Of a stretch of DNA of 44,356 nt, positions 1-44,356 are shown piece after piece. The stretch comes from an uncultured Clostridia bacterium (GTDB lineage Bacteria; Bacillota; Clostridia; Oscillospirales; Ruminococcaceae). Location of the stretch: NCBI GenBank assembly GCA_947166515.1, contig CAMVEM010000004.1, positions 1-44,356 of the forward strand. The letters are read 5' to 3'. Every line of letters begins with the position of its first letter. Position 1 is the stretch's first letter. Made by a program: the position numbers and the translations under genes. The notes beneath the pieces are model-generated. The model did no database searches. It saw only the letters and a program-made list of their open reading frames with translations, and had not been told where the DNA came from.

Positions 1-74
1 CCAAAGTGCTCTCCATTTATCTTATGAGCGATTACGACGTTCAATGGTTGCCTGCTTATGTTTGTGGATTATAA
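1..74 (+). pseudogene. Possible 5' part of the next gene, in another frame
   Basis: Codons 3-74 read without a stop from the window edge and end in TAA at 72-74, with residues resembling a membrane-protein start (…MSDYDVQWLPAY…). The histidine-kinase-like gene begins abruptly at 58 in a different frame and has no ribosome site before its ATG. Adding two bases (TAT-ATG in place of TATG at 57-60) would join both frames into one continuous N-terminus. This is inference; the piece could instead be the tail of an unrelated upstream gene. Confidence 0.3.
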
Positions 75-1980
75 CCACCTGTCGATATATCTTGCATGGG
101 TTTTGGTACCTGTTCTTAGCCTGTTTTTCTGTAATTTCAGGATATATTTCACCACACTGGGGATAAACTATGTGTTCATGGCGACTTCCGTTTATCTGAC
201 AGCACCGTATTACGTCGAGCGCAGGACAGATATGGATTCGAACCTCATGTATTTTCTCGGGAGAACGGGAAACTTCACCGCCGAGATGATAGTTATGGCG
301 GTTGCCGGATTCTTCCTGTGCAGGATCTTGATGAACAATTACAAGGAAATGTTCGATACACAGGAAAAACTCTACAAAAACCAGCAGGTGCTCTATGAGA
401 AACAGGCTCAGCTCTCCGAAAACGAAGAACGTATAAAGGCACAGATGGACATTCTTGGCTCCATGTCTGATATATACGACTATGCTGCAGTGATTGAGCC
501 CGATACCGGGAACGAGACCGAAATGCGGCGACGCGGAGATGATACCGATGAAGCCCGGAGGAATGCCGAAAAATTCTCACTGTCGGGCGGAAGATTTGTC
601 CGGTATATTGCAAACGAGTATATGACCGCATTTGAGGATTTCATCAGACTTTCCGATATACGGGAGCGTCTCGCGGACAAAAAGAGCATATCCGAGGAAT
701 TCGTGGATACCGATGAGGGCTGGTTCCGTGCACAGTTCATAGCTGTCGGACAGCGCGATGACGGAAGCCCGGAGAACGTGATCTACACAATTCAGAACAT
801 AGACGCCGAAAAGAAAGAACGCGATCAACTCACCGAAGCTGCTGCGGCTCTTAACTATCGCATATCTTCTATTGCGAATATCTTCATGACCGTTCACGAG
901 TATGACATTAAAACCGGTGAGCTGATTGAGATAAAGTCGCTGAGCGAATATGTCAACGCCACTCTGAGCAGGACTTACTCCGATCAGCAGGAAATGCTGA
1001 AAGCGCTTACAAAGGCAACTGTTGATGACAGCTGCTACGACGATGTTATGAGGTTCATCGATCTCTCCACGCTCGCTCAGCGTCTGAGCAATACGGACAC
1101 AATAGCGATCGAGTTCCAGAACAGGAAGAAGCTCTGGAGGCGCGGGCGCTTCGTGGCTTCAAGGCGCGACGATAACGGACGACCGACCCGGATCATGCTT
1201 CTGTCGGAGGATATAGACAACGAAAAGCGAGAGCGTAACGAGCTTATCGACGCTTCCGAGCGAGCTATCGCCGCGAGCGAGGCACAGTCCGCATTCCTGT
1301 CAAATATGTCCGACAGGCTGCGTACTCCTATCAATGCGGTGCTTGATACGAACGCCATCATACTCGGCAGGAGCACGGACGAGGAGATAACCCGCTGTGC
1401 GAACATAATAAAAGATACGGAAACAGACCTGCTTGACCTTGTCACCGATATACTTGATTTCTCGAAGATCGAGACGGGTAAAATAGAGATAATGTCTGCT
1501 GACTACGACCTTTCTGCTGTCATTAACGATCTCGTTGATATGATAAAACCGAGAATGAATGATAAAAGGCTGACGCTGGATCTCGAAATAGATAAGCAGA
1601 TACCACGGCTCCTGCGCGGTGACAAAGCCCGCATAAAGAAGGTCATTGGAAACCTGCTGACGAATGCGGTCAGGTACACCGACAGAGGCAGCGTGAGATT
1701 CTGTGTAAGCTGCGAAAACATACCCTACGAACCGGACAGCGTAATGCTTAATGTTGATGTAATGGATTCCGGTGTCGGGATCAGGAAGGATGATATGAAA
1801 ACGCTGTTCTCGGGGCTTGTCAATGATGAGACACAGAGCCATGAAGCAGCGGGAACTGTTCTCAGCCTGACTGTCGCAAAGCGTCTGCTTGAAATGATGG
1901 ATTCAACGCTTGTTGCCGAGAGCATATACGGGCTCGGTTCAAAATTCTCGTTTGAGCTTAAACAGGCCGTCGCAAGTTGA
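58..1980 (+). CDS. Membrane histidine-kinase-like protein with substituted phosphoacceptor
   Basis: 640 aa. Hydrophobic segments lie at about residues 10-29, 36-52 and 74-92, followed by a coiled coil (95-130), two PAS-like regions (about 130-250 and 265-385), a dimerisation/phosphoacceptor region (about 400-475) and a GHKL ATPase domain (about 515-635). The H-box, usually FLxNMSHExRTP, reads FLSNMSDRLRTP, so Asp419 stands where the phosphorylated His should be. The N-box (NLLTNAVRYT, 532-541) and G1 box (DSGVGIR, 570-576) are kept. The G2 box is weak (GTVLSLTV instead of GTGLGLSI). It may be a pseudokinase that works by dimerising or binding ATP, or a recently decayed kinase. No response regulator follows. 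The start at 58 is uncertain because coding-like sequence precedes it in another frame. Confidence 0.8.
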   Translation: MFVDYNHLSIYLAWVLVPVLSLFFCNFRIYFTTLGINYVFMATSVYLTAPYYVERRTDMDSNLMYFLGRTGNFTAEMIVMAVAGFFLCRILMNNYKEMFDTQEKLYKNQQVLYEKQAQLSENEERIKAQMDILGSMSDIYDYAAVIEPDTGNETEMRRRGDDTDEARRNAEKFSLSGGRFVRYIANEYMTAFEDFIRLSDIRERLADKKSISEEFVDTDEGWFRAQFIAVGQRDDGSPENVIYTIQNIDAEKKERDQLTEAAAALNYRISSIANIFMTVHEYDIKTGELIEIKSLSEYVNATLSRTYSDQQEMLKALTKATVDDSCYDDVMRFIDLSTLAQRLSNTDTIAIEFQNRKKLWRRGRFVASRRDDNGRPTRIMLLSEDIDNEKRERNELIDASERAIAASEAQSAFLSNMSDRLRTPINAVLDTNAIILGRSTDEEITRCANIIKDTETDLLDLVTDILDFSKIETGKIEIMSADYDLSAVINDLVDMIKPRMNDKRLTLDLEIDKQIPRLLRGDKARIKKVIGNLLTNAVRYTDRGSVRFCVSCENIPYEPDSVMLNVDVMDSGVGIRKDDMKTLFSGLVNDETQSHEAAGTVLSLTVAKRLLEMMDSTLVAESIYGLGSKFSFELKQAVAS

Positions 1981-2018
1981 GACGAGCTTTTGGAAAATGT
2001 GTTTGAACCAATATATAA

Positions 2019-2046
2019 TTTAACAGCTTTCTGAGCATGTTATAAA
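2019..2046 (+). promoter_or_regulatory. Possible sigma-A promoter for the GH3 gene
   Basis: TTTAAC at 2019-2024, a 16-base spacer and TATAAA at 2041-2046, lying 27 bases before the ATG. The -35 match is partial. Confidence 0.4.
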
Positions 2047-2072
2047 ATAAAAATGGAAAAAGAAGGATAATA

Positions 2073-4133
2073 ATGAATTTCAGAAAAACAGCATCAGCAT
2101 TACTTGCGGCTTCGGTCCTGCTTTTATCCGGCTGTGAGACTGCTCGTCAGAAAAACGATCGTACTACGGCCAATCCTGATAATACAACTGTTCCCGCAAT
2201 AACGACTGAGAGCACAACGACAATTACGGAAGTGCCGGTACAGGAAAAGACCACAAAAGAAAAGGCTGAAGAGATCGTCGCGGGCATGACGCCTGAACAG
2301 AAAATCGCACAGATGATAACCGTATCACTGCGTTATTGGAGTGACACACCCGACGATCCGGATTCGTTTGCGAATGTGACGGAGCTGAATGAGCAGCAGA
2401 AGGCATTTATCACAAAGTACGACTTCGGCGGCTTAATACTGTTCAAGCAGAACTGCGCCGGCACAGAGCAGATAGTGCGGCTCACAGCGTCGGTACAGGA
2501 GGCGGCACGCGCAAGTGAACCGGGCATCCCCATGCTTATTTCCGTCGATCAGGAGGGCGGCAACATCACCCGCCTTGTGACAGGCACGATGACCTGCGGA
2601 AACATGGCGCTGGGTGCGACGGGAGATTCACAGTCAACGTGGGACAACGCCGCGATAATCGGAAGTGAGCTGAATGCGCTCGGCATCAATACCGACTACG
2701 CACCCGATTCCGATGTCAACAACAACCCTTCGAATCCGGTAATAAATGTCCGTTCGTTTTCAAGTGACCCGGAGCTTGTGGCAAAGCTCGCCCTCGCCTA
2801 TGTGCAGGGATTGGAATCCGAGGGTGTGATCTCGACGGCGAAGCACTATCCCGGCCACGGAGATACCGGCACAGACAGCCATACGGGACTCCCGATGATA
2901 GACAAATCGTATGAAGAGCTGAAAAAGACAGAGCTTGTGCCGTTCGCCGCTCTCACCGATGAAGCCGACATGATAATGACCGCGCATATCCAGTTCCCGC
3001 AGATCGAGACCGAAACATACAAGTCTGTGGACAGCGGCGAGGAGATAAGTCTTCCCGCGACGCTCTCCAAAAAGATGATAAAGGACATTCTCCGCGGCGA
3101 TATCGGCTATGACGGAGTTGTGACAACCGACGCTATGCTTATGGACGCGATAAACGCTAACTTCGACCCGATAGACGCGGCGGTGCTTGCGATAAACGCG
3201 GATGTTGATATTATCCTCGAACCCATACAGATCATGAGTGCTGGCGATATTACCGCACAGGGCGAGTATATTGAAAAGCTCGTAGCGGCTGTGAATGATG
3301 GACGTATTGCCGAGAGTGAGATAGACGATTCGGTCATTCGCATAATTACGCTGAAACTCGAAAAGGGCATTATCGGCTCGGAAGCTGTTGATGCCGACGC
3401 AGCCGCGAAAGCCGCGAAAACTATCGTCGGCTCGAAGGAGCATCACGACAAGGAGCTTGAAGTTGCTTTGCGTGCGATAACACTCGTAAAGAACGATGAC
3501 AACACGCTCCCGATCAAGCTTGCTGAAAATGAAAAAGTCGCATACTTCTACCCATACGCGGGTGAGGAAAACACGATGACATTTGCACTCGAAAGAATGA
3601 AAGCTGACGGCGTTATTCCGGAAAGCGTGAACGCTGAATGTCACGCGTTCACCGAGAAAAGCGAATCTGGCGACTACGCGGGACTTGCCAACGATGTCGC
3701 GGGCTTCGAGGAGCTGATAAAGGGCTGCAAGGCGGTCATTATCGCGACCGAAACATACCGTGCCGGGAATATGGACAGAACGGATGAGACACGCGCATGG
3801 CAGGCTGTATTCAGCGACAAAATGACCGCACTCGCGCATAAGAACGGCATCAAGGTGGTACACCTTAGTATGCACATGCCCTACGACGCTGTGAGATACA
3901 CCGATGCCGACGCGATACTGTGCGCTTACTGCGGACAGGATATGCCGGTGGTACCGACAGAATATAACGGCGAGACCAAGACCTACGGCGTGAATTACCC
4001 CGCGGCTCTGATAACCGTGTTCGGTGGAAACACACCGACGGGAAGGCTGCCGGTTGATCTTCCCGCATATATCGAGGGCGAAGGCTATACGGACGAGATA
4101 GTTTATCCGGTCGGGTATGGTCTGACCTACTAA
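2073..4133 (+). CDS. nagZ: GH3 lipoprotein, beta-N-acetylhexosaminidase (NagZ/YbbD type)
   Basis: 686 aa. The lipoprotein signal peptide ends in the lipobox LLSGC (Cys at about residue 21), followed by a Thr/Asn-rich linker. The GH3 catalytic barrel spans about 65-420. The loop KHYPGHGDTGTDSH at 257-270 is the NagZ signature that supplies the His/Asp acid-base dyad. TTDAMLMDAI carries the likely nucleophile Asp353. A second GH3 C-terminal domain (about 445-686) makes it two-domain, like the Bacillus YbbD enzyme (about 640 aa), rather than single-domain like E. coli NagZ. Members of this family release N-acetylglucosamine from muropeptides, so it probably acts on peptidoglycan fragments outside the membrane. 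The start is set by AGAAGGA about 7 bases before the ATG. Other GH3 hexosaminidase substrates cannot be excluded. Confidence 0.88.
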   Translation: MNFRKTASALLAASVLLLSGCETARQKNDRTTANPDNTTVPAITTESTTTITEVPVQEKTTKEKAEEIVAGMTPEQKIAQMITVSLRYWSDTPDDPDSFANVTELNEQQKAFITKYDFGGLILFKQNCAGTEQIVRLTASVQEAARASEPGIPMLISVDQEGGNITRLVTGTMTCGNMALGATGDSQSTWDNAAIIGSELNALGINTDYAPDSDVNNNPSNPVINVRSFSSDPELVAKLALAYVQGLESEGVISTAKHYPGHGDTGTDSHTGLPMIDKSYEELKKTELVPFAALTDEADMIMTAHIQFPQIETETYKSVDSGEEISLPATLSKKMIKDILRGDIGYDGVVTTDAMLMDAINANFDPIDAAVLAINADVDIILEPIQIMSAGDITAQGEYIEKLVAAVNDGRIAESEIDDSVIRIITLKLEKGIIGSEAVDADAAAKAAKTIVGSKEHHDKELEVALRAITLVKNDDNTLPIKLAENEKVAYFYPYAGEENTMTFALERMKADGVIPESVNAECHAFTEKSESGDYAGLANDVAGFEELIKGCKAVIIATETYRAGNMDRTDETRAWQAVFSDKMTALAHKNGIKVVHLSMHMPYDAVRYTDADAILCAYCGQDMPVVPTEYNGETKTYGVNYPAALITVFGGNTPTGRLPVDLPAYIEGEGYTDEIVYPVGYGLTY

Positions 4134-4169
4134 AAAACACCAGCACTCAAACCTGAAAGGAGAAAAATT

Positions 4170-5351
4170 ATGCGGATCGCCGAAAACGAAGGAAAACTTA
4201 TACTCTCTCTTGAAGGCAGGATAGACACTAATAATGCCACGCAGGTCGAAAAAGAAATATTCGACGCGATAGGTAACGGCAAGGATTTTTCGTTTGATGC
4301 GGAAAAGCTCGTATACATATCGAGTGCGGGACTTCGCGTCCTTTTGAAAGCTGCGAAGATGACAGATAAAACTGTCACAGTTTTCAATGTCTCCCGTGAT
4401 GTTTATGATATTTTAGAGACTACTGGTTTTACGGAAATGTTTGATGTGAAAAAGGCTCTGCGAAAGGTATCGCTTACAGGCTGCGAAGTCATCGGTCAGG
4501 GCGGTCACGGTAAGGTGTATCGCCTCGACAAGGAAACGATCATCAAGGTGTACCATGATAACAGCCCGCCCTCACTCATTGAAAAAGAACGTGAATACGC
4601 AAAGAATGCGTTTGTTCACGGCGTTCCGTCCGCTATCGCTTACGACATAGTCAAGACGGAGGAAGGCTACGGCCTTGTGTTTGAAATGGCGGGAGCTGTG
4701 ACCGTGAGCAAGTTTGTTACAGAGCATCCCGAAAGGCTTCAGGAATACTCTGTGAAGTTCGGAACACTGCTGAAAACGCTCAATTCGACGGAAGCCGACC
4801 CGAAGCTTTACGGAGACATCAAGCAGATATATCTCGAAAGAGCTGAAAAAGCAAGTAAATACTTTACGAACGAGGAAAATGCACAGCTTGTGAAGATGAT
4901 AAATGCTGTTCCCGACGGCAGCGGAATGATACACGGCGACTATCATCCCAACAATGTAATGGTGCAGTCCGACGGCGAACTGATTCTTATTGATATGGCG
5001 GACATAAGCAAGGGCAACGGGCTGTTCGATATAGGCGGCACATTCCTCACTATGTATATCGCAGGTATGAATGACCCTAATGTAACGAAGTGGGTCATCG
5101 GACTTGATTATGAGCTTTCAAAGCAGATTTGGGGAATAACTCTGTCCACATACTACGGTACGGCAGACAAGCAGAAGCTGGAGCTGCTCGGACAGAGGTG
5201 CGGAGCGTTCGCGCTTGTGCGTATGGCAACAACTCTCGGTATAGACTCAGATAATGTTTCGGGAAGATCGGAGTCTATGGTAGCTATGCTTCGTCAGAGG
5301 CTTTTCCCGAATACAGACAATTTCTGTAGGCTGTTTGCAATGCCGGTGTGA
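4170..5351 (+). CDS. STAS domain fused to an APH-like kinase (TIGR02172-like)
   Basis: 393 aa. Residues 1-95 form a STAS domain (anti-sigma-factor antagonist type), with the usual phosphorylatable serine position in YISSAGLRVLL (Ser51/52). Residues 105-390 form an aminoglycoside-phosphotransferase-like kinase: glycine loop GQGGHGKVYRL (109-119), Lys126 as likely ATP-binding lysine, catalytic HGDYHPNN (255-262, Asp257) and Mg-binding Asp275 in LILIDMAD. The kinase half resembles the TIGR02172 family. A strong GAAAGGAG site precedes the ATG. It lies 36 bases after the GH3 gene and 45 before the CstA gene, so it is probably co-transcribed. The fusion suggests a regulator that phosphorylates an unknown target or its own STAS domain. 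An RsbW-like domain, the natural STAS partner, is encoded three genes downstream. Confidence 0.82.
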   Translation: MRIAENEGKLILSLEGRIDTNNATQVEKEIFDAIGNGKDFSFDAEKLVYISSAGLRVLLKAAKMTDKTVTVFNVSRDVYDILETTGFTEMFDVKKALRKVSLTGCEVIGQGGHGKVYRLDKETIIKVYHDNSPPSLIEKEREYAKNAFVHGVPSAIAYDIVKTEEGYGLVFEMAGAVTVSKFVTEHPERLQEYSVKFGTLLKTLNSTEADPKLYGDIKQIYLERAEKASKYFTNEENAQLVKMINAVPDGSGMIHGDYHPNNVMVQSDGELILIDMADISKGNGLFDIGGTFLTMYIAGMNDPNVTKWVIGLDYELSKQIWGITLSTYYGTADKQKLELLGQRCGAFALVRMATTLGIDSDNVSGRSESMVAMLRQRLFPNTDNFCRLFAMPV

Positions 5352-5396
5352 CAAGGTCTGATCGCCGCAGGAAAAAGAAACGAGGATAAACAGAAA

Positions 5397-6851
5397 ATGA
5401 TAACTTTGATTTTTGGACTTGTGATACTTATAGGCGGAGGCTTGCTCTATGGTAAGCTATGCGAAAAGGTATTTGCACCCGATGACAGAAAAACTCCCGC
5501 TGTAGAGAAGTACGATGGCGTGGACTATGTCCCGATGAAGAAGTGGAAGAACAGCCTCATCGAACTGCTGAACATTGCCGGAACAGGACCAATTCTCGGA
5601 CCGATACAGGGCATCTTGTTCGGCCCTATCGCTTTCATCACTATCCCGATAGGCTGCGTTATCGGTGGGGCATTCCACGACTATATGAGCGGAATGATCT
5701 CTGTCCGCAACGGCGGTGAGCAGATGCCATCGCTCGTAAAGCGTTTTCTCGGCAAGTATATATATGTGATATATAACGTCTTTGTTTGCCTGCTGATGCT
5801 GCTTGTAGGTGTCGTGTTCATTTATACGCCCGGTGACCTGTTCGTAACGCAGATCCTTGGCAGTGAAAGCTCGCTCGATAATGCGATAGTATGGATAGTT
5901 TACGGCGTGATTTTCGCATATTATATAATCGCGACTCTGCTTCCGATAGACAAGATAATCGGCAAGATATATCCGGTTTTCGGAGCGATCCTTCTGCTTT
6001 CGGCAGTAGGTGTTTTTGCAGGTCTGTTCTTTAACGGCTATCAGATTAATGAAGTCTGGGAAACTGGTTTCTCGTTTGAAAATCTCTACGGTGACAACTT
6101 TATACCAATATTCTTTGTAACGGTCGCTTGTGGTATCGTATCAGGTTTTCACTCCACGCAGGCTACTCTCATTTCACGCACAATGGGTGATGAGCGTGAA
6201 GGGAGAATGACCTTCTATAATATGATGATACTTGAGGGTTTTATTGCAATGGTGTGGGCTGCAGCGGCTATGGGTGCAGTCAACCTCGGACTTGCAACGA
6301 ACGATATGCTGCATGATCAGGCAACCTCGGTCGTCGGAATAGTTGCGAAAAGTATGCTCGGCAGTATAGGCGGCATAATCGCGATAATCGGCGTTATCGT
6401 TCTTCCGATAACCTCGGGCGATACGGCTCTGCGCTCGCTGAGAATAATGTTATCCGACGCTTTTCATATAGATACATCAAAAAAGAGAAACAACATTCTG
6501 ATAGCACTTCCGATCTTCGGTATCGTTGCGGCTATCCTTGTGTGGGCAAAAGCCGATACAAGCGGATTCAATACATTATGGAGATACTTCTCGTGGGCGA
6601 ACGAGTGCACGGCGGTATTCGCGTTCGCAATGATAAGCGTGTATATGATACGAAACAAAAAGCCGTATTTTATGGCTCTTGTTCCCGGTATGTTCTATAT
6701 GTACATCGTGACGGGCTACATACTGAATGCGCAGATCGGCTTCAACCTGCCGTGGATCGCAGCTTACACAATTTCGGGTGTACTCACTTTGATCTATGCG
6801 GCAGCACTTGTGATATATGGGCGCAGAAGCGGACAGAGAAAACTTATGTGA
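5397..6851 (+). CDS. cstA: CstA-family carbon starvation carrier
   Basis: 484 aa, almost wholly hydrophobic, with about a dozen membrane spans. The conserved CstA stretch is present: NIAGTGPILGPIQG (about 60-73), the following GGAFHDYMSGM, and SGFHSTQATLISRTMGDE in the middle. Length fits the short clostridial form rather than the roughly 700-aa E. coli CstA. Characterised members import pyruvate or peptides; the substrate here cannot be told from sequence. GAGGATAAACAGAAA precedes the ATG. It sits between the STAS-kinase and an amino-acid ABC importer, a grouping of nutrient uptake genes. Confidence 0.88.
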   Translation: MITLIFGLVILIGGGLLYGKLCEKVFAPDDRKTPAVEKYDGVDYVPMKKWKNSLIELLNIAGTGPILGPIQGILFGPIAFITIPIGCVIGGAFHDYMSGMISVRNGGEQMPSLVKRFLGKYIYVIYNVFVCLLMLLVGVVFIYTPGDLFVTQILGSESSLDNAIVWIVYGVIFAYYIIATLLPIDKIIGKIYPVFGAILLLSAVGVFAGLFFNGYQINEVWETGFSFENLYGDNFIPIFFVTVACGIVSGFHSTQATLISRTMGDEREGRMTFYNMMILEGFIAMVWAAAAMGAVNLGLATNDMLHDQATSVVGIVAKSMLGSIGGIIAIIGVIVLPITSGDTALRSLRIMLSDAFHIDTSKKRNNILIALPIFGIVAAILVWAKADTSGFNTLWRYFSWANECTAVFAFAMISVYMIRNKKPYFMALVPGMFYMYIVTGYILNAQIGFNLPWIAAYTISGVLTLIYAAALVIYGRRSGQRKLM

Positions 6852-6935
6852 CCATTGTATTATCACTGGCGGTAATATTCTCAGCTTCGATTTACAGGGG
6901 AAGAAAAAGAATTTCATAAACGCGGAGAACAGATC

Positions 6936-9900
6936 ATGCGAAAAAACACAAAGAAAGTTGATTTCATAATCATCGCGGTCATAATACTTCTTATCGCAGG
7001 CGGGATAGTGCTTTCGGTATTTACACAGAACAGCGGTGGGAATGGCGCTGACAATAAAACCCTTTTCGCTGACAGAGACGGTGACGGGATAATAACATAT
7101 AAGGACTACATAGGCAAACGAGTCGGCATACTTACCGGTTCGAGCTTTGAAGAACCGACGTTTGAATTTCTGCCTGACAGCGAGTATTTATATTATGATA
7201 CCTTGAGCGACCTTATCCTTGCGTTGGAACAGGATAAAATAGATTGCTTCATTAGCGATGAGCCTGTTCTGAGAATGGCTCACACAGAGCGCTCGGAGAT
7301 AAGCTGTCTTTCCGATGTACTGCGTGAGGACAGATACAGCTTCTGTTTTCAGAAGACCGGCGAAAAGGGTGAGAAGCTGCAGAGACAGTTCAACGAGATG
7401 CTTGCGGAGCTTACCGCAGACGGTACGCTTGAGAAAATGAAAAGCAAGTGGTTTTCGAAAGGCTCAGAGAAAAACAGAGTTGATTTTTCGGGACTTACCG
7501 GAGAAAACGGCACTCTGAAAATCACGACAGTTTCCACAAATGCTCCGTTTTCAATGGTCGCAGACGGTGAGCTTACAGGATACTCAATAGAGCTTGTTGC
7601 GGAATTCTGCCGCAGGTACGGTTATGATTGCAGCATAGATCAGACAAATGTGTCTTCGGCACTCGCCGGAGTATCTACGGGGATCTACGATATACTTGCA
7701 TCCTGCGCAACTGTTACAGATGAGCGGAAAGAAAGTATGAATTTTTCCGATCCTATCTACGTAGGCGGTATCTCACTTGCAGTAAGGACTTCGGATATTT
7801 CTGTGACAAGTAACGCTGTGACTGCGGATACGCCGATCTCATATTTTGGCGACAAGAAGATCGGAATACTCACAGGAAGCGCTTATGAGCCTGTAGCACA
7901 GAAGATATTTCCAAACGCGGAGTATGTATATTATGATGTAGCTTCCGATCTTGCTCTTGCCACTGGGGCAGGAATGATAGACGGCTATCTTATGGATATA
8001 GATCAGGCTGAAACAATGATCGCGGAAAATTCAAAACTGTTCTGGCTGAAGGAAGCTGCAGAGGAAACCTCGTATGCTTTTGCGTTCCCGAAAACGGATA
8101 AAGGCGCAGCACTCCGCGATAAAGTAAACGAGTTTCTTGCAAAAATAAAAGCTGATGGGACAATGGACGCGCTTCTTAAAAAGTGGACAGAGGACAATAT
8201 TGAAAAGTCCGTTGATCTGACAGGCTTCACAGGAGAGAACGGAGTTCTGAATATTGCTTCCGACGGCACAACACCGCCGTGGGAATTTACATATAACGGC
8301 GGGATCACAGGCTACGAGATCGAGCTTGTGGCAATGTTCTGCCATGAATACGGTTATACGCCGAAATTTGATACAATGACATTCTCAGCCGTGATACCGG
8401 GCATCGCTTCCGAAAAATACGATATGGCGGCAGCGAATATCTCGGTAACTCCGGAACGCGCCGAAAGCGTGTATTTTTCCCATAAAGAATCGGGAAGCAC
8501 GGTTGTGTTTGTAACTACAGCAGGAACATCGGCGGGAACGGCAAACGGAGCAGTCGAGGACAGACCGTTCTCATATTACGCGGAAAACAAAAAGGTAGGC
8601 GTAATGACCGGAAGTCTTTACGAGGTAATAATAAATGAGCGCTATCCCGGCACCGACCTGTATCAGTTTAACAATCAGGCTGATATGGGTGCGGCTCTTG
8701 ATTCGGGTGTGATAGACTGCTTCACCGTTCCGAGGGCGACAGCTGAGGACTTTGTGCAGCAGTACAGCAGCATGACCTGCCTTAAAGAAGTGTTTACAAA
8801 GCTGCCTTACGGGTTTGCGTTTGAAAAGTCCACAGATAAGGAGTATCTGAGAGATCAGATGAATGAATTCCTTGAAAAAATCAACTTGGACGGAACTTAT
8901 GCCGAGCTTGTGTCCGTATGGTTCGGTGACGACGAGGAGAAAAAGATCGTCGATACATCGGGACTTACCGGAGAAAACGGAACGCTGAACCTTATCACAA
9001 CCTCGACTATGCAGCCATTCTCGTACATAAAGGACGGCGTGAGCGTCGGGTTTGAGATAGATATTGTGACGCGCTTCTGCCGCGAGTACGGCTATGCGCT
9101 GAACATAAGCACAACCGAATTTTCAGCAATCATTCCTGCTATAACATCTGGAATGGCGGATATTGCCTGCGCCAATATCACGATAACTGCCGAACGTGCG
9201 GAAAGCGTGAACTTCTCCGTCCCGTATTACACCACAGACGCTTTGGCGGTAGTGCGTGCGGAAAACACGGAAACTGAGGCTGCTCCCGGATTTTTTGAGA
9301 GCATAGCGGCGAGCTTCGAGAAAAACTTCATCCGCGAAGACCGCTGGCAGATGATACTTGACGGTATCGGCACGACCTGTCTTATAACCGTGCTTTCGGC
9401 GCTGTTCGGTTCGGTGCTTGCGTTCCTTGTATGTATGTTCCGCCGCACGGGAAGTAAGCTTGCGAACGCTATCAGCAACATATATGTAAAGCTACTTCAA
9501 GGCACGCCGATAGTAGTATTGCTGATGATACTCTACTATGTGGTACTCGGAAAGACATTCTCGTCGGTATGGGTCGCAGTTATCGGCTTTACGCTGAACT
9601 TCGGCGCATATGCGTCCGAGATAATGAGCTCGGGAATTGAGAGCATCGACGGCGGACAGCGTGAAGCAGCACTCGCTCTTGGCTACAACGAAAATCAAGC
9701 GTTTTTCAAATTCATTTTCCCGCAGGCGGCTGTGCGGTTTTTGCCTGTTTACAGAGGCGAGATAGTCTCGCTGCTGAAAAGCACTTCTATCGTAGGATAT
9801 ATTGCTATACAGGACCTCACAAAGATGAGCGACATTATCCGCAGTCGTACATATGAGGCTTTCTTCCCGCTGATAGCGACAGCGATAATTTACTTTATTC

Positions 9901-9983
9901 TCGCATGGATAATTTCGCTGATTTTGAATTTGATCCTGAAAGCTTTTGACAAGAGACACAGGAAGGGTGGTGATGCAAAATGA
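6936..9983 (+). CDS. Polar amino-acid ABC importer: serial binding domains fused to permease
   Basis: 1015 aa. An N-terminal signal anchor (9-29) is followed by a calcium-loop-like DRDGDGIITYKD (46-57), serial family-3 solute-binding modules and a HisM/GlnP-type permease (about 800-1010) with the EAA loop GGQREAALALGY (906-917). Binding modules are cut unusually: lobe-2 plus closing helices at 60-175, a full domain at 191-420, a full domain at 436-665, and a first half-lobe only at 682-775 directly before the permease. Linkers repeat as VD(F/L)(S/T)G(L/F)TGENG. The end halves could pair into a third complete domain. Streptococcal GlnPQ is a known precedent for fused binding domains. The stop overlaps the start of the ATPase gene (ATGA), so the two are translationally coupled. 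The substrate is probably a polar or acidic amino acid, unproven. Confidence 0.88.
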   Translation: MRKNTKKVDFIIIAVIILLIAGGIVLSVFTQNSGGNGADNKTLFADRDGDGIITYKDYIGKRVGILTGSSFEEPTFEFLPDSEYLYYDTLSDLILALEQDKIDCFISDEPVLRMAHTERSEISCLSDVLREDRYSFCFQKTGEKGEKLQRQFNEMLAELTADGTLEKMKSKWFSKGSEKNRVDFSGLTGENGTLKITTVSTNAPFSMVADGELTGYSIELVAEFCRRYGYDCSIDQTNVSSALAGVSTGIYDILASCATVTDERKESMNFSDPIYVGGISLAVRTSDISVTSNAVTADTPISYFGDKKIGILTGSAYEPVAQKIFPNAEYVYYDVASDLALATGAGMIDGYLMDIDQAETMIAENSKLFWLKEAAEETSYAFAFPKTDKGAALRDKVNEFLAKIKADGTMDALLKKWTEDNIEKSVDLTGFTGENGVLNIASDGTTPPWEFTYNGGITGYEIELVAMFCHEYGYTPKFDTMTFSAVIPGIASEKYDMAAANISVTPERAESVYFSHKESGSTVVFVTTAGTSAGTANGAVEDRPFSYYAENKKVGVMTGSLYEVIINERYPGTDLYQFNNQADMGAALDSGVIDCFTVPRATAEDFVQQYSSMTCLKEVFTKLPYGFAFEKSTDKEYLRDQMNEFLEKINLDGTYAELVSVWFGDDEEKKIVDTSGLTGENGTLNLITTSTMQPFSYIKDGVSVGFEIDIVTRFCREYGYALNISTTEFSAIIPAITSGMADIACANITITAERAESVNFSVPYYTTDALAVVRAENTETEAAPGFFESIAASFEKNFIREDRWQMILDGIGTTCLITVLSALFGSVLAFLVCMFRRTGSKLANAISNIYVKLLQGTPIVVLLMILYYVVLGKTFSSVWVAVIGFTLNFGAYASEIMSSGIESIDGGQREAALALGYNENQAFFKFIFPQAAVRFLPVYRGEIVSLLKSTSIVGYIAIQDLTKMSDIIRSRTYEAFFPLIATAIIYFILAWIISLILNLILKAFDKRHRKGGDAK

Positions 9984-11074
9984 GTATGATAAAGATAGAA
10001 CATCTTCGCAAGGAATATCCGAATGTAACGCCGCTCAAGGATGTCTGCGTCGAGATAAACAAGGGTGATGTTATCTCGATCATAGGACCGTCCGGAACGG
10101 GAAAATCTACGCTTCTGCGCTGTCTCAATCAGCTTGAAGAACCTACCTCCGGTACCGTGACAGTTGACGGTGAAGTCATAACTGACCCGAAGTGCGACAT
10201 TTCGCTGGTTCGCCGCAAAATGGGAATGGTGTTCCAGTCGTTCAATCTGTTCGCTAATCTGAATATTGTAGAGAATGTTATGTCTGCGCCGGTCAATCTT
10301 CTGAAAATCCCGAAAGAACAGGCTCGCAAGGAGGCTATGGAGCTGTTGAAACGCGTCGGTCTCGCGGAAAAAGCCGAGAACTATCCCGACGAGCTCTCCG
10401 GCGGTCAGAAGCAGCGTGTTGCTATAGCCCGCGCAATTGCGATGAAACCGGAGATAATCCTGTTCGACGAGCCGACCTCCGCACTTGACCCGACTATGGT
10501 TGGCGAAGTACTTTCAGTCATTCGTTCTCTCGCAAAAGATGGCATGACGATGATGATAGTCACCCACGAAATGAAGTTTGCGCGTGATGTATCAAACCGT
10601 GTTTTCTACATGGACGAGGGCGGCATATACGAGGATGGAACTCCGCAGCAGATATTTGAAAGTCCGCTTAAAGAAAAAACGAGAATATTCATCAAGCGAC
10701 TGAAACAGCTTTCACTTGAAATAACCTCGCCCGATTTCGACTCTATCGGTTTCATCACGCAAATCGAGCAGTTCGGCAGAGATAATATGCTTTCGCCGGC
10801 TATGATACGCAATTTACAGCTCGCGTTCGAGGAGCTTGTTATACAGAACATTGCTGGCAAGCTTGACTATGACGGCAGTGGTTTTCCGATAAATGTTGAT
10901 ATCGAATATTCCGAGACGGACTCTGCCGCCGAAATGACGATAACCTACGGCAGTGAAAAATACGATCCGTTCGCGGACGGCGACGAGCTTTCCACTATGA
11001 TCGTGAAGAAGCTGGCAGTGAAAGCCGATCACAACTATGACGGCCAAAATTATATAACCGTTATATTTAAATGA
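9980..11074 (+). CDS. Amino-acid ABC ATPase with RsbW-like GHKL C-terminal domain
   Basis: 364 aa. Residues 1-240 are a GlnQ/HisP-type ATPase: Walker A GPSGTGKST (36-44), signature LSGGQKQR (139-146), Walker B IILFDEPTSALDP (159-171) and switch His in VTHEMKF. Family members normally end near residue 245. Here about 120 extra residues follow. They contain an N-box-like LQLAFEELVIQNI (279-291), a linker resembling YDPFADGDELSTMIVKKLA (328-346) and a closing beta strand, as in HATPase_c_2 proteins such as RsbW/SpoIIAB anti-sigma kinases. Overlap with the permease gene (ATGA) shows they form one importer. The tail may let a STAS protein or a phosphorylation switch control uptake; the STAS-kinase gene upstream is an obvious candidate partner. 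The role is inferred. Confidence 0.85.
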   Translation: MSMIKIEHLRKEYPNVTPLKDVCVEINKGDVISIIGPSGTGKSTLLRCLNQLEEPTSGTVTVDGEVITDPKCDISLVRRKMGMVFQSFNLFANLNIVENVMSAPVNLLKIPKEQARKEAMELLKRVGLAEKAENYPDELSGGQKQRVAIARAIAMKPEIILFDEPTSALDPTMVGEVLSVIRSLAKDGMTMMIVTHEMKFARDVSNRVFYMDEGGIYEDGTPQQIFESPLKEKTRIFIKRLKQLSLEITSPDFDSIGFITQIEQFGRDNMLSPAMIRNLQLAFEELVIQNIAGKLDYDGSGFPINVDIEYSETDSAAEMTITYGSEKYDPFADGDELSTMIVKKLAVKADHNYDGQNYITVIFK

Positions 11075-11087
11075 AAGGTGATAAATC

Positions 11088-12455
11088 TTGGAAAATGACA
11101 GTTTATTCACGTCGGTAAAGCCTGCGTCTGCGCTTGCCAGAATGGCGCTCCCGACAGTTGCAAGTCAGGTAATAATCCTGATATACAATCTCGCAGACAC
11201 ATGGTTCATCGGGCGAACTGATAATCCGAACATGATCGGCGCATCGTCGCTTGCGCTTACGGTCTATCTCGCCGCGGTGGCGCTCGCAAATGTGTTCGGC
11301 GTAGGCGGCGGAGCACTTATGGCGCGGCTTATCGGCGAGAAAAAGGAAGATGACGCGCGGCGTGTGGCATCCTACACGCTGACGTCATGCACGATAACAG
11401 CGGTGGTATTCTCGTTTCTGGTGTTTATACTCACAGACCCGATACTATATCTGCTCGGCGCGGACGAGTTCACGATAGAATACGGCAGGCAGTATCTTAT
11501 CACGACCACGGTCATAGGCGGAGTACCGACGATACTTTCGATGTGTATGCCGCAGCTTCTCCGCAACTCGGGATTTTCGATGTCCGCGGGTATAGGCGTA
11601 GCTCTCGGCAGCATTGCGAATGTACTGCTTGACCCGCTGTTCATGTTCGTTATCCTGCCGCCGGGGAATGAAGTTCTCGGCGCAGGAATAGCAACGGCTC
11701 TGTCGAATTTCATCTCGCTGGCATACTTTATCGTGATATTCATTCGCGTTAAGGACAAGAGCGTATTGCAAATTCCGAAAAAGCTCGAAAAGATCGGCGC
11801 AGAGAACCTGCGTTCGTTCTATACGGTAGGAATACCCGCGGCTATCGCGATATTCATGTTTGACCTCGTTACTATCGTGCTCAACAAGCTCGTTGTGGAT
11901 TACGGCAATATACAGCTTGCGGCAATGGGAATCGTGCTCAAGCTCGAACGCCTGCCGATAAACATCGGACTTGGTGTGTGTCTCGGAATGGTACCGCTCG
12001 TGAGCTACAATTACGGTTCGGGAGACCGCGAAAGAATGAGCCGATTCGTCTCGCTCGCGAGGATAGTGATACTCGTTTTCTCCGCTCTTTGCTCCGTAAT
12101 GTTTTTCTTCTTCGCGGACAGCATTGTCGGAGTGTTCATCAACGATGAAGAGACTGTGAGATTCGGCGCGGAGTTTCTGCGCGGACGGTGTTTCTCGCTC
12201 CCGTTCATGATGATAGGCTATCATGTTGTAAATTACATGAATGCCGTCAATAAAGGATTGATCTCGTTTATTCTCGCTATCGTGCGGCATCTGGTGCTTA
12301 TCATTCCGATAATGCTGATAATGAACGCAGTCTGGCAGCTTGACGGGCTTGTGTGGTCACAGCTTGTCGCCGACGCGCTGAACGCTGTCGTTGCTTTTGT
12401 CATATTCCGGAAAGTGAACGGAAGTATATGCGGGGAAACGCAGAAAAAGATGTAA
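11088..12455 (+). CDS. MATE-family multidrug/metabolite exporter, TTG start
   Basis: 455 aa with about twelve membrane spans in two homologous halves. Typical MATE features include LARMALPTVASQVIILIYNL near the N-terminus, DTWFIGR, and a second half beginning around residue 235 with GIPAAIAIFMFDLVTIVLN. MATE proteins export cationic compounds or metabolites against Na+ or H+; the substrate is unknown. TTG at 11088 is chosen because GAAAGGTG lies 7 bases before it and the next in-frame Met (residue 18) would cut off the first helix. It follows the ATPase gene by 13 bases, so it probably belongs to the same transcript. Confidence 0.88.
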   Translation: MENDSLFTSVKPASALARMALPTVASQVIILIYNLADTWFIGRTDNPNMIGASSLALTVYLAAVALANVFGVGGGALMARLIGEKKEDDARRVASYTLTSCTITAVVFSFLVFILTDPILYLLGADEFTIEYGRQYLITTTVIGGVPTILSMCMPQLLRNSGFSMSAGIGVALGSIANVLLDPLFMFVILPPGNEVLGAGIATALSNFISLAYFIVIFIRVKDKSVLQIPKKLEKIGAENLRSFYTVGIPAAIAIFMFDLVTIVLNKLVVDYGNIQLAAMGIVLKLERLPINIGLGVCLGMVPLVSYNYGSGDRERMSRFVSLARIVILVFSALCSVMFFFFADSIVGVFINDEETVRFGAEFLRGRCFSLPFMMIGYHVVNYMNAVNKGLISFILAIVRHLVLIIPIMLIMNAVWQLDGLVWSQLVADALNAVVAFVIFRKVNGSICGETQKKM

Positions 12456-12519
12456 CCGCTATCATATCTTAATTACCGGTATATATAATGCTTTTCATAA
12501 ACAGAAGGAGAAAATATCT

Positions 12520-12978
12520 ATGAAGAAAAGAATTACATCATTTATTCTGACAGGACTGATGATATGCTCTCTTGCTTCCTGCGGGAATGCAAAGCAGACA
12601 GAAATCAGCGTTCAGACAACTGCCGCGGAAACGCTTATTCTCGGGCAGAAATCCGAGCCGGGTGAGAAATACACTCTGTATCTAGGGCTCAATGACAAGG
12701 ATACCTATGAACAGATCATAAACACCGAGGAGGCGCTTGAAAAGGCAAACCTTATCTGTGCAAAGCACGCGGGCGGTTATACACAGCTTTCTGCGAGAGG
12801 CGGCTGGACAAACGATGATGGTACACTCGGACACGAAAACACAATTGTTTATGTGGTCTATGATATTTCCGAAGAGAACCTGAAAGCAATGCTCGACGAG
12901 TTTCTGAAAGAGTTCAATCAGAGCTCGGTGCTCGTTGAGAAGGAGACTACCGCTCACATCTATTATTCGGGGAATTGA
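12520..12978 (+). CDS. Small lipoprotein, possibly DUF3574-like
   Basis: 152 aa. The signal peptide ends in a lipobox (SLASC, Cys at about residue 21), so the protein should be anchored outside the membrane. The mature part has a short linker and one compact domain with YTLYLGLNDKDTYEQII (about 51-67), GGYTQLSARGGWTNDDG (about 87-103) and NTIVYVVYDISEENLKAML. This resembles DUF3574-type lipoproteins, from memory only. No catalytic residues were recognised. AGAAGGAG precedes the ATG by 9 bases. A TATAAT at 12484-12489 may be a -10 box, but no good -35 was found. Confidence 0.7.
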   Translation: MKKRITSFILTGLMICSLASCGNAKQTEISVQTTAAETLILGQKSEPGEKYTLYLGLNDKDTYEQIINTEEALEKANLICAKHAGGYTQLSARGGWTNDDGTLGHENTIVYVVYDISEENLKAMLDEFLKEFNQSSVLVEKETTAHIYYSGN

Positions 12979-12980
12979 AG

Positions 12981-13132
12981 ATGAAAACGTGCATATTGAC
13001 ACAACTGTCCGCAGCAATTCGCGGACAGCGATACTCGCGGAGCACCTGATTAAAAAGCTCTCCGGCGATAAGCTCTGCGAAACGGCGTTCCCGGTTGTTG
13101 ATGAGGCGATCGACAGATATTTTATTTCTTAA
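12981..13132 (+). pseudogene. Relic of a flavodoxin-fold NAD(P)H-dependent oxidoreductase
   Basis: ATG AAA ACG at 12981 starts a frame that soon stops. The shifted frame from about 12990 reads HIDTTVRSNSRTAILAEHL, which resembles the N-terminus of flavodoxin-fold NAD(P)H oxidoreductases (usual form: MK.L.ID...R..SRT..LA). One lost base after codon 3 explains the shift. The remaining frame ends at 13132, before most of the expected roughly 200 residues. The piece is therefore broken twice: frameshifted at the start and truncated at the end. The flanking relic at 13134 points to a deletion that joined two unrelated genes. Confidence 0.55.
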
Positions 13133-13133
13133 A

Positions 13134-13586
13134 TTGGATTGTTTCTCTGTTTTTAACAGGCGATCTTGCTCCGGATATACGATCAGTTATGTTTTCAAAA
13201 ACGATTTCAATGCCTATGATCTCTCCTTTGCGTGTGTGGAGGCAGATACATACAGTAATGAAGTGATCGTCACCCTCGGCGGCGAGACTGTTCCCGCAAG
13301 CGAGTATCACGTTATCTTCTTTACATACGAGGAGACAGAGGGTGGCGAAAGTCTTACAAGAGTAGGTGCGGATTTCCCGACAGCGCCGGGAACATATATT
13401 GCTGCGATCGTTGCAAATGAGGGCAGCGGTTTTACCGGCGAGAACAGAAGTGACCCGTTCACGGTCGAAGCAGCAGGAGAGTCAAACCCGAAAACAGGTG
13501 CGGAGCTTCCCGGACTTGCAGTACTTGCAATATGCGCCGCGGCTTTAGGTTTTTACGACAAAGAAAAGAGCATAAAAACTTTATAA
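13134..13586 (+). pseudogene. C-terminal fragment of a wall-anchored surface protein (NPKTG)
   Basis: About 150 codons, open from about 13,134. From about 13,185 the reading looks coding: an immunoglobulin-like beta domain (…EVIVTLGGETVPASEYHV…), then ESNPKTG, a hydrophobic stretch (LAVLAICAAALGF) and a charged tail. NPKTG plus hydrophobic tail resembles a sortase-type sorting signal, though the tail has drifted (DKEKSIKTL). There is no signal peptide and no convincing start, and the first residues overlap the preceding flavodoxin relic. I read it as the end of a larger secreted protein left by a deletion. A short expressed gene is possible but unlikely. Confidence 0.5.
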
Positions 13587-13593
13587 CAGAATC

Positions 13594-13624
13594 GGCTGCA
13601 CATCTTTTTCAGGTGTGCAGCCGT
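13594..13624 (+). terminator. Stem-loop after the surface-protein relic
   Basis: A perfect 10-bp stem CGGCTGCACA/TGTGCAGCCG with an 11-base T-rich loop begins 8 bases after the stop. The following bases (TAATAATAAAAG) lack a run of T, so it is a weak intrinsic terminator or an mRNA end-protecting hairpin. Confidence 0.6.
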
Positions 13625-13644
13625 AATAATAAAAGAATCATAAT

Positions 13645-13673
13645 TGCAATCAGCGATAAGATATGCTATAATA
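13645..13673 (+). promoter_or_regulatory. Sigma-A promoter, extended -10
   Basis: TTGCAA (13645-13650), a 17-base spacer ending in TGC, and TATAAT (13668-13673). It drives the 84-aa gene whose ATG is 25 bases downstream. Confidence 0.62.
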
Positions 13674-13697
13674 GATAAAGAACCGTTATGATATGTA

Positions 13698-13952
13698 ATG
13701 GTTGCGGATGTGTCCGACCCTGTAAAATATCTCGGACTCGACAGTCAGACCTGTTATCTTATCTGGGACAGTTATATCTCTGCTTACTTCTCAAAATATC
13801 CGGATGATAACACAGAGAGTTTTATTGATCGGGTCAGGAAATACGCAAAGCTGAAAGGTCTGCTATTAACTTTGCCAAACCGTGACCTTGCGAAAGCATT
13901 TGACAGTTTTCTTCTCCACATAAGCGAAGAATTAATGGCAGACAGGCAGTGA
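13698..13952 (+). CDS. Small protein of unknown function (84 aa)
   Basis: 84 aa, not recognised. It appears helical and soluble, with aromatic-rich TCYLIWDSYISAYFSKY (about 18-34) and a Lys/Leu-rich middle. There is no signal peptide, membrane span or metal motif. A good extended -10 promoter lies just upstream, which is the main reason to accept the gene. The ribosome site is poor (only AAAG at a distance), so translation may be weak or the start may be wrong. It stands alone between the relic region and the Sel1-like gene. Confidence 0.5.
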   Translation: MVADVSDPVKYLGLDSQTCYLIWDSYISAYFSKYPDDNTESFIDRVRKYAKLKGLLLTLPNRDLAKAFDSFLLHISEELMADRQ

Positions 13953-14177
13953 CACATTATGAAGTTTATTTACATCAAATGAATTATTCATTATGTCGAC
14001 AACCTTGATTCTAAAAGAAAAGCCTATCCTAAAGGTATGTATGAAGCAGAAATAATAATAAAAGGAAATGTATGCAAATGTGTTATAGTATATTTTGTAA
14101 AGAAGATAGCATTAAGGAATGGTGCTGAAGAATACAAGGATAAGATTTATTTTTATAATAAAGAAAGGAAAACAGAA

Positions 14178-14984
14178 ATGGAACAGAACAAATTGGATAT
14201 TCTTACTCAAAAAGCTGAAAATGGTGATTTTGATAGTATGGTATTTCTTGCAAACTATTATCTCAGACCCAAGGACCCGTCAAAAATGCAGGTAAGTAAG
14301 GCTTTTAAATGGTTCGGTGCTATCTCTGACAGAACAAACAATCTCCCCGAAACCAAACTTGCTGCAAGTCTCGGACATATGCTTGGTTATTCAATGATCC
14401 GTTCGGATAAAAATTCTTGGCGGTTTGCACTGGATGCTCTTGAGAAGGCTTTGGGTTATTCAGAGAAGTCATTGAAGCTTGGTGATAAAGATAGCCTTAT
14501 AAAATCAATGGATATCAGAACAGAAATGGGTCATGCTTATCTTCTCGGAATGCGTGAATACATAAATGATCCCGATAAAAAGGAACTCTATGAATCATGT
14601 GTGAAAAACGCTGTCAAGTTTCTGAAAATTGCTGTGGAATACTCAAGAACAGGTGATTGTAAATACTACCTTGGTGACGCTTTATCAGAATATTTTGTGG
14701 TCCTGCTTAATAACGGTATGGATATAAACGATGTTCCGTTAGATGATGAACTTCTTCTGATAAAGTGTTTTACGGAGTTTATCAATGAAAACAAGCCTGA
14801 TCATGAACATGTGGATACTGCCTGCTGTTCTCTCGGAATACAGTACACATACGGCTCCGAAAGAGTACGCAATTACGATCTCGGATACAAATACTACAAA
14901 ATGGCGAATGATCTCGGTTTCGACTGCAGTGAAGATCTGAGTTGTTTTGTAAGGGACAGTAACGGCAGATATACTTTGAAATAA
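14178..14984 (+). CDS. Sel1-like/TPR repeat protein
   Basis: 268 aa from the ATG at 14178, chosen because GAAAGGAAAACAGAA precedes it. An upstream in-frame ATG at 14037 would add 47 AT-rich codons without a ribosome site. Helical pairs follow the Sel1/TPR pattern: KAENGDFDSMVFLANYYL near the N-terminus, then ALEKALGYSEKSLKLGD, VKFLKIAVEYSRTGDCKYYLG and GYKYYKMANDLGFD at the end. Such solenoids bind proteins; no catalytic domain was seen. The gene is AT-richer than its neighbours, a possible sign of transfer. It is convergent with the GNAT-fusion gene, with 81 bases between. Confidence 0.68.
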   Translation: MEQNKLDILTQKAENGDFDSMVFLANYYLRPKDPSKMQVSKAFKWFGAISDRTNNLPETKLAASLGHMLGYSMIRSDKNSWRFALDALEKALGYSEKSLKLGDKDSLIKSMDIRTEMGHAYLLGMREYINDPDKKELYESCVKNAVKFLKIAVEYSRTGDCKYYLGDALSEYFVVLLNNGMDINDVPLDDELLLIKCFTEFINENKPDHEHVDTACCSLGIQYTYGSERVRNYDLGYKYYKMANDLGFDCSEDLSCFVRDSNGRYTLK

Positions 14985-15065
14985 TTGGGGTATATTTAAG
15001 CCGGTCTGAAAAAAAGGGACAGTGGCGACACATCATGAGTTAAGGGTGGAAGATGACAAAAGAGA

Positions 15066-16991
15066 TTAGCAGCGTTCCACCTTTATTGAAACAAAATCTC
15101 GCTTTACATTTTCGTAGTCTTCGAAAACGATCCTGGATAGTATATTGTAACCCATAAGATCAAAGTTTCTGTGGCTGTAACGATTGATTGGCGAGACTTC
15201 CGCGCCAATATATACGGGCTCGCCTTTTTCTATATAAGCGGCGCCGTCTTCCATTGCAAATCGGTAACACATAGAAAGCATCAGCCGCTGAAAGCCGAGA
15301 CCACGGTATTTTTCACCCACGATTATGGAGTTGAATTCGGAGAAATGTATCGTTTTATCGGATATTTTTTCAAATTCCTCTTTACACTTTCTCATGCCGG
15401 AATACATTTTCAGATCTTCTTCGGTATGTTCGATCGGTACAATTATCGCACAGCATGCAGGTCTGTCGTTGCCTGCGTCTTCGATTATCCAGCATTGTCT
15501 GTGCTCGGTCGCATAACGAAGACTTTTGTCCGAGCTGTTGATGAACACCTTCGGGTCCCAGCCGTTATCGGGATTATGCATTTCGTGCAGCCTTTTCAGA
15601 TCCCCGGTATCTGCAAGATGAAGAATGTATCTGTTTTCTTTGAAATCCTTATCTACCAGATTGAAGCCGCAGGGCTTTTTTCCGCTTGTTACGATCTTGT
15701 TGATGATATAGCTGTCAATAAGATCGTTTTTTCTGTTGATCGAAGTGAAGTATTCCCCGTCTTCATCATCCCCGAAGATATCGGAGAACTTAATATGATC
15801 TATCCAGGCAGTATATAACTCAAAAAGATAAGAATAATCGTCCGGCGAACGAAAGATGACCTCGTTCTGAACAGTAAAATCATTCACTGTACAAAAGAAG
15901 AAATTGCGGAGCTGCTCATCATAATATCTGATCTGTGTGGGGTGATGCTTCAATGCGTTATAAACATAACGGAACTCTTTCAGAAACAGAGCAGCTGACC
16001 CCGTTGAAACAGGCGCCCGGCAGACCCCATGGTTTATCCTGCGTTCCTCCATAGAGGACAGAAGGTCATGGTATGTGCGGGCCAGCTCATAGTGCAGGCA
16101 GCGTATGTCTTTCTTGAGTTCTGCAATATTGCAGTCCTGGTTTTCTGGCGTAATACGCGACTTTTGTTTATAGTACGAACCAAGGTAAAACTTCAGCTTC
16201 GGAAAAGTCTCCGGCGTATTCTCATGCGTCAGCAGTAACGATACCGCGGCTGTCTGAAGAAACAGTTCGGCAAAAACGTCGCATTGCTCCCTGGCTCCAT
16301 CTTTGCTGCCCGGTTCAAATGAAACAGAAGCGTATTCCGTCCATTTAGCAAGCACAGTCTGCAAGTCTGAATTTCCAAGGTTCGCAAGGACCTGAGCCTG
16401 TCGCTTCAGTGAGTCTGTATAAACGCACTCAGTGAAGAGCGCCGCAAATTTCCGCCACTGCATTAACAGAAGTTCGTAGTCAAGCAGCTTGCCGCGCTCA
16501 ATGCCGTATGACTGTCGGTCCTCCTTTGAGTTTAAGTGATCAAAGAATCTGTTCACATAATCTATGTCCGAAGCAATATATCCGTGTGGATAACGCACCT
16601 CAGCATATTCGTAAAAATACTTTCCCGAGGTTTCCGATCTGAATCTCGGGTTTTTTACAAGCTTCGTGGATTCGTCAAATATGTTTTTTGAATGGTCAAA
16701 ATTAAACACACCTTTTTTGATAAAAAAATGATTGTAAGAAGGACGCATAAAACTCTGCGCAGCTTTTTCGAGTGCTTTATCGCTCAAAGCAGATCTGTTG
16801 TTCATAATGTATTCCTGTTTGCTTTTTTCCTCCGGAGAAAGCTTAAGCAAATCGCTATCAACTATACTCCAGAGTATCACTTCGGCAATATACGGGCTTC
16901 CGAGCAAGACTTTACCTGAATGCGCCTTGGGGAGATTCATGCAATGCTTTACTGAATTAACAAATTCCTGATAGCCAAAACTTGATGTCAT
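15066..16991 (-). CDS. Large protein with unknown N-terminal region and C-terminal GNAT acetyltransferase
   Basis: 641 aa from the ATG at 16991, chosen because GGAG lies 7 bases before it; a GTG start at 17045 would add 18 residues without a ribosome site. The first roughly 475 residues are mostly helical and were not recognised; no membrane span was seen. The last roughly 165 residues look like a GNAT domain: the strand CWIIEDAGNDRPACCAIIVP, then the acetyl-CoA motif VGEKYRGLGFQRLML (pattern RxxGxG/A) and a closing IGAEVSPINRYSHRNFDLMGY. It probably acetylates a protein or small molecule selected by the N-terminal part. A near-perfect sigma-A promoter precedes it on the minus strand. It is transcribed divergently from the vWA gene at 17493. 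Confidence 0.72.
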   Translation of the reverse strand: MTSSFGYQEFVNSVKHCMNLPKAHSGKVLLGSPYIAEVILWSIVDSDLLKLSPEEKSKQEYIMNNRSALSDKALEKAAQSFMRPSYNHFFIKKGVFNFDHSKNIFDESTKLVKNPRFRSETSGKYFYEYAEVRYPHGYIASDIDYVNRFFDHLNSKEDRQSYGIERGKLLDYELLLMQWRKFAALFTECVYTDSLKRQAQVLANLGNSDLQTVLAKWTEYASVSFEPGSKDGAREQCDVFAELFLQTAAVSLLLTHENTPETFPKLKFYLGSYYKQKSRITPENQDCNIAELKKDIRCLHYELARTYHDLLSSMEERRINHGVCRAPVSTGSAALFLKEFRYVYNALKHHPTQIRYYDEQLRNFFFCTVNDFTVQNEVIFRSPDDYSYLFELYTAWIDHIKFSDIFGDDEDGEYFTSINRKNDLIDSYIINKIVTSGKKPCGFNLVDKDFKENRYILHLADTGDLKRLHEMHNPDNGWDPKVFINSSDKSLRYATEHRQCWIIEDAGNDRPACCAIIVPIEHTEEDLKMYSGMRKCKEEFEKISDKTIHFSEFNSIIVGEKYRGLGFQRLMLSMCYRFAMEDGAAYIEKGEPVYIGAEVSPINRYSHRNFDLMGYNILSRIVFEDYENVKRDFVSIKVERC

Positions 16992-17064
16992 ATAAACACT
17001 CCGATCAAAAATCACATTAAAAACCTGCGCTGTGACACGGCTCACTGGTTTTCATGTCGGTTTT

Positions 17065-17093
17065 ATTATAGCATTATCGCTCTCTTTTGTCAA
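17065..17093 (-). promoter_or_regulatory. Consensus sigma-A promoter for the GNAT-fusion gene
   Basis: On the minus strand: TTGACA (17093-17088), a 17-base spacer and TATAAT (17070-17065). Both boxes match the consensus exactly. Confidence 0.75.
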
Positions 17094-17334
17094 TGCAGGT
17101 AAAAAGGAAGGGTTCTTTTTCTCGAAATCTTAGTGAATTTATGAACTATATTCATTTCCGTGGTCATCTTGACATGATCCTCGATTCAGATGTGTTGATC
17201 CGGCCACACTCGCCTGGAAGATAGTTGCTTCAGAGCTGCCGGCCTATCACAGTCAGGCTTGAGTCAGGACGTTTTCAAAGAAAAAAACATTACGGCATTT
17301 TAAGATTTCGGCAGCGGAACAAAAAAGAAAAGGA

Positions 17335-17363
17335 AAAATCCATCGCAAGCATGGATTTTTTTT
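17335..17363. terminator. Hairpin with flanking A and T runs
   Basis: The stem AAAATCCAT/ATGGATTTT (17335-17343, 17351-17359) has a 7-base loop and is followed by T residues. It could end transcription entering from either side. No gene runs into it on the + strand, so it may insulate the vWA operon. Confidence 0.5.
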
Positions 17364-17394
17364 ATTAAGTCCGGAAATATTACGGTTTTTTTCT

Positions 17395-17424
17395 CTCGAC
17401 TCTCAAGCAGCCATGTGTTAAAAT
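17395..17424 (+). promoter_or_regulatory. Possible promoter of the vWA/PP2C/kinase block
   Basis: CTCGAC (17395-17400), an 18-base spacer and TAAAAT (17419-17424), preceded by TGTG. It is a partial consensus 68 bases before the ATG. Confidence 0.38.
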
Positions 17425-17492
17425 TATAAATGAAAGAGAGATACGCGGTATCTCATAAAAAGCAATAATTTCACCCAAAGGAGGACAATATC

Positions 17493-18194
17493 ATGTTAAA
17501 AGAAAGACTAAGTCAGAAAACATTTTCGGAAGCGGCAATAGAAGTTCCCGGAGAACCTCATCTTGCTTGTGTTCTGCTTCTGGATACATCCGGATCAATG
17601 AATGAGAAGAACTCGATCAGCGTGCTCAACAGGGCGCTGCGTAATTTCATCTGCGACACAGAATGGGATGACATAACCCTCGCAAGAGTCGATCTTTGTA
17701 TCATCGAATTCAACGATGAGGTACATTTGGTGCGCGATTTCGTTCCGCTAGGAAGTGCAGAACCTATCACGCTTTCGGCACATGGCATGACATCTATGGG
17801 AAAGGCAATAGATTTCGCCATAGACAAGGTCAAGGAACGAAACCGTTTCTACTACAGTGTAGGCACGCCGTGCTACCAGCCGTGGATAGTGATGATGACT
17901 GATGGTGAGCCTACCGACGATGTCGTAAATGCAAGGCAGCGGATAAAGGAAGAGGAAAACAAAGGAAGTCACGGAAAACTTAAATTCTGGAGCGTAGGTG
18001 TTCCGGGTTACAGCAGAGATATTGTCTCAACGCTGTCAAAGCGCTGCATAGAGATGACTGATAACGGCTTTGATAAATTCTTCGACTGGCTTAGGGAAAG
18101 CGTTTCTATCATCTCGGTCAGCAATGTGAACGAGATGCCGCAGCTTCCTATGCTTCCCGAAAACGCAAGAATAATACCGACGGAGTTGTGCTGA
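17493..18194 (+). CDS. vWA-domain protein, TerY/YegL-like (triad 1)
   Basis: 233 aa, a single von Willebrand A domain with an intact metal site (MIDAS): DTSGS at 31-35, Thr100 in GMTSMGKA and Asp137 in MMTDGEPTDD. There is no signal peptide, so it is cytoplasmic. Such short vWA proteins (TerY/YegL type) occur next to a PP2C phosphatase and a Ser/Thr kinase in TerY-P triads, where they are thought to act as Mg-dependent docking proteins. Exactly that order follows here: PP2C at 18247 and kinase at 19433. AAAGGAGG precedes the ATG by 8 bases. No tellurite-resistance gene (TerC/TerD) lies in the window. Confidence 0.88.
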   Translation: MLKERLSQKTFSEAAIEVPGEPHLACVLLLDTSGSMNEKNSISVLNRALRNFICDTEWDDITLARVDLCIIEFNDEVHLVRDFVPLGSAEPITLSAHGMTSMGKAIDFAIDKVKERNRFYYSVGTPCYQPWIVMMTDGEPTDDVVNARQRIKEEENKGSHGKLKFWSVGVPGYSRDIVSTLSKRCIEMTDNGFDKFFDWLRESVSIISVSNVNEMPQLPMLPENARIIPTELC

Positions 18195-18246
18195 TATTTC
18201 ACGACCCACAGCGGAATCCTGAGAAAAGCGGAAAGGAAGATATAGT

Positions 18247-19359
18247 ATGTTGGTAAAATACGGATTCAGCATAACAGGCAGATCGCATAATGGAAAGGGA
18301 TCCGGCTGTCAGGATTTTCACGCAGTGAAAAGCCTGGCGGACGGGAGGATAGTCGCAGCCGTAGCAGATGGAGTAGGTTCCGCTGCTAACAGCGGCGACG
18401 GAGCCCGGCTCGCGGTAGAAACGCTGATGTCATATGTGGAAGATAATCTTCTGCCGGAGAGCGGGAACGAAGCCATAGAGAAACTGCTGCGTAATGCTTT
18501 TGAAAAAGTGCTTGGCACAATCGAGCAGGAAGCGCAGCGCACCGGAGAGACGTTGGAGAGTTATGACACCACACTGTCTGCGGTCATCTATGACACAAGC
18601 GGTATCATCTATGCTCATTCCGGAGACGGCGCAGTGATCGTACTTACGAATGACGGCAGATATGTCTCAATAACGTCGCCTCAGAAGGGCGAGGACGGAT
18701 TTTCGGTTATCCCTCTACGGTTCGGAATAAATACATGGGAGACGGGCAGCTTTGAGGGAAGCCCGGCAGCGGTAATGCTGATGACTGACGGAGTGCTCGA
18801 AGGAATGTGTAATTACCTTCTCAGAGAGGGCGCGGAAAGCCTCGTATATGTCCCGCTCGCAGCATTTTTTGCAGATCCCGTCGGCTTTCGTACAGAAGAA
18901 ACTGCAGCCTCATCCGTTGAACTTATCGGAGATCTGCTCACATGTGAGGAGCCTGACAGCGATGCGTTCTATGACAGACTGTCGGAGATATACAAGGAAC
19001 ACCTCGGAAGCGGCGAAAAGGATGTTGTAGATCAGCTTCGCAAAAACGGTTTTGCTCCTGCGTTTATACGCCGCATAAACGACGACAGAACGCTTGTCGG
19101 TATCATTAATACAAGTTCAGCTCCTGCCGACAGAGAGCCTTCCTATTATGCCGAGCCGGACTGGAAAGCGCTTCGCGAGTCGTGGGACAGGAAAGCATAC
19201 CCTGCTTTGTTTAGCAATATTAGCAATGCCGTTACAGAGGAACCGGAACTCAAAGAGAAAGCTGGCAAGAGCTTACCCAAATGCGGCGATCGAAAAAAAC
19301 ATCGGTCTTCGCAATTTGAGTCCGCCGGTCATGAACATAACAGGATTTCCGGTCAGTAA
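18247..19359 (+). CDS. PP2C-family Ser/Thr phosphatase (triad 1)
   Basis: 370 aa. PP2C metal-binding pattern: Asp23 in GCQDFHAV, ADGVGSAANSGDGAR (40-54, Asp41), MLMTDGVLEGM (Asp181) and NDDRTLVGI (278-286). It should reverse phosphorylation by the kinase encoded next. Residues 1-290 cover the fold; about 80 further residues form a basic, low-complexity tail without a recognised motif. It is cytoplasmic, with no membrane span. AAGGAAG precedes the ATG. It lies 52 bases after the vWA gene and 73 before the kinase start. Compared with the second PP2C at 26984 it lacks the coiled coil and acidic tail. Confidence 0.88.
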   Translation: MLVKYGFSITGRSHNGKGSGCQDFHAVKSLADGRIVAAVADGVGSAANSGDGARLAVETLMSYVEDNLLPESGNEAIEKLLRNAFEKVLGTIEQEAQRTGETLESYDTTLSAVIYDTSGIIYAHSGDGAVIVLTNDGRYVSITSPQKGEDGFSVIPLRFGINTWETGSFEGSPAAVMLMTDGVLEGMCNYLLREGAESLVYVPLAAFFADPVGFRTEETAASSVELIGDLLTCEEPDSDAFYDRLSEIYKEHLGSGEKDVVDQLRKNGFAPAFIRRINDDRTLVGIINTSSAPADREPSYYAEPDWKALRESWDRKAYPALFSNISNAVTEEPELKEKAGKSLPKCGDRKKHRSSQFESAGHEHNRISGQ

Positions 19360-19432
19360 GCTCCGGATACTATTGTGCGGACGGAAAAATCATTCTGATA
19401 CTCTGTCTGTCGCATGAAGAAAGGTGATAGTT

Positions 19433-21757
19433 ATGTTATACCGTGGAACAAACGGGACTGTTTATGAAACGCTTGAACCGCCGATAGGAAAAGGCGGAGA
19501 GGGCAGTGTATACCGTGTAGCCGGTAAGTCGGGTATCGTGTTGAAGGTGCTTGTTCCGAACAGAAGGACTGATGAGCGCCGCAGAAAGCTCGCAGCCATG
19601 ATACGCTCGAAAATGCCTCAGTACGCACTCAATCAGGTGGCGTGGCCGATTGATATCGTCGGTGAGAACGGGCGTTTCGCAGGTTTCGTCATGCCGGAAG
19701 TCCGCAACAGCGAATCGCTGAATTTGATGTATACACGTAAGTACAGCTGCGGGCTTTCAGAGCGGATAACTCTTGCAATGAATCTTTGCTCCTGCATAGA
19801 TGCTGTACATAGCATAGGTCAGGTCTGCGGAGATCTTAACCCTGAAAATATAGGCGTGGATCCACACAGCGGAACAGTTACGCTCCTGGACACGGATTCA
19901 TATCACATCACGGACGCGGTTTCCGGAACTGTATTCAGGTGCGGAGTCGGCCGCCCGGAGTACCTTCCTGCTGAAGTTCAGAAGAAGATGAAGAACGGCC
20001 TCGATCTTGAGACCACACCTCTTCCTACCTTTACTATGTATTCAGACAGATTTGCGCTTGCAGTGCATATATTTGCTTTGCTGATGAACGGATGCCACCC
20101 TTTTGCCTGTGCGGCAGATCTCAGCTCTGTTTCTTCTTACGGATTTGTTTCCGTAATCGCGCCGCAGCCCACGGAAAATATTCTGAATGGCTTTTTCCCG
20201 TTCGAGAAAAAATCGAAGGGATTGACAGTGCCGTTTTATGCACCAGATTACGACTACCTGCCCGACAGAATAAGAGAACTTTTCCACAGAGCCTTCGTTT
20301 CGGGGCACAACTCTCCCTCACAGCGCCCCGATTGCGTGGAGTGGTATGCCGCGCTGTCAGAAATGAAAAAGCATCTCACATATTGTCATCAAAAACACAG
20401 TTACCCGACAGGATCAAAAAAATGCCCTTGGTGTGAGCTCAATATCAGAATGAGAACTCCTGTTACATTTCCTGCAGTTAGCGCATGTAATAGGAATGCA
20501 GGCTCAGGCATTCCGAATATACTTACCCAACACCAATTTGCAAAGCCTGTGGCGGCAGCAAAGAGAGCGTTTCACCGCAGGCTGACAGATTGGCAGAAGG
20601 TCGCGATTGGGCTCAGTTTTTCAGCTCTTGTGTTCGGTTTGATCCTGCTTTGGTTCTATAATGGATTGGACAAGTATAAACAGCACGATCAGCAGTACGG
20701 CGTTTCGTCTTCCTCAGAAAACATTCCGAAGATGATCGACTTCGACTATGACGAATATGTAAGAGATATGGGTCTCGATATATATGAACCTGATGACGAA
20801 AAGCTGATAGAAATACAGCCCGGAGAAAGACGGATGAAATCCGTAGAGGATGCAGATTTTTCAGTGACAGATATTATTTTCGAAAGTGATGTCGGATCTC
20901 AGACATTCGATTTCGTACCTGAATACGACGGAACATATTGCATAAACATTACAGAGCTTATGAATGGCACTGACGTTTCGGTCAAAGTAGAAAATGAGGC
21001 CGGAAGTATGATTGCATCCGATCGTTATTTCGGCAACAACGATAATCTTGTAATACACGACCTGACGGCAGATTCAAGGCTTACGATAACGCTCAGCTAC
21101 AGTAACGCCAGGAACGGCTGCAAACTGCATTTAGGATGTCAGAAACCGGAGCTCGACATATCTGAATACACCGACATTTACGACAGCGTTCAATTTTCGA
21201 AACAAGAGAATATATATAAGTTCACGCCTTGCATAGACGGTTTGTATTCCTTACAGATCTCCGAGCTCGCAAATTATGCGAATGTGCACATCAAGGTTTA
21301 CGACAGGCTGGGATATATCGTTGCGGAAGACAGGTACTTTTCCAGCCGTGACAGTCTCGCGGTGCATGATATGAAGGCAGGCGAGGAATACACTGTGAAG
21401 ATATTACAGGATACGGGATATAGTGCATACTGTCTGTCAGTCGGCAAGCAGAAGCAGATCACAGCTGTTACTGCAAATACTTCAGTCACCGACTGCATTG
21501 AATTCGACAGCCAGCAGAACATATACCTGCTCACAGCGGAGAGCACAGGAGAGATCACTATATCGGTCTCGGAGATCGGCGATAACGTGAACTTCCATTT
21601 CATAGTTTTGAACAGATTCGGAGAGAACGTACACACAGACAGATATTTCGGGAACGGCGACAGCTTCACACTTTGTGATACTTCACCCGGAGAAGAATAC
21701 AGGATTTTTATCTGCCAGAAAGACGGATACAGCGGGTACAAGCTTACAATTTCATAA
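19433..21757 (+). CDS. Membrane Ser/Thr kinase with zinc ribbon and three repeated outer domains (triad 1)
   Basis: 774 aa from the ATG at 19433, with GAAAGG 8 bases upstream; the GTG at 19424 lies inside that site. The kinase domain (about 15-315) has glycine loop GKGGEGSVY (19-27), Lys38, catalytic GDLNPEN (133-139: Asp134, Asn139; the usual Lys is Asn136) and DTD (153-155) in place of DFG. A probable zinc ribbon follows: Cys318 and His322, then CPWC (331-334). A membrane span at about 390-410 leads to three beta-rich repeats of about 95 residues (about 450-774), each with a strand like (N/Q)xYxxxPxxxGxY and an (E/T)DRYF motif. They resemble PPC-type domains. It is built like a PASTA kinase with a different outer sensor. 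A terminator follows. Confidence 0.85.
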   Translation: MLYRGTNGTVYETLEPPIGKGGEGSVYRVAGKSGIVLKVLVPNRRTDERRRKLAAMIRSKMPQYALNQVAWPIDIVGENGRFAGFVMPEVRNSESLNLMYTRKYSCGLSERITLAMNLCSCIDAVHSIGQVCGDLNPENIGVDPHSGTVTLLDTDSYHITDAVSGTVFRCGVGRPEYLPAEVQKKMKNGLDLETTPLPTFTMYSDRFALAVHIFALLMNGCHPFACAADLSSVSSYGFVSVIAPQPTENILNGFFPFEKKSKGLTVPFYAPDYDYLPDRIRELFHRAFVSGHNSPSQRPDCVEWYAALSEMKKHLTYCHQKHSYPTGSKKCPWCELNIRMRTPVTFPAVSACNRNAGSGIPNILTQHQFAKPVAAAKRAFHRRLTDWQKVAIGLSFSALVFGLILLWFYNGLDKYKQHDQQYGVSSSSENIPKMIDFDYDEYVRDMGLDIYEPDDEKLIEIQPGERRMKSVEDADFSVTDIIFESDVGSQTFDFVPEYDGTYCINITELMNGTDVSVKVENEAGSMIASDRYFGNNDNLVIHDLTADSRLTITLSYSNARNGCKLHLGCQKPELDISEYTDIYDSVQFSKQENIYKFTPCIDGLYSLQISELANYANVHIKVYDRLGYIVAEDRYFSSRDSLAVHDMKAGEEYTVKILQDTGYSAYCLSVGKQKQITAVTANTSVTDCIEFDSQQNIYLLTAESTGEITISVSEIGDNVNFHFIVLNRFGENVHTDRYFGNGDSFTLCDTSPGEEYRIFICQKDGYSGYKLTIS

Positions 21758-21761
21758 AAAC

Positions 21762-21803
21762 TGAGCGTATGTTTGTGCATGCTCTCTTTTTTGCTCTTTT
21801 TTA
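21762..21803 (+). terminator. Intrinsic terminator after kinase 1
   Basis: GAGCGT at 21763-21768 pairs with ATGCTC at 21779-21784 (one G-T pair), followed by a very T-rich stretch to 21802. It separates the triad from the genes below, which have their own promoter. Confidence 0.55.
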
Positions 21804-21805
21804 GG

Positions 21806-21834
21806 TTGAAATTTGCAGAAAAATGTGATATAAT
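21806..21834 (+). promoter_or_regulatory. Sigma-A promoter for the LRR/MORN gene pair
   Basis: TTGAAA (21806-21811), a 17-base spacer and TATAAT (21829-21834). A strong purine-rich ribosome site (GGGGAGGGG) follows at about 21848-21856. Confidence 0.72.
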
Positions 21835-21864
21835 AATAATTCAGTGTAGGGGAGGGGACTGTTT

Positions 21865-22209
21865 ATGGATATAACCAGAATTTACGATTCGGTATCATAT
21901 AACGACGCACTTGTATCAGCGCTTAAGGAAGCAATAAGACTCAGCGGTAAAGGGATAGTCAAAGACGGCGAGCGCATATACGCAATGCTGACAGACCTTT
22001 TGCCGGGCCAACAGTATGAAACGGAAAGAAGAAGGGTCAAAACTGCATACAGATGCGGCTCTGTGGAAACCCTTCTGTCAAATTATGCCAGCGGCATCGA
22101 CACTGCTACGTGTATTGATGCTGCTGCGCAAGACATGACAACAAAGATGGATATAAGTGAGGAAGTTGCTGTGTCAACAATGGCTAAATTCGCTAAGGCT
22201 CTTGACATG
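21865..22209 (+). repeat. Duplicated coding segment, copy 1
   Basis: It aligns without gaps to 23592-23936 (offset 1727 bases), with very similar DNA over the last two thirds. It encodes residues 1-115 of the shared helical domain. The downstream parts of the two genes are unrelated, so only this module was duplicated or kept. Confidence 0.8.
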
Positions 22210-23550
22210 AAGCTTCCTGTTGCCACGTTCAAGCCAATACTTCCAACAAGCCAACAGCGTTCTGATCATTACGAGGAACATCCACCAAAACCGAAAAAAC
22301 CTGTGACGATCAACGAAGTATGGCCAGACAACATGTCCGGTGACTCAGGCCTTAACAGAAAAGGCAATGGCGCATCACGTTCCTCCACCAATACAATAAA
22401 CTCTTTAGACAATTCCAATAATCAGTCTTCAGTTTACGCAGGCGGTCAAAAGCGCAGAAATAAAACGGGTTATGTGATCTTACTTGCAATTTTCGTTTGT
22501 TGTGTAGCAGGAATAATAATCGTGAAAAATAACATTATGTCGTCGGAAGACCGCACTGAGATTACAAATACAACTTCGGTGACGGAAACTGACCAGTATT
22601 CGGTATATGCGACAACTTCGTCAGTTTATACAACATCTATGACGACATATTACGATGATAACGAATGGACATCAAATTATTCTTACGATGAGAAACAGAC
22701 GACAACTTATTCTGATGACGAAAAACGCACGACAACTTATTCCGAAGTTGAGGAATCGGCAACGACAACTGCGGCAGATAAGTCATTTACAGCAGATACT
22801 ACCATACCGATAACACCACCTGCTGTCGATAGTGAAAATATCTTTTCGTCGGGAGAAATTCCGCCGGTCAACCATAATGAACTTTTAAAAACCGAGCAGA
22901 TGCTGTTAAGTTATATCAAGGGTGAAGGGCGCCTTGACAAAAGCAGAATGGTCGATATAACAAAGCTTAAGATCTATGGCACGGATTTTGTGTGTGTTTC
23001 AGCAGGAAGCGTCAGCGGAAGTACGGTCACTGTGGATATGTGGAACGATGATTCATACAGGGCTGATGGCGAATGGTTCAAAGACGGAAATCTGATTGAT
23101 ATTTCATTTGTCAGATATATGCCTTCACTCTCTGATCTGACTGTAAGGTACAGCAACCTCAGCGATCTTTCGCCGCTTGCAGATATGAGAAAGCTGACCG
23201 TGCTCGATCTGTTCTATAACAATGTAACTGACATTTCACCGCTTACAGGTCTGACGAAACTGGAGATGCTTAATCTTGGCGAAAACAGGATTTCAGATTT
23301 TTCACATATCTCAAAGCTTACAGCACTTAAATGGCTGGCGTTAAGAAACGCTGGGATTACTGATCTCAGTCCTGTTTCCGGACTAAAGTCGCTGACTTAC
23401 CTGTTTCTGTTGGGCAACAATATAGACGATGTTTCACCGATAAAAGCGCTGAAGAACCTGAAAAATCTCAATATCAAAGATACCGGCATTTCTGATTCGG
23501 ATATACGCAGCCTGCGTTCTGCTCTTCCTGACTGTGAGATCATCTCTTGA
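21865..23550 (+). CDS. Membrane protein: shared helical domain, TM, leucine-rich repeats
   Basis: 561 aa. Residues 1-117 are a helical domain shared with the proteins at 23592, 25781 and 26036, with core AMLTDLLPGQQ (40-50), ERRRVKTAYRCGSVETLLSN (54-73) and GIDTATCI (77-84). A polar linker leads to one membrane span (202-221), so the helical domain is inside and the rest outside. The outer part has a Thr/Tyr-rich stalk with short repeats (TTTYSDDEK-like, about 265-310) and then about five internalin-type 22-residue leucine-rich repeats (about 390-550; for example LTVLDLFYNNVTDISPLTGL). LRRs normally bind proteins. There is no signal peptide; the TM acts as signal anchor. It opens an operon with the MORN protein. 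Confidence 0.82.
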   Translation: MDITRIYDSVSYNDALVSALKEAIRLSGKGIVKDGERIYAMLTDLLPGQQYETERRRVKTAYRCGSVETLLSNYASGIDTATCIDAAAQDMTTKMDISEEVAVSTMAKFAKALDMKLPVATFKPILPTSQQRSDHYEEHPPKPKKPVTINEVWPDNMSGDSGLNRKGNGASRSSTNTINSLDNSNNQSSVYAGGQKRRNKTGYVILLAIFVCCVAGIIIVKNNIMSSEDRTEITNTTSVTETDQYSVYATTSSVYTTSMTTYYDDNEWTSNYSYDEKQTTTYSDDEKRTTTYSEVEESATTTAADKSFTADTTIPITPPAVDSENIFSSGEIPPVNHNELLKTEQMLLSYIKGEGRLDKSRMVDITKLKIYGTDFVCVSAGSVSGSTVTVDMWNDDSYRADGEWFKDGNLIDISFVRYMPSLSDLTVRYSNLSDLSPLADMRKLTVLDLFYNNVTDISPLTGLTKLEMLNLGENRISDFSHISKLTALKWLALRNAGITDLSPVSGLKSLTYLFLLGNNIDDVSPIKALKNLKNLNIKDTGISDSDIRSLRSALPDCEIIS

Positions 23551-23591
23551 TAATACTTAACCAATCATACATATTAAGGAAACTATAAAAG

Positions 23592-23936
23592 ATGAATGTT
23601 GAAACGATAGTAAATTCAATATCTGATAATGACGCACTGGTCAAGGCACTCAAAGAGACTGTAAGACTGGGTGGAAAAGACATAATAAGAGACGGTGAAC
23701 GTGTGTATGCAATGCTGACAGACCTTTTGCCTGGCAAACAGAATGATGCGGAAAGAAGACGAGTCAAAACTGCATATATGTGCGGCTCTGTCGAAACGCT
23801 TTTGTCAAATTATGGCAGCGGCATTGACACTGCTACGTGTATTGAAGCATCTGCGCAGGACATGGTTACAAAGATGGATATGAACGAGGAAGTTGCCATA
23901 TCAACAATGGCAAAGTTCGCAAAGGCGTTTGGTATG
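23592..23936 (+). repeat. Duplicated coding segment, copy 2
   Basis: Partner of 21865-22209, encoding the N-terminal helical domain of the MORN protein. The runs coding for LLSNY and for GSGIDTATCIE differ from copy 1 by only a few bases, so the duplication or gene conversion is recent. Confidence 0.8.
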
Positions 23937-25712
23937 AAGGTCAAAACAGTTGCCGAAATACCGGAAACGAAGCAGCCGTCAAAATCCGTTCAGCCGGAGA
24001 ATATTAACAGCACACATACAGACAAGAGTTTGGCAGCACAGTTCAGCTGGACTTCAACAAACTCAGATACGGATAAGACTGTACACAAGGATCGGGATAC
24101 GTTATATTGGGGAACAAGTAAGACCATGCCGAAGGATCCGGTTCAGACAAAATCTGATACAGACAGTGATGCTGACAGCACAGGAAAGAGCCTGTCTGAT
24201 TTTTATCACAGTGATTCCTCGAATTCACGCAGATCGTCATATTGCTTGATAGATGATGATGATGATAATGATGATGATAATGATGATGATCAGAGTTCAG
24301 CTCATAATGGACGCTCTGGCTTGATTACCGGAATTATTCTATTGGTTATATTTGTTGTTGGTGGTATTGTGTTGGCAAATATACTGCCTGATTACAATAA
24401 AATTGATGGTATAACTTATAATACCGTATCGCCCCTGACAGATACATATGTAACGACAACAACCACACCTGCAGTGCAAACGACAGCGAAAACAACTAAC
24501 CGAACTATTGCCTCAACAACTGAATCACAAATAACTACAGAAGCGACTACAATAACTACTGCAGCTGAAATAACTTCACAAACTACAACAATAAATGAGC
24601 GCATAAAAAAGTATAATAACGGCACTTATGAGGGAGATCTTGTTAACGGCCTCAGGGTAGGCTATGGCGTTATGGCCTATAGTAATGGAAACGTATATGA
24701 GGGCGAATGGGTAAATGATAATCGTGAAGGCTATGGATTAATGAAATATTCGGATGGCTTTTTCTCTGGATATTGGGTCAATGACAGGCGAAATGGTACA
24801 GGAACATTCACATGGACAAATGGCGATAAGTATGACGGCAATTGGGTCGATGACAAAATTATAGGTAAAGGTAAATTAATCTGGGCGAATAATGGAGAAG
24901 TGTACGAAGGGGATTTTGTCAACGGTATTAGAGAAGGTAAAGGAAAATATACGTGGTCTAATGGTAATGTTTATGAAGGTGATTGGGTCGATGGCAACCG
25001 CCAAGGCTATGGGTTAATGAAATATTCCAACGGAAGGATTTATGATGGTTATTGGAAAAATGACAAGCGTAATGGGAATGGAAAACTTACATTATCAAAT
25101 GGAGATATATACGAAGGAGATTTTGTTAATGACAAAAAACAAGGAAAAGGAACGTATAAATGGGCTGATGGGGATGTATATTACGGTGAACTGGTAAATG
25201 GCGACTTCGAAGGGTATGGAGTCATGAATTATTCCAACGGAAACGTATATGATGGTTATTGGAAAAACAGCAAGCGTAATGGGAATGGAAAACTTACATT
25301 ATCAAATGGAGATATATACGAAGGAGATTTTGTCAATGACAAAAAACAAGGAAAAGGAACTTATAAATGGGCTGATGGGGATGTATATTACGGCGACTGG
25401 GTCGATGGTCAGAGAACAGGTCAGGGAAAACTGACAGAGACCGATGGCTCGTACTATGAGGGTTCCTACAAAAACGGTTTAAGAGACGGAAAAGGAAAAT
25501 GGCGCTTCTATTTTGACGACGGCACCTGGGAAGAAGGCGAAGGCGAATGGAAGGAGAATAAACGCAACGGATATGTTAGTGCCACTAAGTACTACACGGA
25601 CGGTACATGGGAAGTAAGAAATGGAGTTTACAAGGATAATGTCATGCAAAGCGGCACTAAAACGCGTTATGATGCGAGCGGCAAAAAAGTAAAGACCACA
25701 AATGTCGGATAA
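23592..25712 (+). CDS. Membrane protein: shared helical domain, TM, MORN repeats
   Basis: 706 aa. Residues 1-115 closely match the LRR neighbour (AMLTDLLPGKQ, ERRRVKTAYMCGSVETLLSN, GIDTATCI). A Ser/Asp-rich linker holds a run of about 12 Asp/Asn residues (221-233) before the membrane span (243-264). Outside is a Thr-rich stalk (about 280-340), then about thirteen MORN repeats of 23 residues (about 345-690; for example NVYEGEWVNDNREGYGLMKY). MORN repeats often bind lipids or proteins or serve as long spacers. The gene starts 41 bases after the LRR gene, with AAGGA upstream of its ATG. It ends at a strong bidirectional terminator. The MORN part is AT-richer than the flanking genes. Confidence 0.83.
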   Translation: MNVETIVNSISDNDALVKALKETVRLGGKDIIRDGERVYAMLTDLLPGKQNDAERRRVKTAYMCGSVETLLSNYGSGIDTATCIEASAQDMVTKMDMNEEVAISTMAKFAKAFGMKVKTVAEIPETKQPSKSVQPENINSTHTDKSLAAQFSWTSTNSDTDKTVHKDRDTLYWGTSKTMPKDPVQTKSDTDSDADSTGKSLSDFYHSDSSNSRRSSYCLIDDDDDNDDDNDDDQSSAHNGRSGLITGIILLVIFVVGGIVLANILPDYNKIDGITYNTVSPLTDTYVTTTTTPAVQTTAKTTNRTIASTTESQITTEATTITTAAEITSQTTTINERIKKYNNGTYEGDLVNGLRVGYGVMAYSNGNVYEGEWVNDNREGYGLMKYSDGFFSGYWVNDRRNGTGTFTWTNGDKYDGNWVDDKIIGKGKLIWANNGEVYEGDFVNGIREGKGKYTWSNGNVYEGDWVDGNRQGYGLMKYSNGRIYDGYWKNDKRNGNGKLTLSNGDIYEGDFVNDKKQGKGTYKWADGDVYYGELVNGDFEGYGVMNYSNGNVYDGYWKNSKRNGNGKLTLSNGDIYEGDFVNDKKQGKGTYKWADGDVYYGDWVDGQRTGQGKLTETDGSYYEGSYKNGLRDGKGKWRFYFDDGTWEEGEGEWKENKRNGYVSATKYYTDGTWEVRNGVYKDNVMQSGTKTRYDASGKKVKTTNVG
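24252..24290 (+). repeat. GAT/AAT trinucleotide tract
   Basis: Thirteen in-frame GAT or AAT codons encode an Asp/Asn run on the inner side of the membrane span in the MORN protein. Length change by slippage in units of three bases would keep the frame. Confidence 0.85.
25024..25400 (+). repeat. 207-base tandem duplication inside the MORN region
   Basis: 25024-25193 recurs at 25231-25400 (period 207 bases, 69 codons, three MORN units) with only scattered differences. Both copies share GGAAAACTTACATTATCAAA. This shows recent repeat expansion. Confidence 0.85.
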
Positions 25713-25720
25713 TAAACGAT

Positions 25721-25748
25721 CGCGCCGGGAACGAAAATCCCCGGCGCG
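25721..25748. terminator. Strong bidirectional terminator between the convergent operons
   Basis: The perfect 9-bp stem CGCGCCGGG/CCCGGCGCG (25721-25729, 25740-25748) has a 10-base loop. It lies 9 bases after the stop of the MORN gene and 33 bases beyond the end of the minus-strand operon. Confidence 0.75.
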
Positions 25749-25780
25749 TATGTGTTTATATGCTGCTGTCATCTCTTTGC

Positions 25781-26020
25781 TCATATCGGTCTGATCCGAC
25801 AGTATCCCGGAGCCGGCATTGAAAGCGTCCTGTGGGGGTTGTGTCCGGCTTTTATCAGTGCGACCATGTTTTGGACAGCGCCTGTGGAGACAGCTTTGTA
25901 CATTCTCCGCTTGGTTTTGTTGTTTTCATCGCCGGGAAGCATATCAGTAAGAATAGCTTTAAATCTGTCCGGGTCGTTGAATGCAATCATACCGAAAGTA
26001 TCCTTTATTTCTGTTTGCAT
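25781..26020 (-). CDS. Short stand-alone copy of the shared helical domain
   Basis: 79 aa. The core AILTDMLPGDENNKTKRRMY (22-41) and the following AVSTGAVQNMVALIKAGHNPHRTL match the helical domain of the LRR and MORN proteins, for instance LTDLLPG…RRxxxxAxxxGxV. The last third of the domain is missing and the tail (SMPAPGYCRIRPI) looks like read-through into an unrelated frame. The next frame holds a helical stretch (DMSKEMTAAYKHIRAGDF) that could be the lost part, so a frameshift is possible. It is the last gene of the minus operon, 15 bases after its neighbour. It could be a small adaptor or a decaying copy. Confidence 0.55.
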   Translation of the reverse strand: MQTEIKDTFGMIAFNDPDRFKAILTDMLPGDENNKTKRRMYKAVSTGAVQNMVALIKAGHNPHRTLSMPAPGYCRIRPI

Positions 26021-26035
26021 ATATTTTATTCTCTT

Positions 26036-26965
26036 TCATTGTTTAAAATTGCTGAGGGCCTTTTCAAGCTTCTGCTTCTCTTTCTTAAGTCCTTCAACAT
26101 CTTTTGCCCAAAGATCATATCTTAACTTAATAATCAAAAATACAATAGCATCTACCGCAATTATCATCAGAGCAGCAGCAATATATCCGCTCACTGAAAA
26201 TATACCCAGCGGTGACAACATTGCGATCATAAAAATAAAAAACAGATCTATAAACCCGACCACCCCAATGGCCATCGGTTTTGTGGGAAGATTTTTCGGG
26301 CGTGTGGATATTTTTACATCCAGTTCAGCAATCTGCTGCTCAATATCCTTGCGGTGTTTATCGACCTGATAATCAGTGACCAATCCCGTGGTATCATACG
26401 AGCTTTCCGGCGGCGGAACAAAGCTCACAGTCTTTTTATTATCCCACATATTGTTAAAAATAAACTTGTTTTTGCCGGTATTCATACTCCAGAAGCCGCT
26501 GTTGTCACTGTTATCGTCAACGGTGTCCTGCTGCTTTGAAGAATGAAGCTGTGTGAAGCCGGTGAGTGACTGTGATTTTGTCGGATTCTGTTCCTGTGAG
26601 TATGAGATTTTCTGCTCGGAGGAAGGCGGATATTTTTTCTTGAACATTGAACCGATACCGAAGGCTTCAACAAAGCAAAAAAGCACCTCGTGAGCGTCTG
26701 ACGACTGAACACTGTACTTTTGCATAAGCATTGACGCGACCGATTCAAGGCAGGAATCCGGATCTGTACCCTTGTCGATATTGTTGAGCATAGTTTCCAC
26801 ACCTTTTGAATAAAGCGCCACCCTTACAGTGTTCAGATCGTTTTTGTTTTCCTCACCTGGCATTGATTTCTGAAGCATGGAAAAAAATCCGGCAAAGTCT
26901 CTGACGAATTTTTTTCCGTTCTGTTTTATCAGACTATCTATCTGTCTCGATGTTATCTCTTTCAT
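26036..26965 (-). CDS. Membrane protein with divergent shared helical domain
   Basis: 309 aa. Residues 1-105 are a divergent copy of the shared helical domain: SMLQKSMPGEENKNDLNTVR (29-48), GVETMLNNIDKGTDPDSCLE (55-74), then an acidic helix. A long polar linker (110-200) and a short coiled coil (200-220) precede two membrane spans (about 231-250 and 256-278) and a C-terminal coiled coil (285-309). Both ends should face the cytoplasm, so unlike the LRR and MORN proteins it shows nothing outside. AAGGA precedes the ATG. It follows the PP2C gene in the minus operon by 18 bases. Confidence 0.75.
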   Translation of the reverse strand: MKEITSRQIDSLIKQNGKKFVRDFAGFFSMLQKSMPGEENKNDLNTVRVALYSKGVETMLNNIDKGTDPDSCLESVASMLMQKYSVQSSDAHEVLFCFVEAFGIGSMFKKKYPPSSEQKISYSQEQNPTKSQSLTGFTQLHSSKQQDTVDDNSDNSGFWSMNTGKNKFIFNNMWDNKKTVSFVPPPESSYDTTGLVTDYQVDKHRKDIEQQIAELDVKISTRPKNLPTKPMAIGVVGFIDLFFIFMIAMLSPLGIFSVSGYIAAALMIIAVDAIVFLIIKLRYDLWAKDVEGLKKEKQKLEKALSNFKQ

Positions 26966-26983
26966 TATCCGTTCCTTAGTTCT

Positions 26984-28699
26984 TTATTTTTGTTTGTTAT
27001 CATTGCCAAACAATCCGAATAATTTTGCCAGAACGGACTTCTTGCCATCCTTAGGCATTCCCTGCGCAGCACCGGAGCTGTCTGATGACGTCTGCTCCGC
27101 AGATGGAACCGATTCATTTCCGGACGTATCCGCCTGTGCGGTTTCATCCGCAGTAGCGGGCACATCCGCTGAAACTACAGGATTGCTGTCAGTCTGTCCG
27201 TCTGTATCGGAAAGAGCACTTTCTGCCGTCGCATCTTCAGTCTGGATATCTTTCGTATCAGTCTCCGATGAGTTCTCCTGTGTATCTGCAGTATCCAAAG
27301 GACCTGTCGTATCCGAATCAGATTCATCGTCCTCCCATATAGAGGTTGCGGTATCCAAAGGCTGTTCTTCCGACGGCGAATCTGGTTTTTCGTCTGAACT
27401 GTTTGTGGTGTTCTCCGCAGCTATGTGCAGGTCTATTTCCCTGTTTATCTCATCGATCTCAAGCTGAAGCTTTTCTATTTCCAGGTCGGCATTTTTATTC
27501 TGCTCGACATACTTAATATATGCAGTCTCGTTGGTTTCCACAGCCTGCATTGTGTTTTTGATATTTTCTGTGATCTCTGTTTCACGTTCTGACAGCGCTT
27601 CGATTCCTTTACGAATCTCATTCGTCATTGCCAGACGCTTTTCAAGACGGGCTTTTTTTCTTTTGCACGACTGAAGCTCCTCATTGAGAAGGTCAAGCTG
27701 TTTGCGAACCTTATCTGCTTGTGAACGCTGGGCTCTGATCGTATAATCGCTGACCTTGCCATTCTCGCCGATCTCGGCTATTCTGAAGCGCTTGCGTCCT
27801 GCTTCAAGCCGTTTTGCAATCAGCGGAGCCGCTTTTCTAAGAGCCTTGGAATCGTAGATCCCGGCAATGGACATATCATCCTTACTGCCGTTTTTGCTTA
27901 TATCTGCAAGCTGCTCCTGAAGCTTTTCTGTGTATTCCATGCCCTGTTCGTTAAGATCGATACATAGGCTGCGGTAGAAGTTAAAGAGCTGCTCTCCCTG
28001 ACCATAGGAATCGTCAAGTCCATCGGACGCCGCAAAAACTGCGACCGGGTATTTTTCAAAAATGTGCAGTCTTACGTCATTGGCCTCAATCGAACAAAGT
28101 GAGTTGGTAACATTCGCGGCATTCTTGGGATCATCCGGGACCGGCATATCACAGCTTCCGTCCTCGTAGAATGCGACACAGGTACCGTCACCGATCTGCA
28201 AGGCAAAAACGCATTCATCACATGCACAGATCCCGATAAGCGTGGTGCCGTATGCTTTAAGCACGGCCTTTCCGGCGCGATAAGCTTCAAGGTATTTGCG
28301 AAGTCTTTCCTTATCCTTTTCACTGTCAGATTTTTCTATCTCGGCTTCTATCCGAGTTAATTCCTCTGCGGTGAAAGGTTCGGTTTCTGCATCGGCAAGC
28401 ACACGACTGTCCCAGTATGATTTGACGTTTATTTTTATATTTTCGGCATTTTTGTGTACAGATCTGTTATTGCTGAAAAGATCCTTCATAATATCGAAGA
28501 AAACGTCCACAGCGATTTGAGAGCCTCTGTCACTGCGTATGTACCGTGCAGAGCCGTGACCATCCGCAATTGCGGCGGCACAGTAGCTCTCAGGCTGCTC
28601 TTCCCCTTTTTTCGGACGCGCATTATCCTGGCGCGGAAGTCCCGAAGCAATATGCGAATAACCCCTTTCCTTCACAGAAAAGGCCATATATCTGTTCAT
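26984..28699 (-). CDS. PP2C phosphatase with coiled coil and acidic tail (triad 2)
   Basis: 571 aa. PP2C domain at about 1-310 with Asp25 (RQDNARP), ADGHGSARYIRSDRGS (45-60), FAASDGLDD (222-230) and SKDDMSIAGI (272-281); the metal ligands are intact. It continues into a long coiled coil (about 320-425) and an acidic Ser/Thr/Asp/Glu-rich region (about 430-550), ending in a short basic helix. The disordered tail is rich in possible phosphorylation sites and may be a substrate of the nearby kinase. AAAGGAGA precedes the ATG. It stands with the vWA gene 28746 and kinase 29684 as a second triad, in the order kinase, vWA, PP2C. Confidence 0.86.
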   Translation of the reverse strand: MNRYMAFSVKERGYSHIASGLPRQDNARPKKGEEQPESYCAAAIADGHGSARYIRSDRGSQIAVDVFFDIMKDLFSNNRSVHKNAENIKINVKSYWDSRVLADAETEPFTAEELTRIEAEIEKSDSEKDKERLRKYLEAYRAGKAVLKAYGTTLIGICACDECVFALQIGDGTCVAFYEDGSCDMPVPDDPKNAANVTNSLCSIEANDVRLHIFEKYPVAVFAASDGLDDSYGQGEQLFNFYRSLCIDLNEQGMEYTEKLQEQLADISKNGSKDDMSIAGIYDSKALRKAAPLIAKRLEAGRKRFRIAEIGENGKVSDYTIRAQRSQADKVRKQLDLLNEELQSCKRKKARLEKRLAMTNEIRKGIEALSERETEITENIKNTMQAVETNETAYIKYVEQNKNADLEIEKLQLEIDEINREIDLHIAAENTTNSSDEKPDSPSEEQPLDTATSIWEDDESDSDTTGPLDTADTQENSSETDTKDIQTEDATAESALSDTDGQTDSNPVVSADVPATADETAQADTSGNESVPSAEQTSSDSSGAAQGMPKDGKKSVLAKLFGLFGNDNKQK

Positions 28700-28745
28700 C
28701 CGCGATCTCCTTTCAATTGTGGTTCGGGGTCAGCCTTCAGAAGTA

Positions 28746-29633
28746 TCAGTCATCATCCCAGATGCTTCCGCTGGGCATAGGCGTATTGCGCATAAATTCT
28801 CCGGCGTTGTCCATGATATCCTTCATCAGACGGCTGGTGTCGGGTGCTATCGGGTCAGGCTCGTTAAGAACGATATCGTTTTCTGCATCAGTATGTACAC
28901 TTAATGAAGATGTACCGGCACTGCTGACGCCTATCGACGTCTTGATAATGACCTCAAGTATCTTACTGAGAGTCTTGGAATTATAAGCTGTATATACGAG
29001 TTCTTTATCACCTGTAAAGTTTTCACAGAGTTTGTGACTCGCATCCTGTCCTATGGCGATAGCAAGCTTATACGAGCCAATAAAATACTTGTTGGTTTTC
29101 AGAACATTGATGCCGTCCTCGCCGTTCTGGTTACCGTCGTTGGCATAGCCGTCGGTGAGCAGGATAAGCACGGGCGGAGTAATTGTCTTGCCTGTTGCAA
29201 AATTGAAGAACTTCTTGCCGGACATTTTATCCTTGAGTTCTTTACACGCTGTGTTAAAATAGGTCAGGCCGTTTGCCTCAAGCGGATCCCACAATCCTGA
29301 GCATTCCACCATACCGTTTGCTCCGGTCTCCCATTTTACACCAGTGTCAAAACTGAGCACTGCCATACGCAGCTCATAATCAGGGCTCTCGTTTTCCTTC
29401 GCAAGGTCTGCCATTATAGATCTCATAGTGTTGTTCACAGTATCGATCTTGCTGCCCTGCATACTTGTAGATGTATCGATAATGAAGAATATCGGGGTGA
29501 TCTTTCGGTTTATAGCAGTGGTTTTAGCTTCGCGGTTTATGCTGCTGCCTGCAAAGCCGTAATCCTCCTCCTTCTCATCGTCCTCCGGCTTGGGTGCTGC
29601 CGCAAATGTGAAATCGTCGTCAAAAATTCCCAT
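28746..29633 (-). CDS. vWA-domain protein, TerY-like (triad 2)
   Basis: 295 aa. An acidic N-terminal segment (about 1-45, with FDDDFTF) precedes a vWA domain with a MIDAS site: DTSTS at 53-57, Thr124 in GLTYFNTA and Asp161 in LLTDGYAND. A flexible tail (about 240-295) ends in SGSIWDDD. The similar phrase SIWEDDES occurs in the PP2C acidic tail, so the two may share a short docking motif. There is no signal peptide. AAGGAG lies 9 bases before the ATG. It lies between the kinase and PP2C genes of the minus operon and is presumably a scaffold that presents substrates to them. Confidence 0.87.
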   Translation of the reverse strand: MGIFDDDFTFAAAPKPEDDEKEEDYGFAGSSINREAKTTAINRKITPIFFIIDTSTSMQGSKIDTVNNTMRSIMADLAKENESPDYELRMAVLSFDTGVKWETGANGMVECSGLWDPLEANGLTYFNTACKELKDKMSGKKFFNFATGKTITPPVLILLTDGYANDGNQNGEDGINVLKTNKYFIGSYKLAIAIGQDASHKLCENFTGDKELVYTAYNSKTLSKILEVIIKTSIGVSSAGTSSLSVHTDAENDIVLNEPDPIAPDTSRLMKDIMDNAGEFMRNTPMPSGSIWDDD

Positions 29634-29683
29634 GTCTCATACTCCTTGTTTTATTATATTTGCTGAGCGATATCCTGCGGATA

Positions 29684-31057
29684 TCACATATTAACTGTGA
29701 TCGTGTCATTTCCGATATTAATTGTCATACCGTCGGTCAGAACCATCGTTTCGTTAGGTCTGAGCGTGTTGGGCTTCCCGTCAGCAGCGGCGAAAATCCA
29801 GTTTCTGTCCGACATGTTCAGCAGGCCACATATCCTTTTTTGTTCGTTAACCTTGACTACACCGATCTTGCGCGGAACAAACTGAATAGATGTATCAGAG
29901 AAGTCATCAAGATGCTCCTGCGAAACATAATTGCCTTTTACGATCGGCAAAATGTAATTTTCTGCCTTAAGACTGCCATATACGGTATAATGAGAATTGC
30001 ACAGCGGACATATATGGCCTTCGGAATAAATGGTTTCATAGCCACAAGCGGGGCATTTTATAAAAGTCGAGCGATATTTTAGCAATTCACGCATCCAATC
30101 CCTTTCTGAAGGGAATAAATTTTCGTTTTCAAGCATAGCTTTTTTGCTGAACGCGCGGGTGAACAGATCTCTCATGCCGGAAGAAAGGAGCGGCCAGCGC
30201 ACATAAAAATTGCTGACTCCATCTATACTTCTGTTGGGGCCGTTTGAGTTGTCAGTGGGATCAGCTATGAAAATAGGATCGCTGCCGTAACACTTTTGTA
30301 GAAAATAATCGTTCATCTCCGGTACGGAAAGTGTTCGTACTCCTTCAAGCGGGTGCGTCCGCACAAACAGGAGAAACAGGCATACTGCCAGTGAAAAGCG
30401 GTCGGTGGTATAGCTCGGTTTGCCTCCCATTACGACAGACGGTGCCATATAACGTGCTTTTCCGGCAATACCCGAAAGGTCATGGATATGTGACGCATTG
30501 TCGTTGTCGCATATGCGCACATCTCCATTTGAGAGTTTTACAAAGAAGTTTCCGTCATTCAGGTCCTGATAGCACATACCTCTCATATGAAGAACGTTGA
30601 AAGCTGATACTATGCGTATTGCTGCGTCTATTGCTGCGTTGAAACACGAAAACTCCTTTTTTGCAAGGAGAAGCTCCGAGAAATCTACAAATTCCTCAGA
30701 GCGCAGCGGCATAAGATAGCCGAAGGTCTGTCCATGTGCAACTCTTTCTTTGGCCTCATCTATGCTGCAGCCTGTTCCTCCGCGGGGTGTTCCGTCATTT
30801 GAAAGCCACTCACAAAGCGCTTCCGGCCAGATGAACTTATTTGAGGGCATCCCGGCTTCTATCTCAATAGTAAGATTCTTGTAAAACCAATCAAGATTTT
30901 TCACCGTTTCGGGCTTATAGATCTTCAAAGCTTTACTGATTACTCCGTATTTCACAAGATACACTATGCCTTGTCCGCCTTCGCCAAGCTTTTTCGTTAT
31001 CGTCACCGGAATATGTGTGCTTGTCTGCAGTACAGTACCGTTGCTCAGATATTCCAT
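29684..31057 (-). CDS. Soluble Ser/Thr kinase with zinc ribbon and FHA-like tail (triad 2)
   Basis: 457 aa from the ATG at 31057, fixed by AGGAGGA 6 bases upstream; a TTG frame extends 7 codons earlier. The kinase domain (about 18-330) has glycine loop GEGGQGIVY (25-33), Lys45, catalytic YQDLNDGN (163-170: Asp165, Asn170), DND (184-186) in place of DFG, and APS in place of APE. A four-Cys zinc ribbon follows (CPAC…CPLC, about 338-357). The last roughly 60 residues read like an FHA-type strand set (GLLNMSDRNWIFAAADGKPN, then DGMTINIGN). FHA domains bind phosphothreonine, so it could recruit its own products. It has no membrane span, unlike kinase 1. Confidence 0.85.
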   Translation of the reverse strand: MEYLSNGTVLQTSTHIPVTITKKLGEGGQGIVYLVKYGVISKALKIYKPETVKNLDWFYKNLTIEIEAGMPSNKFIWPEALCEWLSNDGTPRGGTGCSIDEAKERVAHGQTFGYLMPLRSEEFVDFSELLLAKKEFSCFNAAIDAAIRIVSAFNVLHMRGMCYQDLNDGNFFVKLSNGDVRICDNDNASHIHDLSGIAGKARYMAPSVVMGGKPSYTTDRFSLAVCLFLLFVRTHPLEGVRTLSVPEMNDYFLQKCYGSDPIFIADPTDNSNGPNRSIDGVSNFYVRWPLLSSGMRDLFTRAFSKKAMLENENLFPSERDWMRELLKYRSTFIKCPACGYETIYSEGHICPLCNSHYTVYGSLKAENYILPIVKGNYVSQEHLDDFSDTSIQFVPRKIGVVKVNEQKRICGLLNMSDRNWIFAAADGKPNTLRPNETMVLTDGMTINIGNDTITVNM

Positions 31058-31083
31058 TTTAGTTCCTCCTGTTTTCAATATGT

Positions 31084-32052
31084 TCAGATCACATTAACGG
31101 TCTGTTGATAATTGATGTTTATCATACTGTAATGCAGCCTTGCAAGGTTGTCATCATGATCTTTTTTAATCTGAGCCTTAGGATAGCGCCTCTTTATTTC
31201 ATTTGCTGTAAGAAAAGCTATTGCGCCGGCCATTCCCTCACATTCCTGCGGCGATGAAAGATCGCCGTAACGCCTGAGCTGGTTCTTTCCGAAGCTGAAA
31301 CACTCCTGTTCCTTTTCAAGTCCCTTGCTGTCGAAAAAAAGGATGGCGTCGTTAGTGACCATATATACAAAATCTGCCTCAATATATTTGAGATGTATCC
31401 CGTTATCCGCCTTCCGGATTATTTTGTCAAATATATCGGCGCAATAACCGGTAAGCGGTTTGAGTATTTCGGAATTTTTCAGGACTCTATAGCAGTATTT
31501 CTCAACTTCGAGATTATATTCTTCGATGTCATTGTAAGTCTTCATGGCGGCATACTGCTTGATATTATAGATCCATTCGTTGAATTGGTTTGCAAGTACG
31601 CCCTTCCTTTGAGTGAATTCGGCTACCATTTTCTCGTTTTCCAGGATCATATCCTGGTTCATTTCAAAAATCTTATTATATTTATTGTTTTTTCTGCGGT
31701 AAATTAAGAAATATGATACTGCTACAGCCACAGCGATGTCCGCAATAAATAAAACTAACATCAGCCAAGTATTCTTGACGGTAAACAGTATCAGAATTAA
31801 GCCGATCACGGCTATCGTTACTGCATCACCCGCGGCGGATTTCCTCATATCGCCGGGATCGAACATATGTTTGATTTTGTCCTCCTGCTTCTTGCTTGTG
31901 CTTTCTTCAAGCATACGGATTCTGTCGTCGATTTCGCCGATATGCAGCAGTCTGAGATTTTCTATATTCTTAATAACCGTTTCGGCTTCTGTCTTATTTT
32001 TTTCAACTATACGGTCGCGCTGATTGATGAGAAGGTCATTTATACTTTTCAT
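31084..32052 (-). CDS. Coiled-coil membrane protein A with shared C-terminal domain
   Basis: 322 aa from the ATG at 32052, set by GGAGG 6 bases upstream. It has a coiled coil (about 5-60), two membrane spans (about 76-92 and 97-118), a second coiled coil (about 120-175) and a C-terminal domain. The end of that domain, SSPQECEGMAGAIAFLTANE and following residues, matches the neighbouring protein at 32069 (QSECEGYAGAVAKTVSADIK). The fold is not recognised. Both termini probably face the cytoplasm. It lies between the membrane protein at 32069 and kinase 2 (26 bases to the kinase start). It may be a membrane partner of the FtsK-like ATPase. Confidence 0.75.
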   Translation of the reverse strand: MKSINDLLINQRDRIVEKNKTEAETVIKNIENLRLLHIGEIDDRIRMLEESTSKKQEDKIKHMFDPGDMRKSAAGDAVTIAVIGLILILFTVKNTWLMLVLFIADIAVAVAVSYFLIYRRKNNKYNKIFEMNQDMILENEKMVAEFTQRKGVLANQFNEWIYNIKQYAAMKTYNDIEEYNLEVEKYCYRVLKNSEILKPLTGYCADIFDKIIRKADNGIHLKYIEADFVYMVTNDAILFFDSKGLEKEQECFSFGKNQLRRYGDLSSPQECEGMAGAIAFLTANEIKRRYPKAQIKKDHDDNLARLHYSMININYQQTVNVI

Positions 32053-32068
32053 TTCCTGCCTCCGTCTG

Positions 32069-33034
32069 TCAGCCCAATATGATCTCAAGAGTCACATTTG
32101 CATCATTATGGCTTGTGCGGACTTTTACAGTATTGCTTTTGTACTTGGCTTTGATATCCGCAGAAACTGTTTTTGCTACTGCACCTGCGTAACCCTCACA
32201 TTCAGATTGGTCTGCCGGGCTTTTCATATTGTGTTCCTCAAATACATAGGTCAGAGCACCATTCTCAATGCTCCCTTTGTTGTACAGAAGCTTGTTGCGC
32301 TTTATCTCAAAATTGATGGTATTGCTTCCGTGTACAAGGCCCTGTCCCGCCGTACCGACGATCTGTTTTGAGAGTTCTTTGCAGTCCGGACTGTTTATGT
32401 ATCTTTTGAATGCGTCTTCTGCATTGCGGTCGTATTGTGCTATCTGTTTCTTGATCTTCGCATCTGCGTCAGCAAAAAGCTTTGACAGAAATGCATCTTC
32501 CTGTTGATCGGTAGAGTACCAGATCTGCCTGTTGGTTTTCTGGATCTCAGCGTTTTGGGCATAGATGTTATTCGCGTAATCGTTTTCTAACGTCATTTTC
32601 GCTGCCGCATTAGTACCGCTTTTGACTATTCCTGAGACTATGATGCCTACCCCGTACATGCCGGCCAAGAAACCGATCACACCGCCTATTATTGCAGTTA
32701 TAGTACCGTTATAACCGCCTAATGAATAACCAATAATAACTCCGGCGACCATACACACAATAACGGATATCATGTGCGCTTTGGAACCATCATTTTTCGC
32801 GAGAGATTCAAATTTTTGCTTAAGCTGTTCCTCTCGCTCGTTGAGCTCATCCAACTTTGATTTGCCGCCGTTTTCGTTCTTCTGACGCTGATCGACTGCG
32901 TTTGAACAGCTTATACTGATGCAGTTATATTCGAGATATTCGTCGGAATTCGGAGTTGCAAGGTTCGAAATCACCTCTGCATAGGTGCTTATTCGTATCT
33001 GTTCCTTTATCCGGCTGTCAGTTACAGGGCTCAT
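32069..33034 (-). CDS. Coiled-coil membrane protein B with shared C-terminal domain
   Basis: 321 aa from the ATG at 33034, with AAGG 6 bases before it; a GTG 5 codons earlier lies within that site. An N-terminal helical region precedes a coiled coil (about 58-82), then two Gly-rich membrane spans (about 88-107 and 110-137), a helical middle and a C-terminal domain that includes QSECEGYAGAVAKTVSADIK and ends in VTLEIILG. The layout and last domain match the next gene, so the two are diverged paralogues and may form a heteromeric membrane complex. The family is not recognised. Confidence 0.75.
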   Translation of the reverse strand: MSPVTDSRIKEQIRISTYAEVISNLATPNSDEYLEYNCISISCSNAVDQRQKNENGGKSKLDELNEREEQLKQKFESLAKNDGSKAHMISVIVCMVAGVIIGYSLGGYNGTITAIIGGVIGFLAGMYGVGIIVSGIVKSGTNAAAKMTLENDYANNIYAQNAEIQKTNRQIWYSTDQQEDAFLSKLFADADAKIKKQIAQYDRNAEDAFKRYINSPDCKELSKQIVGTAGQGLVHGSNTINFEIKRNKLLYNKGSIENGALTYVFEEHNMKSPADQSECEGYAGAVAKTVSADIKAKYKSNTVKVRTSHNDANVTLEIILG

Positions 33035-33064
33035 TATATTCCTTTCCACGCTCTGCCTGACGGC

Positions 33065-33361
33065 TTACCAATTGAGCAGTTCTTCCATTGTTTTGGCTTT
33101 CTTTTCAAAAAGGTCATGTGTTGTATTAAGTGCTTCGATGCACTTGTCAGACACCTTTTTGATATCAATGACGCAGGACTCTATATTGTCCTTGAATTCT
33201 CCGAAACCTTCGCTGATACCAAGCAGACCTTGCGTCAGTGTTGACGAGTATGTGGAAATATTATTAGCGGATTTCTGCATTTTTCTTGCAAGTTCTCTCA
33301 TCTGATCAACGCCGTTCTGACTAAGATCGTACTTAGTGCCGGTTACTTGTGCTTCAGCCAT
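33065..33361 (-). CDS. Small helical protein, WXG100-like (pair 1)
   Basis: 98 aa, predicted as two helices. Size and layout recall WXG100/ESAT-6 secretion substrates, but the central turn reads ISEGFGEF rather than WxG. It aligns with the 129-aa protein at 33960: both share a helix like ELARKM/RLAENV, GEF in the centre, and an end like KKAKTMEELL/KKAESIEEIL. GAAAGGAG lies before the ATG. It is encoded just before the two membrane coiled-coil proteins. Calling it a secreted type VII-like substrate is inference from context. Confidence 0.7.
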   Translation of the reverse strand: MAEAQVTGTKYDLSQNGVDQMRELARKMQKSANNISTYSSTLTQGLLGISEGFGEFKDNIESCVIDIKKVSDKCIEALNTTHDLFEKKAKTMEELLNW

Positions 33362-33375
33362 TTTATTTTCTCCTT

Positions 33376-33636
33376 TCAGTTTTTACCTGATTCTTCGATT
33401 GCATCAATCTTTTTTCCGACGCTCTCTGACATTTTTAATGCCAGTTCTGCAGACTTTCCTATGAGGATCATATATTCACTTACCTTATCAATTGCTTTGG
33501 AGCTGTAGGTATCGTTATTCATGTTTTGTGAGCAGTTGTCCATTGCCGCTTTTAGCTGGGCGGCGATCGTCGCCATGTTATTTGAATAATTGAGCAGAGA
33601 CCGTTCAATATTGCGCATAGCATTCGTATCAAGCAT
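33376..33636 (-). CDS. Small helical protein, WXG100-like (pair 2)
   Basis: 86 aa, two helices around NCSQNMNNDTYSSKAID (about 34-50). The motif NMxNDxYSxKA is shared with the 84-aa neighbour at 33654 (CAANMENDVYSQKA) and sits where WXG100 proteins have their turn. There is no signal peptide or membrane span. GAGAAAAAACCG precedes the start, so the ribosome site is weak. Spacing in this block is short (14 and 17 bases), as in one polycistronic message. Confidence 0.68.
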   Translation of the reverse strand: MLDTNAMRNIERSLLNYSNNMATIAAQLKAAMDNCSQNMNNDTYSSKAIDKVSEYMILIGKSAELALKMSESVGKKIDAIEESGKN

Positions 33637-33653
33637 AACGGTTTTTTCTCCTG

Positions 33654-33908
33654 TCAGTTGTCAATATGGTCATATTTGTACTTGATCTTTGCTTTAAGAT
33701 CCGCAGCCTGCTGTACCGTGCTTTTCATAAGCAAAGTATTTTCATACAGCTCATATTTGGCTTTCTGGCTATATACATCGTTTTCCATATTTGCTGCGCA
33801 GTCAGCGTAATTCTGCTTTATGATCTCTATTTCCTGAGCCATATCATCGATAAAATGCTGCAGCAGATCTATTGCTGTTTTGAGATCGTCCTTGTTTGTA
33901 AGTGCCAT
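33654..33908 (-). CDS. Small helical protein, WXG100-like (pair 2)
   Basis: 84 aa, two helices around NYADCAANMENDVYSQKA (33-50), the same turn motif as the 86-aa neighbour; the rest has diverged. It lacks the YxxxD/E tail signal of actinobacterial substrates. AGGAGG lies 8 bases before the ATG. The preceding gene (129 aa) ends 51 bases upstream. It may form a heterodimer with its neighbour. Confidence 0.68.
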   Translation of the reverse strand: MALTNKDDLKTAIDLLQHFIDDMAQEIEIIKQNYADCAANMENDVYSQKAKYELYENTLLMKSTVQQAADLKAKIKYKYDHIDN

Positions 33909-33959
33909 AATATATATCCTCCTATAATTACTGCATTATTTAGAATTTCTTTCTAAGTG

Positions 33960-34349
33960 TCATAACATCCGATCATTGTTATTCCCGTAATAATGTGAAT
34001 TCATGTTTCGTCTTGCGACCGACCCTGCCGATCCTGTGCCTTCGCTGGTGGTGCCGTCTGCGTCGCACATAACACCGTCGGCCATCAGTATTTCTTCTAT
34101 AGATTCGGCCTTTTTCACAAGACTGTTGCATATATGCTCTGCAGACTGATCTATCATTGAGGATGCAGATTCAAGCGCGATGAGCATATCATCAATCTTT
34201 GCGTAAAACTCTCCCAATTCGTTGCTGTTTTTTTCAACGGAAGCACGAAGCTTTTTGGCCTCATCTGAAGCCATATCAGTAAGTATTATCACGTTTTCAG
34301 CAAGCCGCCGTAATTCGTTGGCTCCTTTATAGCTCAGAGCGTATACCAT
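33960..34349 (-). CDS. Small helical protein, WXG100-like with Gly/Ser tail (pair 1)
   Basis: 129 aa: helices at about 8-90, then a flexible Gly/Ser/Asn tail (…SEGTGSAGSVARRNMNSHYY…). The helical part aligns with the 98-aa protein at 33065, including a central GEF and the ending KKAESIEEIL. Its ATG overlaps the stop of the ATPase gene by one base (TGATG), and the AGGAGG site lies inside the last ATPase codons. Translation is therefore coupled, a sign that the two products work together. Confidence 0.72.
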   Translation of the reverse strand: MVYALSYKGANELRRLAENVIILTDMASDEAKKLRASVEKNSNELGEFYAKIDDMLIALESASSMIDQSAEHICNSLVKKAESIEEILMADGVMCDADGTTSEGTGSAGSVARRNMNSHYYGNNNDRML

Positions 34350-37300
34350 CAGAATCCTCCTAAATTTGCTACTGGTTTTCCGTTCTTATCGAGCTTCCAC
34401 AGACCAAGCGGAACGCCTGGCTGTAAATGTGGGTGCATAGTCACAGCTCGCTTAGAATCGGTATACAGGAATACGCCCTTGTCGATACGAGGAAATTCTC
34501 CGCTGCCCAGCACCATATATTTTTCATCCTTTGACAGTGCAAACGCCATCCTGTGTACAAAATTTCCGTTATCGATACCCGAGTCCCTCATGTCTCGCGC
34601 CTGCTCAAAGCTGAACAGGAAATGAGTGTCCATTTTCGGCGCGTTGCTCAGTAGCTGTTTGAAACTGCCGCGGGCATCGAACGCTGGAACGTCGTTCAAG
34701 CTTTTATTATATTCTGCGACCTGCTCGTTGTAAAGTTTTATCAACCTTCGTCTTTCATCCGGATCCGTAACCGCTTTTATATCATCAAGAGACATCACCT
34801 TCGCCGGTTCCGGTTGCGGGGGATTTTCTTCGATATCGCTCATCTCAGAGGCTATAAGCTCATAATCAAGCACTATTATCAGCTGAGATAAGGTCTTTTT
34901 CTCCTTGACCCGGCTTCCTATTTCTGTGATCCGCCGACATATTTCATCTGTTCCGACTGCACAGTCAAATCGATCCCACACCTGTTTTCTGTACTTCTGG
35001 AATAACCGCGAAGACGGATCTGCCCAGACCCAGATCTGTCTGTCGCTGCGTGCATAGCTGTCCAGTATCGACATCATCACCGAGACACGTTCTTCCGGTT
35101 CTCCGCCTACGAGCAGTATGTTTTCTGCACTTGACTTCTTCAGGAAGAACGGGAAAACGCTGTCCAGCGATCTCGGCACTCCGGGATATATCACGGTGTC
35201 ATATTCTGTGATCGAGTTTGCTTCTTCAAATGCTTTCCGTGCGGGCTCCTGATCCTTGAAGGTTTTCGGAGTCATTCCATCGACCACGACAGGCTTCTTG
35301 GCAAAGTATTGGCTGTCATTCCTGGAATCATAATCATCGGTAGGCTTGAGCTGCTGATCGAGAAACTTTATAAGCTCCTTTATCTGACTGCTTTCGACAT
35401 ACATATTTCTGAATTTTCCAAGCTCGGCAGTGCCGTCCTCGCCTCTCCGCTTGTATAGCGTGTAATATGGCTGCATATTGTTCATCCAGCCGCTTATCTG
35501 CGCCGTTATGTATTCGGATGGAAGCATGAGCGTTGCTTTTATCTCGTTGTAAGTATTCTTCAGAGCAAACCGCATCTGGATCTGTTCGCGTGCTGCGTCT
35601 GTCAGGCCGGGAAGGCCTTCGGAATACGACTGGCTCGCGAGGATGAACTTGAGACCCACACCGCCGCCCTGCAGGAAAAGGTTCTCGAACATTGTTGCGT
35701 AAGATATACCGTTTTTATAGCCGAGCTTCAGTACCTGCGCCATCTGCGCGAACTCATCGATTATGACGAGTATCACCGGTATTCTCACTTCCGGAGGTAT
35801 ATCATTTATATTCTGATATCCGTTCTGTGCAAAGAACATTTTGCGTCGTTCGAGCTGCTCGGTAAGCTTATCTATCAGGTCGAACACAAGTTCCTGCGAA
35901 TTCTCCAGCAGAACGTATTTTACATGGGGCGGAACAGGGTCGGTATACTGTTTGAATTCCACCATTTTGAAATCTGCCAGCCACAGTTCAAGCTCATCCG
36001 GATGATAATTCATCATAAATCCGGATATCATTGTATGAAGAAGACTCGATTTACCGGATCTTGAAGCGCCCATCATATATGCTGCGAAGTTTTCGTTTTC
36101 AAAATTGCAGAATATCGTCTCGTCGTCATCGTTTATGGCAAACGGAACAGAGATCGAAGCTCTTTTGCCGGTTCGTCTTGAAGGGGCCTTCATCTTATAG
36201 CGATCGAAATATTTTGATCCGATCTGTTTCGGGTTAAGCGCTGCAATAATGCTGTCAGAGAACTCTTTCGGGATTTTGATGCTGCAGCCGTGCCAGGTGA
36301 ACGGCATTATCTCATCTCCGCAGAGAGTATGGAATGCTCCGCTGTCGTCGCATATTATCTGAAAACAGTTCTTCTGGGTGCTGGTCAGCTTTTTTTCGGC
36401 CCCGACGCCCATAGAACCGCGGTTAACAAGAGATAGTTCTATTAAAACAAGCCCGAATCTTGCGAGATTGTTTCTCAGATATGAAAAAGTACCACTCTGC
36501 GCATTGTGCTCGGAGATAACGATCACAATACGGAACGGTATGCGGCGGTTTTCTGAATTGGCGCTGTTGAAACTGCGGATATCGAGACTGCCGAGCTTAG
36601 CATCCGTTGTGTGGTAATAGCTTTCGAGCTGCTGTATGTATCGGTTGCATTCATCTGCAGTCTGAGGAATATTGTCAATAAGGTTATTCTTTCCCTCAGT
36701 AAAGTAATAGAGTTCGCTGACAGCACTTGCGTTGTAATGTACCCTGTCAATGACGGAAACACGTAACGAGGCAGCTCCGTATAATCTCAGCTGGTTCAGG
36801 ATAAGCGCCTGCAGTCCGGAATAGACCTCACCGCTGTTTTCTTCGGTATATTCGGCGGAGATATACGATCCTGCCTCGGAGCGGAATCCGCGCGGGCAGA
36901 AAACGCTGCCTGTGTGTTCATTGAAAGCATTGCCGAAGCGTTTCTTGAGGGCAGGGTACAAAGCTTTCGGTGCTTCGACAGGGTAATTGTTTCCACCTAT
37001 TAGCATCATTGGCAGATCGGTTCTGAACCCGTTTGGGGAGACTAAAAGTTCCGGCGTGATGTTGTAGAGGTTTACAGTATCGTTGATATCAGCTGCCAGC
37101 TTGCATATTTCGGGGCTGTCGATCAGAGCGCGGAGCCTTGCTTCTATCTTGTCACCTTCACGTATACAGTCCTGTTCCGCCTGATGAACGGCGGCATTTC
37201 TGCAGTCGGAGATACTTGCTTTTCTGCGCTCGTTTTTCGCTATCTGGTCGTCGATAAAAGCAGTATATGACTTACAGAGAGAGATAATGAGGTCAGCGTA

Positions 37301-37627
37301 TGTATAGACTCCGGTTGCTCTGTAGTTATCCGAGCTGCTCTGTTCGAGCTCGAAAAGTCTGTCCATATCAGGTTCGAGCATTTCTTCATTGCCGAGAGGT
37401 CTGCCCACAGTATGTTCGGCTGCAATTTTACGGTATGCCGCTATGTTTTCCTTCGTGGAGTTCAGCTCGGCTATGCGCTCATTGCATTTATTAGTTTCCG
37501 CAATCTGGTTTTCATCCGGGCCGCTGTCTGAGCGGATGCAGTTTATCTTCTCCTTGAGTTCTTTGATCTCGCTCTTAGCTTTCCGGAATTCTGAACGGAG
37601 TCTGCTGATTTCTTCGGAAAATCCCAT
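34349..37627 (-). CDS. FtsK/EssC-like secretion-type ATPase without membrane spans
   Basis: 1092 aa from the ATG at 37627 (GAGG 6 bases upstream; a GTG at 37639 would add 4 codons). Order: coiled coil (about 5-70), helical region, an ATPase-like first domain without a P-loop (about 200-450), a canonical FtsK/SpoIIIE domain (about 475-760) with Walker A GASRSGKSS (520-528) and Walker B VILVIIDEFA (618-627), and a third degenerate domain (about 825-1070, LLVGGEPEERV). Three ATPase-like domains in series are typical of the EssC/EccC motors of type VII secretion. Unlike those, I see no membrane span or N-terminal FHA domain. It is the first gene of the long minus operon and is coupled to a WXG100-like gene. 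Confidence 0.82.
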   Translation of the reverse strand: MGFSEEISRLRSEFRKAKSEIKELKEKINCIRSDSGPDENQIAETNKCNERIAELNSTKENIAAYRKIAAEHTVGRPLGNEEMLEPDMDRLFELEQSSSDNYRATGVYTYADLIISLCKSYTAFIDDQIAKNERRKASISDCRNAAVHQAEQDCIREGDKIEARLRALIDSPEICKLAADINDTVNLYNITPELLVSPNGFRTDLPMMLIGGNNYPVEAPKALYPALKKRFGNAFNEHTGSVFCPRGFRSEAGSYISAEYTEENSGEVYSGLQALILNQLRLYGAASLRVSVIDRVHYNASAVSELYYFTEGKNNLIDNIPQTADECNRYIQQLESYYHTTDAKLGSLDIRSFNSANSENRRIPFRIVIVISEHNAQSGTFSYLRNNLARFGLVLIELSLVNRGSMGVGAEKKLTSTQKNCFQIICDDSGAFHTLCGDEIMPFTWHGCSIKIPKEFSDSIIAALNPKQIGSKYFDRYKMKAPSRRTGKRASISVPFAINDDDETIFCNFENENFAAYMMGASRSGKSSLLHTMISGFMMNYHPDELELWLADFKMVEFKQYTDPVPPHVKYVLLENSQELVFDLIDKLTEQLERRKMFFAQNGYQNINDIPPEVRIPVILVIIDEFAQMAQVLKLGYKNGISYATMFENLFLQGGGVGLKFILASQSYSEGLPGLTDAAREQIQMRFALKNTYNEIKATLMLPSEYITAQISGWMNNMQPYYTLYKRRGEDGTAELGKFRNMYVESSQIKELIKFLDQQLKPTDDYDSRNDSQYFAKKPVVVDGMTPKTFKDQEPARKAFEEANSITEYDTVIYPGVPRSLDSVFPFFLKKSSAENILLVGGEPEERVSVMMSILDSYARSDRQIWVWADPSSRLFQKYRKQVWDRFDCAVGTDEICRRITEIGSRVKEKKTLSQLIIVLDYELIASEMSDIEENPPQPEPAKVMSLDDIKAVTDPDERRRLIKLYNEQVAEYNKSLNDVPAFDARGSFKQLLSNAPKMDTHFLFSFEQARDMRDSGIDNGNFVHRMAFALSKDEKYMVLGSGEFPRIDKGVFLYTDSKRAVTMHPHLQPGVPLGLWKLDKNGKPVANLGGF

Positions 37628-37699
37628 ATCTGACCTCACCGGTAATAATTAATCTGAGTTTTTGTCAAAATGCATAATAATCTCGTTTTTCCTTTTCAT

Positions 37700-37728
37700 A
37701 TTATACATCATTATAGTATAGTTGTCAA
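37700..37728 (-). promoter_or_regulatory. Perfect sigma-A promoter of the long minus operon
   Basis: On the minus strand: TTGACA (37728-37723), a 17-base spacer and TATAAT (37705-37700). Both boxes and spacing are consensus. The leader to the ATG is about 65 bases. It drives the operon running down to 25781. Confidence 0.8.
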
Positions 37729-37875
37729 GACATTGATCTGTGTTTTACAAGCCATTCCGGGATAAGCTTTAAGTTACGATATGCTCATTTCACCAACCAA
37801 TTCTTTAAAGTTTTGGGCAATTTATGCTGCACGTTATGGATACGATTGCAAAAATTGAAATCCGGCTCCAAACGC

Positions 37876-37900
37876 GGCGCTGTCCTGTAAGGACAGCGCC
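37876..37900 (-). terminator. Perfect hairpin after the SH3b-protein gene
   Basis: The 10-bp stem GGCGCTGTCC/GGACAGCGCC has a 5-base loop and lies 15 bases beyond the stop at 37916 on the minus strand. The T run that follows is weak. It also shields the operon promoter at 37728 from upstream transcription. Confidence 0.62.
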
Positions 37901-37915
37901 GGAAGTGCCGATGGA

Positions 37916-39043
37916 TCAGTATCGGATATAAGTACGGTATGACCAGCCATATACGCCGTTATAGCAGACCCACACCCAGTTGCCGCGGCGGCGTTGGGTA
38001 TAGACCTTGCACCAGGCGCCCTCTGGTATCTCGTATATACGGTATTTTGTGGAAGGTGTGCGGTTAATGCAGAGGCTTCCGTCCGTATTGTGGATCTGTC
38101 CCCAGACATACGACGGTTCGGTCTTTTTTAGATATGCGCCGTAGCTGTAGCCTTCGTGCACACCATCTGAGACATACTTCCAGTTTCCGACAGACTTGTC
38201 CGGATATACTGTGCAGGATGAGTATTCCGGCATCTCCGCAATACCGTATCCTGCCGAAGGCTTTGAGTTTATAACCAGTGAGCCGTCTGTTCCGGTGACA
38301 TAGGCTGTATATGACGATTGCGAAGGTTTGTGCCAGTCGTCGGTAACAGCTGCGTCGGAACGGACTATGTACAGATCGCGGCCGGGATTGCTCTTGATCT
38401 GTCCCTGGATAGTGTCTGCGCCCTGGTCGCAGTAGCGGTAATCTGTCCAGCCCATCGTCTCGAAGTACGTTTTACGGTCAAATTTATCGGGAGAAGATCC
38501 GTGATTGTTGTCGTAAGCATAGATCCGCTTGCTGTCCATGTCGTAGAAAATGAGTACATGGCCTCCGTAGCAAAGATAATCTCCCGGACGAAGGTTTGCT
38601 TTCATCCACGCTATTTTGCTGCTTATCTTGTCATCTCCCGTGTAATTAATAGTTCTTGCGGTCGATGCGCGGTCTAGAAACAAGACATCGAAAGCCATTC
38701 TCGCAAAGCCCTGGCAGTATTTTGACTTATATGTCTGCCAGTCCCAGACCCTTGAACCATTGTCGTATACGTCCGTATAATTCGAGCTGTATGAGCCGTC
38801 CCAGACGCTTCCCGCTCGGAAAGGCCAGTAATCGCTGTTTTTGAGCCACCTTATCCGCCGCTGTATCTCCGAGTATGTGAAATCGACTGAAGCAGAGCTT
38901 TCGGCAGATGCCGGCGCACTTAATCCTGCAAGAGATGAAATAATAATGCATAGGACCGTAAAGATTATAGCCAGCCGTTGCAATGGGCGATGAAAATAAG
39001 CATTCCTCGCCATACTACCGGTTTTGTCTGTAGATATTGACAT
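37916..39043 (-). CDS. Secreted cysteine-peptidase-like protein with two SH3b domains
   Basis: 375 aa. An N-terminal signal sequence (hydrophobic 23-42, likely cleavage after APASA, about 48) precedes a domain at about 55-235 with a plausible Cys-His-Asn set: Cys110 in YCQGFAR, His162 in LCYGGHVLIFYD and Asn179/180 in YAYDNNH. The pattern resembles the NlpC/P60-CHAP superfamily of wall hydrolases and amidases, but no exact family is claimed. Two C-terminal SH3b repeats follow (about 255-320 and 325-375), each with SLxIN at its start; such domains bind cell-wall peptides. AGGAGGA lies 7 bases before the ATG. It lies upstream of the secretion-like operon on the same strand, separated by a hairpin. 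Confidence 0.72.
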   Translation of the reverse strand: MSISTDKTGSMARNAYFHRPLQRLAIIFTVLCIIISSLAGLSAPASAESSASVDFTYSEIQRRIRWLKNSDYWPFRAGSVWDGSYSSNYTDVYDNGSRVWDWQTYKSKYCQGFARMAFDVLFLDRASTARTINYTGDDKISSKIAWMKANLRPGDYLCYGGHVLIFYDMDSKRIYAYDNNHGSSPDKFDRKTYFETMGWTDYRYCDQGADTIQGQIKSNPGRDLYIVRSDAAVTDDWHKPSQSSYTAYVTGTDGSLVINSKPSAGYGIAEMPEYSSCTVYPDKSVGNWKYVSDGVHEGYSYGAYLKKTEPSYVWGQIHNTDGSLCINRTPSTKYRIYEIPEGAWCKVYTQRRRGNWVWVCYNGVYGWSYRTYIRY

Positions 39044-39104
39044 TTTTTATTCCTCCTGTCGTTTTAAGATTTATAAAACATTTCTGATCGTCCGGACTGT
39101 CTAT

Positions 39105-39133
39105 ATTATAACATCCACAGTGACTAAACAGAA
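39105..39133 (-). promoter_or_regulatory. Possible promoter of the SH3b-protein gene
   Basis: On the minus strand: TTCTGT (39133-39128), a 17-base spacer and TATAAT (39110-39105). The -10 is perfect, the -35 poor. Confidence 0.4.
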
Positions 39134-39392
39134 GACAAAAAAACCGTATATAAAATAATTTTTCCTTGTTTTTAACTCGTGTTATCATTTTTTCCCCGGC
39201 GGATCGCATTTTTTCGTTTAATAACAAAACCGTTATTATAAATGGTTTGTTAATCTGCTATAAATAGCGTGATTTGAATAATATGCAATATAAGCATAAT
39301 AAAGATATCGCGATTTACTATGCCTGACAATGTCGTAAGAGGAGGAAAACGGATCTGTACATTTCGCAAATATCGTAAATCATGAAAATGAA

Positions 39393-39421
39393 TTGACAAT
39401 TCATAAGAATTATGCTATCCT
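39393..39421 (+). promoter_or_regulatory. Sigma-A promoter, extended -10
   Basis: TTGACA (39393-39398), a 17-base spacer ending in TGC, and TATCCT (39416-39421). The predicted transcript starts near 39428, just before a perfect hairpin. Confidence 0.62.
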
Positions 39422-39431
39422 GTTATTATCA

Positions 39432-39472
39432 ACAACTTAAGAAGCTTTCGCTGCTGTATGCACTTAAGTTGT
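39432..39472 (+). promoter_or_regulatory. Perfect 10-bp inverted repeat at the transcript start
   Basis: ACAACTTAAG (39432-39441) and CTTAAGTTGT (39463-39472) with a 21-base loop. It begins about 4 bases after the predicted start site, so it may act as an operator or a 5' mRNA stem. Confidence 0.6.
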
Positions 39473-39496
39473 GAATATCAATTATACTGCTAAAAA

Positions 39497-39528
39497 TATG
39501 CTCTAATCTGGCGCATAATTAGAGCATA
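39497..39528 (+). promoter_or_regulatory. Perfect 11-bp inverted repeat in the leader
   Basis: TATGCTCTAAT (39497-39507) and ATTAGAGCATA (39518-39528) with a 10-base loop. There is no T run after it, so it is not a standard terminator; it may be an operator or a leader structure. Confidence 0.6.
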
Positions 39529-39575
39529 ATGAAATAAATCAGAAAGGATGCGCACTCACAGTGCACAGATAAACA

Positions 39576-40783
39576 ATGTACGGAACGTTCATAGGCGATA
39601 TCGTAGGTTCAAAATACGAGTTCGACAACAAAAAGACAAAAGAATTTCCTCTTTTTTCACCTTATTGTGATTTTACGGATGACACAATAATGACAGTGGC
39701 TGTCGCAAGAGCGCTGCTGCGAAGAACGGGGCGCGAATAGCAAAAGGCCCTTGTGTGCATTTCTTGTAGAAGAAATGCAGTCTTTGGGGAGAAAATATCC
39801 TTCACCCAAAGGCGCTTACGGCGGAAGCTTTTCAAAATGGCTCAAAGCAGATGACCCTAAGCCCTACGGGAGCTTCGGCAACGGCTCCGCAATGCGCGTT
39901 TCCCCCTGCGGTCTTATCGCCGTTACGCTTGAAGAGGCTCAGGCTCTTGCAGCAGCAAGCGCTTCGGTGAGTCATGATCATCCCGAAGGAATAAAAGGTG
40001 CGGTAGCTGTCGCTACTGCAGTTTTTCTTGCAAAAGTAGTACAAAACAAGAAAGAGATAAAAAAGCAGTAAGCGAATTTTACAATGTGGATTTCATCCTT
40101 GATTCCATCAGAGACGGCTACGGCTTTGATTCGACCTGTCAGGATTCCGTGCCGCAGGCTCTTGTTGCTTTCTTTGAGTCAGACAGCTTTGAGGATGCGA
40201 TAAGAAACGTCATATCTATCGGTGGAGACTGCGATACGACAGGCGCGATAACCAGTTCGTTGGCCTGGACCTATTACGACGTGCAATCCGGTACATATAG
40301 TGGATGGGCCTACAATAAATTTGATCCCGTAATGCTTGCAATAAAGGATCAGGCATTGAAATTCCTACCGCAAGAGTTTATCGACACGGCCGATGAATTT
40401 CACGAGGTCTGCTGGAACAGATCAGGTACTTATGATCGTGTCGGTATCTGTACAGGAATACTGACTGAAGAGGAGATGCCGGAAAGCAATAAAACCCGAA
40501 GCCGAAAAGATTCATTGGAAAAAACACCCATCACCGATCTTTCTGCTGATATTGAAAAAGCGCTGACCGGGTTCTGCCGGAAATATGTTTTTTTCCTTGA
40601 AGCGCTTTACCGCGACAAAGAGCTCAACGAGATGAGGCCGGGGTCAGAAAAAGTATCTATGCACCCGGAGATGAAGATAAATACCTGGCCGAATGCTTGA
40701 TCAGATATGTCGGACAGTATGGCGGGGAAAGCCTGCGGAATAAAATAATGCCCTTTGTAACTGAACAGTTTCACTGTGTTTGA
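39576..40783 (+). pseudogene. ADP-ribosylglycohydrolase (DraG family), broken by three frameshifts
   Basis: Four pieces in successive frames give one DraG-type protein. Piece 1 (39576-39740) starts MYGTFIGDIVGSKYE and has the metal motif FTDDTIMTVAVA, then stops at TAG. Piece 2 (to 40071) has SHDHPEGIKGAVAVATAV. Piece 3 (to 40700) has SVPQALVAF and the second metal motif GGDCDTTGAITS. Piece 4 (about 40657-40783) reads PGDEDKYLAECLIRYVGQYG. The first two shifts fall in short homopolymers (GGGG near 39727; six A at 40059-40064, where seven would restore frame). The family removes ADP-ribose from proteins or metabolites. The catalytic Asp residues survive in separate frames. No ribosome site lies close to the ATG. 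Sequencing error is possible but three events make decay likelier. Confidence 0.82.
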
Positions 40784-40989
40784 TTACAGAACATTTTTAT
40801 ATTAGCAGAAATATCTATGGATATCCTATTATTTTCATCAGGTCATTATGAAGTACGGGATCCCTGCCATAGTTCGGTAATTATAGGCTGCATTTAAACA
40901 AAGCGACAGAATTCCGGCAAGTGCGCGGAAGAAAGAGGGCGGCTCAAAGCAGAACTTCTCGCCCGGGTCAATGATAAGTGGAAATAATA

Positions 40990-42777
40990 ATGACAGGAAA
41001 AATGATAATGATACGTCGAATACTGAACGCAGTGCTGTTTCTGATAATGCTGACAGCGCTGGAACTGAATAAAAATACGATAGTCGGCTTGATCGTTTTT
41101 ATCGTGCTTACAGCGGGATATGTATATCTTTGCGAAAAGCTGCTGAAGGACAAGAAATTTCTGCTGAAAGCGGGAGCATGGCTCGGTTGGCTCGCTTCAT
41201 TCGCGGCAGTGCTGATACTGACATACCCGCCTGTGCAGAGCGTTCCCGCGGTAGATGTGAGCAATCCGCAGGCCACGGAGATAGTAACTGTTGCACAGGG
41301 ACAGCTTACCGGCGTGTTCAATGCCGACAAGACTGTTGAGGTTTATGCGGGTATCCCATACGCACAGGCGCCGGTAGGCGAGCTTCGCTGGAAAGCGCCG
41401 CAGGACGCTCTGCCTTGGGATGGCGTTCTCAGAGCGGATACATTCGCGCCTATGAGTATGCAGCCGACAAATCTGCCGATATATAATTCGCTGTCGCAGA
41501 TAATCGCATATCACGATTATGAGATCTCTTTCTCCGACAATTACATACCGCCGGTGAGCGAGGATTCGCTTTATCTGAATATCTGGAAGCCTGCGGGCGA
41601 TGTCAGCGGACTTCCCGTACTTGTGTATATCCATGGCGGTTCGCTCCAGACTGGTCAGCCATGGTATGCGGATTACAGCGGAGAGGGACTTGCGAAGCAG
41701 GGCGCTGTTGTCGTGAATATGGGCTATCGTCTCGGAGTTTTCGGATTCTTCGCAGATGAAGAATTGCAGGCGGAATCGCAGTACGGCACTACCGGGAACT
41801 ACGGACTTCTTGATCAGATAAAGGCGCTCGAATGGGTGCGTGACAATATTTCGGCATTCGGCGGAGATCCCGGTAACGTGACTCTTTCGGGAGAGTCGGC
41901 AGGTTCCGCGTGTGTCAGCGCATTATGCACCTCGCCGCTCGCGGCGGGATTGTTCAGGCGCGTGATAATGGAAAGCTCTACAGTTGTTTCGGCAAAACCT
42001 CCGCATTCATTCAGAACACTTGAAGAGGCTCTCGACAGCGGAAAAGAACTTAAATCCCGTCATAACTGCAAAACAACAGATGATCTTCGTAAACTCCCCG
42101 CGGAGGAACTTGCAAGCGAAGCCTACACACAGCATCATATCACTGTTGACGGATATGTTCTCGCTGAAATGCCGTATGAGTCCTACAAAAAGGGCATACA
42201 TAACGAAGAAGCGATACTCCACGGTGCAAACGCGGAGGAAAGCGGCCCGTTTATCATACTCGACCACGCGAATATGAGCAACTATACTGCGAAAATACGG
42301 AACTATTTCGGAGCATACACAGATGAGATACTGAAAATCTATCCTGCTGCGACCGACGATGAAGCGGACAGATACTGGGCTGAGATATATGGTTCCGTAT
42401 TCTTCAACTATCCGCATTACTGCCTTGACAGGCTCGCAGTGCAGAACAGTATCCCGGCTTATGAATATCTGTTCACGAAACATAACGGACGGCTTGGGTG
42501 CTGGCACAGCGGTGAAATGGTCTACTGTTTCGGAAACATTCCCGAAAGCTCGTCGCTGTATGACGCGAAAGATCGGGAGCTGAGCAGAACGATGACAGCT
42601 TACTGGCTGAATTTTATGAGAACAGGCGACCCGAACGGTGCAGGACTTCCGGTATGGGAGCAAAGTACGACATCGTTAAAGCTGCTTGAATTCGGAACCA
42701 ATACAGGAATGACAGACGAAAAGCGGCTTGCGCTGTATTCGGTGCTTGACAGAATGGAAGGATTTGATATAAAATAA
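40990..42777 (+). CDS. Membrane-anchored type-B carboxylesterase
   Basis: 595 aa from the ATG at 40990; a GTG 4 codons earlier is an alternative, and the ribosome site is weak in both cases. Three hydrophobic helices fill about residues 5-85, then a type-B carboxylesterase domain to the end: VYAGIPYAQAPVGELRWKAP, the oxyanion region VYIHGGSLQTG, and the nucleophile elbow SGESAGSA with Ser303. A late CWHSGEMVYCFGN carries the likely catalytic His. These alpha/beta hydrolases cleave esters of small alcohols or acyl groups on sugars and lipids. Family members are usually soluble or secreted; the three-helix anchor is unusual. It has no obvious operon partner. Confidence 0.85.
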   Translation: MTGKMIMIRRILNAVLFLIMLTALELNKNTIVGLIVFIVLTAGYVYLCEKLLKDKKFLLKAGAWLGWLASFAAVLILTYPPVQSVPAVDVSNPQATEIVTVAQGQLTGVFNADKTVEVYAGIPYAQAPVGELRWKAPQDALPWDGVLRADTFAPMSMQPTNLPIYNSLSQIIAYHDYEISFSDNYIPPVSEDSLYLNIWKPAGDVSGLPVLVYIHGGSLQTGQPWYADYSGEGLAKQGAVVVNMGYRLGVFGFFADEELQAESQYGTTGNYGLLDQIKALEWVRDNISAFGGDPGNVTLSGESAGSACVSALCTSPLAAGLFRRVIMESSTVVSAKPPHSFRTLEEALDSGKELKSRHNCKTTDDLRKLPAEELASEAYTQHHITVDGYVLAEMPYESYKKGIHNEEAILHGANAEESGPFIILDHANMSNYTAKIRNYFGAYTDEILKIYPAATDDEADRYWAEIYGSVFFNYPHYCLDRLAVQNSIPAYEYLFTKHNGRLGCWHSGEMVYCFGNIPESSSLYDAKDRELSRTMTAYWLNFMRTGDPNGAGLPVWEQSTTSLKLLEFGTNTGMTDEKRLALYSVLDRMEGFDIK

Positions 42778-42894
42778 CATACTCGGCTGTATAATTCTCG
42801 CGTTCGGAATATGGGTGCAGCTCAAAGGCGCTGTGGCAACAAACATAAAACGCACTTACTCATAAAAGAGAAGTGACATCGGAGGAAAACGAAA

Positions 42895-44356
42895 ATGAGA
42901 AAGATCAAAAAGGGACTTATCTACACGAATGATAAGTGTATCGGCTGCAATAAGTGCATCCGCGCGTGCAGCTGCATAGGCGCTTGTGTATCGACCGAGC
43001 CTGATGAAAACGGTAATTCAAGGATAGAGGTTGACGGAAGCCTCTGCGTTTCGTGCGGAGCCTGCTTTGATGTCTGTGAGCATAATGCCCGTGTTTTCAG
43101 GGACGATACCGAGCGTTTCTTTGAAGATCTGAAAAACGGCGAAAAGATATCATTGATTATCGCACCGGCATTCCCGGCAAACTATCCCGATACTTACGCA
43201 AAGATACTCGGCGGACTGAAAGCTCTCGGCGTGAATCGTATGATAAGCGTATCGTTCGGCGCGGATATAACCACATGGGGCTATATAAACTACATAAAGC
43301 GGCACGGTTTTACCGGCGGCATTTCACAGCCCTGTCCCGCAGTCGTCGGCTATATCGAGAGATATATGCCGGAGCTCATACCGAAGCTTTTCCCGGTTCA
43401 GAGCCCGCTTATGTGCGCGGCGACCTACGCGAGAAATGAGCTCGGCATTACGGACAAGTTCGCATTCATAAGCCCTTGTATCGCAAAGAAAATGGAGATA
43501 GATGACCCGAACACTCATGGACTTGTAAGCTATAATGTTACCTTCGCTCATCTGATCGAGTATTTCGAGAAATACGATCTTTACGGCGAGCCATGCAGGG
43601 ACGAGGTCGAATACGGTCTCGGCTCGATATATCCCATGCCCGGAGGCCTGAAAGAAAACGCCCTGTGGCTTCTCGGCGAGGACGAGTTCATTCGTCAGGT
43701 CGAGGGTGAAAAGAGGCTGTATCATTATTTCCAGCAGAACAAAGACCGCCTGCGTGACGGCAAGACACCCTTCCTGTTCGTGGACGCGCTCAACTGCGAA
43801 AAGGGGTGCATATGCGGCACGGGCACGGAGCTTTCGCTGTCCGCGACCGATAATGCGCTGTACAACCTTCACGATATAAAGGAAGCCGTCAAGAAGAACA
43901 CCGCGGGCAGCGCGTGGTCGAAGCACGCGACTCCGGAGGAAAGACTCGCGAGCCTCAATGAGCAGTTCGCGAATCTGAAACTCGAAGACTATCTTCGCTC
44001 CTACACAGACAGATCGGAGCAGGTCGTCCTGCGCATACCCGATCCCGAGGAGCTGGAGATGATATTCCTCGAAATGAACAAGACGACCGCGGAATCGCGC
44101 CATATCAACTGCTCATGCTGCGGCTATGACAGCTGCAAGGAAATGGCGATAGCGATACACAATGGCTTTAACCACAAGGACAACTGCATACACTATCTGA
44201 AAGATATGTTCGTGCTGAAAGCGGCCGAGACCGATTCCATGACCGGTCTGCCCAACGCTTCCGGCTTCAGGACTTACGTGAACCGTCTGAGATCCACGGG
44301 AACGCTGAAATTGTACAACGCGTTCTATCTCAATATCAGAAACTTTGGGCTCATAA
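42895..44356 (+). CDS. Ferredoxin/[FeFe]-hydrogenase-like/Fes/GGDEF sensor protein, 3' end missing
   Basis: 487 codons, still open at the window end. GGAGG lies 9 bases before the ATG. Two [4Fe-4S] motifs: CIGCNKCIRAC (15-25) and CVSCGACFDVC (51-61). A hydrogenase large-subunit-like domain (about 80-320) keeps cysteines at the H-cluster positions: Cys147 in SQPCPAVV, FISPCIAKKME, and LNCEKGCICGTG. A Fes-type iron-sulfur domain follows (about 400-435, CSCCGYDSC…C), and then DSMTGLPNASGF, the start of a GGDEF diguanylate cyclase. It looks like a sensory hydrogenase of the HydS kind, turning redox or H2 state into cyclic-di-GMP. Only the first part of the GGDEF domain is visible, so its activity is unknown. 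Confidence 0.85.
   Translation, partial: MRKIKKGLIYTNDKCIGCNKCIRACSCIGACVSTEPDENGNSRIEVDGSLCVSCGACFDVCEHNARVFRDDTERFFEDLKNGEKISLIIAPAFPANYPDTYAKILGGLKALGVNRMISVSFGADITTWGYINYIKRHGFTGGISQPCPAVVGYIERYMPELIPKLFPVQSPLMCAATYARNELGITDKFAFISPCIAKKMEIDDPNTHGLVSYNVTFAHLIEYFEKYDLYGEPCRDEVEYGLGSIYPMPGGLKENALWLLGEDEFIRQVEGEKRLYHYFQQNKDRLRDGKTPFLFVDALNCEKGCICGTGTELSLSATDNALYNLHDIKEAVKKNTAGSAWSKHATPEERLASLNEQFANLKLEDYLRSYTDRSEQVVLRIPDPEELEMIFLEMNKTTAESRHINCSCCGYDSCKEMAIAIHNGFNHKDNCIHYLKDMFVLKAAETDSMTGLPNASGFRTYVNRLRSTGTLKLYNAFYLNIRNFGLI

What the first reader, a model, noticed from the sequence alone, without database searches (positions are those of the whole stretch)
17493..37728. Two kinase/phosphatase/vWA triads joined to a type VII-like motor: a candidate new system
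Seen: two convergent operons, each with a vWA protein, a PP2C phosphatase and a Ser/Thr kinase. The minus operon also carries an FtsK/EssC-like ATPase, four small helical proteins and two membrane coiled-coil proteins; the plus block carries LRR and MORN surface proteins. Known: vWA-PP2C-kinase sets (TerY-P triads) are described with tellurite-resistance genes, and FtsK-type ATPases with WXG100 proteins define type VII secretion. Inferred: phosphorylation gates a secretion-like or membrane remodelling machine, with one membrane-bound and one soluble triad. No TerC/TerD, EsaA/EssA/EssB or toxin gene is present, so neither known system fits fully.
Basis: partly seen in the sequence, partly recalled or inferred. 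Interest (0 to 1): 0.92.

Follow-up and report, generated by a model that had tools for sequence, protein, structure and literature searches.

The report
Kinase-controlled type VII-like export cluster
A bacterium carries a stand-alone gene cluster in which a soluble FtsK-type motor, paired helical small proteins and a kinase/phosphatase switch sit together, as in relatives whose small proteins are fused to toxin-like domains; it is a new variant of an already described type VII-like arrangement.

Summary
In detail: both operons, six triad proteins with their key motifs, the FtsK-type ATPase, four small helical proteins and two 2-TM coiled-coil proteins are present. The minus operon is a real unit. 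In 8 close loci (window included) a type B hairpin follows the ATPase in 8, type A hairpin and 2-TM protein in 7 (the eighth contig ends). In 6 of 8 a B hairpin is fused to a papain-like or zincin-like C-terminus directly behind the ATPase; three carry TerD genes. The window has neither. The ATPase has one P-loop and no TM helix, unlike membrane EccC/EssC, and groups with the EssC-like ATPase of a CoCoNuT/TerY-P locus. That arrangement is in print (PMC11090510, PMC4978471). The plus operon is a separable triad: 5 of 5 relatives lack the ATPase in the DNA read. Yet its LRR and MORN proteins carry an unnamed helical adaptor domain shared with the minus operon, which elsewhere accompanies minus-type kinases. 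Best reading: a compact type VII-like export machine gated by phosphorylation; export is inferred. New variant of a known kind.

The parts
34349..37639 (-). FtsK/EccC-type ATPase, 1096 aa: N-terminal helices (about 7-173, coiled-coil-like), one intact P-loop (524 GASRSGKS) and Walker B, flanking segments without P-loop, no TM helix
   Evidence: PF01580 E 1.9e-18; EccCa/EssC models best but far below cut-off; helices from a low-confidence model; hydropathy and P-loop count
33960..34349 (-). small protein s1, type B helical hairpin with a short linker-like tail; occupies the place where relatives encode a B-domain toxin
   Evidence: alignment; profile match E 3.3e-24
33654..33908 (-). small protein s2, type A helical hairpin (conserved C-x-x-N-x-x-x-D turn)
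33376..33636 (-). small protein s3, type A helical hairpin
33065..33361 (-). small protein s4, type B helical hairpin, WXG100-like but without WXG
   Evidence: TIGR03930 E 0.014, below cut-off; its family to WXG100 by hhalign 82%, controls 0.2-0.7%
32069..33049 (-). two-TM coiled-coil membrane protein
   Evidence: family alignment A6; TM 93-111 and 120-138
31084..32088 (-). two-TM coiled-coil membrane protein, the form nearest to that of relatives
   Evidence: E 1e-21 to 1e-26 in L034-L037, L039, L062; TM
29684..31078 (-). Ser/Thr kinase without TM, with C-terminal zinc-ribbon-like CPAC...CPLC
   Evidence: PF00069 E 7.8e-15; TM scan; motifs
28746..29633 (-). vWA protein with MIDAS motifs
   Evidence: PF00092 E 2.1e-8
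26984..28699 (-). PP2C phosphatase with long C-terminal extension
   Evidence: PF13672 E 6.9e-31 over residues 12-264
26036..26965 (-). adaptor-domain protein with a two-TM hairpin
   Evidence: adaptor profile E 6.9e-35; TM; domain model pLDDT 89
25838..26029 (-). decayed fourth adaptor-domain copy at the tail of the minus operon
   Evidence: profile E 3.8e-4; frame ends early in stops
25721..25748 (-). 12-pair terminator-like stem between the convergent operons
   Evidence: 26 such sites in 16 kb, 13 expected; the only one with 12 pairs, 9 of them GC
17493..18194 (+). vWA protein of the second triad
   Evidence: PF00092 E 3.8e-6
18247..19359 (+). PP2C phosphatase of the second triad
   Evidence: PF13672 E 1.3e-35
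19424..21757 (+). kinase of the second triad, with a TM helix and, by eye, three repeated domains behind it
   Evidence: PF00069 E 4.3e-5; TM 393-415; sequence printed; relatives
21865..23550 (+). adaptor domain, TM helix, LRR
   Evidence: PF12799 E 5e-20; adaptor E 9.6e-36; TM
23592..25712 (+). adaptor domain, TM helix, MORN repeats
   Evidence: PF02493 E 1.3e-73; adaptor E 4.4e-38; TM

Best explanation
The minus operon (26036-37639) is a stand-alone, compact type VII-like machine of the soluble EssC-like kind. Shown: a one-P-loop, TM-less FtsK/EccC-type ATPase; two A-type and two B-type hairpin proteins conserved with it; a conserved two-TM coiled-coil protein; a complete kinase/vWA/PP2C switch; in relatives, toxin-like domains fused behind the B-type hairpin. 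Inferred: A and B hairpins pair; a B hairpin is the signal by which the (presumably hexameric) motor takes its cargo, toxin or bare hairpin, to the membrane, where the two-TM coiled-coil protein docks the motor; kinase and phosphatase switch assembly on and off, with the vWA protein as scaffold and adaptor-domain proteins (LRR, MORN, BspA-type or Sel1 ends) as input modules. In this genome the toxin slot holds only the hairpin s1 with a linker-like tail, and no further B-domain gene was found, so the cargo here is the hairpins themselves or unknown. The plus operon is a second, membrane-facing triad of separate origin whose LRR and MORN adaptors may feed the minus-operon switch.
For: Nearest solved relatives of the ATPase family are a chain named FtsK/SpoIIIE (4nh0, 1.1e-10; T. 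curvata EccC by recall), YukB (1.5e-10) and EccC5 (6.8e-7). Gene content: type B 8 of 8, type A 7 of 8, two-TM protein 7 of 8 close loci; the miss each time is L038, whose contig ends, and G153 has both on another short contig. B-domain toxin-like genes in 6 of 8: PF15644 over cut-off in L034, L035 and one of two in L039; PF13529 just over cut-off in the other L039 gene; HELGH/HEFGH without a Pfam match in L036 and L037; L038 like L039 by eye, not scanned. Type B domain: 21 strong matches in 8 genomes, 19 on ATPase contigs, 2 on G153:C252; G000 has only s1 and s4. No EssB in 9 of 9 genomes, control rings; G000 has no WXG100 or YukD match. Triad: 4 of 8 loci adjacent (window, L034, L035, L037), 1 of 8 on the same strand 33 kb away beyond mobile-element-like genes (G181), 2 of 8 on another contig (G151, G153), 1 of 8 none (G154). 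Adaptor: 14 strong matches in 13 genomes, 13 at a locus with a 29684-type kinase; most of these genomes had been chosen for such kinases or ATPases.
Against: I saw no paper that shows secretion by a soluble EssC-like system, and the authors of PMC11090510 expect a different mechanism because TM helices are missing. No envelope channel was found in the operon. The window has no toxin domain. Five of ten genomes searched hold true WXG100 genes elsewhere, and four of those five a membrane type VII ATPase beside them, so their B-domain toxins might use that route. The small proteins lack WXG, and their profiles show no WXG100 chain among the 60 best PDB rows listed. My profile comparison did not show that the segments beside the active ATPase domain are degenerate ATPase domains, and the ATPase model is too poor to use (pLDDT 58). 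G181 has the kinase but no full adaptor match, G154 neither.
Confidence: 0.58

Rival explanations
1. Intracellular defence device: on a stress or phage signal the TerY-P-type switch makes the soluble motor deploy or release hairpin-tagged toxins inside the producing cell, as a part of the cell's own defence, with no export.
For: ATPase has no TM helix; a relative sits in a CoCoNuT-like locus with CARF protein, AAA protein and TerY-P genes (L124); in L039 (and by eye L038) a STAND-type NTPase with TPRs lies upstream; TerY-P protected P. aeruginosa against phage (PMC10889362, passages).
Against: The conserved two-TM protein next to the hairpins, WXG100-like domains on toxins, and small ORFs in the immunity position after two toxins (88 and 78 aa; no Pfam match) fit delivery to neighbours better.
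Confidence: 0.25
2. The plus operon is an unrelated neighbour: an independent membrane-sensing triad that lies beside the type VII-like operon by chance.
For: Plus-type kinases in G148, G066, G041, G068 and G003 have no such ATPase in the DNA read, 5 of 5 (G041 and G003 are cut by contig ends); no plus-type triad in the DNA read at the 7 other close ATPase loci.
Against: Its LRR and MORN proteins carry the adaptor domain of 26036 (LRR/26036 E 5.8e-13, LRR/MORN 70% identical); elsewhere that domain accompanies minus-type kinases and gave no match in G066 and G148, where one search found only a plus-type kinase; G041, G003 and G068 hold both triad types, on separate contigs, the adaptor with the minus type.
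Confidence: 0.4
3. Ter-type envelope or metal stress response: motor and hairpins remodel the membrane and do not export toxins.
For: TerD genes lead the operon in L034, L035 and L037 (Pfam for one gene each in L034 and L035; the others 76-88% identical to these) and lie near a related ATPase on a Rhodococcus plasmid (L125).
Against: Toxin-like domains behind the ATPase in 6 of 8 loci; no TerD match among the 20 window proteins scanned with Pfam.
Confidence: 0.12

Closest known systems
Soluble EssC-like ATPase/WXG100 modules linked to TerY-P triads in Type III-A CoCoNuTs (PMC11090510; Anantharaman et al. 2012 as cited there)
   Same: N-terminal coiled coil, no TM, only the central ATPase domain with Walker motifs, two small WXG100-type proteins, TerY-like vWA, PP2C and kinase with zinc ribbon; the ATPase falls on the same side of the tree as the Caballeronia example
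   Different: No McrB/McrC match or CARF protein among the window proteins scanned; no WXG motif in the hairpins; extra two-TM coiled-coil proteins and adaptor-domain proteins; in relatives TerD genes and B-domain toxins in place of the nuclease fusion described there
T7SSc (PMC11217815)
   Same: FtsK/EccC-type ATPase without FHA, WXG100-type protein, kinase, cytoplasmic vWA and PPM phosphatase
   Different: Here the ATPase is TM-less with one P-loop, the minus-operon kinase has no TM, no YukD match; an EspG-like gene was not searched for
TerY-P triad (as described in PMC11090510)
   Same: TerY-like vWA, PP2C and kinase with C-terminal zinc ribbon
   Different: Two triads here; no TerD among the scanned window proteins; coupled to a type VII-like motor
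H. pylori TerY-P/WxG/FtsK island and 'WXG100 secretion system' cluster (PMC4978471, passages)
   Same: WxG and FtsK described as a minimal type VII set with TerY-P; a separate cluster set holds WxG100, FtsK/SpoIIIE, a nuclease and a DnaK homologue
   Different: Another phylum and other partner genes; no comparison of sequences made here

Membership tests
Type VII secretion system (as in PMC11217815) | FtsK/EccC/EssC-family ATPase | tested here: met
   best models and solved relatives are EccC/EssC-type, but far below NCBIfam cut-offs, and the tree puts it apart from canonical T7SS ATPases
Type VII secretion system (as in PMC11217815) | ATPase is membrane-bound | tested here: not met
   Hydropathy scan: no TM in window ATPase; 24 of 28 compact relatives none, 4 of 28 one borderline window (1.62-1.68); 5 of 5 canonical T7SS ATPases 2-4; 6 of 6 FtsK 2-6
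Type VII secretion system (as in PMC11217815) | several C-terminal NTPase domains | tested here: inconclusive
   One P-loop in 27 of 28 compact ATPases (L049 has a second pattern match), 2-3 in 5 of 5 T7SS ATPases; whether the flanking segments are inactive NTPase domains was not shown
Type VII secretion system (as in PMC11217815) | WXG100-family small protein | tested here: inconclusive
   Type B: TIGR03930 E 0.014, PF10824 over cut-off for the L045 member, hhalign 82% to true WXG100 against 0.2-0.7% controls; but no WXG motif in 36 of 36 type A and B rows and no WXG100 among the 60 PDB rows listed. Type A: 25%
Type VII secretion system (as in PMC11217815) | YukD/EsaB-like protein (lacking only in T7SSd) | tested here: not met
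   PF08817: none in G000; 2 of 10 genomes in all, on contigs other than the ATPase's; G000 is 83% complete
T7SSb | EssB/YukC | tested here: not met
   PF10140: 0 of 9 genomes incl. G000, B. subtilis control rings
T7SSc | membrane kinase, vWA and PPM phosphatase beside the ATPase | tested here: inconclusive
   Kinase, vWA and phosphatase present in the operon, but the kinase has no TM
T7SSc | EspG-like TscG | not tested
   No search made
TerY-P triad | adjacent vWA, PP2C and kinase with C-terminal zinc ribbon | tested here: met
   Minus triad: CPAC and CPLC in 29684. Plus kinase has one CxxC only
Soluble EssC-like/WXG100 module (PMC11090510) | coiled-coil N-terminus, no TM, only one ATPase domain with Walker motifs, small helical partners | tested here: met
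   the coiled coil rests on a low-confidence model
CoCoNuT | McrB/McrC-type core | tested here: not met
   No such domain in the 20 window proteins scanned
Secretion system of any kind | ATPase-dependent export of cargo | not testable with these tools
   Needs a secretome

The most novel reading that the evidence does not exclude
A phosphorylation-switched toxin exporter without any known type VII membrane component: a soluble one-P-loop EccC relative docked by a two-TM coiled-coil protein, loading toxins through an A/B hairpin pair, and fed by interchangeable LRR, MORN, BspA-type or Sel1 sensors that plug into the TerY-P-type switch through an unnamed helical adaptor domain; in the window two switches, one facing outwards and one cytoplasmic, share those adaptors.
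Probability: 0.33. Interest if true: 0.76.

Novelty: new variant of a known kind. Interest (0 to 1): 0.52.

Why it matters
Soluble EssC-like/WXG100 modules are described in print as likely secretion systems; in the passages I read, nuclease proteins beside them are named as possible cargo, but no hairpin-fused toxin and no membrane partner. These loci offer both: toxin-like domains fused to one hairpin type directly behind the ATPase, and a conserved two-TM coiled-coil protein. That makes the question whether a TM-less EccC relative exports protein directly testable in an isolate. The adaptor domain gives a handle on what TerY-P-type switches sense.
Full report
What is there. The window is one whole contig (C4) of a 3.09 Mb, 83% complete genome. 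The minus operon runs ATPase, s1 (type B), s2 (A), s3 (A), s4 (B), two two-TM coiled-coil proteins, kinase, vWA, PP2C, adaptor protein, with gaps from -20 to +51 bases. The plus operon runs vWA, PP2C, kinase, LRR, MORN with gaps of 41-107 bases. A strong terminator-like stem lies between the convergent ends (25721-25748), next to a decayed fourth copy of the adaptor domain (25838-26029). Both kinases, both phosphatases and both vWA proteins keep their key motifs.

The motor. Among NCBIfam models the ATPase is nearest EccCa, EssC and EccCb, yet scores 62, 54 and 49 bits against cut-offs of 509, 778 and 347. A profile of seven sequences finds in the PDB first a chain named FtsK/SpoIIIE, then YukB and EccC5. 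It has one P-loop and no TM helix. Of 28 compact ATPases (window included) 27 have one P-loop and 24 no TM window, 4 one borderline window; five canonical T7SS ATPases used as controls have 2-3 P-loops and 2-4 TM windows. In a tree of the central domain (39 rows) canonical T7SS ATPases and FtsK translocases fall on one side of a 100/98 split and the compact ATPases on the other, with the Caballeronia plasmid example on the compact side. That Caballeronia locus reads vWA, WXG100, three hypothetical genes, FtsK, CARF protein, vWA, PP2C, kinase, AAA protein, which fits the extended Type III-A CoCoNuT layout of PMC11090510 (section 10 read whole). A related ATPase on a Rhodococcus plasmid lies near two TerD genes. 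The tree has long branches and a midpoint root.

The small proteins. Sorted by alignment they form two families: type B (s1, s4) and type A (s2, s3), related to each other by profile (80%). Neither has WXG in any of 36 rows. Type B resembles true WXG100 proteins by profile comparison (82%), with three control comparisons at 0.2-0.7%; type A does not clearly (25%). In eight genomes the type B domain gave 21 strong matches (E below 1e-12): 19 on a contig that carries the ATPase and 2 on a 4.1-kb contig of G153 that also holds a type A hairpin and the two-TM protein. In six of the eight close loci a type B domain begins a longer protein directly behind the ATPase: papain fold toxin 1 (L034, L035, L039), a C39-like peptidase (L039; L038 has the same form by eye, not scanned), or a protein with a zincin-like HExxH and no Pfam match (L036, L037). 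In the window this place is held by s1, which ends in a short linker-like tail.

The switch. In L034, L035 and L037 the order is two TerD-like genes, kinase, vWA, PP2C, adaptor with BspA-type LRR, ATPase, B-domain toxin, hairpins, two-TM protein, with other genes set in. In L034 the first TerD-like gene is cut by the contig end. The window has the same parts in another order. In G181 kinase, vWA and PP2C lie on the same strand of the same contig 33 kb away, with mobile-element-like genes (recombinase, reverse transcriptase; judged by eye) between. In two of eight the triad is on another contig (G151, G153). G154 has no such kinase, and its ATPase follows a STAND-type NTPase. The 29684-type kinase is in 12 of 397 sampled Lachnospiraceae, so 6 of 7 non-window ATPase genomes is a clear excess, though these genomes are not independent (binomial 5e-9). 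Triads with adaptor but without ATPase in the DNA read exist (L089, L090, L092): the switch is a module used by more than one machine.

The adaptor. A helical domain of about 110 residues, matched by no Pfam family in the members scanned, begins the LRR and MORN proteins of the plus operon and 26036 of the minus operon, and recurs in relatives fused to BspA-type LRR, Sel1-like or other ends. In 13 genomes, most of them chosen for their kinase or ATPase, it gave 14 strong matches; 13 lie at a locus with a 29684-type kinase and one (G152, 50 kb away) does not. Four of the 13 genomes gave none: G066 and G148, where one search found only a plus-type kinase; G154, without such a kinase; and G181, which has the kinase and only a partial adaptor match. 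The model is good (pLDDT 89, pTM 0.80). The adaptor is the only evidence here that ties the two operons together.

The plus operon. Relatives of its kinase at E 1e-8 occur in 6 of 149 genomes including its own. At the five other strong places vWA, PP2C and kinase stand together in four; in G003 only the kinase is seen, at a contig edge, and in G041 the kinase is cut by the contig end. None has this ATPase in the DNA read. G041, G003 and G068 also hold a minus-type triad on another contig.

How it most likely works. Shown: parts, conservation, toxin fusions in relatives, absence of TM in the ATPase, presence of a conserved two-TM partner, absence of EssB in nine genomes and of WXG100 and YukD matches in this genome. 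Inferred: A/B pairing, cargo recognition by the B hairpin, docking through coiled coils, gating by phosphorylation, and export. Five of ten genomes searched carry true WXG100 genes elsewhere. Four of those five also show a membrane type VII ATPase beside them, so in them another route for the toxins cannot be excluded; the window's genome showed no WXG100.

Against the literature. T7SSc-j: abstract, Methods, Results and Discussion of PMC11217815 read. CoCoNuT paper PMC11090510: section 10 whole and passages. H. pylori islands PMC4978471: passages. P. aeruginosa defence PMC10889362: passages. PMC7159879: passages; it reports kinase, PP2C and vWA sets in another conflict system. Anantharaman et al. 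2012 was not seen; it is cited through those papers. A search for TerD with type VII secretion gave one paper, on Streptomyces vesicles, seen in the listing only. Listings and an empty one search showed me no paper on B-domain toxins or the adaptor at such loci, but I opened only the five papers named; the library holds open-licence papers only. Hence: new variant of a known kind, of moderate interest.

Noticed in passing
L040-L055 (for example L045:3-13339): A second set of compact ATPases: in L045 it comes with a Tubulin_2 protein (PF13809), a protein of about 1,430 residues with TM segments, a two-TM protein and two hairpin proteins; genes of like length stand at several other loci of the set. 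A possible tubulin-linked type VII-like system.
   Followed up: partly
window 40086-40700: C-terminal part only of an ADP-ribosylglycohydrolase (PF03747), 64% identical over 109 residues to a longer gene inside the ATPase locus L037 (16068-17087); perhaps an immunity remnant.
   Followed up: partly
L033 (G016) 7557-12559: A compact FtsK that ends in Sel1-like repeats (by eye), behind several small helical proteins, some with a W-N-D turn.
   Followed up: no
L063 and L064: A third set of compact ATPases with a vWA-like membrane protein and small helical proteins (by eye); L063 also has a kinase-like gene (E 2e-8 to 29684).
   Followed up: no
L038:128-3112 and L039:6778-9774: A STAND-type NTPase with TPR repeats directly upstream of the ATPase (Pfam for L039; L038 by eye), in the place of the kinase triad.
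   Followed up: partly
L133 (Rhodococcus plasmid) 3881-11645: Compact FtsK with Hsp70, TPR and GrpE genes as annotated, recalling the DnaK/WxG100 set of H. pylori.
   Followed up: no
window 17065-17093 (-): Perfect TTGACA-17-TATAAT promoter-like site with TG extension ahead of the unassigned gene 15066-17045.
   Followed up: no
L035:18818-19882, L037:21242-22294, L062:6170-7246, L089:13546-14616: A transglutaminase-like protein (PF01841 in L035; L089 matches it at 1e-184, L037 and L062 by eye) recurs at these loci, with and without the ATPase.
   Followed up: partly
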